A DNA stretch of 64,000 nucleotides from Betaproteobacteria bacterium (GCA_016868355.1 VGHB01000010.1:1-64000); one strand, 5' to 3'. Numbered from the stretch's first letter, positions 1 to 64,000 are shown. Made by a program: numbers and translations. Notes: generated from the letters alone by a model not told the origin.

Positions 1-225
1 GCGGCCAGCCGCTGCATGAACTCCAGCGGGCTTGTGACCAGGTGCATGGTTCCGTCACCCCACGGCGTCTTGAGCCTGAGCTCCATCTGTCCGGCGGCGT
101 TGAACTGCACCCGCTCATCGGATAGCGCCGGCCGCGTGATGTAGCGGCATAGCTGCTCCAGCCGCTTGCAGTCGTGCGTTTGCATCCGCACCGCGGCGTG
201 CAGGCTGAAGCTGTCGATGTCAGCG
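1..225 (-). pseudogene. IS91-family (Y2) transposase, C-terminal fragment
   Basis: Reading the minus strand from about 225 down to 1 gives an open frame containing CADIDSFSLHAAVR, LEQLCRYITRPALSDER, LRLKTPWGDGT and SPLEFMQRLA. From memory this is the typical C-terminal region of IS91/IS801-type rolling-circle transposases. Homology stops at about 225, where a short inverted repeat begins, and no N-terminal two-tyrosine domain is visible upstream, so the piece is broken at its 5' end. The 3' end runs off the window and could be intact. It marks past insertion activity beside the catabolic region. Confidence 0.75.
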
Positions 226-228
226 CAA

Positions 229-252
229 CCCTCTCCAGCGACTGGGAGAGGG
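229..252. repeat. REP-like inverted repeat
   Basis: CCCTCTCC (229-236) is followed by an 8-nt loop and its exact complement GGAGAGGG (245-252). Short palindromes of this CCCTCTCC/GGAGAGGG kind are common intergenic repeats in GC-rich proteobacteria. It lies exactly where similarity to the transposase ends, so it may mark a recombination or insertion junction. From here to 472 I recognise no gene. Confidence 0.6.
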
Positions 253-472
253 AGAGCAGGACCTAGCCGTAAGCGGTGATCGGCCCCGGGTCGCCCAACG
301 GCACCGCGGACAGTCAGCACCTTCTGGTCAGCGCGCCGCCGCGCATGAGCGTCTTCACCAGCCGGGCGATGCAGTCAGGATGCGGCAGAGTTCGAGGACG
401 GGCAGTTCACACTGGGCCAACATGCATCCTTGGACTGAACGCTGGCCGCGTTGGGCGCACAGGCGCTTGCGG

Positions 473-1558
473 TCAATCCAACTGTAACTTGCGCTTGCGG
501 ATCAAGTCGGCCCACCGGTCGGCTTCACTTTTTACATAAGCCGAAAATTCAAGCGGCCCCCGGGGCTGCACATCGGAGCCCACGCCCGCAAAGCGCGCTT
601 TCACTTCCGGTAAGGCTAGGACCTTGCGCAACTCGGTGGCCAGCCGATCCACCACCGAAGCCGGCAGCCCGGCGGGGCCGACCAAGCCTTGAAACCCCGT
701 TGACTCCAAACCGGATAGACCTTGCTCTCGAACGGTCGACACCTCGGGAAGATTGGCATCCCGCCGGCTGCCCGTCACCGCCAAAGCCTTGAGCTTGCCA
801 GACTTCACATGAGGCACCAGCACCGTGCCGGCATCGATCAGCACATGGGTTTGCCCGCCGATCAGATCGGTTACCGCGGGTGCACTGCCCTTGTAGGGCA
901 CATGAAGCAGGTCTAGGCCCGTGACCGCATTGAGCAGTTCACCATTGAGATGCGTAGCTGAGCCCTGCCCACCGGAGGCAAAGTTCCCCTTGCCGGGTTG
1001 TGTGCGGGCCCAATCAATAAACTGCCGCAGGTCCGAAGCGGGATGGTTAGCCCGAGTCGCTACGATGTAGCCGCCCTCGGTGATTTGCCCGATGTAGGTG
1101 AACTGCTTGATTGGGTCGTAGGGCGGCTTGGCCTGAAGGTAGGGCGCAATGGCGAAGGGCCCCGTGTTGGCCACCAGCAAGGTGTAGCCGTCAGGTGCCG
1201 CGCGGGTGACTTCGGTGGCCGCAACCACACCACCTGCCCCGGGTTTGTAGTCGATGACCAAAGACTGACCCAGTGCAGCCTCGAGTGCGGGCTGGATTAC
1301 ACGGGCGGTGAAGTCGATGCCCCCGCCGGGCGGAAACCCCACGACCAGCCGAATCGGCCGATTCGGGTAAGCCGCCGGCACCTGGGCATGGGCTGGCCAG
1401 GCGCGAAAGCCCAGGCACGCAGCACCCAGACCCGTGAGGGCTGTGAGGGCCTTGCGGCGTTGCTTGCAGGCTTCTGAAGCTGACGTAACGGAGCACGGGT
1501 CGGCGGCCTGTGTACGGCTTGAGATCAATTTGACTCTCCAGATCCAAAGGATGCTCAT
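473..1558 (-). CDS. Bug/TctC-type periplasmic substrate-binding protein
   Basis: Extracytoplasmic solute receptor of the Bug family, which binds small carboxylates for TTT-type transport; no TctAB membrane genes are adjacent. The mature part begins after an AHAQ signal-peptide end and shows the family signatures YPNRPIRLVVGFPPGGG, a GAGGVVAATEV segment and a PDGYTLL segment; the C-terminus is complete. The start is uncertain. The frame is open to a GTG at 1594, and the first ATG is at 1558. Both leave a leader longer than usual in front of the hydrophobic segment, so the true start may be an internal TTG, or the 5' end may have been rearranged. The gene stands alone next to a transposase scar. 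Confidence 0.8.
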   Translation of the reverse strand: MSILWIWRVKLISSRTQAADPCSVTSASEACKQRRKALTALTGLGAACLGFRAWPAHAQVPAAYPNRPIRLVVGFPPGGGIDFTARVIQPALEAALGQSLVIDYKPGAGGVVAATEVTRAAPDGYTLLVANTGPFAIAPYLQAKPPYDPIKQFTYIGQITEGGYIVATRANHPASDLRQFIDWARTQPGKGNFASGGQGSATHLNGELLNAVTGLDLLHVPYKGSAPAVTDLIGGQTHVLIDAGTVLVPHVKSGKLKALAVTGSRRDANLPEVSTVREQGLSGLESTGFQGLVGPAGLPASVVDRLATELRKVLALPEVKARFAGVGSDVQPRGPLEFSAYVKSEADRWADLIRKRKLQLD

Positions 1559-1594
1559 CCTAACCGCAAGGGTTGGGCTGCAGGTGCCCACCAC

Positions 1595-1932
1595 CGGTAC
1601 TGCGCTCCGGTGTTTTCCCTGGTCGAAGTCTTGTTTGCAGGCCCACCGGGGAGCACCGCCAGTGTTTGCTACAGGCGAGCAGTTGCGGGTAACGACAAAG
1701 ACCTGATTGGGGTAGTGTCGATTCAGCTAGCGTTCAAAGCAAAGCCAGCACCCGTGACTCAGGATCTCGAAGTCGGCACCGGCTTTGAAGTTCCCACGGC
1801 CAACTTGAGGGCGTTGGGCGTTACCGATCCATGATCCATGATCCATATTCGGCGGCCAGTCTTGAGGCCTCCAAGTCGGGCGCCCTTTTCAGCGGTGAGC
1901 GGCTTTATTTCACGCTGCGGACGGACTCGCGC
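1595..1932. other. intergenic region, no recognised gene
   Basis: This 338-bp gap separates the TctC-like gene from the first gene of the catabolic region. A short plus-strand frame at 1610-1834 encodes a 74-residue peptide I do not recognise; it could be debris of an older gene. The only other structure I see is the three-copy 7-mer at 1826-1846. No copy of the TTGTCCGNACAA operator is present, which fits the nearby operon being transcribed from the far side, at 8654. Confidence 0.5.
1826..1846. repeat. three tandem copies of GATCCAT
   Basis: The 7-mer GATCCAT occurs three times head to tail without interruption (1826-1832, 1833-1839, 1840-1846). It lies in non-coding DNA at the left edge of the catabolic block. 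It could come from polymerase slippage or a mobile-element footprint; nothing else links it to a function. Confidence 0.85.
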
Positions 1933-3096
1933 TCAATCGGCCTTCGGAATCGCCGCCACCAGCGCAGCTACGGTCGTGTCGTCGAGACCTGCTTCAAGCA
2001 GCACCTCGGCGGTTGATTCTCCGAATGCATCAAGCCGCGGCACCAAACGCCCGGGTTCAGCGCGGAACTTGATCGGGATACCCAGGTGCGGCTGGCCCGG
2101 TGGGTCTTCGATCACCATGGCGCGCTCGCGCGCGAGCTGGCTGGTCACCGCCTCGTGCAGCGTGCGCACAGGCGCCCAAGCCACGTCCAGCGGGCCGAGG
2201 AATTCGGTCCATTCGGCGAGTGTGCGTGCGGCGAAGCTTTCGCGCAGGAACTGGCGAACGGGCTCATGGGCAGGCCCGGGTGGCTGGGTTGCGACCGCGG
2301 TGAGCTCGGGCCGACCAAGCGCCTTCAGCAGGTTCTGCACGAACTTGGCTTCGCCGCCACCGAGCGCAAGGTGGCGGCCGTCCTTGCAGGCGTACAGGCC
2401 ATAAAACGAGGAGCCGCCCCAGGACCGTTCGTTCTTGGGCACCGGGGCGCGGCCTTCGGCAAACGGCGGGCCCATGACGTTGGGCGTCCAGGCCAGCAGG
2501 CTGTCGTACATCGCCACGTCAACGTAGTCACCCAGGCCTGTGCTTTCACGCCGCAGGAGCGCCATCAGGATGCCCGATAGCGCCATCAATGATGCCGCCA
2601 TGTCAGCTGCCGGCAGGCCGGGCATGGCGGGTTGGTCGTCCGAGCCTAGGTTGACTGACACCAGTCCCGCCTCGGCCTGCACCGCCAGGTCGTGCGCTGG
2701 GTGCGAAGCGAGGCTGCCGCTCTGGCCGAAGGCAGAGATAGAGGCGTAGACGATGCGCGGGTTGAGCGCGCGCACCGCCTCGTAGCCGACACCCAGACGA
2801 TCCGCCACTCCAGGGCGGAAGGCCTCGACGATGACGTCAGCCGTCTGTGCCAAACGCAGGAAGGCGTCGCGCGCCATCGGATTCTTGAGGTCGAGCGCAA
2901 TACAGCGCTTGTTACGATGCGTGTTGCGGAACCACACCGTATGCCCGTTCTGGCGCAGTCCTACCTGGCGCACGGGCTCTCCTTGCGGCGGCTCGACCTT
3001 GATGACCTCTGCGCCGTGGTCGGCCATCATCATCGTTAGATGCGGGCCGGGCAGGAACAGGCTCAGGTCGAGCACACGCAGACTACTAAGCTTCAT
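1933..3096 (-). CDS. CaiB/BaiF-type CoA-transferase (family III)
   Basis: A 387-residue class III CoA-transferase, expected to move CoA between a thioester and a free acid through an enzyme-bound aspartyl-CoA. The N-terminus LRVLDLSLFLPGPHLTMMMA and the ADHGAEVIKVEPP segment are typical. Asp136 in HPAHDLAVQAEAG occupies the usual catalytic Asp position. It is the last gene of a five-gene minus-strand operon starting at 8654, and its ATG overlaps the amidase stop by 4 nt. The acid it activates is unknown. With an amidase and a CoA ligase just upstream, it probably handles an acid released by the amidase. Confidence 0.88.
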   Translation of the reverse strand: MKLSSLRVLDLSLFLPGPHLTMMMADHGAEVIKVEPPQGEPVRQVGLRQNGHTVWFRNTHRNKRCIALDLKNPMARDAFLRLAQTADVIVEAFRPGVADRLGVGYEAVRALNPRIVYASISAFGQSGSLASHPAHDLAVQAEAGLVSVNLGSDDQPAMPGLPAADMAASLMALSGILMALLRRESTGLGDYVDVAMYDSLLAWTPNVMGPPFAEGRAPVPKNERSWGGSSFYGLYACKDGRHLALGGGEAKFVQNLLKALGRPELTAVATQPPGPAHEPVRQFLRESFAARTLAEWTEFLGPLDVAWAPVRTLHEAVTSQLARERAMVIEDPPGQPHLGIPIKFRAEPGRLVPRLDAFGESTAEVLLEAGLDDTTVAALVAAIPKAD

Positions 3097-4484
3097 GGGG
3101 CGGTCACTCCAGGTTTGAGCGCGCCGCCGGCCAGACCCATCAGCAGCGCCTCGCCGCCGGGCGGGGCCATCGCCATCAGGCCGATGGGTCGTTCACCGGC
3201 CGGAACCGGTAGCGGCAGGCTCAACGCTGGCACGCCGGCGAGATTGCCCAGGCTCGTGAGGTCGGCCAAATGCGCCGGCACGGGGCTGTCGAAGGAGAAG
3301 GCACGCAGCGGCGCGGTGGGCAGCAGCATCACGTCGCCCAAGGTCCACCAGCGGTGTACTGTCAAGCGTGCCGCGGTGAGTGTGCGCGCCGCCCGGGCGT
3401 AGGCCGTAGCCGGCTGGCCTTCGCACCACTGCAGCAGCATACGCAACTCGGGCGAGAAGTTATGCGGCTGGGCCGCCCAATCGGCTGCATGTTCGTGCAG
3501 CAAGTCGGCCTCTACCAACAGCAGCCCATTACGGCGAGCACGGGCGAAGTCCCAGTCTGAGAGATCGACTCGTTTAAGGTTCGCTCCCGCGGCCACTAGC
3601 CGTTGCAGTGCGGCTTCGAATGCCTCACGCACGTCGCTTTCCAGACCCAGCGCCAATGTGTCGGCCGGTGCCAACAGCACCGGCGGCCGAGCCGGTACGG
3701 GTCGGGCTGGATTGAAGTGCGCATCGCCGCAAGCGGTATCAAAAACACTCATCACGGGCCAGACGAGCATTAAGTCGCGCGCCGATCGCACGAGTGGGCC
3801 GACGTGGTCGAGTAGGTATGAACAGGCCACGCTGCCGCGCGTTGAGACTGCGCCGTAACTTCCCTTAAAGCCCACCACACCGCAGAAGGCCGCCGGGATG
3901 CGCACGGAGCCCATGGTGTCGGTGCCAAGCGCCAGCCCGCAAAGGCCCGCGGCCACGGCGCAGGCCGAGCCACCGCTGCTGCCGCCGGGGCTCAAGCCAT
4001 CGAAGTGCGGATGCCAGCAGCGACCGAAAAACGGGTTGTCATTGCTGGTGCCCAGCGCCGCTTCGTGCATGTTCAGCTTGCCCAGCAGCACCATACCGGC
4101 CTCACGCAGGCGCGCCACGACGAAGGCATCTTCGGCCGCTGGCTCGCTTGTGCGCCGCGTGCCCATGCCGGCCGTGGTGGGCATACCGCGCACGTCCAGG
4201 TTATCTTTGACCGCCAGCCCCAAGCCGTCCAGCGGGCCAATCAGAGCTGCGCGCGCGCGCCGCTCGTCACTGGCAGCAGCGGCGCGCAGGGCGCCGACTG
4301 TATCGACGTGCAGGAAGGCGTTGAGTACCGGGTTGTGCGCGTCGATGCGCGCCAGCGTCGCGGTGGTGAGTGCCACACTTGTAGCCTCGCCTGCAGCCAG
4401 CGCCGCGGCCTGCGTGTGCAGGTCGGCATCGAGTAGGGTGTCGCTCACCGAAGAAGGCGTAGTGGCTGCCGGCGTGGAGCTCAT
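3093..4484 (-). CDS. amidase signature family hydrolase
   Basis: A 463-residue amidase-signature enzyme that hydrolyses a carboxamide to an acid and ammonia or an amine. The Ser-cisSer-Lys triad is visible: Lys93 in AVKDN, Ser169 in SPGGSSGGSA and nucleophile Ser193 in GTDTMGSVRIPA. The 24-residue spacing between the two serines matches the family. There is no signal peptide, so it should be cytoplasmic. It overlaps the ligase upstream and the CoA-transferase downstream by 4 nt each (ATGA). GatA of glutamyl-tRNA amidotransferase also belongs to this superfamily, but no gatB or gatC is present and the neighbours are catabolic, so a degradative amidase is more likely. Confidence 0.88.
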   Translation of the reverse strand: MSSTPAATTPSSVSDTLLDADLHTQAAALAAGEATSVALTTATLARIDAHNPVLNAFLHVDTVGALRAAAASDERRARAALIGPLDGLGLAVKDNLDVRGMPTTAGMGTRRTSEPAAEDAFVVARLREAGMVLLGKLNMHEAALGTSNDNPFFGRCWHPHFDGLSPGGSSGGSACAVAAGLCGLALGTDTMGSVRIPAAFCGVVGFKGSYGAVSTRGSVACSYLLDHVGPLVRSARDLMLVWPVMSVFDTACGDAHFNPARPVPARPPVLLAPADTLALGLESDVREAFEAALQRLVAAGANLKRVDLSDWDFARARRNGLLLVEADLLHEHAADWAAQPHNFSPELRMLLQWCEGQPATAYARAARTLTAARLTVHRWWTLGDVMLLPTAPLRAFSFDSPVPAHLADLTSLGNLAGVPALSLPLPVPAGERPIGLMAMAPPGGEALLMGLAGGALKPGVTAP

Positions 4485-5896
4485 GCTGTGTAGCGCTTGT
4501 CGATTAGGCGGATGGGCTTCTGCCGTATCTCGATACCGGTCAGCGGCGCGAGTGCGCCCGGCGCTACCAGCTCTACCCGTACCTCGACACCCAGCTTGCG
4601 GCGCAGCAACTCGCGGTAGGGCAAGTTGTCTTCTTCTGTCCGTTCGCCGCGGGTCTCGATAGTGACGATCAGCTCATCGCGCCCGTTACTGTCGCGTACA
4701 GCTATGCACAGGAACTCGCCCGCGAAGTCCTGCCTTTCTTCGAGGATGGGCGCGAGCGACTGCGGGAATACATTGATTCCCCGCACCTTGACCATGTTGT
4801 CGCTGCGGCCGAGAAAACCCGCGATGCGCCGCAGGTTCCAGCCTAGCGTGGAAGGCGTGGTGAGCAACTGCGTCACGTCGTGCGTGTTGAAGCGAACGAT
4901 GGGGTAGATATCGTCTTTGTATAAGCAGGTGACGACGATGTCGCCGGGTGCGCCCTCGGCCACCGGCAGCCCGGTGTCGACATCCGCCACCTCGACATAC
5001 TGAGCATCTTCCATCAGGTACAGGCCGTCGTGGTCGGGGCCTTCGCCGGCGACGGCGCCAGTGTCTCCCACGCCGTACCAGTCAAACATCTCGGCGCCAC
5101 CCCAGGTTGCCGACAGCGTCTGGCGCGACTCGCGTCCGAGATGGCCACAGATGCGGCGCAGTGGGATGTCCTGCCCCGGTACGATACCGTTCTCGCGCGC
5201 CACGTCCGCAAGGCGCTTGATGTAGTCGGCGAAACCGACGACTACGTTGACGCCGAAGTCTCGCATCAGCTCGACCTGTCGTACGCTAGGCGTTTCGACG
5301 CCGGTTCCGGGCGTGATGAGCAGCGCGTTCGTGTAATGCAGCAGCGCCTCGCGCACATAATGGCCACCGTTAATCATGCCATGGCCATAGACCGAGTGCA
5401 CCACCTCGCCCGGCGCCAGGCCCTGCATGCGGTAGATGCGTGCCAGCAGCAGGCTCTGCACCTCGCGGCTCTTGGGTGAGAACAGCAGCGGCTGTGGGCG
5501 GCCCGTGGTACCGCTCGTGGTGTGCAGCACCATCGGCCACAGGCCCGCGCCAGCAGGGCCCGGGATTGGAATCTCAGCGCCGTGGAAGTCGCCCAGCGGT
5601 GGGCGTTGCGCCACGCTCTCCATAATCTCCTGTTTGCCAAACGTGGGCAGCCGGGCGATGTCGTCCAGGCCGCGGATATCCGAAGGCGCCAGCCCCTTTT
5701 CGGTCCAAAGACGTTGGTAGAACGGGATCTGCCAGGCACGTTTCATTAAGCGTGCAAAACGCCCCTCCTGCAGAGCTCGCAATTCGTCGCGCGATAAGCG
5801 GGCCAGGCGCTTAGTGAAGGCGTCACCCAGCGGGTATTCGGCGAGCAGGGCGCGGGGATCGAAACTCTCGAAATAGGTGAGGTGCGGTGTGCTCAT
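4481..5896 (-). CDS. PaaK-like AMP-forming acyl-CoA ligase
   Basis: A 471-residue adenylate-forming enzyme of the phenylacetate-CoA ligase type. The ATP-binding loop TTSGTTGRP is at residues 126-134, a YGVGDTGAVAGEG stretch fits the later adenylation motif, and GRSDNMVKVRGINVFPQ is the typical hinge with the conserved Asp. Length and order fit PaaK relatives, which activate aryl or short-chain acids with ATP and CoA. It is third in a five-gene operon with 4-nt overlaps on both sides. The substrate cannot be read from the sequence, and nothing else of the phenylacetate pathway is present, so I do not name it paaK. Confidence 0.86.
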   Translation of the reverse strand: MSTPHLTYFESFDPRALLAEYPLGDAFTKRLARLSRDELRALQEGRFARLMKRAWQIPFYQRLWTEKGLAPSDIRGLDDIARLPTFGKQEIMESVAQRPPLGDFHGAEIPIPGPAGAGLWPMVLHTTSGTTGRPQPLLFSPKSREVQSLLLARIYRMQGLAPGEVVHSVYGHGMINGGHYVREALLHYTNALLITPGTGVETPSVRQVELMRDFGVNVVVGFADYIKRLADVARENGIVPGQDIPLRRICGHLGRESRQTLSATWGGAEMFDWYGVGDTGAVAGEGPDHDGLYLMEDAQYVEVADVDTGLPVAEGAPGDIVVTCLYKDDIYPIVRFNTHDVTQLLTTPSTLGWNLRRIAGFLGRSDNMVKVRGINVFPQSLAPILEERQDFAGEFLCIAVRDSNGRDELIVTIETRGERTEEDNLPYRELLRRKLGVEVRVELVAPGALAPLTGIEIRQKPIRLIDKRYTA

Positions 5897-7272
5897 GGTG
5901 AGGCCAAAAGCGAAAGACCGGCCAGGGAGGGCCGCGAGGGCAGGCCCTGCAACTCAGCGTGCAGTGCAGCGCTTCGCGCCGGGGCGAGGCCGGCGAAGTG
6001 GCAGCATGCGTCGAACTTGGCGCGTTGGGCCTTGGGACTCAAGGGTTGGTCGGGATGGCCGAGCACTGCCGGTAGCTCGATGCGGTACTCGCCGCCGGCG
6101 CGGGTGCGCACCCGCACGGTCTGCGGCGCCAGTGCGTTGGGGTCGGTGTGGCCGTTGTCCACCCAGCGCACCCGCGGCGCGAAGGCGGCTCGCGCCGGGC
6201 TCGCCAATGCTTCAGGGCTGAAGTCGTCGAGATCCACCGCGCCGCGTTCGAGCATCGTGGCCGCAAGGTAGGGCAGGCATAGGCGTGCGTAGTTCACATC
6301 CATGCCATGCACCAACGGCCGGCCCACCAGGCGCAGCACCAGAGGCGGTGCACGCAATTCCACCTCAGCCACCGACTCAAGGCCCAGGTCATACTCACGC
6401 CGCAGCCTGGCCAAGCCGTCGAGCGCACCCTGGGCCGCACGTCCGGTGGGTTGCGGCTTGTGGCTGAGTTCTTCGATACGGTGGTGCTGCCCAAGGCGCG
6501 CGAATACGGCCGCCACCGCGTCGCGCCGCGGCGCGAGCGGCTTGTCGAAGAGTTCATAGTAGCCAAAGGGCCCTTCGAGCACGTCGCGCGGGCCTGCGAA
6601 ACTGGTCAGCGCCAGGTCGAGTGCCGTGACCGCGCTGCGGGCAGCGATGCCGATCTGCAGCGCCAGCATCGGCGAGCCCTCGCGGTGCGCCTGCATCGTG
6701 CCGGCCAGCATGCTGTAGGCAATGCCCAGGGCGTCGGCCATCTGCTCGCGCGTACCGCCCACGAGCTTGACAAGCCCGAGGCTTGCACCCAGCGCGCCGC
6801 ACATTGCCGGTCGGAAAAAGCGCATCGGTGCTGCCTGCGCCACGCCGATCGTGGCAGCCACGTCTACCGCCAGCACTACAGCTTCGATCAGGCGAGCGCC
6901 GCTCACCGCGCGGTCAGCGCGCTCTTGCCGTTCGGCCACTGCCAACAGCGCAGGCAAGATGGTTGCCATCGGGTGCACGACGGCAGCTTCGTGTACGCAG
7001 TCGAATTCCTGGTTGTGGATCTGCCAGGCGTTTAGCAACGCTGCGCTTGGCGCCGGCATGCGCCGACCGCTCGACCATTCGGTGGCGTCGTCGCCGCGGC
7101 CGGCCTGTGAAGCGGCTGCGCGCACCTGTTCGAGGCGCGGGTGACGGCCACCGGCTAGACCCACGCCGATGCTGTCGGTGATGAAGGCCACCGCCGCGGC
7201 CATGCTGCGCGGGGGTAGGGCTGTAGCGTGCATTGCCTCGGCGTGGTCGAGCAGGCGTGATTCGAGCGTCAT
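5893..7272 (-). CDS. MmgE/PrpD family protein (second copy)
   Basis: A 459-residue member of the 2-methylcitrate dehydratase (PrpD/MmgE) family. The open frame extends upstream to 7488, but the ATG at 7272 forms an ATGA overlap with the preceding gene, so I take that start. Family features include the NQEFDCVHEAAVVHPMA region and KPQPTGRAAQGALDGL, which corresponds to the usual Lys-Pro segment before the C-terminal domain. Family members hydrate or dehydrate branched hydroxy-dicarboxylates; several relatives act on other substrates. It is only distantly similar to its neighbour at 7269-8654, so the pair is either an old duplication or two subunits. Confidence 0.82.
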   Translation of the reverse strand: MTLESRLLDHAEAMHATALPPRSMAAAVAFITDSIGVGLAGGRHPRLEQVRAAASQAGRGDDATEWSSGRRMPAPSAALLNAWQIHNQEFDCVHEAAVVHPMATILPALLAVAERQERADRAVSGARLIEAVVLAVDVAATIGVAQAAPMRFFRPAMCGALGASLGLVKLVGGTREQMADALGIAYSMLAGTMQAHREGSPMLALQIGIAARSAVTALDLALTSFAGPRDVLEGPFGYYELFDKPLAPRRDAVAAVFARLGQHHRIEELSHKPQPTGRAAQGALDGLARLRREYDLGLESVAEVELRAPPLVLRLVGRPLVHGMDVNYARLCLPYLAATMLERGAVDLDDFSPEALASPARAAFAPRVRWVDNGHTDPNALAPQTVRVRTRAGGEYRIELPAVLGHPDQPLSPKAQRAKFDACCHFAGLAPARSAALHAELQGLPSRPSLAGLSLLASP

Positions 7273-8654
7273 TGCGCGGCTCCGATCAGCGCGCGCAGCG
7301 CATCCAGCCGGTTCGTCGCGGGCAGGCTGCAGCAGGCGATGAGGGCCTCGTCCCGGCGCCTGGGGCTCCAGCCGGCGGCCTGCATCAACTCCAAGGCCTT
7401 GGCTTCGAGCGCCGAACGGTCCAGCGGCACAGCTGGGTCGCCAAGCGTGTCGCGCACCTCGGCAAACAGGCGGCGGCCGTCGTGGCACGTGAGCTCGATG
7501 CGTGCGCCGTAGTGAGTCGGGTAACGCGCCTGGAACTCTGCGTCGTCGTGCAGGACCACGCGCTCACGCAGCGCCTGGATACGGGGGTCTGCCAGCGCAT
7601 CATCCTCGTAGTGTTCGAGCTGCGGCCAGCCGCAGTTCAACCAGGCTGCCAATGCGTGCGGGATCGAGAAGCGCGCCTCAGTAGCCGTGTGTGGATGTCT
7701 TCGTTCACAGAAGCGGCGCGCATCCGCGTAGCCGAATACGTCCAAGCGCGCGACCTCGGCGGGCGCCACGGGCTGCGCTTGCAGCAGATGGCGCAGCGCG
7801 TCCATAGCCGGATGCGCGTGGCGGCAGGCGGGCCAAGGTTTGAAGCTGACATCGTCGATCCACGGCGTGTCGCGCGGTGCGTTCAGTAAGGCCAGGTCAG
7901 CGTCGGGCGCGGTGGCAGCCAGCCAACCTGAAGGCCCCTCCAGTACCGCAAGCGGGCCTGTAAGTCCGCACGCTGCCGCCTGCGCCGCGGCCAGTCCCGC
8001 ACGCGCCGCACTCGCCATGTGCCAGAGCTTGCCGGTGCCGCTCTCGTGCCGCACCTGCCACAGACCGCCGGCCTGCGTTCCTGCCAGCGCCATCGCCTGG
8101 GCCACCCGCTGCGGTTCAAGCCCGAGCCCGACCGCTGCCGCCGCCGCGGCGCCAAAGGCGCCGACCGTTGCCGTGGGATGCCAGAAGCGATAGTGCGTGG
8201 CGCCGAGCGTTCGCCCGACGCGGATCATCGCCTCGTAGCCCGCCGTTACGGCCGCCAGCAGAGTGGCGGCGTTGCTGGTCTCCGCACACGCGGCCCAGGC
8301 GGCAGGCACCACCACTGGTGCCGGGTGTAGCACCGAGCTGCGGTGCACGTCGTCCATCTCAAGAACGCTGCCCAGCATCCCGTGGTAGGTCGCGGCCGCA
8401 GCAGCATCGGCCGCGCGTCCTGCTAGCGTAGGCACGGCACCGGCTGCCTGCAGCGCCAGCCACTGCGCCATCGGCTGCCCCACGGCCGAGGCGGCCCCGT
8501 AAGCGGCAGTGCCCAGCCAATCCAGCACGTGCAGCGCCACGCGCTCGCGCCAGGCGAGTTCGTCCCGCACGCGCTTCGCTACAGCGCAGACCTGCTCGGC
8601 CAGCGGCAGCAAGGCGGGCGTAGCCGCCGCGGAAGGGCTGCCGCTATTAATCAA
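7269..8654 (-). CDS. MmgE/PrpD family protein (first copy)
   Basis: A 461-residue PrpD-fold protein that heads a five-gene operon. Recognisable features are the helical core motif HGMLGSVLEMDDVHRSSVLHP, in which acidic and His residues are conserved, and KPWPACRHAHPAMDA near residue 280. Family members dehydrate 2-methylcitrate, and relatives process other hydroxyacids, cis-aconitate or iminodisuccinate. No prpB or prpC is present, so propionate oxidation is unlikely. Its start is 43 bp from the operator at 8698-8709, which it shares with the divergent gene at 8726, so both sides are probably controlled together. Confidence 0.84.
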   Translation of the reverse strand: MINSGSPSAAATPALLPLAEQVCAVAKRVRDELAWRERVALHVLDWLGTAAYGAASAVGQPMAQWLALQAAGAVPTLAGRAADAAAAATYHGMLGSVLEMDDVHRSSVLHPAPVVVPAAWAACAETSNAATLLAAVTAGYEAMIRVGRTLGATHYRFWHPTATVGAFGAAAAAAVGLGLEPQRVAQAMALAGTQAGGLWQVRHESGTGKLWHMASAARAGLAAAQAAACGLTGPLAVLEGPSGWLAATAPDADLALLNAPRDTPWIDDVSFKPWPACRHAHPAMDALRHLLQAQPVAPAEVARLDVFGYADARRFCERRHPHTATEARFSIPHALAAWLNCGWPQLEHYEDDALADPRIQALRERVVLHDDAEFQARYPTHYGARIELTCHDGRRLFAEVRDTLGDPAVPLDRSALEAKALELMQAAGWSPRRRDEALIACCSLPATNRLDALRALIGAAQ

Positions 8655-8697
8655 CCGGGGGCTCCCGTCGTCACGCCGGATAACCTCGCCTGGAAAG

Positions 8698-8709
8698 TTG
8701 TACGGACAT
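8698..8709. promoter_or_regulatory. operator copy 1 (ATGTCCGTACAA on the minus strand)
   Basis: Read on the minus strand this is ATGTCCGTACAA, one base off the consensus TTGTCCGNACAA. It lies in the 71-bp gap between the divergent PrpD operon (start 8654) and the transferase gene (start 8726), 16 bp from the latter. The GntR-type regulator gene lies in the right-hand operon, so autoregulation is likely. Confidence 0.7.
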
Positions 8710-8725
8710 ATTCTAGAGTCGAGCT

Positions 8726-10021
8726 ATGGCGAGCCCGCGTCGACACCGCCCAATGCCCGGCCTGATCCAAGCCCGCTTCGCCGATGCCCTTCGCCGCGCG
8801 CATCAGGTCTATCTGCCCGGTTGCGCGGGCCATTCGCTGCTGTTCGAACGCTGGCTGCAAGAGGTGAGGGATGCTGCGGCTAAGGCCACCTTCAGTGGAG
8901 TGTGGATCCCAGGTGTGAACCGTTTTGATCCCTGCGCGTTGCATGAAGGCGCCCGGGCGCGCGGTATCTTCGTCGGGCCAGAACAGCGCCGCGCCTGGGA
9001 AGCAGGGCGCTTTGATTATCTGCCGCTGCACTACAGCGAAGCGGCACGTTGGTTCGCCATGCCCGGCCGCTTCGATCTTGTGCTGTTGCACGTTGCGCCA
9101 CCCGATGCACAAGGTCGCTGCAGTTTGTCGCTGGCAGCCGACTTCACGCCTTCGGTCTGGCATGGGCTGTCCGAGGACGCGATGGTGCTTGCACACGTGA
9201 ATCCGCGCCTGCCGCGCACGGCAGGGCCTTGGGTGACATGGTCGCGCCTTGACGCCATCGTCGAGGCCGAGGCCCCGGTGCTGCATGTGGCCGACGAAGT
9301 GCCTGAGACCACGCTCGTGGCTGTGGCGCGGCAGGTGGCTGCACTCGTGCGCGACGGCGACACGCTGCAGCTCGGCCTGGGCCGTCTGCAGGCCGCTGTG
9401 CTAAGTGCGCTCAGCGGTCATCGGGGCCTGCGCGTCCATTCGGGCATGGTGAGCGACGGGCTACTTACGCTTCGCGACGCGGGCGCACTGGCAACTCCCG
9501 CAGGAGGCATGCCGCCAGTGTGCACCGGGGTCGCGCTTGGCAGCGCGGCGCTGCACGCGGCGATGGCCGATACTGATTTGGTGCGCTTCGAGCCCGTTTC
9601 CTACACTCATGCGCAGGCGACGCTTGCAGCGCTGCCGCGCTTGGTCAGCATCAACTCAGCGCTCGAGATCGACCTCCTTGGCCAGATCAACTGCGAGACC
9701 CTGAGTGGTGAGCAGGTCAGCGGCGTCGGCGGGCTGGTCGACTTCGCACGTGGTGCGCGCGCCAGCGATGGTGGCCGGGCCATCGTGGCGGTTACGGCCA
9801 TAGTCGGGCGCCATGCTCGCTCGCGCTTCGTGCCACAACTCTCGCCGGGGCCGGTTGGTTTGGCGCGCACGGATGTCGACCTCGTGGTGACCGAACACGG
9901 CGTGGCCGATCTGCGGCAGGCCTCGGTTGACGCCCGCGCGCAGGCGCTGATCCGGATCGCCGCACCCGCGCATCGTGAAGCGCTCGCTGGAGCATGGCAC
10001 GCACTGCGCCGCACGCTCTGA
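8726..10021 (+). CDS. acetyl-CoA hydrolase/transferase family protein
   Basis: A 431-residue class I CoA-transferase-like protein of the acetyl-CoA hydrolase/4-hydroxybutyrate CoA-transferase family. The C-terminal domain is clear: RLVSINSALEIDLLGQIN, EQVSGVGGLVDFARGA and DLVVTEHGVADLR are near-standard family motifs. It should swap CoA between acetyl-CoA or butyryl-CoA and an organic acid in the cytoplasm. The first ATG, at 8726, follows the operator by 16 bp; a second Met at 8753 is possible. It probably forms an operon with the GntR regulator starting 52 bp downstream. The acid substrate is not evident. Confidence 0.86.
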   Translation: MASPRRHRPMPGLIQARFADALRRAHQVYLPGCAGHSLLFERWLQEVRDAAAKATFSGVWIPGVNRFDPCALHEGARARGIFVGPEQRRAWEAGRFDYLPLHYSEAARWFAMPGRFDLVLLHVAPPDAQGRCSLSLAADFTPSVWHGLSEDAMVLAHVNPRLPRTAGPWVTWSRLDAIVEAEAPVLHVADEVPETTLVAVARQVAALVRDGDTLQLGLGRLQAAVLSALSGHRGLRVHSGMVSDGLLTLRDAGALATPAGGMPPVCTGVALGSAALHAAMADTDLVRFEPVSYTHAQATLAALPRLVSINSALEIDLLGQINCETLSGEQVSGVGGLVDFARGARASDGGRAIVAVTAIVGRHARSRFVPQLSPGPVGLARTDVDLVVTEHGVADLRQASVDARAQALIRIAAPAHREALAGAWHALRRTL

Positions 10022-10073
10022 ATCAATGCACGATCTGACTCCCTCCCACCGTCCGACCATACGAAGCTCCCAG

Positions 10074-10883
10074 ATGTCCTCCAAGAAGACCCCCCGGTAT
10101 AAGACGATTGCCGACCAGCTCATCAATGCCATCTTGGGCAACCAGTACCCGATAGGCAGCGCGCTGCCAGCCGAAGGACAGCTGTGCGAGAAGCTCGACG
10201 CGAGCCGGCACACGATCCGAGAGGCGTTGCGCATCCTTGAGGAGGCCGGGCTCATCACGCGCCGCCAAGGCTCGGGTAGCGAAGTCATAGCCAACACGCC
10301 TCCGGTGCGCTACCGGCAGACGGTGGACACGATCGAGGGCCTGTTGCAGTACGGTCAGCGCACCCGCCTCACGCTTGTGGCCGTGCGCGAGCGGCCGCTG
10401 ACCAATGTCGTAATCGCGGCGCGCTTCCGCCTCGCGCTGGGTACAACCTGCATCGAGCAGCTCGCGCTGCGCAGCGAGCGTGTTGGTGCGCGCGACGGGC
10501 CGACGACACCATTTGCGCTGACCACCATCCACCTGCCACCGCAGCCGCCAAAACGACGCGACAAGCTGATCAAGCCAGAGACGGCGTTATCGACCATGCT
10601 CACAGCGCTGGATGCGCGCACCATCGGCCGCATCGAGCAGACCTTCGAGGCGGTGGCTCTCAACGCCGCCGAGGCTGCGCAACTGCAGGTGAAAAAAGGG
10701 GTGCCAGCGCTGCGCGCCGACCGCACCTACTTCGACCGTGAGGGCCGGCCGATCCTGGTGGCGATCTCGCTGCACCGGGCTGACCGCTTCAAGTACAGCA
10801 TGGTGCTGCGGCACGAAGGGGCTGAGTCGGTGAGCGGAACCGCATCGTTGGATCGGCTTGCCAAGAGCAGGCGTGGTCGCTAG
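10074..10883 (+). CDS. GntR/HutC-family transcriptional regulator
   Basis: A 269-residue regulator with an N-terminal winged helix typical of GntR proteins (YKTIADQLINAILGNQYPIG, SALPAEGQLCEKLDASRHTI, then REALRILEEAGLITRRQGSG). Its C-terminal half looks like a UTRA effector domain ending in ADRTYFDREGRPILVAISLH. The frame opens at 9975 inside the upstream gene; 10026 is another possible ATG, and I prefer 10074 because HutC proteins usually begin a few residues before the helix. GntR proteins bind short inverted repeats of the GT-N-AC type. The TTGT-CCGN-ACAA palindrome found seven times in this region fits that pattern. This is the only transcriptional regulator I see in the region, so I infer that it controls the whole set. 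The effector is unknown. Confidence 0.9.
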   Translation: MSSKKTPRYKTIADQLINAILGNQYPIGSALPAEGQLCEKLDASRHTIREALRILEEAGLITRRQGSGSEVIANTPPVRYRQTVDTIEGLLQYGQRTRLTLVAVRERPLTNVVIAARFRLALGTTCIEQLALRSERVGARDGPTTPFALTTIHLPPQPPKRRDKLIKPETALSTMLTALDARTIGRIEQTFEAVALNAAEAAQLQVKKGVPALRADRTYFDREGRPILVAISLHRADRFKYSMVLRHEGAESVSGTASLDRLAKSRRGR

Positions 10884-10893
10884 GATTCTCGAG

Positions 10894-10905
10894 TTGTCCG
10901 TACAA
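10894..10905. promoter_or_regulatory. operator copy 2 (TTGTCCGTACAA)
   Basis: Exact match to the consensus, with symmetry extended to GAGTTGT on the left and ACAACTC on the right. It lies between the stop of the GntR gene and the start of the FAD oxidase gene at 10938, 32 bp upstream of that ATG. It probably controls the FAD oxidase, TRAP transporter and downstream genes. Confidence 0.8.
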
Positions 10906-10937
10906 CTCTCGTTTTTATCCAAACAGGCGCAGCACTG

Positions 10938-12605
10938 ATGTCCTCCACCCTGGAGCCCATGCGGACCACGGTCGAAGCCCGCACTGCGGCAGCACCGCTG
11001 CTGGCGCCGGTACTGGCTGCTGAACTGGCTTCGCTGCTCGGCCCCGCAGGCTGGCTCACCGATGCGGCCTCGCTCGCGCTGGCGGCGCACGACATCTTCC
11101 ATGACGCACCGCACCAGCCTCTGGCCGTGCTGCGGCCGTCAAGCGTGGAAGCCCTTGCGCAGGCCGTGGCGCGACTCACGGCGGCGGACATCGCACTGGC
11201 GCCTCGCGGCGGTGGCATGTCCTACACCGCGGGTTATCTGCCGCCTGTGCCACGGTGGGTGTGTGTGGATACGACACGCCTGAACCGCGTGCTCGAGGTG
11301 AACCTGCCGGACCTCTTCATCACCGTGCAGGCCGGCTGCACTTGGGCCCAGGTGCGCGAGGCCCTGGCCGGCAGCGGCTTCACCACGCCCTACGGCGGGC
11401 CCCTTTCGGGCCTGCGGGCCACGGTGGGTGGTGCCCTGTCACAGAACAGCATGTTCTTCGGCGCAGGCCAGCATGGCGCTGCCAGCGAATCGGTGCTCGG
11501 GCTCGAGATCGTTCTGGCCGATGGGCGGTGCCTGGCTACCGGCAGTGCGGCACTTGCGGCCGGCAACGCAGGCGGATCGAGTACGCCATTCGCCCGTTGG
11601 GGCGGCCCTGATCTCACCGGTGCCTTTCTCGGAGACAGCGGCGCCTTCGGCATCAAGGCTACAGCGACGTTGCGGCTGCTGGCCGCACCGGCTGAACAAG
11701 GCTATGCCAGCTACGGCTTCCCCGACATCGTCTCGATGGTCAATGCCCAGGTGGCGCTGATGCGTGCTGGCCTGGGCAGCGAGTGTTTCGGCATCGACGC
11801 CTACAAGGCCGTGAACTCGGCGCAAACGGGCAACAAGCTGGCCCAGGTGACTGGTGGAGTCAAGACGCTCGCCCAGGTGACTCGCGCCGGTGGTGCCAAG
11901 GCGGGCCTGCTGGCCGGCGTGAAAGCCGCCGCCAGCGTGGCGCTGGCGGGCACGCAGTACCTTGGCGTGCACCCGTACTCGATCCACCTTGCGCTCGACG
12001 GCGACAGCCCGGACCACGTGGCGCAACGCTTGGCCCGCGTGGCGGCACTGTGCGAGGCGCACGCAGGTACCTCACAGCCGGCTTCGGTGCCGCAGGTGCT
12101 GCGCAGCATGCCCTTCCAGCCCTTGCGGTCGGTGCTGGGGCACGACGGAAGCCGTTGGGTGCCGCTGCATGCGATCCTTCCGCTGTCGCGTGCGCTGGAT
12201 GCGGTGCAAGCCTGCGAAGCGCTGTTCTCGCGCCATGCGTCTGCCATGCAATCGCTTGGCGTGGTGTACTCGCCGCTCACGGCCAACCTTGACCGCGCGT
12301 TTCTGTACGAACCCTGTTTCTATTGGCCCGACACGATCAAACCGCTTCACGTGGATGTGCTTGGCCCGGCCACCACCGCGCCATGGATTCAGCGCCCCGC
12401 AGCCCCCGAGGCGCTGGCGCTCGTACAACGCCTGTGGCGCGAGGCGGTCGACCTGCTCGACGGCTTCGGCGCGGTGCACTTCCAGGTCGGCCGCGCCTAC
12501 CCTTATCTTGGCCGCCTCAAGCCAGCCACCGCAGCCTGGGCGAAAGCCTTGAAGGCCGAACTCGACCCTCGCGGCCTGATGAACCCTGGCGCGTTAGGCC
12601 TGTGA
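10938..12605 (+). CDS. FAD-binding (PCMH-type) oxidase/dehydrogenase
   Basis: A 555-residue flavoprotein of the VAO/PCMH superfamily. The FAD-binding domain includes VLRPSSVEALAQAV, PRGGGMSYTAGY near residues 89-100, a QAGCTWAQVREAL segment and YGGPLSGLRATVGGALSQNS. Members oxidise alcohols, hydroxyacids, phenols or amines and pass electrons to oxygen, a quinone or a cytochrome. There is no export signal. It heads a plus-strand operon with TRAP transporter genes, so it may act on a hydroxylated compound related to the imported acid. The dehydrogenase type (lactate, glycolate, cresol-like) cannot be decided from sequence alone. Confidence 0.82.
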   Translation: MSSTLEPMRTTVEARTAAAPLLAPVLAAELASLLGPAGWLTDAASLALAAHDIFHDAPHQPLAVLRPSSVEALAQAVARLTAADIALAPRGGGMSYTAGYLPPVPRWVCVDTTRLNRVLEVNLPDLFITVQAGCTWAQVREALAGSGFTTPYGGPLSGLRATVGGALSQNSMFFGAGQHGAASESVLGLEIVLADGRCLATGSAALAAGNAGGSSTPFARWGGPDLTGAFLGDSGAFGIKATATLRLLAAPAEQGYASYGFPDIVSMVNAQVALMRAGLGSECFGIDAYKAVNSAQTGNKLAQVTGGVKTLAQVTRAGGAKAGLLAGVKAAASVALAGTQYLGVHPYSIHLALDGDSPDHVAQRLARVAALCEAHAGTSQPASVPQVLRSMPFQPLRSVLGHDGSRWVPLHAILPLSRALDAVQACEALFSRHASAMQSLGVVYSPLTANLDRAFLYEPCFYWPDTIKPLHVDVLGPATTAPWIQRPAAPEALALVQRLWREAVDLLDGFGAVHFQVGRAYPYLGRLKPATAAWAKALKAELDPRGLMNPGALGL

Positions 12606-12657
12606 CACCGCGTTCCCCCACGTCCTTTTGAGGTCCTTGTGACCTATCTCACACACC

Positions 12658-13659
12658 ATGTTCAAGCTGCTTATGTCCTCCGTGCTTTCGTTGACCACGC
12701 TGTTGGCCGCCGTCACGTTTGCGACACCCGCTGCCGCGCAGGAGCCAATCGTGCTGCGCACCGGTAGTTTTGCGCCCCCCAACAGCGTGTTCACCCGCTA
12801 CTGGGTGTCTTTCAAGCAAAACATCGAAACGCAGAGCAAGGGTGCGATCCGAGTCGAGCTGAACACGAACGACCCCAATGAGGCCAACCTGCTGTCGAAC
12901 GTGCGGCGCGGGCGAGTCGAGTGCGTGGGCGCGAGCCTGCAGGGCAGCTCGACCGTGCTGCCCGAGATCGCGGTGCTGCAGCAGCCCTACTTGTTCTCAA
13001 GCTTTGCGCAGGTTGACGCTGCGTATGACAAGGGTTTAGCCGATAACTTTCGGCGCCTGTTCGCTGCTCGCGGCCTGGCGATGCTGCAGTTCGTTGAGGT
13101 GGGCTTCACGCACACTTACAGCACCATGCCCATCCGCACCCCTGCCGATGTGAAGGGCCAGAAGCTGCGTGCCACGCAGAGCCGCGCCTCGCAGGCCTGG
13201 GTGCGCGCCACCGGCGGCGAGGCTGTCGTGCTGCCGATCGCAGAAGCTGTGCCGGGGCTGCAGACCGGGCTCATCAAGGGCGGTGAGTCAGGGGTCATCG
13301 TCTACGGCGGGCTCATCGCCAAGGCCGCACCGCACTACACGCTCACCGCACACGCCTTCGACAGCGGCGCGCTGCTGTGTAACAAGGAGTGGTACGACAA
13401 GCTCAAGCCCGAGCACCAGGCCATCGTCACCGCAGCCTGGGATGCGCGCGCCCAGGCCCGCGACGCCCGCGCTGACAATGAGAAGTTCCTGGCCGACGCC
13501 GCCAGCCGCGGTATCACGGTGCGCAAGCCGAGTGCAGCCGAGCTCGAGGCATGGCGTGCTGTCGGCAAGCGCGCAGCCGATGAGCTGCTGGCGCAGATGA
13601 GCCCTGAGGCACGCCAGATTCGCGACGAGATCGCGCGCGACATCGCCGGCGTGCGCTAA
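12658..13659 (+). CDS. dctP: TRAP transporter substrate-binding protein (DctP family)
   Basis: A 333-residue periplasmic receptor with an N-terminal signal peptide ending in a PAAAQ cleavage region. The body shows DctP features: IVLRTGSFAPPNSV, repeated ligand-contact segments, and KGQKLRATQSRASQAWVRATGG, which holds the conserved Arg that binds a substrate carboxylate. It captures an organic acid and delivers it to the DctQM membrane unit encoded directly after it. As part of the operon behind operator copy 2, it probably imports an acidic substrate or intermediate of the region's pathway. Confidence 0.9.
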   Translation: MFKLLMSSVLSLTTLLAAVTFATPAAAQEPIVLRTGSFAPPNSVFTRYWVSFKQNIETQSKGAIRVELNTNDPNEANLLSNVRRGRVECVGASLQGSSTVLPEIAVLQQPYLFSSFAQVDAAYDKGLADNFRRLFAARGLAMLQFVEVGFTHTYSTMPIRTPADVKGQKLRATQSRASQAWVRATGGEAVVLPIAEAVPGLQTGLIKGGESGVIVYGGLIAKAAPHYTLTAHAFDSGALLCNKEWYDKLKPEHQAIVTAAWDARAQARDARADNEKFLADAASRGITVRKPSAAELEAWRAVGKRAADELLAQMSPEARQIRDEIARDIAGVR

Positions 13660-13677
13660 AGCCGGGGCCGCGCGTCG

Positions 13678-14235
13678 ATGAACGCCGCCCAACTGACGCT
13701 GCTCGCGCTGCGCCGATTCGAGCAGCTTGCCACGGGCCTGGCCTTCTTGCTCATGGTCGGGGTGCTGGGCTGGGACATTGTCGGGCGTGAGCTGCTCTCG
13801 GGTGGCAAGATTTGGGCCACGCCAATCGCTGTGTACTGTAACGTCGCTATCGCCTTCATTGGCATCGGCCTGGCTTCGGCGGGTGGCACGCATCTGCGGC
13901 CTAAGTTTTTCGACAAGACCGTACCTTCGGCCTGGGACGACTTCTTCTCCCGCCTCACCGACATCGGCTTCGCGCTTTTTTGCTGCGGAGCTGCCTGGTT
14001 ATGCCTGAAGGTCGTCCGCGAAAGTATCGAACTCGCCGAGACCGACCCCGTGCTGCAGTGGCCGGTGTGGCCATTCCAGATCATCCTTGTGGTTGGTTTC
14101 GGAATCGCGGTGCTACGCCACACGCTGTACGCGATATTCCCTGCATTACGGCCGGCCGAAGGCGGTGAGAACGCGCCGCCGATCGAGGAGCAGATGCGCG
14201 ATTACGTGCCGCCGCAGCCGCAGGCGAAGCGATGA
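13678..14235 (+). CDS. dctQ: TRAP transporter small membrane subunit (DctQ family)
   Basis: A 185-residue protein with four hydrophobic segments, the first near residues 15-35 (ATGLAFLLMVGVLGWDIVGR). This is the layout of the small DctQ subunit, which bridges the receptor and the DctM channel. It starts 18 bp after dctP, and its stop overlaps the dctM start in an ATGA. Size and position support the assignment; the sequence itself is poorly conserved in this family. Confidence 0.85.
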   Translation: MNAAQLTLLALRRFEQLATGLAFLLMVGVLGWDIVGRELLSGGKIWATPIAVYCNVAIAFIGIGLASAGGTHLRPKFFDKTVPSAWDDFFSRLTDIGFALFCCGAAWLCLKVVRESIELAETDPVLQWPVWPFQIILVVGFGIAVLRHTLYAIFPALRPAEGGENAPPIEEQMRDYVPPQPQAKR

Positions 14236-15512
14236 GCAGCGCGGCCTGGCTACCGGTGATCGGCCTGGCTGTGATGGTGCCGCTCTTGCTGTGGCTGCGC
14301 CAGAATATGATCGTTGTGCTGGGTCTGGCTTCGGCCTGGCTCTACTATTTCTACAGCCAGGGTGCGATCGGCAATACCGCGCTGGACGTTTGGCAGAACG
14401 CCCGTAACGAAACCTTCCTTGCGATCCCGCTTTACGTGCTGGCCGGCAACGTGATGGCCAACGGCAGCATCGCGCAGCGCTTGATCCGCGTGATGCAGGC
14501 CTTCACAGCGCCGATACCGGGCGGCTTGGCGCTGGCAGCCGTGCTGTCGTGCGCCATCTTCTCGGCTATTTCGGGAAGCTCAACTGTGACCATGCTCGCC
14601 GTCGGCGGCGTGTTGTACCCGGCACTGCTGAAGGCGGGTTACAACCGGCTGTTCTCGCTGGGGCTGTTGTGCGCCGCGGGTACGCTGGGGATCATCATCC
14701 CGCCTTCGATCCCGATGATCCTGTACGGGATCATGACCGGTACCTCGATCACGGATCTGTTCAAGGCCGGCGTGCTGCCCGGGTTCCTGCTTGCCGCGCT
14801 GCTTGCAGCCTATGCGGTCTGGAAGAATCGCCACCTGCGCGAAGCCCAGCGCTGGGACCTAGGCGAAATCGGCGCGGCACTGGGAGGCGGTGTGTTCGCC
14901 TTGCTGGTGCCTGTCATCATCCTCGGTGGTATTTACAGCGGCTTTTTCACTGCCACCGAGTCAGCGGTTGTAGCCTTGTTCTACGCGGTGCTGGTTGATA
15001 TGTTCGTGCACCGCCATCTCACGCTGCAAAAGCTGCTCACGATCACCGAGGACACCGTGAAGATGAGCGGCGCGCTATTCCCAATGTTGATCATGGCAAT
15101 CTCGATCAACGTCTTCCTGGGCGAGAAGCAGGTGCCACAAATGGCTGCGCAGTGGCTCGGCGGCGTGTTCAGCACTCCCTGGAGCTTCATGCTGGCCGTC
15201 AATGCGCTGCTCCTGGCGACCGGCTGCCTGATCGACATCGGCAGCGCGATCCTGATCCTCGCGCCGCTGCTCGCACCGATGGCGCAGACCATGGGTCTGG
15301 ACCCGGTGCACTTCGCGATGATCATGCTCGTCAACCTCGAGATCGGTTATCTCACGCCGCCGATGGGACTGAACCTGATCGTTGCTTCGGTCGCGTTCCG
15401 CGAGAGGTTCGCAAACTGCTGCAAGGCGGTGCTGCCGTTCATCGGGCTGTTGCTGCTGGGGCTGGTGGTCGTGATCCTGTGGCCGGGGCTTTCACTGGTG
15501 CTGGTGCGATGA
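14232..15512 (+). CDS. dctM: TRAP transporter large membrane subunit (DctM family)
   Basis: A 426-residue, very hydrophobic protein with about a dozen predicted membrane segments, the usual size and pattern of DctM, the sodium-coupled channel subunit. Typical segments include ETFLAIPLYVLAGNVMANG, AIFSAISGSSTVTMLAVGG, GTLGIIIPPSIPMILYGIMT and the C-terminal NLEIGYLTPPMGLNL. The ATG overlaps dctQ by 4 nt, and the stop overlaps the next gene by 4 nt, so transporter and catabolic genes are translated together. Confidence 0.92.
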   Translation: MSSAAWLPVIGLAVMVPLLLWLRQNMIVVLGLASAWLYYFYSQGAIGNTALDVWQNARNETFLAIPLYVLAGNVMANGSIAQRLIRVMQAFTAPIPGGLALAAVLSCAIFSAISGSSTVTMLAVGGVLYPALLKAGYNRLFSLGLLCAAGTLGIIIPPSIPMILYGIMTGTSITDLFKAGVLPGFLLAALLAAYAVWKNRHLREAQRWDLGEIGAALGGGVFALLVPVIILGGIYSGFFTATESAVVALFYAVLVDMFVHRHLTLQKLLTITEDTVKMSGALFPMLIMAISINVFLGEKQVPQMAAQWLGGVFSTPWSFMLAVNALLLATGCLIDIGSAILILAPLLAPMAQTMGLDPVHFAMIMLVNLEIGYLTPPMGLNLIVASVAFRERFANCCKAVLPFIGLLLLGLVVVILWPGLSLVLVR

Positions 15513-16354
15513 AGGGGGCCTCGTTACCGGTCGAGCGCGAACTCGCCCATGCCGGGGGGCTGACCTGGCAGTTCCGACAGTGCGGCGTCGATCGACCCGG
15601 TCTGCCGCTGGTGCTGCTGCACCCCTCACCGCGCAGCTCTGCGATGTACACCGCATGGCTGCCCGCTTTGGCCGAACACGGCCCGGTGTACGCGATCGAC
15701 ACACCTGGCTACGGCGGCACTGACCCGCTGCCGACGCCGCCGCAGAGCCTAGCCGATTACGTGGCGCCGCTGCACGCGTTGCTGCACCACATCGCCGGGC
15801 CACGGGCGCTGATCTATGGCTCGGCCACCGGGGCGCAGATCGGCATCGCCTACGCCTTGCGCCAGCCGAGGGCGGTGGCGCACCTGGTGCTGGATAACGC
15901 CGCCCACTTCACACCTGCGCAGCGTACTGCGTTACTGGAACACTACTTTCCTGATCTCGTGCCGCGTACCGATGGCAGCCACCTCACCACGGCCTGGCGC
16001 ATGGCGGCGGCCACTCAGGAGTACTTTCCCTGGTTCGAAGCGAACGAAGCGCACCGGATCGCTCCAGGCCCGGCGCTACCCGCAGCGGTGCACGCGGGCC
16101 TGTGCGAACTGCTGGGCGCTGGTCCCGAATGGACTCTAGCCTACCGCGCGGCTTTTGAGCACGAAGACGCGGCGAAAGTGATGGCTCTCGAGGTGCCGAC
16201 CACGGTGTTGCGCTGGCAGGCGTCGATCCTTCTACCGTACATCGACCAGCTGCTGGCCCACCCGTTGCCGCCCAACGTGGTCCGGCTCGACGTGCCGGCG
16301 CAAGCCGACGCACGATTTCAGACCCTGAACCAGCACCTGTCGAGTCTGCGATGA
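15509..16354 (+). CDS. alpha/beta-hydrolase fold protein with altered nucleophile site
   Basis: A 281-residue alpha/beta hydrolase. It shows LVLLHPSPRSSAMYTAWLPA (oxyanion region), YAIDTPGYGGTDPLP and the elbow LIYGSATGAQIGIAYALRQP. In the normal G-X-nucleophile-X-G elbow the third residue is Ser, Asp or Cys; here G104-S105-A106-T107-G108 puts Ala there, with a Ser one place earlier. It may be non-hydrolytic, or it may use another residue. Starts and stops overlap dctM and the reductase gene by ATGA, so it is an integral part of this operon. The frame extends upstream inside dctM, but the overlap decides the start. Confidence 0.82.
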   Translation: MKGASLPVERELAHAGGLTWQFRQCGVDRPGLPLVLLHPSPRSSAMYTAWLPALAEHGPVYAIDTPGYGGTDPLPTPPQSLADYVAPLHALLHHIAGPRALIYGSATGAQIGIAYALRQPRAVAHLVLDNAAHFTPAQRTALLEHYFPDLVPRTDGSHLTTAWRMAAATQEYFPWFEANEAHRIAPGPALPAAVHAGLCELLGAGPEWTLAYRAAFEHEDAAKVMALEVPTTVLRWQASILLPYIDQLLAHPLPPNVVRLDVPAQADARFQTLNQHLSSLR

Positions 16355-17346
16355 AGATTGAGCACATCACACTCGTGCGTACGCCCGAGGGCGTACCGTT
16401 GGAGAGCGACTTCGCCCCGGGCTACGGCAGCCTAGGCGCACTGGCCGACGGAGAAGCACTTGTGCGCGTTCACGCTCTCTCGCTGGACCCATACTTGCGC
16501 AGCGCGATGTCCGGCCGCCACCTGAGCGCGGCCATCCAACCAGGTGACGTGGTGCGTGGCGAGGGCTGGGTCGAGGTTCTTGAGTCACGCCACCCGCGGA
16601 TGGCTGTTGGAACGCATTGGGTGGCTGCTTGCGGCTGGCGCAGCGCGGCACTGCTGGACCGGGCTGCCATCGACGCTGCGAGGCCGATCGCCAGCGCCAT
16701 TGAGCCCCGCACGCTCGCCCTTGGCGGGCTCGGCATGCCGGGGCTTACGGCCTGGGCCGGTTTCCACCGGATGTGCGAGGCCAAGACATCAGAGACCCTG
16801 GTGGTTTCGGCCGCCAGCGGTGCGGTCGGCGCTACTGTGGGCCAGCTCGCCCGCATCGCTGGCTGCCGTGTGCTCGGTATTGCCGGCGGCCCCGAAAAGT
16901 GCGCGTGGGTGCAGAACGTGGCGAAGTTCGATGCCTGCATCGACTACCGCCAGCGTGATCTGCGCAGCGTATTGCGCGAGTTAGCGCCAAATGGCGTCGA
17001 TATCTATTTCGACAACGTCGGCGGCGACGTGCTGCAGGCGGTGAGCGAGCAGCTCGCGCTGCGTGCCCGTGTGGTGCTGTGCGGCCTGATGGCGAACTAC
17101 AACGGACCACCGGCACCCGGCCCGAACCCGGGTCTGTGGATCAAGGCCCGGGCTACGGTGCGCGGTCTGGTCGTTTACGACCATTGGGCGCACTTTGACA
17201 CCATGGTGCAGGAGCTCCTGAGCCACCACCGTGCCGACCGTCTGCACTTCCGTGAAGAGTTGCACCAAGGGCTCCATGCTGCGCCCGCTGCATTCTGCCG
17301 CCTGATGCGCGGCGAAAACCAGGGCAAAGTGGTCGTGCGCCTGTAG
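16351..17346 (+). CDS. MDR-type NADP-dependent oxidoreductase
   Basis: A 331-residue medium-chain reductase of the prostaglandin/leukotriene reductase type. It has a GroES-like N-terminus (SLDPYLRSAMSG), the nucleotide-binding SAASGAVGATVGQLARIAG, and the family hallmark YFDNVGGDVLQAV. Zinc ligands are absent, as usual here. Members reduce the C=C bond of alpha,beta-unsaturated ketones or aldehydes with NADPH. It overlaps the alpha/beta-hydrolase-fold gene by 4 nt. In this operon it could saturate an activated double bond of a pathway intermediate. Confidence 0.85.
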   Translation: MKIEHITLVRTPEGVPLESDFAPGYGSLGALADGEALVRVHALSLDPYLRSAMSGRHLSAAIQPGDVVRGEGWVEVLESRHPRMAVGTHWVAACGWRSAALLDRAAIDAARPIASAIEPRTLALGGLGMPGLTAWAGFHRMCEAKTSETLVVSAASGAVGATVGQLARIAGCRVLGIAGGPEKCAWVQNVAKFDACIDYRQRDLRSVLRELAPNGVDIYFDNVGGDVLQAVSEQLALRARVVLCGLMANYNGPPAPGPNPGLWIKARATVRGLVVYDHWAHFDTMVQELLSHHRADRLHFREELHQGLHAAPAAFCRLMRGENQGKVVVRL

Positions 17347-17365
17347 CCCATCCCGAGGAGCCCCC

Positions 17366-17965
17366 ATGAACCGTGTCACCGTTCCCCTGTTACTGGCCGC
17401 CACGCTCGCGCTGCTCGCGACCACGCCGTATGCGCAGCGTGTGCCAGAGAACGAACGCATCCCGGTGGACATCCGCCGCACGACTTTCGTTGTACGCGAT
17501 ATTGACAAGAGCCTACCGCTGTACCGTGACGCGCTCGGCCTGAAGGTCATCTACGATCAGGCCATCGGCGGCGGCGTCGACAAGGAAGGAAAGCCGATTG
17601 CGCCGACCGTGCGGCTCGTGCTGTTGCGCGCTAATGATACGTTCATCGGCAATCTCGGCCTGATGCAGCGCCTGAACCCCGCGAGCACGCCAGCGCCGCC
17701 GGTGTTTGCAAAGGCTGGCCCCGGGCAGATGATCATGGTCATCAACGTGGCCGACCTCGAACAACGCTGGCCGAGCGTCGAACGTACGCCGCACATCAAG
17801 ATCGACACACCGCCTATGCGCATTGAATACCCCGGTCCTGGTGGCAGCGTGATCCCAGTGCTGTTCAGTGCGGTCTGGGACGCCGACGGTAACTACATCG
17901 AACTCAACAAACTGCTCGGCGCACCCGCCGGTTCGCCGCCGGCCAGCCCGGCCCCGCGCCAATAG
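17366..17965 (+). CDS. VOC-superfamily protein with signal peptide
   Basis: A 199-residue protein with a hydrophobic leader ending near TTPYAQ, followed by a glyoxalase/bleomycin-resistance fold: TTFVVRDIDKSLPLYRDALG at the start of the first module and DADGNYIELNKL at the end of the second. A good ribosome site (GAGGAG) precedes the ATG. VOC proteins are metal-dependent lyases, isomerases or dioxygenases, or simple binders. Export to the periplasm is unusual for the enzymatic types. It is last in the plus-strand operon. Confidence 0.8.
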   Translation: MNRVTVPLLLAATLALLATTPYAQRVPENERIPVDIRRTTFVVRDIDKSLPLYRDALGLKVIYDQAIGGGVDKEGKPIAPTVRLVLLRANDTFIGNLGLMQRLNPASTPAPPVFAKAGPGQMIMVINVADLEQRWPSVERTPHIKIDTPPMRIEYPGPGGSVIPVLFSAVWDADGNYIELNKLLGAPAGSPPASPAPRQ

Positions 17966-18109
17966 CAGGATCGCCGCGCTCAGTCTACGCTCTGGGCCCG
18001 TCATGGCTGCGCGCACAGGTGCTCCGGCCCCAACGACAGCGCCCGCCGGTAGGGGGCGTCAGAGGCAGACAGCCATTCACCACGGCTTCAGTGGTTGACA
18101 TGGCGCCCA

Positions 18110-18121
18110 CCGCTTAAGCGG
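18110..18121. repeat. 12-bp perfect palindrome between convergent genes
   Basis: CCGCTTAAGCGG is a perfect 12-bp palindrome in the 252-bp gap between the convergent VOC gene and the CoA-transferase gene. It lacks a U-tract on either side, so a standard terminator is not supported. I see no other feature in this gap. Confidence 0.6.
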
Positions 18122-18217
18122 ATCAGCATCACTCGGCGCCAAGGCTCTCATGCGCACAGCCGGAACACGGCTGTGGCCGATGTCCCGCAACGCCAGAGGC
18201 GCCTTGGACTGTTTGAC

Positions 18218-19384
18218 TCAAGCAGCGGGTTTTGTCACCGCCGTGGGCAGCAGGGCCGAATTGTCCGCGCCCAGTGCCGAGCAGACACGCCCAGGCAGAC
18301 GAGCGCCGTCGAGGCGGATGGGGCTGGCCAGCAGACGCATCCCGTGCAGCGCAGGGTGCGGCGTGGTCTGCACACCGCCCTGTGCATGTACGAAAGGGTT
18401 CTCGAGCGCCTGCGCCAAGCCGTACACCGGCGCTACCGGCAGCCGCCCCTGTAGCGCTGCTAGCCAGGCAGCTGTGGGCCGGCGGCGGAACTCGCGGTCG
18501 AGCAGCGCGATCAGTTCGGCCTTATGTTCGCGCCGCGCGGCCACGCTCGCGAAGTGCGGATTGCGCAGTTCAGGTGCGCCGACCTCTTCGACCAGTTGGT
18601 CCCAGAACCGGGGTGTCATGCACATGACGAACATCTCGCCGTCGGCCGTGGGGAACAGCTGACACGGCACTGTAGACGGGTGCGCCGAACGCGCCTGGCG
18701 CGTTGTGACGGAACCGCTGTTCAGGTACCAGGCGGCGGGGTAGGTGAGCTGGAACAGTGCTACATCGAAGAGGCTCACATCCACGTCGCGGCCGCGGCCG
18801 GTCTTCAGCGCGCCCACCAGCGCTGCGAGCAGGCCCACTGCCAGCGTCACGCCACTCATATAGTCCACGATCGACAGCCCCATGCGCGAAGGCGGGCCCT
18901 CGGGCTCACCGGTCAGGTGCATAAAGCCACACTCGGCTTGCATCAGGTAGTCGTAACCTGGCCACGCGGCGCGTTCGTTGCCACGCCCGTAGGCCGAGAG
19001 GTGGCCGCAGACGATGCGCGGGTTATGTACCGCGAGCGCCGGGTGGGTGAGCCCGAGCTTGGCAGCCTGATCGCCGCGCAGATTCTCCAGCACGATGTCG
19101 CTCGTGGCCACCAGCGCCTGGAAGTCAGCTCGGCCGGCTGCGGTTTTCAGGTCGAGGACGACGCTCCTCTTGTTGCGGTTGAAAGTCTGGAAGAACTGGC
19201 TGTCGTTGTCGCCCAGGAAGTGCGGCCCGGTGGCGCGCGAGATATCGCCGCCAGGCGGCTCGATCTTGACGACCTCGGCGCCCAGATCTGCCAGATGCAG
19301 ACTGGCGAAGGGCCCGGCGCCGTACTGCTCCACCGCCAGCACGCGGATGCCGGCCAGCGGCAGGTCGGTGGCAAGGGCCGTCAT
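18218..19384 (-). CDS. CaiB/BaiF-type CoA-transferase (family III)
   Basis: A class III CoA-transferase of 388 residues from the ATG at 19384; the frame is open to 19411, which would overlap the dehydrogenase gene. It has LAGIRVLAVEQYGAGPFASL at the N-terminus, LADLGAEVVKIEPPGGD, and the catalytic Asp in WPGYDYLMQAECG. It is the last gene of the seven-gene operon starting at 23873. Together with the acyl-CoA dehydrogenase, MaoC hydratase and lyase-like genes upstream it makes a plausible activation/oxidation/hydration/cleavage chain for a dicarboxylic acid. The actual acid is not determined. Confidence 0.86.
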   Translation of the reverse strand: MTALATDLPLAGIRVLAVEQYGAGPFASLHLADLGAEVVKIEPPGGDISRATGPHFLGDNDSQFFQTFNRNKRSVVLDLKTAAGRADFQALVATSDIVLENLRGDQAAKLGLTHPALAVHNPRIVCGHLSAYGRGNERAAWPGYDYLMQAECGFMHLTGEPEGPPSRMGLSIVDYMSGVTLAVGLLAALVGALKTGRGRDVDVSLFDVALFQLTYPAAWYLNSGSVTTRQARSAHPSTVPCQLFPTADGEMFVMCMTPRFWDQLVEEVGAPELRNPHFASVAARREHKAELIALLDREFRRRPTAAWLAALQGRLPVAPVYGLAQALENPFVHAQGGVQTTPHPALHGMRLLASPIRLDGARLPGRVCSALGADNSALLPTAVTKPAA

Positions 19385-19397
19385 CGTATCCGCGCAT

Positions 19398-20552
19398 TCA
19401 AACGCCACCACGCTGCACCAGCTGCTTGGCGATGATGGTCTGCAGGATCTCGTTGGTGCCTTCGCCGATGCACATCAGCATCGCGTCGCGGTAGTAGCGT
19501 TCGATCTCATACTCGGTGCTGTAGCTGTAGCCACCGAAGATGCGCATGGCTTCGCTGGCGCAGAACACGCCCGCTTCCGAGCCGTGGAACTTGGCCATCG
19601 CGGCTTCCATATCGCAGCGCTCGCCGGCATCGTACTTGCGCGCCGCTTGTTCGATGAGCAGCTTGCTGGCCTCGACCTTGGTCACCATCTCGGCGAGCTT
19701 GAGCTGGATCGCCTGGTGCTCACTGATCGGCTTGCCAAACGCGCTGCGTTCCTGGGCGTAGCGCAGTGCCAATCGAAGCGCTCCCAGTGCAATTCCGCAG
19801 CCGCGTGCAGCCACGTTTATACGGCCGAGTTCCAGCCCGCCGGCGATCTGCGCGAAGCCCTTACCCTCCACACCACCCACCAAGCGCGAGGTGGGAATAC
19901 GAAAGTTGTCGAAGCTCAGCTCGCAGCTGTCGATGGCCCGGTAACCGAGCTTCTTCATCTTCTTGCTGACCTGAAAGCCTGGGCCTTTCTCGGCGATGAA
20001 CAAGCTCATGCCCTTGTGACGCGGCTGGGACTCGGGGTCGGTCTTGGCCAGCAGCAGGATGCCGTGGCCGTTGCCACTGTTGGTGATCCAGGTCTTAGCG
20101 CCATTGATCACATAGTGGTCACCCTCGCGCCGCGCCACGGTACGGATCGCCTGCAGGTCGCTACCGGCGTTAGGCTCGGTCAGCCCGATGCCACCGCGGA
20201 ATTCGCCGCTGGCCATCTTCGGCAGCCACTCGCGCTTCTGAGCCTCAGTGCCGAAGCGCTCGACGGCGCTGGCCATGATCAGGTGCGAATTGAAGATGCC
20301 GCTGGGCGCCATCCAGGCGCTCGCCACCTCGATCACGATCTTGGCGTAGGTGTCGGCAGATAGCCCGAGCCCGCCGTACTCAGGCGAGATCGTGGCTCCG
20401 AACAGTCCGAGCTCCTTCATCTGCTCGACCAGCGCGTGTGGATACTCGTCGGCCTGGTCGAACTTCCGTGCGATCGGGCGCACTTCCTTGTCGACCCAGG
20501 TTTCGATGCTTGCCAGGATGGCACGTTCATCTTCTGCGGTCCAGGTGCTCAT
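19398..20552 (-). CDS. acyl-CoA dehydrogenase
   Basis: A 384-residue flavoprotein that introduces a trans-2,3 double bond into an acyl-CoA. It has GIGLTEPNAGSDLQAIRTVA and WITNSGNGHGILLLAKTD for FAD binding, and RSAFGKPISEHQAIQLKLAEM. Glu364 in MCIGEGTNEIL sits at the catalytic-base position of medium-chain dehydrogenases. It is cytoplasmic and would pass electrons to ETF. Its gene follows MaoC by 1 bp. Given the mesaconyl-CoA-hydratase-like MaoC, a branched short dicarboxyl-CoA such as methylsuccinyl-CoA is a reasonable guess at the substrate. Confidence 0.9.
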   Translation of the reverse strand: MSTWTAEDERAILASIETWVDKEVRPIARKFDQADEYPHALVEQMKELGLFGATISPEYGGLGLSADTYAKIVIEVASAWMAPSGIFNSHLIMASAVERFGTEAQKREWLPKMASGEFRGGIGLTEPNAGSDLQAIRTVARREGDHYVINGAKTWITNSGNGHGILLLAKTDPESQPRHKGMSLFIAEKGPGFQVSKKMKKLGYRAIDSCELSFDNFRIPTSRLVGGVEGKGFAQIAGGLELGRINVAARGCGIALGALRLALRYAQERSAFGKPISEHQAIQLKLAEMVTKVEASKLLIEQAARKYDAGERCDMEAAMAKFHGSEAGVFCASEAMRIFGGYSYSTEYEIERYYRDAMLMCIGEGTNEILQTIIAKQLVQRGGV

Positions 20553-20553
20553 C

Positions 20554-21072
20554 TCAGTACCCTACCTTGTCCTCGACGCTGTGGCCGCGTCTGGCGATCA
20601 GCATTGTGCGCTTGAAATGGCACACCACGGTGCCATGTTGGTTGAAGCCGGTGGTCTTGACGCTGACCAGACCCGCGCTCGCGCGGCTCTTGCTTTCGCG
20701 TTTGTCGAGCACCTCGCTCTCAGCCGTCAGCGTATCGCCCGCGTACAGCGGGTGCGTGAGCTTGATCTCATCCCACCCCAGGTTGGCAATGGCCTTCTGC
20801 GAAACGTCGCTCACGCTCATACCGACCATCAGCGCTACCGTAAGCGGGCTGCAAACGATGCACTTACCAAACTCGCTAGCCTTGGCGTACTCAGCGTCGA
20901 AGTGCATCGGATGGGTGTTCATCGTTAGCAGCGTGAACCAGGTGTTATCGGTTTCGGTGATGGTACGGCCCGGCCGGTGTTCGTAGATGTCGCCGATATT
21001 GAAGTCTTCGTAGTGGCGGCCGAAACTCTCGCGGAAGCGCCGCTCACCGACCTGCTTGACGTTATGAACCAT
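20554..21072 (-). CDS. MaoC-type hydratase, mesaconyl/itaconyl-CoA hydratase-like
   Basis: A 172-residue single hotdog-fold hydratase. The frame is open to 21138, but MVHNVKQVGERRF at 21072 is the likely start. The block ITETDNTWFTLLTMNTHPMH, followed by FDAEYAKASEFGK, carries the Asp/His pair expected for hydration, and GMSVSDVSQKAIANLGWDEI is, from memory, close to mesaconyl-C4-CoA/beta-methylmalyl-CoA and itaconyl-CoA hydratases. It would add water to an unsaturated branched dicarboxyl-CoA. It lies between the acyl-CoA dehydrogenase and the lyase-like gene in one operon. Confidence 0.85.
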   Translation of the reverse strand: MVHNVKQVGERRFRESFGRHYEDFNIGDIYEHRPGRTITETDNTWFTLLTMNTHPMHFDAEYAKASEFGKCIVCSPLTVALMVGMSVSDVSQKAIANLGWDEIKLTHPLYAGDTLTAESEVLDKRESKSRASAGLVSVKTTGFNQHGTVVCHFKRTMLIARRGHSVEDKVGY

Positions 21073-21101
21073 GGCCTTGTTGCTCCGGTAGGGGTGTTCG
21101 T

Positions 21102-21782
21102 TCAGTGGGAAAGTGCGTGTGCTCTGCCGCCGGCACACGCGAGCAGGCGCTGCGCCGCCAGCGCTACGGGCTGGTCGTTGAGGCGGCTGCTCGGCAGCGC
21201 GGCTGCTGCATCAACGCCTGCTGGGCCAGCAGCGGCAACGACACGGCGTGCTTCGTCAATCTTGCCGGGGGTGGGTGCTAGCGCTGAGTGCACCGTCTCG
21301 AGCTGCCGCGGATGGATACAGGCCTTAGCCCTAAAGCCCAAGGCTGCAATGCGCTGCGTTTTGGCGGCCAGGCCGACGGTGTTCACGATGTCGAGCCAAG
21401 GCACGTCGATGCCTACCAAGCCGGTATCGGCGACCGCGCAGGTCCGCGTACCGCGGGCGTGCAGCAGATGCACCCACGCAAGGCGCGCGCCGAGTTCGCC
21501 AGCTAAGTCGACGCCGCCGAGCATGAAGACCTGAAGTTGCAGATGCGCGGCAGCGATTGCGGCCGTGTCATGCAAGCTGCGTGAGCGTTCGATCAGTGCG
21601 ATCAAGGTAATACCGTGCAGTTGTGCAGCCAGGATCTCGATCTCGGGGGCGCTTTCGGCCTTGGCCAGCATCACAAACACCGGCTCGGCAACGGTGCCGC
21701 TGGCCTCGGCCTTGGCAAAATATTCTGCTCGGTTAGTTGGCACGAACAGCAGTGAGCAGGTGTCGCAGATTGAAGGCGTCAT
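21102..21782 (-). CDS. HpcH/HpaI (CitE-like) aldolase family protein, internally deleted
   Basis: A 226-residue relative of citryl-, malyl- and citramalyl-CoA lyases, which are usually about 280 residues. The start SLLFVPTNRAEYFAKAEASG fits the family N-terminus and FRAKACIHPRQLETVHSALA the C-terminus. Directly after the N-terminus it jumps to PVFVMLAKAES, skipping the roughly 55-60 residues that normally hold the DLEDAV segment and the catalytic VRxN Arg. No DNA for that part is present in any frame, so this is an in-frame deletion and not a frameshift. The frame is open to 21962, but the ATG at 21782 follows the deacetylase gene cleanly. It may be inactive or have another role. Confidence 0.75.
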   Translation of the reverse strand: MTPSICDTCSLLFVPTNRAEYFAKAEASGTVAEPVFVMLAKAESAPEIEILAAQLHGITLIALIERSRSLHDTAAIAAAHLQLQVFMLGGVDLAGELGARLAWVHLLHARGTRTCAVADTGLVGIDVPWLDIVNTVGLAAKTQRIAALGFRAKACIHPRQLETVHSALAPTPGKIDEARRVVAAAGPAGVDAAAALPSSRLNDQPVALAAQRLLACAGGRAHALSH

Positions 21783-21792
21783 GGGCTCGCTC

Positions 21793-22704
21793 TCAGGCCT
21801 GCGTGGCAGCGGGCACTTGAGCGGCAAAGTGCTCGGCCACGGCACGCCGCGAGGTGATCCACACATCGCCGTTTCCCCGCATGGCGCCCTGCACATGTTC
21901 GAAAAAGCGCTCCAGCGCACCAATGCGCCCGGGCCGGCCAATGATGCGCAAGTGCAGGCCAAGCGACATCAGACGCGGCGGCGATTGGCCGCGGCGCGCT
22001 TCGGCCAGCAACTCATCAAAGCTGTCGATCGCATACTCAAGCCACAGGCGCGGCGTGTAGGCGGGTGCCACCCACATCTTCATGTCGTTGCTGTCCAGCG
22101 CATAGGGTACGATAATCATGGGCCGCGTCGAGCCAGGCACCGGGCCCCAGAAGGGCGTGTCAGCGCTGTAGTCGTCCATGTGATACAGAAAGCCCTCTTC
22201 CTGCAGCAGCCGGCGTGTGTGCTCGGTGTGCAGGTAGCGGCTGAGCCAGCCCACCGGGCGCAGACCGGTGCTGGCCTTGATGCTGTCGGCAGCGCGGCGG
22301 ATGAAGGCGCGTTCGTCCGCTTCGGCCAGCCGGAACTGGTGCACCCAGCGCCAACCGTGGGCGCACACCTCGTCGCCCCGCTCCCCGATACGCCTGCCGA
22401 TGGCTTGCGCGAGCGCTGGCGCACGTTCTAGTGAAAGTGCGGCCGCGGTCCAGGTGGCCGTGAAGCTGAAGCGATCGAGCAGTGCCAACACGCGCGGCCC
22501 ACCTTCTTCAATGCCGTAGCGGTAATTGCTTTCGTTGCCGTGCATGCGAACCGGCTTCTTCAGCATGACGCCGAGCTCATCGACCGGTTCGGGGATGGGG
22601 TCGCCGTCGGCGATGGAGTACTCCGAGCCTTCTTCGACGTTGACCACGATCGACAGCGCCAGCCGCGCGCCGCCCGGCCACTGCCATGCGGGGGTGGGAG
22701 ACAT
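21793..22704 (-). CDS. polysaccharide deacetylase-fold hydrolase (cyclic imide hydrolase/PuuE-like), copy 1
   Basis: A 303-residue NodB-fold protein of the allantoinase (PuuE)/cyclic-imide-hydrolase branch. It starts with WPGGARLALSIVVNVEEGSE and has ESNYRYGIEEGGPRVLALLD, EVCAHGWRWVHQF and LHLRIIGRPGRI. Chitin- and peptidoglycan-deacetylases have an export signal and a TFDDG motif; this has neither. Its branch typically opens cyclic ureides or imides in the cytoplasm. Two more members occur at 27886 and 28829, all in operons with the same operator. The substrate is inferred from family only. Confidence 0.8.
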   Translation of the reverse strand: MSPTPAWQWPGGARLALSIVVNVEEGSEYSIADGDPIPEPVDELGVMLKKPVRMHGNESNYRYGIEEGGPRVLALLDRFSFTATWTAAALSLERAPALAQAIGRRIGERGDEVCAHGWRWVHQFRLAEADERAFIRRAADSIKASTGLRPVGWLSRYLHTEHTRRLLQEEGFLYHMDDYSADTPFWGPVPGSTRPMIIVPYALDSNDMKMWVAPAYTPRLWLEYAIDSFDELLAEARRGQSPPRLMSLGLHLRIIGRPGRIGALERFFEHVQGAMRGNGDVWITSRRAVAEHFAAQVPAATQA

Positions 22705-22713
22705 GAGGTGGCG

Positions 22714-23568
22714 TCAGTGCATTTCTTCACCGCCCGAGACGTTCATCGACTCGCCGGTGATGTACTGCGCCTGCTCGGAGCAGAGAAATGCAACCGCCGC
22801 GGCGGTGTCTCCAGGCAGGCCGGGCCGGCCGAGCGGGATGCGCGCACGCATGTCGGCCAGATACTGTTCAACGCTCTTGCCAAGCAGCTTGGCGAAGTAC
22901 TCGTTCTGCCAGGCGCCGAGCCCGGTTGTGACGTGGTTGGGGCAGACCGCGTTGACTGTCACGCCCAGCGGCGCCAGTTCGATTGCAGCCACGCGTGTCA
23001 GGCCCACCAGTCCGTGTTTTGAAGCGCAGTAGGAGGCGGCGTGGGGAAACCCGCTCTTTGCCGCCTGGCTCGCGATGTTGATGATGCGCCCGCCGTGCCT
23101 GCCCGCAGCTGCCTGCGCCGCGAAGCGCTTTGCCACCGCCTGCGTGGCGGCGAATACGCCGCGCAGATTGACACCCAGCACGGTGTCCCACTCCTCGAGG
23201 CTCATGTCGACGATGGGCTTCATCAGGTAACCGATGCCGGCGTTGTTGACGAGGATGTCGACGCAGCCAAGACGCGCCACGGTCGAGTCGACGAGTTGCT
23301 CCACCGCGGCACCATCGAGCATGTTGCACGGCAGCGCCAATGCGCTACCACCGGCGGCGTTGATCTCGGCCACCACCGCCTGCATTTCGCTGCTGGCGCC
23401 GATGGCTGACGCAGGCAGGTGCGGCCCGGCGGCCGCGCCGAGGTCAGCGACAACCGCATGCGCACCTTCGGCCGCCAGCCGCATGGCGATCGCAGCACCC
23501 AGCCCGCCGCGCCGCCCGGCGCCGGTGATGATGGCGACCTTGCCCTGCAGCTCGGGGTAGGCAGCCAT
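22714..23568 (-). CDS. SDR-family oxidoreductase
   Basis: A 284-residue short-chain dehydrogenase. The nucleotide-binding loop is TGAGRRGGLGAAIAMRL, with two extra residues compared with the usual TGxxxGIG. NNAG is present (ILVNNAGIGYL). The catalytic Ser lies in IINIASQAAK and the Tyr/Lys in YCASKHGLV. It probably oxidises or reduces a hydroxyl/keto group with NAD(P). ATG 23568 overlaps the last base of the HapK-like stop codon (TGATG), and a GTG one codon earlier is an alternative start. It belongs to the seven-gene operon behind operator copy 3. Confidence 0.88.
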   Translation of the reverse strand: MAAYPELQGKVAIITGAGRRGGLGAAIAMRLAAEGAHAVVADLGAAAGPHLPASAIGASSEMQAVVAEINAAGGSALALPCNMLDGAAVEQLVDSTVARLGCVDILVNNAGIGYLMKPIVDMSLEEWDTVLGVNLRGVFAATQAVAKRFAAQAAAGRHGGRIINIASQAAKSGFPHAASYCASKHGLVGLTRVAAIELAPLGVTVNAVCPNHVTTGLGAWQNEYFAKLLGKSVEQYLADMRARIPLGRPGLPGDTAAAVAFLCSEQAQYITGESMNVSGGEEMH

Positions 23569-23873
23569 CACAGCGACTGCGTGATGATAAACAGCGGCTG
23601 GTCGGCGAAGCTCTGGAACTGTGCTGCCACCGCCTGCATCGCGGGCGTACCGACGTCCTTGGCCAGCTGCGCCATGTCGTTGATGCGCAGGATCTCAACG
23701 TAGGCGTAAGGCGATGGCCCGCCGGTCAACAGACCGCTGGCCTTCAAGACCTCAAATTTGTCGACCGAGGGCAAGCTGCCGGCTGTGGGCAGATCGACCT
23801 CGCGCGCCCACTTCTCATATGCGGACTGCTGCTCGGCGTTCTTGAGGTTAAAAAGCACGATCAGGGTGGTCAC
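23568..23873 (-). CDS. REDY/HapK-like small protein
   Basis: A 101-residue protein resembling the REDY-like/HapK domain named after a prodigiosin-cluster protein. It has TTLIVLFNLKNAEQQSAYEK at the start, then LPSVDKFEVLKASG, YVEILRINDM and AAQFQSFADQPLFI. I chose the GTG at 23873 because the domain begins there; the frame runs up to 24188 but has no good ATG near the domain. The fold is a small ferredoxin-like alpha/beta barrel, of the kind seen in EthD-type proteins and small isomerases. The role is unknown. It heads the operon, 83 bp downstream of operator copy 3. Confidence 0.7.
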   Translation of the reverse strand: MTTLIVLFNLKNAEQQSAYEKWAREVDLPTAGSLPSVDKFEVLKASGLLTGGPSPYAYVEILRINDMAQLAKDVGTPAMQAVAAQFQSFADQPLFIITQSL

Positions 23874-23956
23874 GCAGGTCTCCGGCTGGGTTCGGTGGCA
23901 GCAAGGCGGGGTGATGCTGATCGGGCTTAACCCGTCCCCCAAAAGCGCCCCCGAAG

Positions 23957-23968
23957 TTGTCCGGACAA
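23957..23968. promoter_or_regulatory. operator copy 3 (TTGTCCGGACAA)
   Basis: A perfect 12-bp palindrome matching the consensus. It lies 83 bp upstream of the GTG start of the HapK-like gene and is placed to control the minus-strand operon down to 18218. Confidence 0.8.
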
Positions 23969-24230
23969 TTTGACTGCAGGCCCCCCGGGCTGTCAAGGCA
24001 GTGCACCTGATCCTTGAGATCAGTAGACCCTTGAGCCCGCGGGCGCAGTTCGCCGCTATCGCTGCAATGCTGCCCCTGGCCGGTGGGTCGGCTATTGCCG
24101 AACCCTTGTCCATGAGGCATGCCTCGAACCCCCTAGCCAACGTGTACCACCGCCAGTGGCTTGACTTGGAGACCACGCTCGAGCGCACACACGCAGGCGC
24201 AGGGGCTGAGTTGCCACGGCTTGTCGAAAG

Positions 24231-24242
24231 TTATCCGGACAA
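24231..24242. promoter_or_regulatory. operator copy 4 (TTATCCGGACAA)
   Basis: One mismatch to the consensus (A for G at position 3). It ends only 5 bp before the ATG of the amine oxidase gene, so a bound repressor would block a promoter or the start of transcription. The flanks match those of the other copies (AAAG on the left, TTAG on the right). Confidence 0.7.
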
Positions 24243-24247
24243 TTAGC

Positions 24248-25705
24248 ATGCCCCCGGTGAACGCACTGCCTTCCCCGAAGTCACCCGGCGTGTCGCGCCG
24301 CTACTTGCTGCAAGGCGCGGCAGCGTGGCTCGGTGCCGCCGCTTTTGCGCCGAGCCTGCAGGCCCAGGGCGAGGGCCCGGTGTTGGTGCTCGGTGCAGGC
24401 CTCGCGGGCCTAGCAGCCGCCTTGCGCCTGCAAGACGCTGGTCGTCAAGTGTTGGTGCTCGAAGCCGCGGCACGCCTGGGCGGCCGCATCCACACGCTGG
24501 ACAAGCTGCCTGGCCGACCCGAAACCGGTGGCACGCAGATCAGCAACGGCTATGTGCGCACGCTTGCACTGTGCCAGCGCCTGGGCCTGTTCCTCGAACC
24601 CAATGCACGCAGCCCGCTGTTTGGCGATGCCCGTATGGTGCTCTTTGTGCAGGGCCGCCGCCGTAGCCTTGAACAATGGGCGGCGGCCGACGACAACCCG
24701 CTGCCTGCTGCCGTCAAGGCCTTACCGCCCGACCGCGCCCTGGCGCGGCTTCTGGCACCCAACCCACTGTCGAGCGTTGGTGCCTGGCGCGATCCTGCTC
24801 ACAGCGCACTGGATATTCCGACGCTCGGCCCGCTACGCGAGCGTGGCGTGAGCGAAGCCGCGCTGGCGTTGCTCGACGTCAACAATGCCTTTGGCGACAC
24901 GCTGGCCCAGACCACGCTGCTGCACCTGCACTATACGCAGGCCAACCTCACCGAGCTTCTCAAGACCCCAGGCCCGGTGCGCAATGTGGTGGGGGGTAAC
25001 CAACGCCTGCCCGAAGCTATGGCCGCGGCGTTGCGCACCGCGCCGCGGATGAACTCCCGTGTGCAGGCGGTTGAACAGGACGCTTCCGGCGTGCTCGTGC
25101 ACGCCACCGACGGAAGCCGACACCGCGGCAGCCGGCTGGTTTGTACCTTGCCGCTGCCTGCGCTGGCCGCGGTGCGCTTTACGCCCGCGCTGCCGGCGCG
25201 GCTTGCTGAAGCGGCGGCACTGGCGGCCTACGCGAAGGTGACGCAACTGCACCTGGAAGTGATCGAACCGTTCTGGGAAGCCGACGGCTCGAGCCCTTTC
25301 CTCTGGAGCGACGGGCCATTAGAGCGCGTGTTCCCGCAAGACCGTGAAGGCAATGGTCGCCCGCCCACGCTTACCGCCTGGATCAATGGCGCCGGCACCC
25401 AGCGCTGGGACGGTCTGGACGATGCCACCGCGGCGCGCCTGGTCGAGGCCGAACTCGTGCGCATCTGGCCCAGCGCGCGCGGCGCGGTGCGGCTGCTGCA
25501 TCGCACGGCCTGGCACCAGGACGTGCTGGCCGGTGGCGCGTGGATCAACTGGGCGCCGGGGCAGATCAGCCGCTTTTCCGCTGCACTTGGCCCTGCTGTG
25601 GGCCGTCTGCACTTTGCAGGCGAACACACCGGGCGCCGGCTGCGCGGCATCGAAGCTGCTGTGGAGTCTGGCGAACGTGCGGCCGACGAGATCCTCGCCG
25701 CATGA
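24248..25705 (+). CDS. FAD-dependent amine oxidase, probably exported
   Basis: A 485-residue flavin monoamine-oxidase-type protein. An N-terminal twin-arginine-like leader (SRRYLLQGAAAWLGAAAFAP) suggests export by Tat with FAD bound. The dinucleotide fold follows (VLVLGAGLAGLAAALRLQ, EAAARLGGRIHTL), and the C-terminal FAD segment is LHFAGEHTGRRLRGIEAAVE. Members oxidise primary, secondary or polyamines, or porphyrinogens and other conjugated substrates. It leads the operon behind operator copy 4. An aldehyde dehydrogenase follows directly, so oxidation of an amine to an aldehyde and then to an acid is the natural reading. Confidence 0.85.
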   Translation: MPPVNALPSPKSPGVSRRYLLQGAAAWLGAAAFAPSLQAQGEGPVLVLGAGLAGLAAALRLQDAGRQVLVLEAAARLGGRIHTLDKLPGRPETGGTQISNGYVRTLALCQRLGLFLEPNARSPLFGDARMVLFVQGRRRSLEQWAAADDNPLPAAVKALPPDRALARLLAPNPLSSVGAWRDPAHSALDIPTLGPLRERGVSEAALALLDVNNAFGDTLAQTTLLHLHYTQANLTELLKTPGPVRNVVGGNQRLPEAMAAALRTAPRMNSRVQAVEQDASGVLVHATDGSRHRGSRLVCTLPLPALAAVRFTPALPARLAEAAALAAYAKVTQLHLEVIEPFWEADGSSPFLWSDGPLERVFPQDREGNGRPPTLTAWINGAGTQRWDGLDDATAARLVEAELVRIWPSARGAVRLLHRTAWHQDVLAGGAWINWAPGQISRFSAALGPAVGRLHFAGEHTGRRLRGIEAAVESGERAADEILAA

Positions 25706-25730
25706 TCTTCGACCTCTTGTGAAACCCTCG

Positions 25731-27185
25731 ATGCCTGCATTACCCGACCCGAGCAAACTGCCCATCGAGCGGGTGCGTAATCCACGCACCGGCGAACTCG
25801 ACTATGCCATGCCGGTCTACGGCCCTGCCGAGGCGCAGGCCGTTGTCGACACACTTCGCGCTGCACAGCCGGCCTGGTCCGCGCGCTCCGTTACCGAGCG
25901 GCTGGCCGTGCTCGAAGCGCTGGCTCATGCGCTATTGGCGCAGCCCGCCGCTCTGATCGACGCCATCAGCATTGACACCGGCCGCCGCGCCGAGAGCGTG
26001 ATTGAGCTGCATAGCGTAGTCGGGATCCTGAGGCGATGGGTCGAAGAAACACCGGCCTTGCTGGCGTTGCCGCAGCAGAGTCGCTCACGCACGGCTCACA
26101 TTTCGATCGAGCAGCGCAGCGTGCCCTACGGCGTGGCGGTAATGATCAGCCCCTGGAACTTTCCGCTGCTTCTCTCGCTGATCGACGCTGTGCCGGCGCT
26201 TGCCGCGGGCAACGCGGTACTGATCAAGCCTTCCGAGGCGACACCCCGTTTCGTGCCGGTGCTGCGCGAACTGATCGCCGGCGTGCCGGGCCTGGCTGCA
26301 GTGTTGCAGCTGGTGACCGGACCTGGCAGCACCGGCGAAGCGCTTGTGCGTGCCTGCGACATGGTGTGTTTTACCGGAAGTGTGAAAACCGGCCGCCGCG
26401 TAGCCGCGGTTGCCGCTGAGGCCTTCGTGCCGGCGCATCTGGAGCTTGGCGGCAAGGACCCGGCCATCGTCTGCGCCGATGCCGACCTGCCGCGCGCCGC
26501 GCGTGCCCTGGCCTGGGGCAGCATGGGCAGCGCCGGGCAGAGCTGCATGTCGATCGAACGCTGTTACGTCGAGCGCTGCGTGCTGCCGCAGTTCCTCGAA
26601 CGGCTCACGGCCGAGGTCGGCGCGCTGCGCCACGCTTGGCCGCAGGCCAGCTCCGGCCCGATCGGTCCGATCATCGCGGCGGTGCAGGAGCCCGTCGTCC
26701 GGCGCCACCTCGAAGAAGCTCTGGCCCAGGGAGCACGCGCGCTCACCGGGGGCCGTGTTGTCAACCATGGCGGCGGCGCCTGGTGCGAGCCCACGGTCTT
26801 GGTCGATGTGCACCACGGCATGGCGGTGATGCGCGAAGAAAGCTTTGCCGCTATCCTGCCCGTGATCGCCTTCAACAGCGACGACGAGGCCGTGGCGCTG
26901 GCCAACGACAGCGAATACGGCCTATCGGCCTGCGTGTTCAGCAGCGACCTGGACCGCGCGCGCCGCATTGCGGGTCGTTTGCAGGCTGGTGCGGTCTCGA
27001 TTAACGATGCCGCGCTGACTGCAATGGTCTACGACGCCGCCAAGCAGAGCTTCAAGATGAGCGGCCTTGGTGGCAGCCGAATGGGCGGCGCCAGCCTTGC
27101 CCGCTTCTACCGGCAGCAGGCTTTTCTTATCAACGATGGCACGCCCTCGCCCTGGTGGTTTCCAGCGGCGGACCAGGCGAGCTGA
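25731..27185 (+). CDS. aldehyde dehydrogenase family protein
   Basis: A 484-residue NAD(P)-dependent aldehyde dehydrogenase. The frame opens far upstream, but the ATG at 25731, 25 bp after the amine oxidase stop, gives the normal family length. ISPWNFPLLLSLIDAVPALA is the cofactor region, Glu238 in HLELGGKDP the general base, and Cys272 in SAGQSCMSIER the nucleophile. It would oxidise the aldehyde produced by the neighbouring amine oxidase to a carboxylic acid. The specific aldehyde is not readable from the sequence. Confidence 0.9.
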   Translation: MPALPDPSKLPIERVRNPRTGELDYAMPVYGPAEAQAVVDTLRAAQPAWSARSVTERLAVLEALAHALLAQPAALIDAISIDTGRRAESVIELHSVVGILRRWVEETPALLALPQQSRSRTAHISIEQRSVPYGVAVMISPWNFPLLLSLIDAVPALAAGNAVLIKPSEATPRFVPVLRELIAGVPGLAAVLQLVTGPGSTGEALVRACDMVCFTGSVKTGRRVAAVAAEAFVPAHLELGGKDPAIVCADADLPRAARALAWGSMGSAGQSCMSIERCYVERCVLPQFLERLTAEVGALRHAWPQASSGPIGPIIAAVQEPVVRRHLEEALAQGARALTGGRVVNHGGGAWCEPTVLVDVHHGMAVMREESFAAILPVIAFNSDDEAVALANDSEYGLSACVFSSDLDRARRIAGRLQAGAVSINDAALTAMVYDAAKQSFKMSGLGGSRMGGASLARFYRQQAFLINDGTPSPWWFPAADQAS

Positions 27186-27205
27186 TAAACCCAGGATCAC
27201 TAAAA

Positions 27206-27889
27206 ATGGAACTCTCCGACAAGACCGCGCGCCAAATCTGGGGCGACGTCAAGGCTAACCCCAACCGTGCGCGGTTCGGTTATGGCCATAAGGCGGTGCT
27301 GGTCAACATCGACTTCCAGCGCGCCTACACCAAGGTGGCCGAATTCAAGACCGCCTACGAAACCGACCCGCGGCAAATCGAACATGTCAACATCCTGGCC
27401 GAGCGCTTCAGACGCCTGGGCTGGCCGGTGGTGTGGACACACGTCGCCTATGCCGACAGCGGCGAGGACGCCGGCGTTTGGGGCACGCGCACGAACACGC
27501 CCGACAGCCTGCAGAACATCAAGCACGGCAGTCGCCGCGCCGAGTTCGACGAGCGCTGCTGCATCGAACACGGTCGTGACCTCGTTTATAACAAGCGTAT
27601 GGCCTCGGCCTTCTTCGAAACGCCGCTGCAGAGCCTGCTCGTCTGGCACCAGGTCGACACGGTGGTCATCACCGGCGGTAGCACCTCGGGCTGCGTGCGC
27701 GCCACGGCGGTGGAGTCGCTGTCGCGCGGCTACCGAACCATCGTCCCCGAACAGTGTGTGGCCGACAAGCACGAGAGCTACCACTTCGCCAACCTCACCG
27801 ACCTGATGCTGAAGTACGCTGATGTGGTGGATGTGGCCGAGACCGTCTCCTGGCTTGATGGCTGCATCACTGGGGGAGCAGCGCGGTGA
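27206..27889 (+). CDS. isochorismatase-fold amidohydrolase (carbamoylsarcosine/maleamate amidase-like)
   Basis: A 227-residue cysteine hydrolase. The Asp-Lys-Cys triad is clear: Asp36 in VLVNIDFQRAY, Lys130 in VYNKRMASAFFETPL and Cys163 in TSGCVRATAVES. The spacing is close to that of N-carbamoylsarcosine amidohydrolase (Asp51, Lys144, Cys177). The branch also contains maleamate amidohydrolase and ureidoacrylate hydrolase. It should release ammonia from a linear amide or ureide. Its stop overlaps the GTG start of a cyclic-imide-hydrolase-like gene, so ring opening followed by amide hydrolysis is an attractive two-step reading. Confidence 0.85.
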   Translation: MELSDKTARQIWGDVKANPNRARFGYGHKAVLVNIDFQRAYTKVAEFKTAYETDPRQIEHVNILAERFRRLGWPVVWTHVAYADSGEDAGVWGTRTNTPDSLQNIKHGSRRAEFDERCCIEHGRDLVYNKRMASAFFETPLQSLLVWHQVDTVVITGGSTSGCVRATAVESLSRGYRTIVPEQCVADKHESYHFANLTDLMLKYADVVDVAETVSWLDGCITGGAAR

Positions 27890-28824
27890 AGGCCGATCCC
27901 GGCCTCTACGCACACTGGCCCTACGGCTTGGCACGCGAGCGGCCGCGTATCACTTGGCCCGGTGGCGCACGGCTGGCGTTTTGGGTGGCTCCCAACATCG
28001 AGTTCTACGAGCTTGACCCGCCGAAGAACCCGCAACGCGCCGCTTGGCCGCACCCTTATCCCGCCGTGCCCGGGTATTCGACCCGGGATTGGGGCAACCG
28101 CGTCGGTCACATGCGGCAGATGAAGTTGCTTGATAAGTACGGAGTTCGTGGCTCGATCTCCCTTTCCACGGCGCTCATCGACCACCACCCTGAGATAGTC
28201 GCGATGTGCCGCGAACGAAACTGGGAGTTCTTCACCCACGGGATTTACAACACCCGCTACACCTACGGCATGAGCGAAGCGCAGGAGCGCGCGATGATTC
28301 TCGACTCAATTGAGAGCATCGAACGTGCCGTCGGCTGCCGGCCTGCCGGCTACCTGGCGCCCGCGCTGTCGCACAGCGAGGTGACGGTGGACCTGTTCGC
28401 CGAGCTTGGCGGCCTGTACACCTGCGATCTGTTCCATGACGACCAGCCGACACCGGTGCGGGTGCGCAGCGGTAAGCCCTTCGTCTCGGTGCCGTACTCG
28501 CTGGAGCTCAACGACACTATCGTCTACGTCGTCAACAAGATCGAGCCGCGGCGTTATGGCCAGATGATCAAGGACGCGTTCGACCGGCTCTACGCCGAAG
28601 GTGCTGACAGCGGTACCGTAATGTGCATCCCCACGCACAACTACCAGGTCAGCTGCCCGCACCGCTTGAAGGCCTTCGAGGAGGCGCTGGAGTACGTCAC
28701 CGGCCACAGAGGCGTGTGGTTGAGTACAGGGCGTGAGATCGCTGAGCACTACCTCGCCCATCACCATGCCGCCGCTGTGGCAGCGGGCGCGCTGGCCGGC
28801 CTGCCGATCACGGTGAGCGCTTGA
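27886..28824 (+). CDS. polysaccharide deacetylase-fold hydrolase (cyclic imide hydrolase/PuuE-like), copy 2
   Basis: A 312-residue NodB-fold protein starting at GTG 27886, which overlaps the previous stop (GTGA). It has ITWPGGARLAFWVAPNIEFY, STRDWGNRVGHMRQMKLLDK, FFTHGIYNTRYTYGM and CIPTHNYQVSCPHRL. There is no signal peptide. The WPGGARLAFW opening and the DWGNRVG segment are shared with copy 3 at 28829. This group is related to allantoinases and cyclic imide hydrolases. It probably opens a cyclic amide or ureide whose product is used by the adjacent D-K-C amidohydrolase. Confidence 0.8.
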   Translation: MKADPGLYAHWPYGLARERPRITWPGGARLAFWVAPNIEFYELDPPKNPQRAAWPHPYPAVPGYSTRDWGNRVGHMRQMKLLDKYGVRGSISLSTALIDHHPEIVAMCRERNWEFFTHGIYNTRYTYGMSEAQERAMILDSIESIERAVGCRPAGYLAPALSHSEVTVDLFAELGGLYTCDLFHDDQPTPVRVRSGKPFVSVPYSLELNDTIVYVVNKIEPRRYGQMIKDAFDRLYAEGADSGTVMCIPTHNYQVSCPHRLKAFEEALEYVTGHRGVWLSTGREIAEHYLAHHHAAAVAAGALAGLPITVSA

Positions 28825-28828
28825 AGCC

Positions 28829-29758
28829 ATGGCTCTGGACGACTCCTACCTCCAGTACCTGCGCCGCCGCCGCGGCATGGACCACGACTTCTACGAATTC
28901 AGCCTGCTCACTGAGCGCAAACCGGTGGCTTGGCCGGGTGGCGCCAAGCTTGCTCTTTGGGTTAACGTGAGCCTGGAGCACTTTCCGCTTAACCCGGTCG
29001 GCAAGCCGGTGAAGCTGCCGGGCAACATGACGATGCCGTACCCCGACCTGCGGCACTATACGCTGCGCGACTACGGCAACCGGGTCGGCATCTACCGTGT
29101 GCTCGATGCGCTCAAGGCGTACGATGTGCAAGCGAGCTTCGCGATCAATGCTGAACTCGTTGAGCGAGCGCCAGCCCTGGTGCAGCATCTGCTACAACAC
29201 GGCGGCGAGTGGCTGGGCCACTCGTGGAACATGGATAGCGCCCACGCCGGGGGCCTGGCCGAAGCCGACGAAGCCGCGTTGATTGAACGCTCGCTCACCA
29301 CCCTGCGCGCCGCCAGTGGCCAGCCCGTGCGCGGATGGCTCTCGCCGGGCAAACTACAAAGTGCCCGGACGCCTGAGTTGCTGGTGGCGCACGGCGTCGA
29401 CTACATGGCCGACTGGGTTAACGATGAACTGCCCTACCGCTTCCACGCCCACAACGGTAGCCTGTGGAACATGGGTCTGGCGACCGAAATAGAGGACCGC
29501 TTCGTTATCCTCGATAACCAGCACAGCGAGGCAAGCTGGGCCCAGCAGGCGGTTGACGCGGCCGAGATGCTGCTGGCCGAAGCAGGCGAGCAGGGCGGCC
29601 GGCTGCTCACGATATCGCTTCATCCGTGGGTGATCGGCCAGCCGCACCGGATCAAGCACCTCGAAACGCTCCTGGCGCACTTGTCGCGTTTGCCAGGCGT
29701 TTGGAGTGCGATGCCGGGGCAGATCCTCGACGCCTGGGTGGCGCAGCAGGCCACTTGA
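28829..29758 (+). CDS. polysaccharide deacetylase-fold hydrolase (cyclic imide hydrolase/PuuE-like), copy 3
   Basis: A 309-residue paralogue of copy 2, starting 4 bp after it. It shows WPGGAKLALWVNVSLEHFPL, LRDYGNRVGIYRVLDALKAY, WLGHSWNMDSAHAGGL, a SLHPWVIGQPHRI motif and a cytoplasmic N-terminus. Copies 2 and 3 keep the same framework but differ around the likely metal/substrate positions (HNYQVSCPHR versus HPWVIGQPHR). They may act on different rings or form a hetero-oligomer. It is the last gene of the plus operon behind operator copy 4. Confidence 0.8.
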   Translation: MALDDSYLQYLRRRRGMDHDFYEFSLLTERKPVAWPGGAKLALWVNVSLEHFPLNPVGKPVKLPGNMTMPYPDLRHYTLRDYGNRVGIYRVLDALKAYDVQASFAINAELVERAPALVQHLLQHGGEWLGHSWNMDSAHAGGLAEADEAALIERSLTTLRAASGQPVRGWLSPGKLQSARTPELLVAHGVDYMADWVNDELPYRFHAHNGSLWNMGLATEIEDRFVILDNQHSEASWAQQAVDAAEMLLAEAGEQGGRLLTISLHPWVIGQPHRIKHLETLLAHLSRLPGVWSAMPGQILDAWVAQQAT

Positions 29759-29829
29759 CACGGGCCGGGAGCCCCGCGGGCCAATACCTGGGGAACCCGC
29801 ATGGACAAGTTGCGACAAATCACGGATAT

Positions 29830-29841
29830 TTGTCCGGACAA
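29830..29841. promoter_or_regulatory. operator copy 5 (TTGTCCGGACAA)
   Basis: A perfect match and perfect palindrome, 25 bp upstream of the TonB receptor ATG. It separates the receptor gene from the preceding operon, so the receptor is likely induced by the same signal. Confidence 0.8.
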
Positions 29842-29866
29842 CTTTCCCACATGCGGAGATTAACCG

Positions 29867-32368
29867 ATGAAAAGCCGCCTAGCCAAAACCTATGTCCTGC
29901 GCCCCCTGCCCAGAGGTGGCGGCTTGCGTTCGCGGCGTTTCATGCCGGGCGCGCTTGCTCTGGCCGCTGCGATCGCTGCCGGTGGCGGCTTGCCGGCCCT
30001 GGCCCAAGGGACGGCCAGCGCCGAAGACAGCAACACGGAGACCATCACCGTCACCGCCCGCCGGGTCGACGAACGCATCATCGACGTTCCCTTGTCGATC
30101 CGCGCGCTCTCGGGTCGCGACCTGGCCGACCGCGGCATCACGAGCCTGACTGACCTTGCAGCCTTCGTGCCCGGCATTGCATATTCGCCCGATTTCGGCC
30201 GGGTCGCGGAGCGTCCGGTGGTGCGCGGCATCTCGGCCCTGCGACCGGAGGCGCCGCAGCCGGTGTCGGTGTTCATAGATGGCATCTTCTTGCGCGAAGG
30301 TGCGCTCTCGCTGCTGCTGGACGACGCACAGCGCGTTGAGGTGATCAAGGGCCCGCAGTCGGCGCTGTATGGCCGCAGCACCTACGCCGGGGCAATCAAC
30401 TACATCACCGTTAGGCCCGGCAATGAGATGAAGGGCACGGCCACCGTGACGCTGGCCGGCGCTGAGGAGTACTCGGCTTTTGCCGCACTGACGGTGCCGC
30501 TGAAACAGGATACCGCCTCGATGCGCATCAAGGCTCGATCCAGCGGCTTCGGCGGCCAGTACACCAACACGCAGACCGGCAACAAGATCGGCACCGAGAG
30601 CAATAACGCCGTCGGCGCTGTGATCTCGCAGACACCGAGCAAGAACTTGGATATGGTCTTAAGCCTGGACCGTTCGACGGTTCGGGACGGCTTGTTCAAC
30701 GCCACCGTGCGCACCGTACCGACACAAAGCCCACCGGGCTTCGTGACGAGCCAGAACAACAGCACCAACAAGCCCAACGGCGCGCTGTGCAATGGCCGTA
30801 CGATCAATATCGTCGGTAACAACGCGCAGGGCCTGCCGGATGCCGCTGTGGCGCCCACCGCCGCAAATCGCGCCAACGGCTGGCCCTGCGGTGCGGCCAG
30901 CTTCACTGGGACCACGGTCACGCGCAATGAAAACGATCTGGCCAACTACACCGACCCTTCAACCGGCATCAGCTACGGTAACATCGCCGGGCTCGACCGC
31001 ACAATCAACCGCCTGGGTTTCACGCTGAACTGGGATCTTGGTGGCTACGCGCTCACCGCGCAGACCGGCTGGACCCGGCAGTTCACGGCGGTCGGAGCCG
31101 ACCAGAGCTACAACGGCACGCGCTTCTCCATCGCTGGAGCGTCCTGGCTCAGCTACAACCGCGACAACCTGACTTACTGGTCGCAAGAGGTGCGCCTGAC
31201 CTCGCCTGAGGACCGCGCGCTGACTTGGCTTGTCGGAGCCTTCATCTACGACGAACAAGGCAACGGTGAAAGCGCCGGCGGCGTCATCGCACGCGGCCCC
31301 AACAACACCATCGTCCCGACCTCAATGCGCCCGGTTCCCGGCAGCGCCACGACGAACTCCGCGCCCTTCGCGCGCATGCAGTACGCGTTTAGCAAGGCCT
31401 TGCGTATGTCGTTTGAGGGTCGCTACAACAAGGAAACGGTCGAAGTGGTGGGCACGCCGCTGGGTACGGCCACCGTCGGCGCCGGCACTTGCGTCGCTGG
31501 GAAGGTCTGCGTCGTCTCGGGCAAGCGCACCTTCACCGACTTCTCGCCGCGCTTCACGGTGGATTTCAAGCCAAGCAAGGACTCTCTCCTCTATGGCCAG
31601 GCCGCGCGCGGCAGCAAGAGCGGCGGTTTCAACACCTCTGCCGGTATCCCGGCCAGCCAGTTTGCCTATGAGGGCGAGATCATCAATTCGACCGAGCTTG
31701 GCTACAAGGCGGCCTTGGGTGGCAGCCTAGGCTTCAGCGTCGCGCTGTACCGCAACAACATCGAAAATCTCCAACTCTCCAACATCATCACCATCATCAA
31801 CCCGTTTTCGACCAACCCGGCACAGCCCTCGGCGAGTACGGTCACCATAGTCAACAACGTTGGCAAGGCGCGCACGCAGGGTGTCGAGTTCGATCTTTCC
31901 TGGCGCGCCGCCGAGTGGGTGACCCTGGCTGCCAACTACGGCTTCACCGACGCCAAGGCGCTGCAGGGTACCGAGGTCACCAACGGCACAGTCTTCGGTG
32001 GCAACATGAGCGTGGCTGGCTTCACGCTGCCGCGGTCGCCCAGGCACTCTGGTGCGATGTCGGCGGCAATCGACTTGCCCTTTACGGGTAATGTGCGCTT
32101 CACGGGACGCGCCGACCTGACCTACCAGAGCCGTCGGTACGCGGAGATACAGAATATGGTCTGGGCCGACCCGTACAGGCGTCTGAACCTCAGTACGGGC
32201 CTGCGCGGCAAGGACTGGTCGGCGCGGCTGTGGGTAAAGAACGCCTTGAATGACGACACCTCGCTCAACGGCTTTCGCTACCTCGACCCGGTGACCTTCC
32301 GCCGCACGGCGGTGGACTTCCTGCCGCGGCTGCGCCAGATTGGCCTGACCGGTACGTTCGATTTCTGA
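29867..32368 (+). CDS. TonB-dependent outer-membrane receptor
   Basis: An 833-residue receptor with a leader ending near LPALAQ, a TonB-box-like stretch TETITVTARRVDERIIDVPL, a plug with GIAYSPDFGRVAERPVVRGI and VEVIKGPQSALYGRSTYAGA, and a beta-barrel ending in the aromatic terminus GTFDF. Such receptors import substrates too large or too rare for porins, using TonB energy. The plug resembles catabolic receptors common in sphingomonads more than siderophore receptors, as far as I can judge by eye. It is co-transcribed with the CpeT-like gene (TGATG overlap). The substrate is probably the starting compound of the pathway. Confidence 0.92.
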   Translation: MKSRLAKTYVLRPLPRGGGLRSRRFMPGALALAAAIAAGGGLPALAQGTASAEDSNTETITVTARRVDERIIDVPLSIRALSGRDLADRGITSLTDLAAFVPGIAYSPDFGRVAERPVVRGISALRPEAPQPVSVFIDGIFLREGALSLLLDDAQRVEVIKGPQSALYGRSTYAGAINYITVRPGNEMKGTATVTLAGAEEYSAFAALTVPLKQDTASMRIKARSSGFGGQYTNTQTGNKIGTESNNAVGAVISQTPSKNLDMVLSLDRSTVRDGLFNATVRTVPTQSPPGFVTSQNNSTNKPNGALCNGRTINIVGNNAQGLPDAAVAPTAANRANGWPCGAASFTGTTVTRNENDLANYTDPSTGISYGNIAGLDRTINRLGFTLNWDLGGYALTAQTGWTRQFTAVGADQSYNGTRFSIAGASWLSYNRDNLTYWSQEVRLTSPEDRALTWLVGAFIYDEQGNGESAGGVIARGPNNTIVPTSMRPVPGSATTNSAPFARMQYAFSKALRMSFEGRYNKETVEVVGTPLGTATVGAGTCVAGKVCVVSGKRTFTDFSPRFTVDFKPSKDSLLYGQAARGSKSGGFNTSAGIPASQFAYEGEIINSTELGYKAALGGSLGFSVALYRNNIENLQLSNIITIINPFSTNPAQPSASTVTIVNNVGKARTQGVEFDLSWRAAEWVTLAANYGFTDAKALQGTEVTNGTVFGGNMSVAGFTLPRSPRHSGAMSAAIDLPFTGNVRFTGRADLTYQSRRYAEIQNMVWADPYRRLNLSTGLRGKDWSARLWVKNALNDDTSLNGFRYLDPVTFRRTAVDFLPRLRQIGLTGTFDF

Positions 32369-33264
32369 TGCACCTGCCCCGCGCCGCTCGGCCTGCCCGC
32401 CTGCTGGCAGGCTCGGTGTCGCTGGTGGCTGCCGTGGCTGCGTGCGCGCAGACGCCACTTTGGCTGGCTGGTGAGTGGAACAACCACGAACAGGTCTGGC
32501 AGCAACGCATCGACGCCGCTAAGCCTGCCGACGCGGGCGCGGCGCAGCGGCCCTCGGAAGTGCCGCACCGGCAGGCCGTTGTTCGAGCCGGGTCCGACGG
32601 CGCTTGGCGCGTGCAGTGGCACGAGGGCGTACTACACGGCCGAGGTGCGGCCCTTCTCACCCAGAGTTGGCGGGTGACGCTCCCCGAAGGCGGCGCCGGC
32701 ACGGCGCTGCTGAGCGTCGAGGGCTCGGCCTGCAGCGTAGTCCTGGCGCGCAGCGAGGGGCCCGAAGCCTGGGCCGGTGCCAGCGCACCGGGCCAATGCA
32801 CGCTCGCTGGCCAGAAGCGCCGTGTGCAGGCCCGGCTCTCGCCTGGCATGATCGAGTGGCAGGAGCACGCCGAGGGGCAGAACGGCCCGGCCCCGCCACT
32901 GCGCCTGCGCAAGCAGCGCTATTTCGAAGGCTGGGTCTGGTTCCGCAACGCCGGGCCCGGCGCGAGCCCGGACGACAAGGACACCAGCTTCACCGCCCGC
33001 ATTTCGTTGCACAGCGAAGGCCAGCGACTGGTGCTCCAGGGCAAGGATGGTACTGACTCACCCTGGGAGCTGGAGTTCGCGCTGCTGACCTACCAGAACA
33101 CGCGCCGCCCGATCCTGAAATTCGGCCTCGTCGACCGCAGTACGGGCAAGAGCATCAGCTACACTTGGGCCAGCACGGACGCCAGCAACATCGGTTTCAA
33201 CCTCGGCTGGTTTCAGAGCGGGCTGACACTTAGGCCGGAGGGGCAGAATCTGTACGGGAATTGA
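32368..33264 (+). CDS. exported protein, CpcT/CpeT-like (tentative)
   Basis: A 298-residue protein with a hydrophobic leader that ends in VAACAQ, possibly a lipobox. The start of the mature part, PLWLAGEWNNHEQVWQQR, resembles the opening of CpcT/CpeT phycobilin-lyase-like proteins, which are beta-barrels that hold linear tetrapyrroles; the rest matches only loosely. ATG 32368 overlaps the receptor stop (TGATG), so the two are made together. A periplasmic binding or handling step for the imported compound is plausible. The last 35 bp overlap the convergent VOC gene. The family call rests on memory. Confidence 0.5.
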   Translation: MHLPRAARPARLLAGSVSLVAAVAACAQTPLWLAGEWNNHEQVWQQRIDAAKPADAGAAQRPSEVPHRQAVVRAGSDGAWRVQWHEGVLHGRGAALLTQSWRVTLPEGGAGTALLSVEGSACSVVLARSEGPEAWAGASAPGQCTLAGQKRRVQARLSPGMIEWQEHAEGQNGPAPPLRLRKQRYFEGWVWFRNAGPGASPDDKDTSFTARISLHSEGQRLVLQGKDGTDSPWELEFALLTYQNTRRPILKFGLVDRSTGKSISYTWASTDASNIGFNLGWFQSGLTLRPEGQNLYGN

Positions 33265-34138
33265 GCAGGTGCGCGCACTCGAGCCAGGCCCCAGGCGACA
33301 GCTCGCGCAAACCTGCTGTCCTGTCGGCATCCGACCCTTGCATCGTCACCCAGGCCAGCCCCGCAGGCAGGCCTGCGCCCGGGGCGCATGTCGCTGGCCG
33401 CACCTCACCGGCTACTACCTCATCGATCTCGAACAGGCTCTGGCCCGCCCACTGCACGGTGGCCACGGGCCAGCGGGTGTCCAGCGGATGGCCAAGGGCG
33501 CGGTTGAGTACCGTGATGCGGGTATCGAAACGCAGCACCGTACCCGCACCCAGCGTTGTACAGGCCGCAAGCGTGGCCTCGCGCGAGGGCGTCGACAGCA
33601 CGGCGATGAACAACGCCCCCAAGTCCCGTTCAAGCGGCAACGTGGACGACAGCGGAATTACAAACGGCGGCACCGGAGCTTTTACCTGGGTCAGGTACAG
33701 CATCTCGCCCGACGGGCCGACGAGCTGCATCGCGCGGATAGCCGGGCTCACGTCCAAGTCGGCAGCAGGGCCGATGAGCTCGAAGCCGCCGCCGCCGGCC
33801 GCGGCCAACCGTGCCGCGATGGCATCGACGTCGCGCACGAGGATCTCCAGTGCCAGCCAGCCATGTTCACGCCGGGTCGGCCGTGCCGCGGTACCGGGGC
33901 GTTCGATCAGGTGCAGCAACGCTGGCTCGCCGGCCGGGCCCAGCCACAGGTCGCGGCAGCCCGTCAGCGCCACAGCGGCCGGGCCCCAAGCGGCCGCCCG
34001 GTTCGCGTCGATGCGGGCCTCGTCGCTGGGCACCAGGCCCAAGTGGGCGTAGGCGGCCACCAGCGGCGCAAAGTCCGCGACGATCAGGGTCGCATGCCGG
34101 ATCGGGCCGGCCTGGGCTGTCGGGGGATCGGTACTCAC
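33230..34138 (-). CDS. VOC-superfamily protein, two-module
   Basis: A 302-residue protein with two glyoxalase/dioxygenase-type modules. The first begins at IRHATLIVADFAPLVAAYAH and ends near PSGEMLYLTQV; the second follows from ERDLGALFIAVLSTPSREAT. It resembles unassigned ring-cleavage or lyase relatives. Metal ligands cannot be assigned by eye. There is no signal peptide. It is transcribed towards the CpeT-like gene and overlaps its 3' end by 35 bp. Its start is 17 bp from operator copy 6, which it shares with the divergent crotonase gene. Confidence 0.72.
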   Translation of the reverse strand: MSTDPPTAQAGPIRHATLIVADFAPLVAAYAHLGLVPSDEARIDANRAAAWGPAAVALTGCRDLWLGPAGEPALLHLIERPGTAARPTRREHGWLALEILVRDVDAIAARLAAAGGGGFELIGPAADLDVSPAIRAMQLVGPSGEMLYLTQVKAPVPPFVIPLSSTLPLERDLGALFIAVLSTPSREATLAACTTLGAGTVLRFDTRITVLNRALGHPLDTRWPVATVQWAGQSLFEIDEVVAGEVRPATCAPGAGLPAGLAWVTMQGSDADRTAGLRELSPGAWLECAHLLNSRTDSAPPA

Positions 34139-34155
34139 GCCGTGAACCCGTGGAT

Positions 34156-34167
34156 TTGTCCGAACAA
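34156..34167. promoter_or_regulatory. operator copy 6 (TTGTCCGAACAA)
   Basis: Matches the consensus at every fixed position. It lies in the 53-bp gap between the divergent VOC gene (start 34138) and crotonase gene (start 34192) and is placed to control both. Confidence 0.8.
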
Positions 34168-34191
34168 GTTTATCCGTTTAGGCTTAGCTCC

Positions 34192-34974
34192 ATGCTCGAA
34201 CTGAACTTGCACGATGGCGTCGCGACCCTGGCCATCCGCCGGCCGGAGAAGAAGAACGCATTCGTCACCGCCATGTGGGCCGCCTTGGGCGATCACTGCC
34301 GCGCTCTGGCCCAAGCCGCCACGGCACAGGCCCCAGGCTCAGCGCGGGTGCTGGTGCTGCAGGGTGAGCCCGGGGCCTTCTGTGCCGGCGCCGACATCGA
34401 GGAGATGAGCGCCCTGGTGGCCGACCCCGCAGCGCTGGCGGAGAGCAACCGGATTGTGCTTGAATCCCAACTCGCCCTGCAGCAATTGCCGCTTCCCACG
34501 ATCGCGTTGATCGACGGGCCGTGCTTCGGCGGTGGATTGGGGCTTGCCGTGGCCTGCGACTTCCGGCTGGCCAGTAGCCGCGCGAGCTTTGCTGTCACGC
34601 CTTCGCGCCTGGGGCTGCTCTACAGCATTGAAGACACGCGGCGATTGGTTCGCCTGCTGGGTGACCATCGTGCGCGCCGCCTATTGCTGCGCGGCGAGAG
34701 ACTCGACGCCGCGACAGCGCTGGCCTGGGGCCTACTGGACGAGTTGACCGAGCCTGAGTGGCTGGCGGCCACGGCTGAGCGCTGGGTGGCTGAGTTCGCA
34801 CGCGCCTCGCGCACCTCGATGGCGGGTATCAAGGCAACGCTGGCACTGCTGTCTCACAGCGGCGGCGCCACCGAAGCAGCTGTGCGTGCAGCTTTCGACG
34901 CGGCGTTCATCGGCGCCGATTTCGCCGAGGGCGCCGCGGCCTTTCTGGCGCGACGCGAGCCGCAGTTCCGCTGA
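34192..34974 (+). CDS. enoyl-CoA hydratase/isomerase (crotonase) family protein
   Basis: A 260-residue crotonase. The oxyanion-hole segments are present: GAFCAGADIEEM and DGPCFGGGLGLAVACDFRLA. At the place of the first catalytic Glu of classic hydratases (normally PE) it has SFAVTPSRLGLLYS, a known variant in hydrolase/isomerase/lyase-type members, so simple enoyl-CoA hydration is not certain. The frame starts far upstream in the opposite gene; the ATG at 34192 directly follows operator copy 6. It begins an operon with DUF1330 and nitrilase-like genes. Confidence 0.84.
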   Translation: MLELNLHDGVATLAIRRPEKKNAFVTAMWAALGDHCRALAQAATAQAPGSARVLVLQGEPGAFCAGADIEEMSALVADPAALAESNRIVLESQLALQQLPLPTIALIDGPCFGGGLGLAVACDFRLASSRASFAVTPSRLGLLYSIEDTRRLVRLLGDHRARRLLLRGERLDAATALAWGLLDELTEPEWLAATAERWVAEFARASRTSMAGIKATLALLSHSGGATEAAVRAAFDAAFIGADFAEGAAAFLARREPQFR

Positions 34975-35006
34975 ACAACAAGCTACGACCTCTTGGAGCC
35001 TGCGCG

Positions 35007-35318
35007 ATGAGTTGCCTGATGGTGGTGCAAGCTGAGATCACGGACCCGGCGCGCTTTCGCGACTACACCGCCGTGGTGCCGGCGCTGGTAGCGCGTTTCG
35101 GGGGCCGCTACTGCGTGCTAGGCGGCGCCACCACGCGGCTTGAAGGCACGGGCTGGCCGGAGTGCAAGAGCGTGGTGAGCGAGTGGCCAAGCCGCGAAGC
35201 CGCACTCGCCTTTTGGCACAGCCCCGCATACCAGGCTGCGGCCCGGCTGCGAGAAGGCACTGGCCGCTTCACCATCGTGCTCCTGGACGGCATCGACGAA
35301 CCGAAAGCTCCTGCATGA
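35007..35318 (+). CDS. DUF1330 family protein
   Basis: A 103-residue protein of the DUF1330 ferredoxin-like-fold family. Typical segments are ITDPARFRDYTAVVPALVAR, FGGRYCVLGG, SREAALAFWHSPAYQAAARL and FTIVLLDGI. The biochemical role of the family is not known; members often sit in catabolic clusters. Its stop overlaps the ATG of the nitrilase-like gene (ATGA), so it is co-translated with it. Confidence 0.82.
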   Translation: MSCLMVVQAEITDPARFRDYTAVVPALVARFGGRYCVLGGATTRLEGTGWPECKSVVSEWPSREAALAFWHSPAYQAAARLREGTGRFTIVLLDGIDEPKAPA

Positions 35319-36382
35319 ACACCACTGCTGACAGTCGCATCAAGCCCTATACCGCACTCGCACTGCAGACCCCCTGCCAGGCCATCAACCGTGCGCCCGA
35401 CACCACCACTGCGCGGCGCTGGATGATGGACAGCATTGAGCGTATTGGACGCCAGATCATTGCCAGCAAACGATTCATCGGGCCTGACGTGCGGCTCGTG
35501 GTGCTGCCCGAGTACTTCGCCTCCAGCTACCCTGCCGGTGAAAGCTTGCCGCTTTGGGCCGAACGTGCAGCCTGGGCGCCCGACGGGCCAGAGTATGCTG
35601 CCATCGGCGTCATCGCGCGCACTCACGGGGTCTACCTGAGCGGCAACGTTTACGAAACAGACCCCTACTTTCCGGGCCTGTACTTCCAGACCAGCTTCGT
35701 CACCAGCGACACCGGCCAGATTGTGCTGCGTTACCGCCGCCTAGTCTCGATGTTCGCGCCCACACCGCACGACGTTTGGGACCGCTACCTCGCTCATCAC
35801 AGCCTCGACGCCGTGTTTCCGGTGGCCGATACGCCGCTCGGGCGCCTGGCCTGCATCGCCAGTGAGGAGATCCTCTATCCAGAAATCGCGCGGGTGTTGG
35901 CGCTCAAGGGCGCTGAGGTCCTGCTGCATTCCACGAGCGAAGTTGGCAGCCCGCGTTTGACGCCCAAGGATGTGGCCAAACGCGCCCGCGCTTATGAGAA
36001 CATGTCCTGGGTGGTGTCGGCCAACTCCGCAGGCATCACCAACCTTGACTTCCCCACCCACAGCACCGACGGCATGAGCAAGGTGGTCGACTTCAAGGGC
36101 GAGGTGCGGGCCGAAGCCGGTTTTGGCGAGAGCATGGTTGCGCATGCCGAAATCGACATCGAAGCCGTGCGCCGACACCGCGCCAAACCCGGCATGGCCA
36201 ACGTGCTGGCGCGGCAACGGCTCGAGCTCTTCGCCGCCGCCTATGCCGGCAGCGTGTACCCTGCCAACAACATGCTCGGCCCCGGGGGTGAGCTGCAGGT
36301 GCCCGATCGCGCGCACTTCATGACGATGCAGTCGCGGGCGATTGAGGTGCTACGCGCGCGCGGCGTGGCCTTGGAGTCCTGA
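35315..36382 (+). CDS. nitrilase-superfamily protein with unusual active site
   Basis: A 355-residue carbon-nitrogen hydrolase homologue. Glu66 in VVLPEYF fits the catalytic Glu. The Lys of the usual YRK motif appears to be Arg142 (LRYRRLVSMF). In the block CIASEEILYPEIARVL, alignment on the trailing YPE puts Ser183 where ICYD-type enzymes have the nucleophilic Cys; Cys180 is three residues away. The fold seems intact through HSTSEVGSPR and ANSAGI. It may have changed chemistry, use Cys180, or be non-catalytic. It starts with an ATGA overlap with DUF1330. A family role in amide or nitrile hydrolysis would suit the cluster. Confidence 0.72.
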   Translation: MNTTADSRIKPYTALALQTPCQAINRAPDTTTARRWMMDSIERIGRQIIASKRFIGPDVRLVVLPEYFASSYPAGESLPLWAERAAWAPDGPEYAAIGVIARTHGVYLSGNVYETDPYFPGLYFQTSFVTSDTGQIVLRYRRLVSMFAPTPHDVWDRYLAHHSLDAVFPVADTPLGRLACIASEEILYPEIARVLALKGAEVLLHSTSEVGSPRLTPKDVAKRARAYENMSWVVSANSAGITNLDFPTHSTDGMSKVVDFKGEVRAEAGFGESMVAHAEIDIEAVRRHRAKPGMANVLARQRLELFAAAYAGSVYPANNMLGPGGELQVPDRAHFMTMQSRAIEVLRARGVALES

Positions 36383-36396
36383 GCGACGCCATCCGT

Positions 36397-37017
36397 TCAG
36401 AAGTTCCAGGCCCAGGGTCTTGCGAGTCGGTCGCGGGCTTCGAACGTGGCGATCTGGTCCTCGAGTTCAAGCGTGCGGGCGATTGCGTCCAGCCCGGTGA
36501 GCAGCATCTCACGTTCGCCGGGTGCCAGTTCGAAGTGGTACATGATGCCGTCGGGACGTCTCAGCTCGCCAGCGGCCACATCAATGCGCAATTCGAGCGG
36601 CGCCACCTCGGCTTGTCGTGCCAACGCTTGCGCCGCGGCCTGGGGCAGCACCACGGGCACGAGCCCGTTGCGCACACAGTTGTTGCGGAAGATGGCGCCA
36701 AAACTTGGTGCGACGATCGCTTGCAAGCCGAACTGGACCAACGCCCACACCGCCATTTCCCGGCTGGACCCACAGCCGAAGTTGGCGCCGGCTACCAGCA
36801 CCCGCGCCCGGCGCCAGGGTTCACGGTTGAGCACGAATTCGTGGTTCTCGGGGCCACCCGCAGCCAGGTAGCGCCAGGGGGCGAAGGCCTTGGCGCCGTA
36901 GCCCTCGCGTGATGGCGAGGTGATCTCCTGCGAGGGAATGATGATATCGGTGTCGATATTCTCGCGCCACAAGGCGGCGGCCAGGCCTTCAACCACGGGC
37001 AGGGGGGCGAAGGCCAT
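36397..37017 (-). CDS. LeuD-type hydratase small subunit
   Basis: A 206-residue aconitase-superfamily swivel-domain protein. From the ATG at 37017 it shows ENIDTDIIIPSQEITSPSRE, ANFGCGSSREMAVWAL and GAIFRNNCVRNGLVPVVLP, all typical of isopropylmalate-dehydratase-type small subunits. It starts 5 bp after the LeuC-type gene. No leuB or leuA lies nearby, and the pair is inside a catabolic operon. It more likely interconverts another branched hydroxydicarboxylate (2-methylmalate, dimethylmalate or similar) than makes leucine. Confidence 0.85.
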   Translation of the reverse strand: MAFAPLPVVEGLAAALWRENIDTDIIIPSQEITSPSREGYGAKAFAPWRYLAAGGPENHEFVLNREPWRRARVLVAGANFGCGSSREMAVWALVQFGLQAIVAPSFGAIFRNNCVRNGLVPVVLPQAAAQALARQAEVAPLELRIDVAAGELRRPDGIMYHFELAPGEREMLLTGLDAIARTLELEDQIATFEARDRLARPWAWNF

Positions 37018-37022
37018 ACCAC

Positions 37023-38474
37023 TCAGCTTTCGAGGTAGGGCCGTGGGTCGGTGATGTGACCAGCCAACGCCGAGGCCACCACCGTTAGTGGGCTTGCCAG
37101 ATGCGTGCGTACGCCTGGCCCCTGGCGGCCTTCGAAGTTGCGGTTGGTGCTGCTGATAACGCGCCGTGCGCTGCCCTCGGCAAAACCGAAGCTGTCGCCC
37201 CCCGAGAAGAAACACAGGCTGCAGCCGCTGGCGCGCCACTCGAAGCCAGCATCTTCGAACACACGGTGCAGGCCTTCGGCTTCGGCCGCGGCCTTGACCG
37301 GCATCGAGCCGGGCACGACGATGGCCTTCACGCTCGGCGCCACCTTGGCGCCGCGCAGCATTGCCGCTGCGGCCCGCAGGTCGCTCAGGCGGCTGTTGGT
37401 GCAGCTACCGATGAAGGCGGCGTCGATGGGCGTACCCGCCAGTGACTGCCCGGGCTTGAGCGCCATGTAAGCGAGTGCCTGTTCGCAGGCGCGGCGTCGT
37501 GCGGCGTCGGCTTCCTGCGAGGGGTCGGGCACGATGCCGTCCACCCCGCCGGTGTGCTCGGGGCTCGTGCCCCAGCTAACTTGAGGCGCGAGGTTGGCCA
37601 CGTCGAGTGTGATCTCAGCGTCCCAGGCCGCGTCGTCGTCGCTGCGAAGCGCGAGCCAATGCGCTGCAGCCTGGTCGAAGTGGGCGCCCTGGGGGGCGTG
37701 CGGACGCCCGGCCACCCACTGCAGCGTGTCCTCGTCGGGGGCGACGAGGCCAGTCCAGGCGCCGAACTCGACAGCCATGTTGCACAGCGTGAGCCGGCCT
37801 TCGATGGGCAACGCCCGCACCGCCGGCCCAGCGAACTCGATGGCGTGCGCCACGCCACCGGGGGCGCCACCGCTGGCCCCGAAACGGCCGATGAGTGCGA
37901 GGATCATGTCCTTGGCGACCACGCCGCCGGGCAGCACGCCATCGAAGCGCACGCGCATACGCTTAGGCTCGGGCGTCAACAAGGTGCCGGTGGCGACCGC
38001 GTGTTCACCTTCAGTGGAGCCGATGCCCCAGGCCAGCGCGCCCAGTCCGCCAACCGTACCTGTGTGGCTATCGGGACAGACGAGCGTGAGACCCGGCAGC
38101 GCTAGGCCCTGTTCTGGCGAGACCACATGCACGATGCCTTGCAGCCGGTCGTCTAAGTCGAAGAGCCGGATGCCAGCGCTACGGGCACTGTTGCGGAACT
38201 CGGTTATGAAGCTGCGCGCGCTCGGGCCGTGGCTCAGTTCGTTACGACCGGGCAGGGTGCTGACAATATGGTCCATGACGCCGAATATCCGCGCCGGATG
38301 GCGTGGCGCGCGGCCGGATGCAGCCAGGCCCGCGAGCAGCGCAGGGCCGGTGCGTTCGTGCAGGAATATACGGTCGATGGCCAACAGCGCTTGTCCGGGC
38401 TCGGGACGCGCCACCACATGCGCGTCCCAGATGCGGTCGATGATCGTGCGTGCAGGCACGGACAGGCGATTCAC
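37023..38474 (-). CDS. LeuC-type hydratase large subunit (4Fe-4S)
   Basis: A 483-residue aconitase-superfamily large subunit. The iron-sulfur ligands are visible: one Cys in TLVCPDSHTGTVGG or GSCTNSRLSDL, and two in SGCSLCFFSGGDSF. The C-terminal STNRNFEGRQGPG is standard. It dehydrates or hydrates a hydroxydicarboxylate together with the small subunit encoded downstream. The FFSGGDSF after the Cys pair departs from the usual MNPD-type sequence of LeuC, which agrees with a different substrate. It lies in a three-gene minus operon behind the DUF1838 gene. Confidence 0.88.
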   Translation of the reverse strand: MNRLSVPARTIIDRIWDAHVVARPEPGQALLAIDRIFLHERTGPALLAGLAASGRAPRHPARIFGVMDHIVSTLPGRNELSHGPSARSFITEFRNSARSAGIRLFDLDDRLQGIVHVVSPEQGLALPGLTLVCPDSHTGTVGGLGALAWGIGSTEGEHAVATGTLLTPEPKRMRVRFDGVLPGGVVAKDMILALIGRFGASGGAPGGVAHAIEFAGPAVRALPIEGRLTLCNMAVEFGAWTGLVAPDEDTLQWVAGRPHAPQGAHFDQAAAHWLALRSDDDAAWDAEITLDVANLAPQVSWGTSPEHTGGVDGIVPDPSQEADAARRRACEQALAYMALKPGQSLAGTPIDAAFIGSCTNSRLSDLRAAAAMLRGAKVAPSVKAIVVPGSMPVKAAAEAEGLHRVFEDAGFEWRASGCSLCFFSGGDSFGFAEGSARRVISSTNRNFEGRQGPGVRTHLASPLTVVASALAGHITDPRPYLES

Positions 38475-38493
38475 GAGCCTGGCGCGCTGCGGC

Positions 38494-39411
38494 TCACTTC
38501 TTGGGCGGGTTGAGCTTGCGGAAGTAGGTCCAACTCGTTTCGTTGGGCGTCACAAACTTCTCCGGCGCCGTGAGGTACTGCGCGAAGTTGGCACGCGTGT
38601 AGGCCTGCACGTCAGCCGGGAGCTCGGCGAAGCTGGCGTACTTACGGCCGTGGCCACTGTAGATCAGGTAACCCGCTTGTTGGCCCATCTTCATCCACGG
38701 TAGCCAGGGGCCGGTACGGGTCCAGGCGTAAGTGGTGGGCACACTGAGCAGCTTCGGGTTGCGCAAGTCGCGCGCATTGGCGAAGAAGATGAAGTGTTCG
38801 CTGGCGAGGTAAGTCGGACCGCTGCTCTCGGCCGGATACTCTGCGGGCTGCAGAGGGTTCGGGTAGCGGAGCGGGACATCCAGGCGCAGGAAGACATCGT
38901 CGCCGCTCAGCATGAAGGGGTAGCGCCCGGGCTGGCCGGCCTGTGGCGCGGCGTAACGCTGATTGACTGGGTCGTTGGCCACGTGCAGCACGGCCACCTT
39001 CTCGTTGGTGAAGGGGTTGGTCCAGTCGCTGAGGATCTGACCGGTGCGCGGGTCCCTGTAGTAGGCCACCTCGCGCGAGATGAACTCGGCACTGCCGTCA
39101 CTGTTCCTGACAAAACGGCCGACGTTATAGCCGTCGAGCCGCAGGATCTCGCGCGGGCGCTCGCCCGGCACTGCCGCGAATACCGTCACCCACCAGTTAG
39201 CGAACACCGTGGCGCCGTCGCTGCTGGCGCGCATGCGGATGAAGGCGTCGAGCTGGCCAGCCTGGGAGCTAAGGTCCAGCGGCGCGGCAGCGACCGCAGC
39301 GGGCGGAGCGGTCTGGGTGACCGTAACGGCGCATCCTGAGAGCGCCGCAGCAAGCGACACGGCGAGCGCGGCCCGGGCAGCGCGGGACGACAAAAAGGCG
39401 ATGCGGGGCAT
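38494..39411 (-). CDS. DUF1838 family lipoprotein
   Basis: A 305-residue protein from the ATG at 39411; the frame runs to 39477 but only this start gives a proper leader. The leader ends in LAAALSGCAV, a lipobox, so it should be anchored in a membrane. The body matches DUF1838: LDAFIRMRASSDGATVFANW, SREVAYYRDPRTGQILSDW and NPFTNEKVAVLHVANDPVNQ. The function is unknown; from memory, relatives occur in catabolic loci of sphingomonads and related bacteria. It heads an operon with the LeuCD-type hydratase, 54 bp from operator copy 7. Confidence 0.8.
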   Translation of the reverse strand: MPRIAFLSSRAARAALAVSLAAALSGCAVTVTQTAPPAAVAAAPLDLSSQAGQLDAFIRMRASSDGATVFANWWVTVFAAVPGERPREILRLDGYNVGRFVRNSDGSAEFISREVAYYRDPRTGQILSDWTNPFTNEKVAVLHVANDPVNQRYAAPQAGQPGRYPFMLSGDDVFLRLDVPLRYPNPLQPAEYPAESSGPTYLASEHFIFFANARDLRNPKLLSVPTTYAWTRTGPWLPWMKMGQQAGYLIYSGHGRKYASFAELPADVQAYTRANFAQYLTAPEKFVTPNETSWTYFRKLNPPKK

Positions 39412-39465
39412 GGGGTCTCCTGGGAGTGGCCGGTAGGATGACACTCGGTCGCCAAGGCCATGAAG

Positions 39466-39477
39466 TTGTCCGTACAA
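39466..39477. promoter_or_regulatory. operator copy 7 (TTGTCCGTACAA)
   Basis: An exact consensus match with extended flanks (GAAG on the left, CTCT on the right). It lies in the divergent gap between the DUF1838 gene and the methyltransferase gene, immediately upstream of a promoter-like pair at 39481-39509. Confidence 0.8.
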
Positions 39478-39480
39478 CTC

Positions 39481-39509
39481 TTGTTACCGGCAATCCTATC
39501 AGCTATCCT
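39481..39509 (+). promoter_or_regulatory. possible sigma-70 promoter for the methyltransferase operon
   Basis: TTGTTA (39481-39486) and TATCCT (39504-39509) are 17 bp apart, the optimal spacing for a -35/-10 pair. The operator ends 3 bp upstream of the -35 box, a good place for a repressor to block RNA polymerase. The ATG at 39565 is 55 bp downstream of the -10 box. Confidence 0.45.
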
Positions 39510-39564
39510 AAATGAGGCGCTTAGGTCGTCACCACACCGGCCACCCAGGCCCCTCTCTTTTGAC

Positions 39565-40779
39565 ATGAGCACACTGCCTTCCATCCCCAGCTGGCGCCAG
39601 GTTGGCCGCCATGCCGTGTTCCCCGAAGCCACACACGACGAGGTCGCCAGGTTCGACTTCCTCACGCGGCTGAACCTGCATCTGTCGCAAATGGTGCTCC
39701 CAGGCGTAAAGCTCGCATACGAGCAGCGAGTAAAGCCGGCCTTCGTGGCCGAATACAGCCGCGAGCCAGCTGACCGCCACGAGGTGCGCAAGGCTATGCA
39801 GCCCGACCTGCACTACCAGCTGTGGAGCGCGCTTCGCCGCAACTCGATGGAGATGCGTCAGCAGGCTGGCCGCGCGCTGGTGTTCCGCCAACTCGAGCGC
39901 TTGCGCGCTGCGGCCGACGCGCTGAACGAGGGGGCACCAACCCTTAAGCTGGACCCGTCCGTGAGGTCGCCGCGTTACGCCACTGCGGTCGACACCCACT
40001 GCATGCCCGGCAGTTACCACACCGAAACCGTCGAGCGCGACATCGCACCTGGCGCCAACTACGACGCCGGCATCTTCGTCACCACCGCTGGCATGCTCGG
40101 CGCCTACAGCGACGGCGGCGGCCAGGCTTTGGTCGACTGGCTCACGCAGCACAAGCCGGGCTGGAAGCCACGCCGCATCCTCGACATCGGCTGCACCATC
40201 GGCCATAACGCGTTGCCGCTGGCCCAGGCCTTCCCGGAGGCACGGGTGGTGGCCATCGACCCGGCCACGCCAGTACTGCGGTACGGCCATGCACGTGCCC
40301 GCTCGCTGGGCGTGCACAACATTGAGTTCGTGCAGGCAGTCGGCGAGAGCGTGCCAGCTGAAGACGCCAGCTTTGACCTCGTGACCACGGCGATGTTCTG
40401 GCACGAGACCAGCTCTGCGGCCATGCCGCGCATCATGAAGGAGGTGCATCGCGTGCTTGCCCCGGGCGGCCTCACGCTGCACCTGGAACAGCCGCAGTAC
40501 GCCGGCATGGACCCCTTCGTCGCCTTCATGCGGGACTGGGATGCCTACAACAACAACGAGCCTTTCTGGACCCGCATGCACGAGGCTGACCTGGACCGCC
40601 TCGTCACCCAGGCCGGTTTCCCCAATGGCAGCTACTTCGAAACGACAATGCAGGCCAAGGTGGACCGCCGTCTCTTTCCCGCCGCGGCGGCAGGCGAGGG
40701 TGGCGCAGCGCAGGAGGATTACGGCCGCACGCCTACCTGGACCGCTTTTGGCGCCAACAAGCCCGCGGTGCCGGCATGA
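39565..40779 (+). CDS. SAM-dependent methyltransferase
   Basis: A 404-residue class I methyltransferase with a long N-terminal helical domain (residues 1 to about 190). The Rossmann core carries ILDIGCTIGHNALPLAQAFP as the SAM loop, VVAIDPATPVLRYGHARA for the ribose-binding acid, and EVHRVLAPGGLTLHLEQPQY. The frame is open to 39460 inside the operator, but MSTLPSIPSW at 39565 is the likely start. Methyl transfer in a catabolic operon is unusual. It could be a detoxification step or the reverse-type removal of a methyl group; the sequence does not decide. Confidence 0.82.
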   Translation: MSTLPSIPSWRQVGRHAVFPEATHDEVARFDFLTRLNLHLSQMVLPGVKLAYEQRVKPAFVAEYSREPADRHEVRKAMQPDLHYQLWSALRRNSMEMRQQAGRALVFRQLERLRAAADALNEGAPTLKLDPSVRSPRYATAVDTHCMPGSYHTETVERDIAPGANYDAGIFVTTAGMLGAYSDGGGQALVDWLTQHKPGWKPRRILDIGCTIGHNALPLAQAFPEARVVAIDPATPVLRYGHARARSLGVHNIEFVQAVGESVPAEDASFDLVTTAMFWHETSSAAMPRIMKEVHRVLAPGGLTLHLEQPQYAGMDPFVAFMRDWDAYNNNEPFWTRMHEADLDRLVTQAGFPNGSYFETTMQAKVDRRLFPAAAAGEGGAAQEDYGRTPTWTAFGANKPAVPA

Positions 40780-41171
40780 AGCCCGAGCCGCAGCATCTCG
40801 ACCCCGTGGCCGAGGCCAACCGGCGCGCCCAGGGCAAACGGCCCTGGTTCCTGCAAGATCCGGCCACAGAGCGCGTGCTCTCCATCGCCATGGCCCTTGC
40901 CGGCGAACTGAGCGTAGCGCGTGAACGCATCGACACGCTGGAGCGCCTGCTCGAACAACGTGGCCTGCTCAGCCGTGCCGACATCGAGGGCTTTTCGCCC
41001 GACGCCGCCGCCCAGACCGAGCGCGACGCATGGGGCCGTGCCTACATCGCGCGTATTCTGCGCATCATCGACCAAGACGTGCAGGCCCTCAACGAGGCCA
41101 ACGCTGGTGCGCCTGACCCAAGCATAGAAGCGGTGATTGAAGAGCTCGGTCGCAGTGCCGACCCTACCTGA
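40776..41171 (+). CDS. hypothetical protein, operon member
   Basis: A 131-residue acidic protein I do not recognise. It is predicted mostly helical, with a long helix around AMALAGELSVARERIDTLER LLEQ, and no signal or membrane segment. Its ATG overlaps the methyltransferase stop (ATGA), so the two are probably made together and may work as partners. It is followed 37 bp later by the DUF3598-like gene. Confidence 0.7.
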   Translation: MKPEPQHLDPVAEANRRAQGKRPWFLQDPATERVLSIAMALAGELSVARERIDTLERLLEQRGLLSRADIEGFSPDAAAQTERDAWGRAYIARILRIIDQDVQALNEANAGAPDPSIEAVIEELGRSADPT

Positions 41172-41208
41172 TCCGCCGCTGCGCCGTACCAGTTCCCGAG
41201 GAGGCCCG

Positions 41209-41727
41209 ATGTCCGAATTCAAAAAGAGGTTCGCCCTGCTTGCCCGCCATGAAGGCGTATGGGACGGTTGGTACCGCTACTACGAAGCCGCCGGCGAAAA
41301 GATCGACGAGCACCGTTCGCGCCTGGTCTGCCGCTTTCCCGACAGCGGCCGTTTTGCCTACGACCAGACCAACCATTACTCTTGGGCGGACGGCCGGCGC
41401 GATGTGCGCGGCTTTCCCGCCAACGCCGGTCCCACCGGCGACCGCATCGTGTTCGAGAGCGATCTCATCGAAGGCTGGGCTGCCGATGTGGCGCTGGACA
41501 CCGCCGCGCGCACGACCATGCTGCACTGGGTCCGGCGCAACGAGCCGGGCGTCTACCTCTACGAGATGATCCAGATCAGTGACTGCGGACGCTACCGCTC
41601 GCGCGTGTGGCACTGGTTCCGTGACGGCCGGCTCTACCAGCGCACGCTGATTGACGAGGAGAAGGTGTCGAGCCAGTGGCGTGACATCACCGGGCCGAGT
41701 TTTGCCGGTGAGCCGTTACCGGCTTGA
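41209..41727 (+). CDS. DUF3598-like beta-barrel protein
   Basis: A 172-residue protein, start chosen by a strong GAGGAGG site in front of the ATG. It is rich in aromatic and charged strands (HEGVWDGWYRYYEAAGEKID, CRFPDSGRFAYDQTNHYSW, GVYLYEMIQISDCGRYRSR, VWHWFRDGRLYQRTLIDEEK) and reminds me of DUF3598, a calycin-like family related in fold to lipocalins and bilin lyases. It could bind a hydrophobic ligand. It is the last gene of the methyltransferase operon and of the catabolic block; transposase debris begins after its stop. Confidence 0.65.
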   Translation: MSEFKKRFALLARHEGVWDGWYRYYEAAGEKIDEHRSRLVCRFPDSGRFAYDQTNHYSWADGRRDVRGFPANAGPTGDRIVFESDLIEGWAADVALDTAARTTMLHWVRRNEPGVYLYEMIQISDCGRYRSRVWHWFRDGRLYQRTLIDEEKVSSQWRDITGPSFAGEPLPA

Positions 41728-41740
41728 GCCCTCCTTGCTG

Positions 41741-41950
41741 ACCACCTATCGAGGCATTACCGCAGCGCAGTGTTTCTTCAAGCGCGCGATCGACCTTCAG
41801 GACTTGCCGACGAGCATCATGGTCGACAAGAGTGATGCCAGCAGCGCGGGTGTAAGTTATCTGGGTGCAAAGAGCGCCACGGCGATCAAGCTTTGGCAGT
41901 CCAAGTACCTGAATAAGACCGTCGAGCATGATCACAAGCAACCGAACCAT
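41741..41950 (+). pseudogene. IS6-family DDE transposase remnant
   Basis: A short frame reads TTYRGITAAQCFFKRAIDLQ, then TSIMVDKSDASSAG and LWQSKYLNKTVEHDHKQ. From memory this is the middle of IS6-family transposases (catalytic D in the VDKS block, then RxSKYLNNIVEQDH), with substitutions. It has no start, N-terminal or C-terminal part, so it is dead debris. It marks the right edge of the catabolic block. Confidence 0.75.
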
Positions 41951-42092
41951 GTCTGCTGCAGTGCAGTTCACTCATTGGCCTCTTGATACCCGCTAGACGC
42001 GATGCGCTGGACATGCCCGCTTGTCACAATTGCCTCAGAACTCCTTGCGGTAGGGCTTGATGCTGGCGCATGCCTGGGCCGGGAAGGCTCCC

Positions 42093-43070
42093 CTAGTCAG
42101 GGGTTGCGCCGGAGTACTTCACCAGCTGCGCCCAACGGGCTACATCGGCCTTAACGAAGGCGGCGAACTCTTCAGGGCTGGAGCCGACGGCTTCACCGGC
42201 ATCGCCTTCTATGCGCTTACGAACGCTGTCCGAGCGAAGCGCCGCGCGTGCTGCATCGCTGACCCGCTTGACCAAGTCGGGCGCCATGCGTGCAGGTCCA
42301 AATAGGCCGAACCACGCTTGGGAGCTGTAGCCTGGCAGGGATTCGGCGATGGCCGGAATGTCGGGGAACGGCGCCACTCGTTTGGGGCTGGTGACGCCCA
42401 AAGCGCGTAACCTACCCGCTTGGATCAGAGTACGGGTGTTGACGAAGGGAGCAAACATCATCTCTAGGTTGCCCGCCACCACATCGGCCACTGCGGGAGA
42501 GGTACCTCGGTAGGGAATGTTGACGATGTAGACCTTGGCCTGCATTTTGAAAGCCTCGCCGGCGAGGTGGACTGATGAGCCGATTCCCCCTAGGCCCATA
42601 CTCAGCTTGCCGGGATGGCGCCTTGCAAAATCGATCAGCTCGCCCACGGTCTTGTAGGGTTGACCGGGATGGCACACCAGCACCGAGGTGGAGGTGTTGA
42701 GCATGGTCAACGGCGTGAAATCGGCAATCGGGTCAAAGGGCAGATTCTTGTAAAGCGATGCGTTGATGGTGTGCCCTGTGAAGCTCACCAGCAGGTTCGC
42801 ACCGTCGGGCGCAGCCTTGGCCACCGCGTCAGCAGCCAGATTGCCACCGGCACCGGAGCGGTTTTCGACAATCACCTGACGGCCCAGCAAGCGACCTAGC
42901 TCGGGAGCAATCTCACGGGCGATGGTGTCGGTGCTGCCGCCCGGAGCGGTACCCACCCACAGCCGTGTGGTGGACAGGGTCTGCGCGCGGGCTAGGGGCA
43001 GGCCTAAGGTGAGACCGCTCAGGCCGGCGGCGGCCGTGCCGCTCAGGATGGTTCTGCGTTTGAAGCTCAT
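42093..43070 (-). CDS. Bug/TctC-type periplasmic substrate-binding protein
   Basis: A 325-residue tripartite-tricarboxylate-type receptor of normal length. A leader SFKRRTILSGTAAAGLSGL ends near ARAQ. It has LWVGTAPGGSTDTIAREIAP, NRSGAGGNLAADAVAKAAPD and PYRGTSPAVADVVAG. It likely binds a carboxylic acid, the substrate of the CoA-transferase and lyase encoded in the same operon. Its ATG overlaps the CoA-transferase stop (ATGA). No membrane genes are adjacent, as is common for orphan Bug proteins. Confidence 0.88.
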   Translation of the reverse strand: MSFKRRTILSGTAAAGLSGLTLGLPLARAQTLSTTRLWVGTAPGGSTDTIAREIAPELGRLLGRQVIVENRSGAGGNLAADAVAKAAPDGANLLVSFTGHTINASLYKNLPFDPIADFTPLTMLNTSTSVLVCHPGQPYKTVGELIDFARRHPGKLSMGLGGIGSSVHLAGEAFKMQAKVYIVNIPYRGTSPAVADVVAGNLEMMFAPFVNTRTLIQAGRLRALGVTSPKRVAPFPDIPAIAESLPGYSSQAWFGLFGPARMAPDLVKRVSDAARAALRSDSVRKRIEGDAGEAVGSSPEEFAAFVKADVARWAQLVKYSGATPD

Positions 43071-44290
43071 GTGGTTTTCTGCTCGGACCGGACGATACCC
43101 TGATTGATCAGATCGCGAATCTCGGCTGCGCTGTAGCCCAGGTCTTTCAGCAGGTCACTGCTGTGCTGTCCAATGGATGGTGGGTTGTGGCGCAGCGGTA
43201 AGCGTTGACCGTCCATGGTCAATGGTAACAGGGGGCTGCGTGTGGAAACGGCCTGCCCCGCGCCGTGAGCGTCGGCTGGCACCTCGGTGGACGCCAGACC
43301 ACCGGTGGCCAAGAGATGCGGATCTTCAAACAATGCGTGTGGGCGGGTAATGGGCGCATACGGAAGGCCCCGAAGTTCAAAGCGCAGCGCCAGCTCGTCG
43401 GCGCCCAGGCTTGAGAAACGCTCCCGCAGAATAGGCATCATCCAATCGCGCGCCCGAACCCGGTCGTTGTTGCTGCGCAGTCGCGGGTCCTGCTGCAAAT
43501 CTTCAAAGCCGAACTCCCCGCACAGCTGCGCCCACTGGCTGTCGCTAACGGCAGCCAGGAAGATCTGTTCCCCGTTGCGAACGTCGAACACGTCATACAC
43601 CGCCCAGGCGCTGATACGGCTGGGCATGGGCGCTGCGGCTTGGCCGGTTAGGGCGTACTGCATCATGTGCTGGGCCATCAGCAGTACGTTGTTTTCGAAC
43701 AGGGCACTGTGAACTTCGCTGCCGCGCCCTGTAGCATCGCGCCGGCGCAGAGCTGCCATGGCGCCAATGGCGCCGAACATACCGCCCATGATGTCATTCA
43801 CGCTGGAGCCCGCCCGCAGTGGCCGCCCTTCAGGGCCTGTCATGTAGGCCAGTCCGCCCATCATTTGCACCACCTCGTCCAGCGCCGTGCGGTGCTCATA
43901 CGGCCCAGCCAGGAAGCCCTTGTGGGACACATAAATCAAGCGGGGGTTCAGCGCTGACAGGGCTGCGTAGGACAGCCCCCACTTGTCGAGCGCCCCAGCC
44001 TTGAAGTTTTCGCTGAACACATCGGCCTGGGCAACCAGGCGCAGCACAATTTCGTGACCGCGCGTGTCGTCCAGGTTGACCGATAAGCTTTGTTTGTTTC
44101 GGTTAAACGCAGCAAAGAAGCCCGCACCGGAACCCAGGAGTCGCCGTGTGGCGTCGCCTTTGATCGGCTCGACCTTGATCACCTCGGCGCCCAGATCGGC
44201 GAGCACCAGCCCACAGGTGGGCCCCATCACCATATGGGTGAATTCAATCACCCGAATGCCACTCAGCGGTAAGTCTTGATCGGCGCTCAT
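43067..44290 (-). CDS. CaiB/BaiF-type CoA-transferase (family III)
   Basis: A 407-residue class III CoA-transferase: LSGIRVIEFTHMVMGPTCGL, LADLGAEVIKVEPIKGD, FNRNKQSLSVNLDDTRG, and a catalytic Asp in HRTALDEVVQMMGG. It overlaps both neighbours by ATGA. Between a binding protein and an HMG-CoA-lyase-type enzyme it should make the acyl-CoA that the lyase cleaves, for example an imported 3-hydroxy-3-methylglutarate or related acid. It has no nearby copy of the operator found in the catabolic block. Confidence 0.88.
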   Translation of the reverse strand: MSADQDLPLSGIRVIEFTHMVMGPTCGLVLADLGAEVIKVEPIKGDATRRLLGSGAGFFAAFNRNKQSLSVNLDDTRGHEIVLRLVAQADVFSENFKAGALDKWGLSYAALSALNPRLIYVSHKGFLAGPYEHRTALDEVVQMMGGLAYMTGPEGRPLRAGSSVNDIMGGMFGAIGAMAALRRRDATGRGSEVHSALFENNVLLMAQHMMQYALTGQAAAPMPSRISAWAVYDVFDVRNGEQIFLAAVSDSQWAQLCGEFGFEDLQQDPRLRSNNDRVRARDWMMPILRERFSSLGADELALRFELRGLPYAPITRPHALFEDPHLLATGGLASTEVPADAHGAGQAVSTRSPLLPLTMDGQRLPLRHNPPSIGQHSSDLLKDLGYSAAEIRDLINQGIVRSEQKTT

Positions 44291-45231
44291 GCGGTGCCGG
44301 GCCCAAGAGGGCTGTGTGTGGTGGACTGGAAGTGAGTGGGCAAACCCGACTCGGGCGTCATGCCGTACAGCGGTTCACCAGGAAGCCCTGCACGCAGGAC
44401 GTCGCGAGCTTGCATCAGGGCGGGCAGGTCAACACCCGTGTGCACGCCCATGGCCTCGAACATGAACACCAGGTCTTCGGTGACCACATTGCCCGATGCC
44501 CCAGGCGCATAAGGGCAGCCGCCTAGGCCGGCTTGGGAGCTGTCGAAGGTTCGCACGCCAACGTCGTAGGCGGCCAAGGCATTGGCCAGACCTAGACCCC
44601 GGGTGTTGTGCAAATGGGCTGCGCCGGCCTTCTCGCCCACGGCCCGCTGCAGTTTTTTGAACAGGCGGCGCACCGCGGCGGGGTTGGCCATGCCGGTCGT
44701 ATCGGACAGCCCAATATCGTCGACGCCTGCTTGCGCCAGGGCTTCGGCCAAGCGCAGCACATGCGACTCATCCACTGAGCCTTGCAGGGTGCAGCCAAAT
44801 GCGGTGGACACACCAGCCTCGACCTTTACGCTTGGGGCCAGCTCGTTGCGCAGCCGGACCACCTCACGCACCTCTTGCACCATCTGAGCACAGGTCTTGC
44901 GTACATTGGCCAGACTGTGGGCTTCGCTGGCTGACACTGGCAGGGTGATCTTATGCACGCCTGCCTCGAAGGCCGCCTGCGCACCGCGTCGATTCGGGGT
45001 CAGGGCCATCACCGTCAGACCCCGCAGACCCAGCGCGTGCTGCACCACCTCAGCGGTATCAGCCAGTTGAGGCAGCAGGTGCGCTGGCACGAAGGAGCCG
45101 ACTTCGATTTCGCGCAGACCGCTGGCGTGCAAGGCACTAAGCCAAGCGCACTTGTGTGACAAAAGCATCGTGGCCTTGACGCTTTGCAGGCCATCGCGCG
45201 GACCGACTTCGCTGATGAGTACCGTATCCAT
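44287..45231 (-). CDS. hydroxymethylglutaryl-CoA lyase family protein
   Basis: A 314-residue TIM-barrel lyase of the DRE-TIM group. It contains VLISEVGPRDGLQSVKA (metal/acid residues), a VEAGVSTAFGCTLQG segment, HLHNTRGLGLANALAAYDVG and the active-site loop GGCPYAPGASGN with its conserved Cys. It cleaves HMG-CoA or a similar 3-hydroxy-3-methylacyl-CoA such as citramalyl-CoA. ATG 45231 is preferred to the GTG at 45267. It is first in a three-gene operon with a CoA-transferase and a TctC-like receptor, a compact uptake-activation-cleavage unit. Confidence 0.88.
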   Translation of the reverse strand: MDTVLISEVGPRDGLQSVKATMLLSHKCAWLSALHASGLREIEVGSFVPAHLLPQLADTAEVVQHALGLRGLTVMALTPNRRGAQAAFEAGVHKITLPVSASEAHSLANVRKTCAQMVQEVREVVRLRNELAPSVKVEAGVSTAFGCTLQGSVDESHVLRLAEALAQAGVDDIGLSDTTGMANPAAVRRLFKKLQRAVGEKAGAAHLHNTRGLGLANALAAYDVGVRTFDSSQAGLGGCPYAPGASGNVVTEDLVFMFEAMGVHTGVDLPALMQARDVLRAGLPGEPLYGMTPESGLPTHFQSTTHSPLGPGTA

Positions 45232-45476
45232 AGAGGGGAAAGGCTGTTGCAAGCGCAGTGTAGTCACCCGGCGCGCTCATCGCAGACCGGGCCCTGCATC
45301 GCAGGCGGCTAGGCCCACGCGCGGGCCCTGCAAGGCGGCCTGCATCGGTGCTCACGAAGTGCTCGGTGATACCGATGAAAGGCTGCGCTCCTGCGCGGCC
45401 CTGACCACCACCTGCTACCGCTAAATCTGGGCCGTCAAGGTCTGGGCTGCACCCTGGGCCCAGGTTTAGGTCCCAA

Positions 45477-46547
45477 TCATGACTGTGTGGGGGGACGTTT
45501 GGTTAAAAGATGAAGGGCTAAATCTTGGCCAGAGTGCCAAGCGCCCTCGAGGCCGCCACCGCCCAGATGATCTCCGCAGGTACCCAGCCCCGCGGCCGAG
45601 TCCCACATATGGGTTTGCTGCTGCAAGCCGCCAGCGCGCGGCGCGGCCGCCTGCGCATAGCGCCAGCGGTGCACCACCGTGTGCACCCAGTCCATGGGTG
45701 AGGGCAGCAATTTGTTTAGAGCTTGCAGCAAGACAGGCCTGGCGGTTTCGGGGCTGTCTTCGAGGTGTGCCCGTGACCAACCGGGGCTGGCGTGGGCCAC
45801 CCATGCGCAGTAGTTCGTCCCCAGGGTTCGACCCGGCTGGATGCCCTGACGGCTCAAGCGCATCAGCGGGCCATCGGTGCTATCCAAAATATCCCAGCCC
45901 AGGTCGGGCACCGCTTGGCTTTTTGCGCTTGGCTGACCCGCGCCTGCGGGCGAGCCCGCCACAGCCATCAGGGTCCAACACCCCAGCATATCCAGGGCCT
46001 GGGCTTTTACAGCCCAGGTGGGCTGATGGGCCTGCAGCAGGGTGACAGCTTGCGCCGGCGGTATGGCCACCACCACGGCGTCGAAGGCTGGGCCCACCGC
46101 AACTTCCGCGATGATGAGCTGCCAACCACGGGGGCCCCGCACCAGGGCTTCGATCGGACAGGCGGTGTGAAGCGCCACACCCTGCAGCAGATGGCGGCAC
46201 AGGGCGGGCATGTCGGGCTGGGCTACCCAGCCCTTGGCCCTGTATACGGCCCCCGAGGTGTCACGCAAGCGAGGCGCCCAGGACGCCACGGCACCTGTGC
46301 GTGCCAAGTCCTGCAGCCAGGTCTCAAATGCACCCGAACCTGAGGGCCACCAGCCCACACCATGGTCCAGTGACAGCCGCGTAGGGTCGGGGCCCCGATC
46401 CAGCTCGATGCGCCGGGTGGCCATTCGGCCCCCAACCCCGCGCGACTTGTCGAATACGGTCACCCGGCAGCCCGCGGCGCTCAGGGTATGGGCGCACACC
46501 GAGCCGGCCAGGCCGGCCCCGATGATGGCGATGCTGGGTAGATGCAT
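45477..46547 (-). CDS. FAD-dependent (renalase/amine-oxidase-like) protein
   Basis: A 356-residue flavoprotein. The dinucleotide fold is at the N-terminus from the ATG at 46547 (PSIAIIGAGLAGSVCAHTLS, VFDKSRGVGGRMATRRIE), followed by LDHGVGWWPSG and a C-terminal CGDHLGGGGLEGAWHSGQDL FAD segment. It resembles predicted NAD/FAD-dependent oxidoreductases near renalase; the substrate is unknown. The frame is open to 46613. It is divergent from the tartrate dehydrogenase gene. Confidence 0.78.
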   Translation of the reverse strand: MHLPSIAIIGAGLAGSVCAHTLSAAGCRVTVFDKSRGVGGRMATRRIELDRGPDPTRLSLDHGVGWWPSGSGAFETWLQDLARTGAVASWAPRLRDTSGAVYRAKGWVAQPDMPALCRHLLQGVALHTACPIEALVRGPRGWQLIIAEVAVGPAFDAVVVAIPPAQAVTLLQAHQPTWAVKAQALDMLGCWTLMAVAGSPAGAGQPSAKSQAVPDLGWDILDSTDGPLMRLSRQGIQPGRTLGTNYCAWVAHASPGWSRAHLEDSPETARPVLLQALNKLLPSPMDWVHTVVHRWRYAQAAAPRAGGLQQQTHMWDSAAGLGTCGDHLGGGGLEGAWHSGQDLALHLLTKRPPTQS

Positions 46548-46651
46548 ATGGACGGGCGCGGTCGAGGCAGGGCAGAGTTTGGGCCGGGTATGCAGGCGCG
46601 AGCAGCCTCGCATCCTAGGGCAGGCCGGGTCAAAGCACGCACAATGCTGCC

Positions 46652-47791
46652 ATGAACCCGACCGCGACCCACGCCAAAGCCGTACCAGGCCTACCGACTC
46701 AGGCCCAGACCCAGACCCAGGCCCAAGCCCTGAAGATTGCTGCCATACCGGGCGATGGCATAGGCAAGGAAGTCATGCCCGAAGGCCTTCGGGTGCTGCA
46801 GGCTGCGCAGGCGCGCTTTGGTTTCCAACTGCAGGTCACCCAGATCGACTGGGCCAGTTGCGGCCACTATGCGCAACACGGAAGCATGATGCCCGATGAC
46901 TGGAAGCAGCAGCTGCGAGGGATGGACGCGCTGTACTTTGGGGCGGTGGGTTGGCCCGATGCCGTACCGGACCATGTGTCGCTGTGGGGCTCGCTGCTGA
47001 AGTTTCGGCGGGAATTCGACCAGTACATCAACTTGCGCCCCGTGCGTCTGTTCGAAGGGCTGCGCTGCCCGCTGGCTGGCCGCGAACCTGGTGAGATTGA
47101 CTACTTCATCGTCCGCGAGAACACCGAAGGGGAATACACCTCGGCCGGTGGGGTGATGTTCGAGGGCACCGACCGCGAATTCGTCATCCAGGAGAGTGTG
47201 TTCACTCGTCGAGGTTCTGACCGCCTCTTGAAGTTTGCCTTCGAGCTGGCGCGCAGCCGCCCACGCAAGCGGCTGGACCTGGCCACCAAGAGCAATGGCA
47301 TTGCCATCAGCATGCCCTGGTGGGATGCGCGCTGCCGCGAGATATCCAAGCACTACCCGGATGTGGCCATGCAGGCCCATCATATCGACATCATGAGCGC
47401 GCGCCTGGTGTTGCAGCCCGATCGATTCGATGTGATTGCCGCGACCAATCTATTTGGAGATATCTTGTCTGACCTGGGGCCTGCCACCACCGGAACGATC
47501 GGCATCGCGCCGTCAGCCAACCTGAACCCTGAGCGGAACTTTCCCTCGCTGTTTGAGCCGGTGCACGGGTCTGCGCCGGATATCTATGGCCGGGGTATTG
47601 CCAACCCGATTGGCATGATCTGGTCGGGAGCGATGATGCTCGAGTTCCTGGGGCAGTTCCAGGCCGCTGCAGCCATTGTTAAGGCCATTGAGGATGTAAT
47701 CCGTTCGGGGCCGCACACACCCGATTTGGGTGGCACGGCCAAGACCGTCGATGTGGGCCTGGCAGTTGCACAGCGGGTGGCCGCAGGCTAA
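46652..47791 (+). CDS. tartrate/D-malate dehydrogenase family protein
   Basis: A 379-residue beta-decarboxylating dehydrogenase of the isopropylmalate dehydrogenase fold. It has KIAAIPGDGIGKEVMPEGLR, REFDQYINLRPVRLFEGLRC, DYFIVRENTEGEYTSAGGVM (TtuC/DmlA type), LATKSNGIAISMPWWDAR and LFEPVHGSAPDIYGRGIANP. It oxidises tartrate or D-malate with NAD and can decarboxylate. The first 25 residues include a TQAQTQTQAQA stretch from a hexamer-like DNA repeat, so the true start may lie further in. Confidence 0.88.
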   Translation: MNPTATHAKAVPGLPTQAQTQTQAQALKIAAIPGDGIGKEVMPEGLRVLQAAQARFGFQLQVTQIDWASCGHYAQHGSMMPDDWKQQLRGMDALYFGAVGWPDAVPDHVSLWGSLLKFRREFDQYINLRPVRLFEGLRCPLAGREPGEIDYFIVRENTEGEYTSAGGVMFEGTDREFVIQESVFTRRGSDRLLKFAFELARSRPRKRLDLATKSNGIAISMPWWDARCREISKHYPDVAMQAHHIDIMSARLVLQPDRFDVIAATNLFGDILSDLGPATTGTIGIAPSANLNPERNFPSLFEPVHGSAPDIYGRGIANPIGMIWSGAMMLEFLGQFQAAAAIVKAIEDVIRSGPHTPDLGGTAKTVDVGLAVAQRVAAG

Positions 47792-47824
47792 TCAAGCCAA
47801 GCCAATCGACTTGGGCAGCCCTGG

Positions 47825-48586
47825 CTATCGGCTGCGAGCGCAGCGAAAGCCGATGTAGACCACACTCATGTCAGCCGCCTTGGTGGCGCGGTGATCACGG
47901 TGCATCGGCCCCGCATCGTACCACCATGATCCGCCCAGCGTGGCCTGTTCTGAGCCGGGGCCGCTGTCGACCCACTCCCAGGCATTGGCGCCCATGTCAT
48001 ACAAGCCGTTGACCCCTAGCGCTGTGGTGCCCACGGGGGTGTGGCCACGCCCACGCGACGTCACCGCATGCGCCACCGGTTTGGCACTGGCACCACAGTC
48101 ACCCAGGCAATTGGCACCCACCGGCGAGTCCCCTGTTGGATACGCGTAGGTGCGCCCCGTGATGAAGGGCGCTGGGGCTGGAGCACGGCGTTCGGTGTAG
48201 GCCGCCTCGCGCCACTCGGCCTCGGTGGGCAGCCGTTTGCCGGCCCACTTGCAATAGGCCTGTGCCTCCGCATGGGTGACATGAACGGCAGGCTCGTTGT
48301 CTGCGCCGGGAGAGCCATAGGGCGCATGCCAGGCCCAACCGGGGCGCTTTTCCCACCCAGCTTCATAAATCAGGCTGGCGCCTTCGCGTTCAGCCTTGGT
48401 GCGTATGCCGGTGGCCTGCACGAAGCTGCGGAAGGCTCCAATGGTCACCTCGGTACGGTCGATTTCGAAGCGACTGATGGGCTGCATGGTCGGCGGGCCC
48501 TGCTGCGCTTGTGCCCAGGTCGTGGGGCACCCCAAGGCAAAGCCCATCAGGGTCCACGCGGTGACGGCTTTGAAGGTGGCCGGCAT
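47825..48586 (-). CDS. SUMF1/FGE-domain protein, exported
   Basis: A 253-residue formylglycine-generating-enzyme-like domain with a signal leader ending in TTWAQAQ. It has RFEIDRTEVTIGAFRSFVQA, HVTHAEAQAYCKWAGKRLPT, EAEWREAAYTERR, GLYDMGANAWEWVDSGPGSE and a C-terminal YIGFRCARSR. The active-site Cys pair of true FGE cannot be assigned here, so a binding or other role is possible. ATG 48586 shares one base with the gabD stop (TGATG); the frame extends to a GTG at 48610. Confidence 0.83.
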   Translation of the reverse strand: MPATFKAVTAWTLMGFALGCPTTWAQAQQGPPTMQPISRFEIDRTEVTIGAFRSFVQATGIRTKAEREGASLIYEAGWEKRPGWAWHAPYGSPGADNEPAVHVTHAEAQAYCKWAGKRLPTEAEWREAAYTERRAPAPAPFITGRTYAYPTGDSPVGANCLGDCGASAKPVAHAVTSRGRGHTPVGTTALGVNGLYDMGANAWEWVDSGPGSEQATLGGSWWYDAGPMHRDHRATKAADMSVVYIGFRCARSR

Positions 48587-50064
48587 CACTTCAACACATC
48601 TCCGATGCACAGGTACTTCATCTCGACGTAGTCTTCGATGCCGTGGCGCGATCCCTCGCGGCCCAGACCCGACTGTTTTACCCCGCCAAAGGGAGCCTCG
48701 GCGGCCGAGACAATACCGGTGTTGATGCCCACCATGCCGCTTTCCAAACCCTCGGCTACGCGAAAGATGCGCCCGATGTCTCGGCTGTAAAAATAGGCTG
48801 CCAAGCCGAACTCGGTGCTGTTGGCCAATTCGATGGCCTGCGCCTCGGTGCTGAAGCGGAACACCGGCGCCACCGGACCAAAGGTTTCCTCGCGGGCGCA
48901 GCGCATATCGGGTGTGACGTTGGCCAACACCGTGGGGGTGTAAAAGCGGTCCCCGCTGGCCTGGCCGCCTACCACCACCTGAGCGCCCTTGGCCACCGCA
49001 TCTGCCACATGGGCTTGCACCTTGGCCATGGCTTGGTCATCAATCAGGGGACCCTGGGTCACGCCCAACTCAAACCCATTGCCGACCTTGATGCCTTTGG
49101 ATCTTTCGGCCAGCTTGGCCACGAAGGCGTCGTACACGCTGTCTTGCACATACAGACGATTGGCGCAAACGCAGGTTTGGCCTGCGTTGCGGAACTTGCT
49201 GACCATCGCGCCTTCCACGGCGCTGTCCAAGTCGGCGTCATCAAAGACGATGAAGGGTGCATTACCCCCCAACTCCAGGCTCAGCTTCTTGATGGTGGGG
49301 GCACATTGCTGCATCAGGATGCGGCCGACCTCGGTTGAGCCGGTGAAGGACAGGTGCCGCACCACGTCCGATTCACACAAGACATGTCCGATGGCGATCG
49401 ACTGCTGGGCGTCGGCCGGCAACAGATTCAAGACGCCAGCGGGTATACCGGCGCGCTGGGCCAACTCGGCCACGGCCAGGGCCGACAGCGGTGTTTGCTC
49501 GGCCGGCTTGATCACCACCGGGCAACCAGCGGCCAATGCGGGCGCCACCTTGCGGGTGATCATTGCGATTGGGAAATTCCAAGGGGTTATCGCAGCACAA
49601 ACACCGATGGCTTGCTTGAGTACCATCACCCGCTTCGCTGGATCGGTGCTGGGAATGGTCTCGCCATACACCCGCTTGGCCTCTTCCGCGAACCATTCGA
49701 TGAAGCTTGCACCGTAGGCCACCTCGCCTTTGGCCTCGGCCAGCGGCTTGCCCTGCTCTGCGGTCATGATGCGCGCCAGGTCGTCTGAGTGCTGGTGAAT
49801 CAGCGCAAACCACTTCATCAGTACCGCCGAGCGGTCCTTGGCTGGTTTGGCTCGCCAAGCCGGCCAAGCGGCGTTGGCCGCATTGATGGCCTGTAGGGCG
49901 TGCTCGGGGCCGGCGTTGGACACCTGCGCCAGTTCAAGACCGGTGGCGGGGTCGTTCACCGCAAAGTGTTCCGGCAACGGGACCCACTTCCCGTTGATCA
50001 GCGCGGCGGTGCGCAGCAGCGAGGCGTCATGCAACAGCGCCAAAGGGGAATTCTTCATATCCAT
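48586..50064 (-). CDS. gabD: succinate-semialdehyde dehydrogenase
   Basis: A 492-residue NADP-type aldehyde dehydrogenase with the typical GabD sequence: GKWVPLPEHFAVNDPATGLE, ITPWNFPIAMITRKVAPALA, FTGSTEVGRILMQQCAPTIK, Glu in KLSLELGGNAPF, Cys in NAGQTCVCANRLY, and GLGREGSRHGIEDYVEMKYL at the end. It oxidises succinate semialdehyde to succinate, feeding the citric-acid cycle. It is co-transcribed with the SUMF1-domain gene. Confidence 0.9.
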   Translation of the reverse strand: MDMKNSPLALLHDASLLRTAALINGKWVPLPEHFAVNDPATGLELAQVSNAGPEHALQAINAANAAWPAWRAKPAKDRSAVLMKWFALIHQHSDDLARIMTAEQGKPLAEAKGEVAYGASFIEWFAEEAKRVYGETIPSTDPAKRVMVLKQAIGVCAAITPWNFPIAMITRKVAPALAAGCPVVIKPAEQTPLSALAVAELAQRAGIPAGVLNLLPADAQQSIAIGHVLCESDVVRHLSFTGSTEVGRILMQQCAPTIKKLSLELGGNAPFIVFDDADLDSAVEGAMVSKFRNAGQTCVCANRLYVQDSVYDAFVAKLAERSKGIKVGNGFELGVTQGPLIDDQAMAKVQAHVADAVAKGAQVVVGGQASGDRFYTPTVLANVTPDMRCAREETFGPVAPVFRFSTEAQAIELANSTEFGLAAYFYSRDIGRIFRVAEGLESGMVGINTGIVSAAEAPFGGVKQSGLGREGSRHGIEDYVEMKYLCIGDVLK

Positions 50065-50181
50065 ACGGGCTCCGATGTCAGGCTGAGCGGTCTTTACCCT
50101 CCAGTGTGGAACATTCCGGCGCGGGCTACAAAAGCGGGGGTATCACACGGGCGGCCGGCGCAGGGCTTTGAGGGTGCTTCC

Positions 50182-50187
50182 TATAAT
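50182..50187 (+). promoter_or_regulatory. -10 element upstream of alaS
   Basis: TATAAT, an exact consensus -10 hexamer, lies 32 bp before the alaS ATG at 50220. A matching -35 box at the usual distance is not obvious; TTGAGG is too close. This is the only standard promoter sign in the gap. Confidence 0.5.
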
Positions 50188-50219
50188 CGGTGGGTACTGC
50201 TCATTACTCATCAACGCGC

Positions 50220-52889
50220 ATGAACGCCGCTGAGATCCGCCACGCCTTTTTGAAGTTCTTCGAATCTAAAGGGCACGCCATCGTGGCTTCCAGCCCCGTG
50301 GTGCCGGGTGACGACCCCACGCTGCTGTTCACCAACGCGGGTATGAACCAGTTCAAGGACGTATTCCTAGGCTTTGACAAGCGCCCATACACCCGCGCCA
50401 CAAGCGCTCAAAAGTGCATCCGTGCCGGTGGCAAGCATAACGACCTGGAGAACGTGGGCTATACCGCGCGCCACCACACCTTTTTTGAAATGCTGGGTAA
50501 CTTCAGCTTTGGCGACTACTTCAAGAAGGACGCCATCAGCTACGCCTGGGAACTGCTGATCGAAGTCTTCAAGCTGCCCAAGGAGAAGCTTTGGGTGACG
50601 GTGTACGCCGAAGACGATGAGGCCTACGAAATCTGGAACAAAGAAGTTGGCATACCGGCCGAGCGCATCGTGCGTATCGGAGACAACAAGGGCGCTCGCT
50701 ATGCCAGCGATAACTTCTGGATGATGGGCGACACCGGCCCCTGCGGGCCTTGTACCGAAATCTTCTACGACCACGGACCCGAAATTGCCGGCGGCCCACC
50801 GGGTAGCCCCGATGAAGACGGTGACCGCTACATTGAGATTTGGAACAACGTCTTCATGCAATTCAACCGCACCGAAGACGGTGTGATGCACCCTCTGCCC
50901 AAGCCAAGCGTGGATACGGGCATGGGCCTTGAGCGCATAGCGGCCGTGCTTCAACATGTGCACGGTAATTACGAAATCGACACTTTTGTGCACCTGCTTC
51001 AGGCGGCTAAGGTGGCGGTGGATGCGGCCAGTGGCACGGCAGCGGCGGCCCGAGGGTGTGATGCGCAATCGCCCTCGCTCAGGGCAATCGCCGACCACAT
51101 CCGGGCTTGTTCCTTCACGATCGTCGACGGCGTGATTCCCGGCAACGAAGGCCGTGGCTATGTGCTGCGCCGAATTGCACGCCGCGCCATTCGCCACGGC
51201 TACAAACTCGGTGCGCGCAAGCCCTTTTTTCACAAGCTGGTCAGCGCTCTGGACCAAACCATGGGCGATGCTTACCCAGAGCTACGGCGCGCTACGGTTC
51301 GGGTGACCGAGGTACTGCGCCAGGAAGAGGAGCGCTTCTTCCAAACGATCGCCAATGGAATGGACATCCTGGAGTCCGCGTTGGGTGGAACCGCCGGCGT
51401 ACCGGGGTCTGCCGGCACGGTGGCGGTGATCGATGGCGAAACGGCCTTCAAGCTGCACGACACCTACGGCTTTCCCTTGGACCTCACTGCTGATGTGTGC
51501 CGCGAGCGCGGCGTGAAGGTGGACGAGGCCGGCTTCAACGCAGCCATGCAGCGCCAGCGTGAACAGGCCCGCGCCGCGGGCAAGTTCAAAATGCAGCAAG
51601 GCCTTGAGTACAGCGGTGGTGAAACCGCTTTCCACGGCTACGAGCACTTGGTGTGCGAAACCAGCCGTGTGGTGGCCCTTTATCTGGACGGCACACCGGT
51701 CCAGCAGGCTCGTGCCGGCGATGATGTGGTGGTGGTGCTGGACCACACCCCTTTCTATGCCGAGAGCGGCGGGCAGGTCGGCGACTGCGGCGAGCTTCGC
51801 AACAGCAGCACCCGTGTGCTGGTGGAAGACACGCTGAAAGTTCAGGCGGCTGTCTTCGGTCATCATGGCCGCGTGATGGAAGGCCAGATCAAGGTGGGGG
51901 ATACCTTTTCCGCGCGGGTGGACGCGGTGCAACGTGCCCACATCGTTCGCCACCACAGCGCCACCCATCTCATGCACAGGGCCTTGCGCGAGGTGCTTGG
52001 AACGCATGTGCAGCAGAAGGGCTCGCTCGTTACTTCCGATCGCACCCGGTTCGACTTCGCCCACAACGAGGCCATGACAGCCGAGCAGATGGCTCAGGTG
52101 GAAGCGATCGTCAACACAGAGATTTTGGTCAATGTTGCTGCACAAGCGCGCGTAATGGCCATCGAAGACGCCCAGAAGGTGGGCGCGATGATGCTTTTCG
52201 GCGAAAAGTACGGCGACACCGTTCGGGTGCTGGATATCGGCAGCAGCCGCGAGTTGTGCGGCGGGACCCATGTGCAGCGCACGGGGGACATTGGCCTGTT
52301 CAAAATCATTTCCGAGGGCGGCGTGGCCGCCGGCATACGCCGGGTGGAAGCCGTGTGCGGAGAGAAGGCTCTGGCCTACCTGCAGCAACTCGAGGGAACC
52401 CTGGGCCAGGCCGCTGGTGCGATGAAGGTGACACCGAGCGAAGTGCCCGCGCGGGCGGCAGCGGTACTGGACCAAGTGCGTACGCTGGAGAAGGAAATCG
52501 CCGCGCTCAAGGGTAAGCTCGCGTCGGCACAAGGCGATGAGTTGATGTCGCAGGCCGTGGACATCAAGGGCCTGAAGGTGCTGGCCGCCAAGCTCGAAGG
52601 AGCCGATGCCAAGACCTTGCGCGACACGATGGACAAGCTCAAGGACAAGCTCAAGTCGGCCGCGATCGTACTGGCGGCTGTTGACGGATCCAAGGTGCAG
52701 TTGGCTGCCGGCGTCACCGCTGACAGCGTGGGCAAGGTCAAGGCCGGCGAGTTGGTCAACTTCGTGGCCCAGCAGGTCGGTGGCAAGGGCGGCGGCAAGC
52801 CTGACATGGCCATGGCCGGCGGCACCGATGCCTCTGGTTTGCCCGAAGCCTTGGCCTCTGTCCAGGCCTGGGTGGCTGAACGGGTGTGA
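50220..52889 (+). CDS. alaS: alanyl-tRNA synthetase
   Basis: An 889-residue class II synthetase that charges tRNA-Ala. It begins [19 protein letters not shown], with the class II motifs early ([39 protein letters not shown]), and has the editing domain zinc motifs [20 protein letters not shown] and [13 protein letters not shown]. The C-terminal domain (coiled coil and [20 protein letters not shown]) is complete. The frame runs up to 50190, but the ATG at 50220 is the conserved start. Confidence 0.97.
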
Positions 52890-52930
52890 AGACCAGACCG
52901 CGGGCAAACCGACAAAGCTGAAGGCTCGGC

Positions 52931-54163
52931 GTGAACATCCCTGTGGATCAGCGTTTAGACCTGCACGCCAAGCGTATCGTCCTGGGCATCACCGGTGGCG
53001 TGGCCGCCTACAAGGGGGCCGAGCTGGCGCGTGAGTTGGTGAGGGCCGGTGCTTCAGTGCAGGCGGTGATGACGGCTTCGGCCCAGCGGTTCGTCACGCC
53101 TTTGCTGCTGCAGTCGCTCACCGGTAACCCGGTGGCCACCACGCAATGGGACACCACGCAGCCCAACGCGATGGCCCACATCAACTTGAGTCGTGAAGCC
53201 GATGCCATCCTGGTGGCGCCGGCCACGGCCGACTTCATCGCCCGCTTGGCACTGGGCCGCTGCGACGATCTCTTGTCGCTTTTGTGTCTGGCCCGACCGG
53301 CTGAGCGCTGCAGCCTGTTGGTGGCGCCGGCCATGAACCGTGAGATGTGGGCGCACCCTGCCACGCAGCGCAATGTCCAGCAGGTGCAGCAGGATGGGGC
53401 GATGTTGCTGGGACCGGCGGCCGGATCGCAGGCTTGCGGTGAAATCGGCGCCGGCCGCATGCTCGAGCCCGATGAACTCCGCGACGGCCTCATCGCGCAT
53501 TTCCAGCCCAAGCTGCTGCGGGGCCGCACGGTGTTGATCACCGCGGGCCCTACCTTCGAGGCCCTGGATCCGGTGCGCGGCATCACCAACCGCTCCAGCG
53601 GCAAGATGGGCTTTGCCATCGCGCGTGCAGCGGCGGAGGCCGGCGCCTCCGTCACCTTGGTGGCTGGGCCCGTGCATCTGCCCACACCAGCGGGTGTGCA
53701 GCGCCTGGATGTGGAGTCGGCATGCCAGATGCAAGCGGCGGTGCTGCCCCTTGCGCCCCAGCATGAGATCTTCATCGCCACAGCAGCGGTGGCCGACTGG
53801 CGGGCCTCCAAGCCCGCTGAGGCCAAGATCAAGAAGACGGCTGGTCTGGCTGCACCGACATTTGAGCTTGCAGAAAACCCGGACGTATTGGCCTGCGTAG
53901 CGGCCTTAAAAGACGCACCTTTTTGCATCGGCTTTGCGGCCGAATCGCACGACATCGAACGCCACGCCCGCGAGAAGCTTCAGCGCAAGAAGCTGCACCT
54001 GGTGGTTGCCAACCACGGCCCGTCCACCTTCGGGCGTGATGACAACCGACTGATCCTGGTGGACGCGACCGGCTCGCGTGAGCTGCCGCAGGGCGACAAA
54101 CTGACGCTGGCCCGCGCGCTGGTGGCCGAGCTCGCGCAGCGGCTACAGGCTGCAGGCCTTTGA
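52931..54163 (+). CDS. coaBC: bifunctional phosphopantothenoylcysteine decarboxylase/synthetase
   Basis: A 410-residue CoaBC, the two central steps of coenzyme A synthesis. The FMN-dependent CoaC half (residues 1 to about 190) has [20 protein letters not shown] and the active-site Cys in [15 protein letters not shown]. The CoaB half starts at [20 protein letters not shown] and has [20 protein letters not shown]. It begins at GTG 52931. It lies between alaS and dut; the coaBC-dut pair is common in proteobacteria. Confidence 0.95.
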
Positions 54164-54192
54164 GGCCCAACGGGGCCAACCCTCAACGACGC

Positions 54193-54666
54193 ATGACTTA
54201 CGCCAACGTCGCCTTGAAGATTCTGGACGAGCGCTTGCGCGGCACCCCCGACCAGCCCCCTTTGTTGCCCGCCTATGCAACACCCGGCAGTGCGGGTTTG
54301 GACCTGCGGGCCTGTGTGCCCAAACCCCTGGTGCTACAGCCTGGGCAATGTGAGTTGATTCCCACGGGTATCGCCATCCACATCGCAGACCCAGGGCTGG
54401 CCGCGATGATCCTGCCGCGTTCCGGATTGGGTCACAAGCACGGCATCGTGCTGGGTAATTTGGTCGGCCTGATTGACAGCGATTACCAGGGGCCGCTCAT
54501 GGTCAGTTGCTGGAACCGGGGCACGCAGCCCTTCACACTGGAACCCCTGGAGCGCTTGGCTCAACTGGTGATCGTTCCCGTGATGCAGGCGCGTTTTGAC
54601 CTGGTGGAGAGCTTTGAAGACAGCGACCGGGGATCCGGTGGCTTTGGCTCGACAGGCCAGACCTGA
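54193..54666 (+). CDS. dut: dUTP diphosphatase
   Basis: A 157-residue trimeric dUTPase that removes dUTP and makes dUMP. Its five motifs are seen: [50 protein letters not shown] and GSGGFGSTG near the end. The frame is open to 54160 over the coaBC stop, but the ATG at 54193 is the standard start. The stop codon lies in the first copy of a pentanucleotide repeat. Confidence 0.95.
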
Positions 54667-54683
54667 CCTGACCTGACCTGACC
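54661..54683. repeat. ACCTG tandem repeat over the dut stop
   Basis: Four ACCTG copies followed by ACC run without interruption (54661-54683). The dut stop TGA uses bases of the first and second copies. Slippage would change only non-coding sequence, so it is expected to be neutral for Dut. Confidence 0.9.
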
Positions 54684-54719
54684 CTATTCCAATCCCTTGC
54701 GGGGTGGGGCGCCGGCACC

Positions 54720-55271
54720 TCAGTGCAGGACGCGTCGGTCCGATTGGTCGTCCAAGTTTTCACCCGTGCCCCCAACCCGCAGCACGGGGCCGCCGACGCT
54801 GCCGGCTTGAATCTCCTCCTCGGTGGCCCGCCGCACATCGCGTACCGTGAGGGCCAGTCGCAAGGCCATGCCGGCCAGGGGATGGTTGCCGTCCAGCACC
54901 ACGTGTTGGGGGTACACCTCGGTGACGGTGTAAACCGCTTCGCGGGGCATATTGGGTGTGGCCGCTCCCGGTGGCAGCCCTTCGAATTGCATACCCGGCC
55001 CCACATCCTCTGGGAACAGCGAGCGGGCTTCAAAACAAACCAACTGAGAGTCGTAGTCGCCAAAGGCGTGCTCGGGCTCTAGGTGTACTTGGGTTTCAAA
55101 GCCTATCGATTGGCCGATCAGGGCCTCTTCCACCTTGGGCAGGAGGTCTTGTCCGCCCACCAGGAATTCCAAGGGCTCGGCCAGTTCGTCAATCGGTTTG
55201 CCCTGTGCGTCAGAGAGCGTCCAAGTGAGGGTGACCACGCAGGGCGTCGAGATGTCCATGGGCGGAATCAT
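54720..55271 (-). CDS. FKBP-type peptidyl-prolyl isomerase (SlyD/SlpA-like)
   Basis: A 183-residue isomerase of the SlyD type. The FKBP halves, PLEFLVGGQDLLPKVEEALI and VHLEPEHAFGDYDSQLVCFE, flank an insert-in-flap domain (YTVTEVYPQHVVLDGNHPLA, then GMALRLALTVRDVR). It helps cytoplasmic proteins fold by proline isomerisation. A second Met at 55259 is an alternative start. The metal-binding His-rich tail of SlyD is absent. It is divergent from the RoxA-like gene. Confidence 0.88.
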   Translation of the reverse strand: MIPPMDISTPCVVTLTWTLSDAQGKPIDELAEPLEFLVGGQDLLPKVEEALIGQSIGFETQVHLEPEHAFGDYDSQLVCFEARSLFPEDVGPGMQFEGLPPGAATPNMPREAVYTVTEVYPQHVVLDGNHPLAGMALRLALTVRDVRRATEEEIQAGSVGGPVLRVGGTGENLDDQSDRRVLH

Positions 55272-55306
55272 GGCACAGTGAGGGACTTGGCTTTACCTCT
55301 TGCGCT

Positions 55307-56479
55307 GTGGCATCACCCCCTTTGCGTAGCAACGATTCCTTGCAGCAGGCCCGCACCCTGCTCGGTGGGCTCAGCCCGGCGCAGTTCATGCGGCGGCATT
55401 GGCAGCGCAGGCCCTTGTTGGTACGCCAAGCCTGGCCAACGGCGCAGCCTCCGGCCAGCCGACAGCAGTTGTTCGAGTTGTGCGCGCGCGATGACGTCGA
55501 GTCTCGCTTGGTGGAGCAGCGTGGCGGCCCGTGGCGCCTGCGCCACGGGCCCATCAGCCGGCGCAGCCTGCCGCCGCTGAATCGGCCCGGTTGGACACTG
55601 CTTGTCCAGGGCCTGGACCTTCATCTGGACACCGCTCACGTCATGCTGCGCTGCTTTGACTTCATTGCGCAGGCACGGCTGGACGATCTCATGGTGTCTT
55701 ACGCCAGCGATGGCGGCGGCGTGGGCCCGCATGTCGACTCCTACGATGTGTTTCTGCTGCAGGTGCAGGGGCGCCGGCGGTGGCGCATTGCGCCGCCCGG
55801 CCGGGCGCAGTGGGTGCCCGGCCTGCCGCTTCGCATCCTGGCCGAGTTCCAGCCTCAGGAGGAATGGGTCTTGGAGCCCGGTGACATGTTGTACCTGCCA
55901 CCGGGGTGGGGTCATGAGGGTATGGCCTTGGGCGGTGGTTGCATGACCGCTTCCATTGGGTTTCGCTCCCCAACGGCCGCTGAATTGAGCGCTGCGCTGC
56001 TGCTGCGCATGGCCGAAGATCTGTCGGAAGAGGGTTCATCGTTCACCGGTGCCTGGGCACGGCGCTATGCCGATCCCGGTATGCCGGCCACCCTGGAGAC
56101 GGGAGCGGTGCCGGTGGGCTTGAAGGCCTTCGCCTGGGCTGGGCTGCGCCGCCTTGTAGCCGATGAGCAGGCCCTGTCAGTGGCTTTGGGTCGTTGGCTG
56201 ACTGAGCCCAAGCCGCAGGTTTGGTTTGTTTCTCAAGCAGCGGCATGGCAAGCGGGGCAGGGGGTGGTGCTGGACCGTCGCACCCGCATGGCGCACGATT
56301 CAACCCACCTGTTCATCAACGGTGAGGCTTTTCGCTTGGCCGGTCGCGATGGTCGCTTGTTGCGAACCTTGGCCAATCAACGCTGCCTGGACGCACGAGC
56401 CTGGGGGCAGGTCAGCGAGCAGGCGCGTACGGTCGCGTTCGAGTGGATGGCGGCCGGTTGGCTGCATCCGAGTCAGTGA
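55307..56479 (+). CDS. cupin-fold ribosomal oxygenase (RoxA/YcfD-like)
   Basis: A 390-residue Fe(II)/2-oxoglutarate JmjC-type cupin protein. GLSPAQFMRRHWQRRPLLVR, VSYASDGGGVGPHVDSYDVF (His-x-Asp iron ligands) and LYLPPGWGHEGMALGGGCMT (second His) match YcfD, which hydroxylates an arginine in ribosomal protein L16. The start is a GTG at 55307. The C-terminal half (residues about 210-390) fits the winged-helix tail of this family. The uL16 substrate is inferred from homology only. Confidence 0.86.
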   Translation: MASPPLRSNDSLQQARTLLGGLSPAQFMRRHWQRRPLLVRQAWPTAQPPASRQQLFELCARDDVESRLVEQRGGPWRLRHGPISRRSLPPLNRPGWTLLVQGLDLHLDTAHVMLRCFDFIAQARLDDLMVSYASDGGGVGPHVDSYDVFLLQVQGRRRWRIAPPGRAQWVPGLPLRILAEFQPQEEWVLEPGDMLYLPPGWGHEGMALGGGCMTASIGFRSPTAAELSAALLLRMAEDLSEEGSSFTGAWARRYADPGMPATLETGAVPVGLKAFAWAGLRRLVADEQALSVALGRWLTEPKPQVWFVSQAAAWQAGQGVVLDRRTRMAHDSTHLFINGEAFRLAGRDGRLLRTLANQRCLDARAWGQVSEQARTVAFEWMAAGWLHPSQ

Positions 56480-56480
56480 A

Positions 56481-56654
56481 GACCCTTATATCGGTTATAC
56501 TAAGGGTCCGTAGGTTCCTAGACAGCGGTGGTGCTCAGGGCTTGGGCTCTGAGCGCTAGACAGACATTGCGTCGGAGTGCTTAGGGGCTGACCGTGACTC
56601 TTGGGTTGAAATACCCGGCATTTCTCTATTAATTCAATCGTTTCGAGGACACAC
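56481..56654 (+). promoter_or_regulatory. promoter and structured leader of the small lipoprotein gene
   Basis: GACCCTTA (56481-56488) and TAAGGGTC (56501-56508) form an 8-bp stem. The loop and edge of this stem contain TATACT (56496-56501), a good -10 element. A second hairpin of 9 bp with one G-U pair lies at 56533-56554 (loop TTGG). The first stem could be the terminator of the RoxA-like gene or a regulatory site. The result is a long leader, about 145 nt, before the ATG at 56655. Confidence 0.45.
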
Positions 56655-56849
56655 ATGAAGCACTCCATCCTGCTGGCATCCTTGATCGCCGTCTCCGCTC
56701 TGGCGGCCTGCGGCAAGAAGGAAGCCGCTCCGGCTCCTGCACCGGCACCCGCCGCTGCCCCTGCGCCCGTTACGGCCCCGGCTTCTGAGGCACCGGCTGC
56801 ATCGGCTCCCGCTGCTGCTGCTGAGGCGTCTGCTCCTGCCAGCAAGTAA
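56655..56849 (+). CDS. small Ala/Pro-rich lipoprotein
   Basis: A 64-residue protein. The first 19 residues are a signal with lipobox LAAC (ILLASLIAVSALAACGKKE). The rest is an Ala/Pro low-complexity tail, probably unfolded, extending from the membrane. A RBS-like GAGGAC precedes the ATG and a strong terminator follows 18 bp after the stop, so it is a single-gene unit. The function is unknown; similar short lipoproteins are common in Comamonadaceae. Confidence 0.8.
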   Translation: MKHSILLASLIAVSALAACGKKEAAPAPAPAPAAAPAPVTAPASEAPAASAPAAAAEASAPASK

Positions 56850-56866
56850 GCTGTTTGATGGATCGG

Positions 56867-56893
56867 AAAAAGCCGCCCTCGGGCGGCTTTTTT
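56867..56893 (+). terminator. intrinsic terminator
   Basis: The stem GCCGCCC/GGGCGGC (56872-56878 and 56881-56887) has a 2-nt gap and is followed by six T (56888-56893). The A-tract on the other side makes it bidirectional, so it could also serve the convergent bamC transcript. Confidence 0.92.
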
Positions 56894-56963
56894 GCAGGGC
56901 TGATGGCCGCACCACAAGCCAGTCCCAAGGGCCGCTCCCCCTTGAGTTGCCGCCCGCGGCCGG

Positions 56964-58187
56964 TTACCGCAGCTCTTTGAGCAGGGTCTCTCGGATGGCT
57001 TTGGCGGTGTCGGAGTCTTCCGGCTGCCCGTTGGCATTGAGCACCGCCAGGCTGGACTGACTGGGTGACTCGCCCTTGACTACGATCCGGTAGCGCGCCA
57101 AGCGGGTCTTGCTGTCGTCGCTGCGAAAGACGTTGACGATCCGGTTGATCCAGCCGCCCTGGCCGTCAGGATTGCGGTCCACGTAGCGGACGAAATAAAT
57201 GCCGCCTGCACGGTCGCGGTCTTCCACGGTGAAGCCGCCGCGGTCGAGCCCGGCGCCGACCGTGCGCCAGGCGCGGTCGAAACCTTCGTCGATCTGCACA
57301 CGCCCGTCGGCCAAGATACGGGCTCGAGCAGGCTGGTTGGCTCGGGCTGCGGCCACGGGGGCGTTTCGATCTGCAGCCCTTGCTTGGGTAACGGCTGCCT
57401 CGGGTGCACCCAATCGAGCCATCAGCCTGTAGAGCATTTCGGCTTCAAGCGCAGCGTCACTCGGCCTGGCTTGCCATGCGATCTGGTCCTTGTTGTTGTT
57501 CAAGGGTGCTTCCACCAGACCCCGGTGCGTGAGGGTCAACTCGGTGCCCCGACCGCTAGACAACCTTTCGATGCGGGTGCGGAAACGGTCACGCTCGCCG
57601 GTCGAAAAGAGGCCATCGGCAAAGCGGCCCAAGACGCTGCGCACCAAATCTTGGGGCAGCTTCGCCCGGTTCTCCGCCCAGCCGGTTTCCACCACGCCGG
57701 CTTCTGGGCGTTCGACTTCCAGGTTGAAGCCGTTTTCCTTCCAGAAGGCCACGACCCGTTCGTACACCACTTCCGGCGTCAAAGTGGTCACCAAGCGCCG
57801 GGCATCGCCCTCGCGCTCGAGGCGTACTGAGCCTACCTGGGTCGGTGCGACCGCGGGTACGGAGCTGGCCGCGGGAGCTGCTGCAAGGCCGCCCTGTGCG
57901 AAGGTAGTGGCGCTGATGGGTTGGCCCGATTGCACCGCGAAGCGGCCTTCACGGGCCAATTGGGTTAGGTCTGGCGGCACTTCCAAGGGCGGTGTTTTGA
58001 CCGCCTTAGAACTGTAGTTGACCGGCGCACCGGCGGTTTCGCCTGAGCGGCCAAACCAGCCTCCCAGGGTGGAACAGCCGCCCAGGGCCAGTGCCACGGC
58101 CAAGGCGGTACAGCATTGCGCCGGGCGCGCAAAGGGGGCAAATAAGGCCGCGGGGGTGCTGGGAGCAGAGGTGCGCATGGGGGTCAT
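56964..58187 (-). CDS. bamC: outer membrane protein assembly factor BamC (NlpB family)
   Basis: A 407-residue lipoprotein with a leader ending in LALGGCSTLGGW (lipobox). The two helix-grip domains expected of BamC follow: the first around EVVYERVVAFWKENGFNLEV, with TLTHRGLVEAPLNNNKDQIA; the second around RVQIDEGFDRAWRTVGAGLD, with IYFVRYVDRNPDGQGG and DSKTRLARYRIVV. It is part of the BAM complex that inserts beta-barrels. It lies directly downstream of dapA, a common order. An alternative Met is 9 nt downstream. Confidence 0.88.
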   Translation of the reverse strand: MTPMRTSAPSTPAALFAPFARPAQCCTALAVALALGGCSTLGGWFGRSGETAGAPVNYSSKAVKTPPLEVPPDLTQLAREGRFAVQSGQPISATTFAQGGLAAAPAASSVPAVAPTQVGSVRLEREGDARRLVTTLTPEVVYERVVAFWKENGFNLEVERPEAGVVETGWAENRAKLPQDLVRSVLGRFADGLFSTGERDRFRTRIERLSSGRGTELTLTHRGLVEAPLNNNKDQIAWQARPSDAALEAEMLYRLMARLGAPEAAVTQARAADRNAPVAAARANQPARARILADGRVQIDEGFDRAWRTVGAGLDRGGFTVEDRDRAGGIYFVRYVDRNPDGQGGWINRIVNVFRSDDSKTRLARYRIVVKGESPSQSSLAVLNANGQPEDSDTAKAIRETLLKELR

Positions 58188-58251
58188 GAATGATGCAATT
58201 AAGCTGGGTCAACGGAAGGATGGTGAACAGGCGCCAAGGCAGGTGCAGCGC

Positions 58252-59136
58252 TCATGAGATCAGGCCGCAGTCCTGAAGCGCGCCTTCAACGATCGATTGG
58301 GCCTGTGCGCTCAAGGGCACCAAAGGCAGCCGAATTCCCCCACCACAGCGGCCCATGCGGTGCAGCGCCCACTTCACCGGTATGGGGTTGGCTTCGATGA
58401 ACAGGTGCTGGTGCAGGGGCAGCAAGCGCATGTGGATGTCACGGGCTCGGATGGCGTCACCAGCAATAGCCGCCGCGCACAGCTCGCGCATGGCTCGTGG
58501 CGCAACGTTGGCCGTCACGCTGACATTGCCGTGCCCGCCCAGCAGCATCAAAGCAATGGCGGTGGGGTCGTCACCCGAATAGATGCGGAAGTGTGCTGGC
58601 GCTCGGCGGATCAACCAGGCAGCCCGCTCGAGGCTGCCGGTGGCCTCTTTAACCCCGATCACGCCCGGCACTTCTGCCAGGCGTAACGTGGTCTCGACAC
58701 TCATGTCAGCCACGCTGCGGCCCGGCACGTTGTACAGGACCATGGGGATATCCACGGCCTGCGCAATGGCCCTAAAGTGCTGGTAGATGCCTTCCTGGGT
58801 GGGCTTGTTGTAATAGGGCACCACCTGAAGGGTGCAGTCGGCGCCGACCTTTTGGGCAAAGCGCGACAGTTCAATGGCCTCGTGGGTGGAATTCGCGCCG
58901 GCCCCGGCCATGACTGGGACGCGCCCCGCGCATTGCTCAACGGCCACGCGGATGATTTCGCAGTGTTCCTCGACAGTCACGGTGGGTGACTCGCCCGTGG
59001 TCCCCACCACGCTGATGCCGTCGGTCCCCTCGGCGATATGCCAGTCGATGAGCCGACGCAGGCCGTCATAGTCGACGGCACCATCGTCGCTCATGGGTGT
59101 GACCAGGGCCACGATGCTGCCGGTGATCGGTTTCAT
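58252..59136 (-). CDS. dapA: 4-hydroxy-tetrahydrodipicolinate synthase
   Basis: A 294-residue DapA, the first committed enzyme of lysine and diaminopimelate synthesis. It has [20 protein letters not shown] (Thr46/47), Tyr135 in [13 protein letters not shown] and Lys163 in [10 protein letters not shown], the Schiff-base lysine for pyruvate. Spacing and length match the E. coli enzyme. It precedes bamC on the same strand. Confidence 0.96.
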
Positions 59137-59182
59137 GATTGGGAGCTCGGATTGGCGGACAAGGGGCGATGCACCCCATTGA

Positions 59183-59866
59183 TTATCCAGAGTTCAGAGG
59201 CCAATCCCCGACGGCCTCAAGATCGACCCCGACTGGCTTGAGCGCGGCGATGCGCTGCACCCGGCGCAGGCCAGGGGCTGGGTCGACCACAGGGCAGGCT
59301 GCAGTGGCAAGCCGGTTTGTCGAGCCCAAGAGTCCGTCTTCGTATGCCAGAACATGCAATCCGCTGGCCGGGGCGGGCAGTGGTGCTTGGTCAGCGGCCC
59401 TTGGGTGGGTCAGGGCAACTCCATGGCCACCGGGATCCGGGCCGTTGCGGACCAACTCCAGCAATTCGCCCGGGTGGAGCAGGAAGTCGGGGTTGCGCGG
59501 ACGGCCCCAACGGCCATGACCCCAAGCGAAGGTCTCAACCAGCAACAGGCCCAGTGGGTTGAGGCTGCTCAGCCAGATCGGCCACAGCGGACGCCAGAGG
59601 TAGTTGGTGACGATGATGGCGTCGAAGGTCTCGCCGCCCAGCGGCCAAGTCCCATGCTCAATATCTGCACAGACCACCCGTGCCAGCCCTTGCAGCCCCT
59701 GCAGGGCCTGCGCATCGCGGTCCAGCGCGGTGACCGATGCACCCCGCTCGGCGAACCATCGGCTGTGGCGGCCCGCGCCGCAGGCCACGTCCAAGACCCG
59801 CGCACCCGGCGCGACCAGGTGGCTGAATCGCTGGACCCAATCAGACGGTTCACCCGTTCCGTGCAT
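59183..59866 (-). CDS. class I SAM-dependent methyltransferase
   Basis: A 227-residue methyltransferase resembling tellurite-resistance TehB-type proteins. The SAM loop is [20 protein letters not shown], followed by [11 protein letters not shown] and a motif IV-like [14 protein letters not shown]. From the ATG at 59866 the length is normal; the frame is open to 59917. It is in the minus-strand run MFS, small peptide, methyltransferase, dapA, bamC. The substrate is unknown. Confidence 0.84.
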
Positions 59867-59876
59867 GGCTTGGGAC

Positions 59877-59999
59877 TCAGAAACAACTGCGGACCAGGGT
59901 TGCCACTTCCAGCGCAAGGTGCGGGTTCAGCCACGCCAGGAACACAGCAGCGCAGGCGGACAGGGCTGCAAGCCCCCAAACGATGCGCCCGGTACTCAA
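59877..59999 (-). CDS. 40-residue single-pass membrane peptide
   Basis: A short frame in the gap between MFS and methyltransferase. A TTG start overlaps the MFS stop (TTGA), and the peptide contains TGRIVWGLAALSACAAVFLA as a single membrane helix and ends in VATLVRSCF. The frame continues upstream inside the MFS gene, so the start depends on the overlap. I suspect it is a real conserved small protein, possibly a partner of the transporter, but only comparison between species can show this. Confidence 0.5.
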   Translation of the reverse strand: MSTGRIVWGLAALSACAAVFLAWLNPHLALEVATLVRSCF

Positions 60000-61228
60000 G
60001 CCGCCTGCACCTGTGGCCCCGGCCTTGCGATGGGCGCATCGCGCACCGGCACATTGGCCAAGGCTGCGAACACGCCCAGGGCCACCGCGATCCACCAGAC
60101 CAGGTCGTAGCCCCCGGTGGCGTCGTACAAAAGGCCACCCATCCATACGCCCAGGAAAGACCCGACCTGGTGAGACAGGAAGACAAAGCCTCCCAACATC
60201 GACAGATAGCGAACGCCGAAGATTTGGGCGATCACGGCATTGGTGGGGGGAACAGTGGACAGCCACAACAGGCCCATGACCGAAGAAAAGAGGTACACGC
60301 TTGTAGGCGTGAGTGGCGCCCACAGGAACAGCATGATCGCCACCGAGCGCAGGCCATAGATGCTCGACAGAATCCATTTGCGGGGTAACTTCTGGCCCAG
60401 CACGCCAGAGCCATAAGTGCCCAGGACATTGAACAGGCCGATGAGGGCCAATGCAGTGGCCGCCACCTCGGGCCCCAGGCCCTGGTCTTTGAGGTAGCTG
60501 GGCAGGTGCACGCCGATGAATACCACTTGAAAGCCGCAAACAAAATAGCCCGCCATCAACCAGTTAAAGCTGCCGTAGCCGAACGCTTCCTTGACTGCGT
60601 TGCCGATGCTTTGCTGACCCGCCAGCGGTGCTGTGGTGCTGGCCGGCTCGCGCAGCCCCAGCGACAGCGGAATGATGGCCAGCGCTGCTGCGCCCAAAGC
60701 GAACAGGGCCATCTGCCAACCGAGTGAGCCGATCAGGCCACTTTCCACGGGCACCATCATGAACTGGCCAAAAGAGCCCGCGGCGGCGGCCACGCCCATG
60801 GCCCAGCTGCGCCGCTCAGGGGCGACATTACGGCCGATCACTCCGTACACGACCGCGTAGGTGGTACCCGCTTGCGCCATGCCGATCAGCAGCCCAGCAC
60901 TGCCCGTGAAGGCCAAGCCCGATGAAGAAAGCGCCATCAACACCAGTCCCAGGCTGTAGAGCAGGCCACCCACCACCAGCACGCGGTAGGCGCCGTACCG
61001 ATCGGCGATCATTCCCGCCACGGGGCCCGCCAGGCCCCAGGCAATGTTCTGGATGGCCAGCGCAAAGGCGAAAGTTTCGCGCGACCAGCCGCGCTCGACC
61101 GTGATGGGCTGTAGCCACAGACCAAACCCATGCCGTATGCCCATGGACAAGGTCAAGATCAGAGCGCTACAGATCAGCACCTGCCGAAGGCTGAGCTCAC
61201 GCCCGACCGTTGCACTGGAATCTCTCAT
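59996..61228 (-). CDS. MFS transporter
   Basis: A 410-residue 12-helix major facilitator protein of the oxalate/monocarboxylate-like type. It has LTLSMGIRHGFGLWLQPITV, the motif-A-like GMIADRYGAYRVLVVGGLLY between helices 2 and 3, GVIGRNVAPERRSWAMGVAA and SMLGGFVFLSHQVGSFLGVW. The substrate is not known. It is first of the minus-strand run ending in bamC and divergent from parE. Confidence 0.88.
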   Translation of the reverse strand: MRDSSATVGRELSLRQVLICSALILTLSMGIRHGFGLWLQPITVERGWSRETFAFALAIQNIAWGLAGPVAGMIADRYGAYRVLVVGGLLYSLGLVLMALSSSGLAFTGSAGLLIGMAQAGTTYAVVYGVIGRNVAPERRSWAMGVAAAAGSFGQFMMVPVESGLIGSLGWQMALFALGAAALAIIPLSLGLREPASTTAPLAGQQSIGNAVKEAFGYGSFNWLMAGYFVCGFQVVFIGVHLPSYLKDQGLGPEVAATALALIGLFNVLGTYGSGVLGQKLPRKWILSSIYGLRSVAIMLFLWAPLTPTSVYLFSSVMGLLWLSTVPPTNAVIAQIFGVRYLSMLGGFVFLSHQVGSFLGVWMGGLLYDATGGYDLVWWIAVALGVFAALANVPVRDAPIARPGPQVQAA

Positions 61229-61290
61229 TAGCGCATTGTCGCGAATTCGGCCCGCTCCTGCAGGGCGGCCCCCTGCCTAAAATCTTGGCC

Positions 61291-63330
61291 ATGTCATCTC
61301 CCCCACAGAAGAAGTTCAGCTCGTCCCGCACCGTTGCGGCCGGTGCCTACAGCGAAGCCTCCATCAAGGTCCTCAAGGGGCTGGAGCCAGTCAAGCAAAG
61401 GCCCGGCATGTATACCCGTACCGATAACCCTCTGCACATCGTGCAGGAGGTCATCGACAACGCTGCAGACGAAGCCCTGGCCGGTCACGGACGGCGCATT
61501 GGCGTGACCCTGCATGCCGACAGGTCCATTAGTGTCGACGACGATGGCCGGGGCATTCCCTTCGGCTTGCACCCCGAGGAAGGGGCGCCCGTGGTTGAGA
61601 TCGTCTTCACGCGCTTGCACGCTGGCGGCAAGTTCGACAAGGGCTCTGGCGGTGCTTACAGCTTTTCAGGCGGTCTGCACGGTGTAGGGGTCAGCGTAAC
61701 CAACGCCCTGGCCAAGCGTCTGCAGGTTCAGGTGTGGCGTGAAGGACAGGCTGCGGCCCTGGCGTTTTCAGGCGGTGATGTCATTGAGCCGCTGAAGGTC
61801 ACGGCAGCAGGCCCGCCGGCCACCGGTGCTGCGGTGCAGGTCGCCGGCGCTGCGCGGCGCAGCGGCACCTCGGTGCGCGTGTGGCCAGATGCTCAGTACT
61901 TTGAATCGGCCGACCTGCCCAGGGCTGAACTGGTGCATCTGCTGCGCAGCAAGGCGGTGTTGATGCCCGGGGTGACCGTCACCTTGCACCATGAGAAGAG
62001 CGGCGACACCCATACTTGGCTCTACAAGGGCGGCCTGCGCGACTACCTGCTGCAAAGCCTGCCGGCTGAGCCCTTGATTCCCTTGTTCGAGGGTGAGCGC
62101 TTCGCCGAGGCCGCCGAGACCGAGAACTTTGCCGAAGGAGAAGGCACCTCGTGGTGCGTGGCCTTCACCGAGGACGGCGCCCTGCTGCGCGAAAGCTATG
62201 TGAACCTGATCCCCACCGTGGCAGGCGGTACCCATGAGTCGGGTCTCAAAGACGGCTTGTTTGGGGCTATCAAGGGCTTCATTGACTTACACGCCCTGCT
62301 GCCCAAGGGCGTCAAGCTTATGCCGGAGGATGTATTTTCTCGTGCCAGTTTTGTGCTGTCGGCCAAGGTGCTAGATCCGCAGTTTCAGGGCCAGACTAAG
62401 GAGCGTTTGAATTCGCGCGACGCCCTGCGCTTGGTGTCGGCCTATACCAAGCCCGCACTTGAACTGTGGCTGAACCAGCATGTGGAGCATGGCCGAAAGC
62501 TAGCCGAACTGGTCATCAAGGCGGCGCAAACCCGCCAACGCGCAGCCCAAAAAGTGGAAAAAAAGAAGGGTTCGGGCGTGGCCGTGCTGCCAGGCAAGCT
62601 GACCGATTGCGAGAGCCGCGATCTGTTGATGAACGAACTCTTCCTGGTGGAAGGGGATTCAGCAGGCGGCAGCGCGAAAATGGGCCGCAACAAGGAGACC
62701 CAGGCCGTCTTGCCGCTTCGGGGTAAGGTGCTCAACGCATGGGAAGTCGAGCGCGACCTTCTGTTTAAGAACAACGAGATCCACGACATTGCCGTGGCCA
62801 TGGGCGTGGACCCGCATGGGGCGCAGGACACGCCTGATCTCAGTGGGTTGCGCTACGGCAAGGTCTGTATCCTCAGCGACGCCGACGTGGACGGGTCGCA
62901 TATACAGGTGTTGCTGTTGACCCTGTTTTTCCGCCACTTCCCCAAGCTGGTCGATGCGGGCGTCATTCATGTGGCTCGCCCGCCGCTGTTCAGGGTGGAT
63001 GCGCCGGCACGTGGCAAGAAGCCGGCCGCCAAGCTTTACGCCTTGGATGAGGGCGAGCTCACCGCCATTCTCGACAAGTTGCGCAAGGAGGGTGCCCGCG
63101 AAGGGTCTTGGAGCATCAGCCGCTTCAAGGGCCTGGGCGAAATGAGTGCCGAGCAGCTATGGGAAACCACGCTCAACCCCGACACTCGGCGCTTACTGAA
63201 GGTCAGCCTGGGAGCAATGGACTTTGCTGCCACCGAGAGCCGCTTCACCCAACTGATGGGTAAGGGCGAAGCGGCGGCTCGGCGAGAACTGATGGAGCTG
63301 CACGGCGATGCCGTCGAGGTGGATATCTGA
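61291..63330 (+). CDS. parE: DNA topoisomerase IV subunit B
   Basis: A 679-residue GyrB/ParE-type ATPase subunit that separates daughter chromosomes. It has VIDNAADEALAGHGRRI, DDGRGIPFGLHPEEGAPVVE, FSGGLHGVGVSVTNALAKRL, Toprim FLVEGDSAGGSAKMGRNKET and ILSDADVDGSHIQVLLLTLF. The C-terminus with RFKGLGEMSAEQLWETTLNP is standard. The length is close to ParE and shorter than GyrB, and parC follows. The frame opens upstream at 61210, but MSSPPQKKF at 61291 is the start. Confidence 0.93.
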   Translation: MSSPPQKKFSSSRTVAAGAYSEASIKVLKGLEPVKQRPGMYTRTDNPLHIVQEVIDNAADEALAGHGRRIGVTLHADRSISVDDDGRGIPFGLHPEEGAPVVEIVFTRLHAGGKFDKGSGGAYSFSGGLHGVGVSVTNALAKRLQVQVWREGQAAALAFSGGDVIEPLKVTAAGPPATGAAVQVAGAARRSGTSVRVWPDAQYFESADLPRAELVHLLRSKAVLMPGVTVTLHHEKSGDTHTWLYKGGLRDYLLQSLPAEPLIPLFEGERFAEAAETENFAEGEGTSWCVAFTEDGALLRESYVNLIPTVAGGTHESGLKDGLFGAIKGFIDLHALLPKGVKLMPEDVFSRASFVLSAKVLDPQFQGQTKERLNSRDALRLVSAYTKPALELWLNQHVEHGRKLAELVIKAAQTRQRAAQKVEKKKGSGVAVLPGKLTDCESRDLLMNELFLVEGDSAGGSAKMGRNKETQAVLPLRGKVLNAWEVERDLLFKNNEIHDIAVAMGVDPHGAQDTPDLSGLRYGKVCILSDADVDGSHIQVLLLTLFFRHFPKLVDAGVIHVARPPLFRVDAPARGKKPAAKLYALDEGELTAILDKLRKEGAREGSWSISRFKGLGEMSAEQLWETTLNPDTRRLLKVSLGAMDFAATESRFTQLMGKGEAAARRELMELHGDAVEVDI

Positions 63331-63419
63331 AACTGGCTGTCATCTGTAACTTGCCTCCGAGCAACACCACCGAATACCGAAATCGGGGCGCCTGATGCCG
63401 CAGCCCCGGAAAGCATCGA

Positions 63420-64000
63420 ATGTCCGAACAACTTGAAATCCGACCTGCCGACGACCGAGGCGAAAACGACGGTCTGGCGGCTTATGCACAGCGGGCCTAT
63501 CTGGAGTACGCCCTGAGCGTGGTCAAGGGCCGTGCACTGCCCGATGTGTGTGATGGCCAAAAGCCAGTTCAGCGGCGCATCCTGTATTCCATGGCCCGCA
63601 TGGGGTTGGCTTTTTCCGGTAACAACGGCGCAAAGCCCGTCAAAAGCGCCCGCGTGGTCGGTGATGTTCTGGGCCGTTTTCACCCGCATGGCGACCAGGC
63701 TGCCTATGACGCTCTGGTGCGCATGGCGCAGGACTTTTCCCAGCGCTACCCATTGATCGATGGCCAAGGCAATTTCGGCAGCCGTGACGGTGATGGTGCC
63801 GCAGCGATGCGCTACACCGAAGCCCGTTTGGCGGCCATCACACGCCTGTTGCTGGAAGAAATCGACGAAGGCACGGCGGAGTTCACTCCCAACTATGACG
63901 GCTCCACTGAGGAGCCGCGCCTGCTGCCCGCTCGGCTGCCCTTCGTGCTGCTCAACGGCGCCAGCGGCATTGCGGTGGGCTTGGCTACCGAAGTGCCGAG
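63420..64000 (+). CDS. parC: DNA topoisomerase IV subunit A, N-terminal part
   Basis: The start of ParC, cut by the window edge after about 193 residues. It begins [16 protein letters not shown], then [40 protein letters not shown] and [13 protein letters not shown], where the Tyr is the DNA-cleaving residue. It is separated from parE by 89 bp with no clear promoter, so the two are likely co-transcribed. Confidence 0.95.

Follow-up and report, generated by a model that had tools for sequence, protein, structure and literature searches.

Gene organization of the cluster

The 64,000-nucleotide stretch of Betaproteobacteria bacterium DNA analysed here (GCA_016868355.1 VGHB01000010.1:1-64000; hereafter the window) carries a large gene cluster, which we followed by ORF listing and by Pfam and NCBIfam searches from about 9975, at a GntR/UTRA-type regulator, to 45267, at the end of an HMGL-type lyase gene (Table 1). 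At its centre are three adjacent genes (27155-29758), referred to here as the core, which encode an isochorismatase-type amidase and two PuuE-like proteins of the "polysaccharide deacetylase" type. A further flavin-oxidase-family gene lies at 45477, beyond the right end of the cluster. Loci and genomes compared with the window are designated by L and G numbers, respectively.

Table 1. Features of the cluster in the window. Cut-offs are those of the respective family models; counts refer to the 80 best loci carrying relatives of a core gene, or to 117 sequences examined.
Position	Strand	Assignment	Supporting data
9975..10883	+	GntR/UTRA-type regulator, likely regulator of the block	Matches the profile of the GntR cluster found beside the core elsewhere, E 1.5e-26; that cluster in 34 of 80 loci, one member scanned has PF07702/PF00392
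10938..12605	+	FAD_binding_4 oxidase	PF01565 E 9.2e-29; cluster in 12 of 117 sequences
16351..17346	+	Zinc-type dehydrogenase (ADH_N_2 family)	PF16884/PF00107; cluster in 10 of 117 sequences
17366..17965	+	Glyoxalase-fold protein, exported by eye	PF00903 E 1.3e-5; cluster in 9 of 117 sequences
18218..19411	-	Class III CoA-transferase 1	PF02515 E 6.1e-110; best NCBIfam hits succinate-glutarate and succinyl-CoA:mesaconate CoA-transferase, below cut-off
19398..20552	-	Acyl-CoA dehydrogenase	PF00441 E 3e-46; below NCBIfam cut-offs for acryloyl-CoA reductase and glutaryl-CoA dehydrogenase
20554..21138	-	MaoC hydratase, like RipB/Ich of itaconate degradation (start uncertain)	NF038241 E 3e-71, 238.9 bits, cut-off 340
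21102..21821	-	CitE/RipC-type C-C lyase, apparently missing about 60 residues in frame (start uncertain)	NF038242 E 3.3e-34, 118.6 bits, cut-off 375; tblastn of the orthologue from locus L052 jumps from its residue 59 to 121 between 21699 and 21689, same frame
21793..22704	-	PuuE-like hydrolase 1 (proposed imidase of the second module)	TIGR03212 E 1.4e-60, 204.8 bits, cut-off 424.6; PDB 1z7a and 3cl6 (PuuE) E 3.1e-54 and 5e-54
22714..23571	-	Short-chain dehydrogenase	PF13561 E 5.7e-52
23568..23888	-	HapK (REDY-like) protein; start uncertain within ORF 23568-24188	PF11639 E 1.6e-11, 45 bits, cut-off 25; HapK in 12 of 80 loci by tblastn
24161..25705	+	Exported flavin amine-oxidase-family protein, Tat-like RR signal by eye (start uncertain)	PF01593 E 4.5e-61; in 7 of 80 loci
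25740..27185	+	Aldehyde dehydrogenase (start uncertain)	PF00171 E 8.8e-109
27155..27889	+	Isochorismatase-type amidohydrolase (proposed half-amidase), core gene	PF00857 E 6.6e-30; PDB N-carbamoylsarcosine amidohydrolase 26st E 2.8e-27; in 79 of 80 loci; Cys of the TSGC motif in all 92 aligned
27886..28824	+	PuuE-like hydrolase 2 (proposed imidase), core gene	TIGR03212 E 6.7e-36, 123.8 bits, cut-off 424.6; PDB PuuE 3cl6 E 2.9e-29; first row of the query alignment of the 80-locus scan
28829..29758	+	PuuE-like hydrolase 3, core gene	TIGR03212 E 5.2e-23, 81.5 bits, cut-off 424.6; in 79 of 80 loci
29867..32368	+	TonB-dependent receptor	PF00593 E 1.1e-34, PF07715 E 1.3e-16
32368..33264	+	Exported protein (lipobox-like signal by eye) related to CpeT-containing proteins	See text
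33230..34138	-	VOC-like protein	Pfam Glyoxalase E 0.077 only; profile of neighbours E 3.9e-71; that cluster lies beside RCC reductase in L092, L158 and L160
34186..34974	+	Enoyl-CoA hydratase/isomerase (start uncertain)	PF00378 E 1.7e-41
35309..36382	+	Nitrilase-superfamily protein with Ser where the catalytic Cys is expected	PF00795 (CN_hydrolase) E 9.5e-30; ASEE motif in 16 of 16 sequences
36397..37020	-	LeuD-type small subunit	PF00694 E 5.3e-26; TIGR00171 above cut-off
37023..38474	-	LeuC-type large subunit (proposed alkylmaleate hydratase)	PF00330 E 3.4e-144; PRK12466 above cut-off; TIGR00170 530.9 bits, just below cut-off of 560.25
38494..39477	-	DUF1838 protein, lipobox-like signal by eye	PF08894 E 1.2e-70; in 9 of 80 loci
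39562..40779	+	SAM methyltransferase (start uncertain)	PF13649 E 3.6e-21; in 14 of 80 loci
40776..41171	+	131-aa partner of the methyltransferase	In 14 of 80 loci, the same 14 as the methyltransferase
41209..41727	+	DUF3598/CpeS-like calycin beta-barrel (predicted fold)	See text
43067..44290	-	Class III CoA-transferase 2 (proposed alkylcitramalate CoA-transferase)	PF02515 E 6.9e-106; in 32 of 80 loci
44287..45267	-	HMGL-type lyase (proposed alkylcitramalyl-CoA lyase)	PRK05692 276.3 bits, cut-off 246; PDB HMG-CoA lyase 6nds E 6.9e-64; in 32 of 80 loci

A sequence-only reading of the segment 18218-41727 had noted there a TonB receptor, a HapK-like protein, flavin oxidases, imide/amide hydrolases, a LeuCD-type hydratase, an exported CpeT-like protein and a DUF3598-like beta-barrel, and our searches confirmed that this gene set is real, although the conserved block proved to be larger than that segment. 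Within the segment, the flavin enzymes are one amine-oxidase-family protein and one acyl-CoA dehydrogenase, the additional flavin-oxidase-family genes at 10938 and 45477 lying outside it, and the imide/amide hydrolases are the three PuuE-like proteins, the isochorismatase and the CN_hydrolase. The three PuuE-like proteins fell below the equivalog cut-off for PuuE allantoinase, and the RipB- and RipC-like proteins below those for the itaconate pathway, whereas the HapK and HMG-CoA lyase family assignments were above cut-off and LeuCD matched its family models with the single exception of TIGR00170. In the nitrilase-superfamily protein, a Ser occupies the place, judged by eye, of the Cys of the Glu-Lys-Cys catalytic triad in 16 of 16 sequences, an observation that leaves undecided whether this requirement of the superfamily is fulfilled.

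Two proteins were examined in more detail; the sequence-only reading had likened them to bilin-handling folds and had named a structural check for a pocket of bilin size as a test of its idea. The protein at 32368 gave no Pfam hit at E<=1, and thus does not carry the CpeT domain PF06206 at that level, but matched a profile of six proteins from the same kind of cluster at E 4.6e-45, mainly over the part after their CpeT domain plus the GEWNNHEQVWQQ motif; two of those six were scanned and carry PF06206 at E 1.3e-32 and 1.1e-20. Its predicted structure was poor (pLDDT 54), Foldseek returned nothing at E<=0.001, and the best VIA-align hit was a CpeT, 5hi8, with Z 7.0 over 67 residues, the next being 4.7; with a model of this quality the comparison does not decide whether the protein has the CpeT fold, and a bilin pocket is not supported. 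The protein at 41209 matched DUF3598 (PF12204) at only E 0.018 (15.9 bits, cut-off 22), but its predicted fold (pLDDT 79.9) matched the DUF3598 structure 2o62 at Z 13.9, CpeS 4tq2 at 12.7, 3bdr at 12.4 and UnaG 4i3d at 10.4. Matches to BFA1, spirocyclases, nitrobindin and FABP were obtained as well, so that the predicted barrel names no ligand.

Conservation of the core and of neighbouring modules

One of the core genes has 532 relatives in GTDB genomes, in varied bacteria; the three-gene core recurs in many bacteria, mostly from water, and all three core genes were found together in 78 of the best 80 loci; the core order also recurs in nine other genomes of the same order as the window's organism, indicating that the arrangement is not due to chance. 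In these 80 loci, many of which are cut by contig ends, LeuC was found in 33, LeuD in 30, and the HMGL-type lyase and CoA-transferase 2 in 32 each. An ICL/PEP-mutase-family protein, absent from the window, was present in 23 of 80 loci. Some loci also carry a red-chlorophyll-catabolite (RCC)/bilin reductase, a Rieske oxygenase, a chlorophyllase-like hydrolase (one member E 3.7e-13) or CpeT, a bilin-lyase family. The Rieske oxygenase is nearest to NdmA in the PDB, not to pheophorbide a oxygenase.

RCC/bilin-reductase-family proteins were located 5.8-7.7 kb from the core in 8 of the 80 loci, and CpeT-family proteins clustered into 6 of 80. One reductase that was scanned gave PF06405 at E 9.1e-12 (45.2 bits, cut-off 24.9) and Fe_bilin_red at E 8.5e-6, and matched the PDB bilin reductase 6qwq at E 4.9e-8. 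Several modules of the window lie beside such a reductase elsewhere: the core; VOC-LeuCD-ECH-Hyp131-methyltransferase in L158; HapK-SDR-Pdac1-CitE-MaoC-ACAD in L163; FAD_binding_4 and DUF1838 in L164; and the CoA-transferase/HMGL pair. In contrast, the amine oxidase, nitrilase-like, CpeT-like, DUF3598-like, zinc dehydrogenase and glyoxalase-fold clusters were not seen in one locus with a reductase.

Association with the RCC reductase and CpeT families

At the genome level, we found RCC reductase above cut-off in 21 and CpeT in 25 of 50 core-bearing genomes, with either family in 39 of 50, compared with 3 of 364 genomes of the window's class lacking the core (Fisher 4.4e-41, or 2.2e-12 for the reductase after the 8 linked loci were dropped). 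Within one family, the reductase was present in 9 of 30 genomes with the core and in 1 of 110 without it (p 2.8e-6). Related genomes are not independent, and this family test shares 9 genomes with the set of 50; association is not activity. In genome G304, reductase, CpeT and core lie at 80, 112 and 130 kb of one contig.

The association is not complete. Eleven of the 50 core-bearing genomes have neither family, two core-negative genomes (G591 and G686) carry both, and G750 has the reductase without the core. The window's own genome yielded no RCC reductase at E<=0.1, in a search that had no positive control although the family was detected among the 50 core-bearing genomes, and no PF06206 at E<=1. 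Stay-green was not found in the 50 core-bearing genomes, again without a positive control. The two Halomonadaceae genomes tested (G335 and G338) have neither reductase nor CpeT and pair the core with a TRAP transporter, suggesting that the core may serve any maleimide-like acid.

Proposed pathway

The data may best be explained, with moderate confidence, by a catabolic cluster for linear tetrapyrroles (bilins or chlorophyll-derived phyllobilin-type chains) or their fragments. In this view, the outer-membrane receptor and the exported bilin-fold-like proteins would take up or handle the material, and oxidative enzymes would yield alkylmaleimides such as hematinic acid and methyl-ethyl- or methyl-vinylmaleimide; hematinic acid and maleimides are reported oxidation products of heme and chlorophyll (PMC7318184). 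PuuE-like hydrolases would open the imide ring and the isochorismatase-type enzyme would remove the ammonia from the half-amide, giving alkyl-methylmaleates, which LeuCD would hydrate to alkylcitramalates; CoA-transferase 2 would activate these, and the HMGL-type lyase would split them to pyruvate and an acyl-CoA, namely glutaryl-CoA from hematinic acid and a C4 acyl-CoA from the ethyl or vinyl imides. A second module, with its own PuuE-like enzyme, CoA-transferase 1, RipB-like hydratase and RipC-like lyase, would run the itaconate-type order, activating before hydrating, although in the window its lyase looks shortened. Our analysis demonstrates the gene content, its conservation and its association with the RCC/bilin-reductase and CpeT families, whereas the individual reactions are deduced from these and neither an activity nor the substrate has been shown; turnover of bilins or alkylmaleimides, binding and growth were not assayed. 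The pigment itself has not been shown to be the food.

The sequence-only reading had inferred a pyrrole chain as substrate, broken oxidatively to alkylmaleimides, opened and deaminated to dialkylmaleates, hydrated by LeuCD, activated with CoA and cleaved, and this interpretation is supported, since the proposed chemistry matches the conserved gene set and the reductase and CpeT genes of other genomes, which that reading could not have seen, give independent support for a linear tetrapyrrole. The exact compound is not supported by our data, nor is prodiginine. Homologues of the block in an established pathway for a non-pyrrole compound, which had been named in advance as evidence that would refute the idea, were not encountered in what we searched.

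Alternative explanations

A possible but less likely alternative is that the core is a general pathway for small cyclic imides, hydantoins or maleamate-type acids of any origin, tetrapyrroles being only one source, and that the window's organism may use another N-heterocycle. Among solved structures, the nearest named relatives of the core proteins are PuuE allantoinase and N-carbamoylsarcosine amidohydrolase, hydantoinase A/B-type genes lie near the core in L114 and L127, and the wide distribution of one core gene and the Halomonadaceae loci also fit this view. However, a hydantoin or ureide route does not call for LeuCD, CoA-transferase and HMGL, and the frequency of RCC reductase or CpeT in core-bearing genomes speaks against it.

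It is unlikely that the cluster makes, modifies or detoxifies a bilin rather than feeding on it. Bilin reductases and CpeT have biosynthetic roles in phototrophs, and pre-PcyA bilin reductases occur in heterotrophs (PMC10151467), but two C-C cleavage modules with CoA-transferases, hydratases and lyases, plus imide and amide hydrolases, look catabolic. The pre-PcyA clusters in that paper have globins and V4R proteins, none of which appeared among the 40 neighbour proteins scanned, although not every neighbour was scanned. It is equally unlikely that the genes are unrelated catabolic functions that happen to be neighbours: the full set is split and shuffled between genomes, but the trio stays together in nearly every locus and the modules recombine yet recur together. 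Degradation of prodiginines or similar bacterial tripyrroles is very unlikely, as it is suggested only by the family name HapK and by a sub-cut-off hit of the acyl-CoA dehydrogenase to PigA (E 7.2e-54), far from its best hit, whereas RCC/bilin reductase and CpeT are tetrapyrrole families.

Relationship to known systems

The plant PAO/RCCR phyllobilin pathway resembles some of the related loci in having an RCC-reductase-family protein together with a Rieske oxygenase and chlorophyllase-like hydrolases, but the window lacks the reductase and Rieske clusters, the Rieske oxygenase is NdmA-like and not PAO, and plants stop at phyllobilins, while these loci continue with imide hydrolases and C-C lyases. 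The itaconate pathway (RipABC or Ict-Ich-Ccl) shares with the second module a CoA-transferase, a RipB-like hydratase and a RipC-like lyase in one run of genes; here, these are linked to a PuuE-like enzyme, an SDR and HapK. The citramalate route of Chloroflexus uses LeuCD, a citramalate CoA-transferase and an HMGL-type R-citramalyl-CoA lyase, types of gene often found with the core (LeuCD, class III CoA-transferase and HMGL-type lyase); the route proposed here is predicted for alkyl-substituted citramalates fed by an imide, and a match to the Chloroflexus enzymes was not examined. In the dimethylmaleate branch of nicotinate fermentation (DmdAB), an aconitase-family hydratase likewise acts on a dialkylmaleate, and one of the ICL/PEP-mutase-family proteins found near the core is related to 2,3-dimethylmalate lyase 3fa3, but it matches petal death protein and methylisocitrate lyases better. 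Cyclic imide degradation by imidase and half-amidase has the same inferred order of ring-opening hydrolase and then amidase; no imidase sequence was compared, although imidases have been linked to the PuuE fold.

More tentatively, and with somewhat less than even likelihood, the cluster may represent a widespread, undescribed bacterial pathway that takes chlorophyll- and bilin-derived tetrapyrroles to central metabolism, by ring opening and reduction (through Rieske oxygenase and RCC-reductase-type enzymes in some genomes, with ready-made bilins in others), oxidation to alkylmaleimides, imide opening by PuuE-like hydrolases, deamidation by an isochorismatase-type enzyme, and two parallel citramalyl-CoA-type cleavages giving pyruvate plus glutaryl-CoA or a C4 acyl-CoA. 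Such a pathway would explain where much of the carbon and nitrogen of decaying chlorophyll and phycobilins goes.

Organization of the gene block

The block lies on a contig of a 2.7-Mb genome, and all of the items named by the sequence-only reading were found to exist, although the block is larger than that reading had given. Upstream it includes a GntR/UTRA-type regulator, together with a FAD_binding_4 oxidase, a zinc dehydrogenase and a glyoxalase-fold protein that recur elsewhere, and downstream it includes class III CoA-transferase 2 and an HMGL-type lyase. The positions of the features, and of related sequences found in other loci, are listed in the table below. Searches with Padloc, against phrogs and for viral contigs, phages and plasmids were not made, as nothing pointed there. 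The CitE/RipC-type lyase gene of the block seems to be shortened. A nitrilase-like protein has Ser at the place, judged by eye, of the expected catalytic Cys in 16 of 16 aligned sequences (ASEE motif), perhaps reflecting a changed mechanism or a non-catalytic role.

Positions of features in the window and in related loci
Feature	Location	Observation
GntR/UTRA-type regulator	9975 (start)	Upstream member of the block
CitE/RipC-type lyase gene	21102-21821	Seems to have lost about 60 residues in frame compared with its orthologue in locus L052; the open frame continues
Conserved core: isochorismatase-type gene and second and third PuuE-like genes	27155-29758	
Protein related to CpeT-containing proteins	32368 (start)	
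Nitrilase-superfamily protein	35309-36382	
Protein predicted as a calycin barrel	41209 (start)	
TctC solute-binding protein	42093-43070	At the downstream end; membership in the block unclear
HMGL-type lyase	45267 (end)	Downstream member of the block
Isocitrate/isopropylmalate dehydrogenase-family gene	46652-47791	At the downstream end; membership in the block unclear
Second, divergent set in the same genome	Locus L046 (contig C31 of genome G000), 1-9717	PuuE-like genes, isochorismatase, Asp/Glu racemase, PhyH dioxygenase and a PrpD family gene; possibly a paralogous route
Conserved unknown protein c55	Locus L085, 6834-7805, and 15 relatives	Beside RCC reductase in 15 of its 16 loci; weak DUF3598 similarity in 2 of 10 members
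Unknown 240-aa family c8	Locus L092, 18022-18744, and relatives	In 25 of 80 loci; mean column identity 74% in 11 aligned; one member has no Pfam match above cut-off; no PDB match for the profile

Conservation of the core genes

We found that the isochorismatase-type gene (the amidase) and the second and third PuuE-like genes recur together. In regions taken from a sample of genomes of the same order, the trio was seen in nine other genomes. A scan of genome contigs with nine aligned PuuE-like proteins revealed 532 relatives, of which the best 80 loci were retained; judged by the titles of their records, these are mostly Gammaproteobacteria, many from marine genera, with Burkholderiales and a few others. 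Culturable relatives with the core include, for example, Microbulbifer elongatus (locus L091) and Alteromonas lipolytica (locus L126). Of these 80 loci, many of which are cut by contig ends, 79 have the amidase and 79 the third PuuE-like gene, with both present in 78. By tblastn (E<=1e-6, some matches being at low identity), LeuC was found in 33, LeuD in 30, CoA-transferase 2 in 32 and the HMGL-type lyase in 32 of the 80; acyl-CoA dehydrogenase (ACAD), SDR and aldehyde dehydrogenase in 17 each; the nitrilase-like gene in 15; the methyltransferase, its small partner (Hyp131) and VOC in 14 each; HapK in 12; CoA-transferase 1, MaoC, CitE and PuuE-like 1 in 10 each; DUF1838 in 9; TonB and ECH in 8; the CpeT-like gene and amine oxidase in 7; and the DUF3598-like gene in 2.

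Linkage of the core to tetrapyrrole-related families

Clustering of all neighbouring genes of these loci and Pfam scans of chosen representatives showed families that the sequence-only reading could not see. These were RCC reductase, present in 8 of 80 loci at 5.8-7.7 kb from the core; CpeT, in 6 of 80 loci, two members of which were scanned and carry PF06206; a Rieske oxygenase, in 5 of 80, which is nearest to a methylxanthine demethylase; and chlorophyllase-like and alpha/beta hydrolases, in 4 of 80, with one member of each scanned. Gene calls for the clustering came from a simple ORF picker, which missed some core genes that tblastn found, and some loci overlap (for example, L085 with L153 and L100 with L159), such that the locus counts from the clustering are not independent. 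In addition, twenty further regions around reductase copies show the reductase with the Rieske enzyme; with LeuCD; with the VOC-LeuCD-ECH-Hyp131-methyltransferase run that the window also has (locus L158, with VOC-LeuCD also in L160, where the region ends); and with HapK-SDR-PuuE-like 1-CitE-MaoC-ACAD (locus L163). Recurrent neighbours of unknown role in regions around the reductases (L150 and L156-L163) included a NAD epimerase-family protein, an arylmalonate-decarboxylase-family protein and, in a few loci, flavin reductase and rubredoxin-reductase fusions.

However, the amine-oxidase, nitrilase-like, CpeT-like, DUF3598-like, zinc-dehydrogenase and glyoxalase-fold clusters of the window were not seen in one locus with a reductase, and neither RCC reductase nor a Pfam-level CpeT was found in the window's own genome. 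Similarly, a search for stay-green in 50 core-bearing genomes, made without a positive control, gave no hit; bacterial stay-green homologues have been described, but their physiological relevance is called unknown (PMC8531759). Profiles of two conserved neighbours of unknown family (A6 and A7) had no match among solved structures at E<=1. A7 gave weak DUF3598_N hits in 2 of 10 members, the best at E 0.0056, and its comparison with the family of the protein at 41209 was weak (hhalign probability 6).

Co-occurrence at the genome level

For genome-level counts, 50 of the 80 loci were picked by eye and without a fixed rule, mostly leaving out short contigs and near-duplicate species. RCC reductase occurs in 21 of these 50 core-bearing genomes and CpeT in 25; at least one is present in 39, both in 7 and neither in 11. 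Since all 8 loci with a linked RCC reductase were among the 50, the reductase count without them is 13 of 42. In one genome (G304), reductase, CpeT and core lie at about 80, 112 and 130 kb of one contig. In a class-wide sample of 369 genomes, the window's own included, 5 have the core gene, 3 have RCC reductase and 4 have CpeT, core presence being judged by one core gene (PuuE-like 2, E<=1e-90). Removal of the 5 core-positive genomes left 364, of which 2 have the reductase and 3 have either family, two of those three (71% and 84% complete) carrying both. Fisher tests gave 1.4e-19 for the reductase, 2.2e-12 for the reductase without the linked loci, 4.2e-23 for CpeT and 4.4e-41 for either family. 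Because these tests ignore relatedness, we repeated the comparison inside the family of Halioglobus (locus L085), using 140 genomes that include 9 of the 50, 7 of them among the 10 with a reductase. Within this family, where core presence was judged by the same core gene, the reductase is in 10 genomes, the core in 30 and both in 9, that is, 9 of 30 with the core against 1 of 110 without it (p 2.8e-6). A tree-aware co-occurrence test of the core with PF06405/PF06206 over all GTDB genomes was not made.

Predicted structures of the two candidate barrel proteins

A bilin-size pocket in the proteins at 32368 and 41209 had been proposed beforehand as a structural check of the pyrrole reading. The protein at 41209 was predicted with fair confidence (pLDDT 79.9) as a calycin barrel close to BFA1, DUF3598, nitrobindin and S-type phycobiliprotein lyases, which is the kind of pocket sought, although the fold also occurs in proteins for fatty acids, heme and other ligands. 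The protein at 32368 is a divergent relative of the CpeT-containing proteins of other clusters, keeping their C-terminal part and the opening motif but not a recognisable CpeT domain, and Pfam gave no CpeT match for it; the CpeT protein of locus L090, by contrast, is intact. Its model was too poor to judge the fold: Foldseek gave no hit at E<=0.001, and the one hit that stood out in a second comparison (VIA), CpeT 5hi8 with Z 7.0 against 4.7 for the next, is suggestive only.

Proposed pathway

The proposal that the substrate is a pyrrole chain gained strong independent support from these data for a linear tetrapyrrole or its maleimide fragments, but neither the exact substrate nor any enzymatic step was tested here; the gene content and its associations are what we observed, and the steps below are inferred. 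Results against the proposal are the lack of an RCC reductase and of a Pfam-level CpeT in the window's own genome, the 11 of 50 core-bearing genomes with neither family, the likeness of the Rieske enzyme to a methylxanthine demethylase, the lack of a stay-green hit in the search without a positive control, the about 60 residues missing from the window's CitE, and the Ser of the nitrilase-like protein. Oxidation of heme and chlorophyll gives hematinic acid, and maleimides have been reported as well, although the study concerned did not itself detect the maleimides in leaves (PMC7318184). PuuE opens a cyclic ureide, and therefore a role of the PuuE-like enzymes, whose nearest named solved relative is PuuE allantoinase, as imidases is plausible but unproven. 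The amidase is close to carbamoylsarcosine-type amidohydrolases. LeuCD, CoA-transferase 2 and the HMGL-type lyase would form a hydrate-activate-cleave route, whereas CoA-transferase 1, the RipB-like hydratase and the RipC-like lyase would form an activate-hydrate-cleave route. For hematinic acid, the inferred products would be pyruvate and glutaryl-CoA. The upper steps, that is, which enzyme cuts the chain to maleimides in the window's organism, are unassigned. An ICL/PEP-mutase-family protein, with relatives in the PDB, is added in 23 of the 80 loci and could, by inference, cleave the hydrated acid without CoA, but the window has none.

Steroid, microcystin and nicotinate readings were considered from organism names and gene types only and were not tested. 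The prodiginine reading, which had also been put forward from the sequence alone, was rejected, as nothing beyond the HapK name points to it.

Significance

Chlorophyll is made and degraded on a scale of 10^12 kg a year (PMC7318184), and phycobilins and heme add to it. Pre-PcyA bilin reductases have been described in heterotrophs (PMC10151467), but we saw no bacterial pathway that carries these rings into central metabolism in the part of the open-access literature that was surveyed, a limit that leaves a published description possible. What would be new is the pathway and not the enzyme families, which are mostly of known kinds, and this novelty depends on the inferred substrate. If the reading is right, the amidase and the two PuuE-like hydrolases would provide marker genes for tetrapyrrole turnover in oceans and lakes, RCC-reductase and CpeT homologues would have a role in bacteria outside the phototrophs, and DUF1838, HapK and DUF3598-like proteins would be given testable roles.
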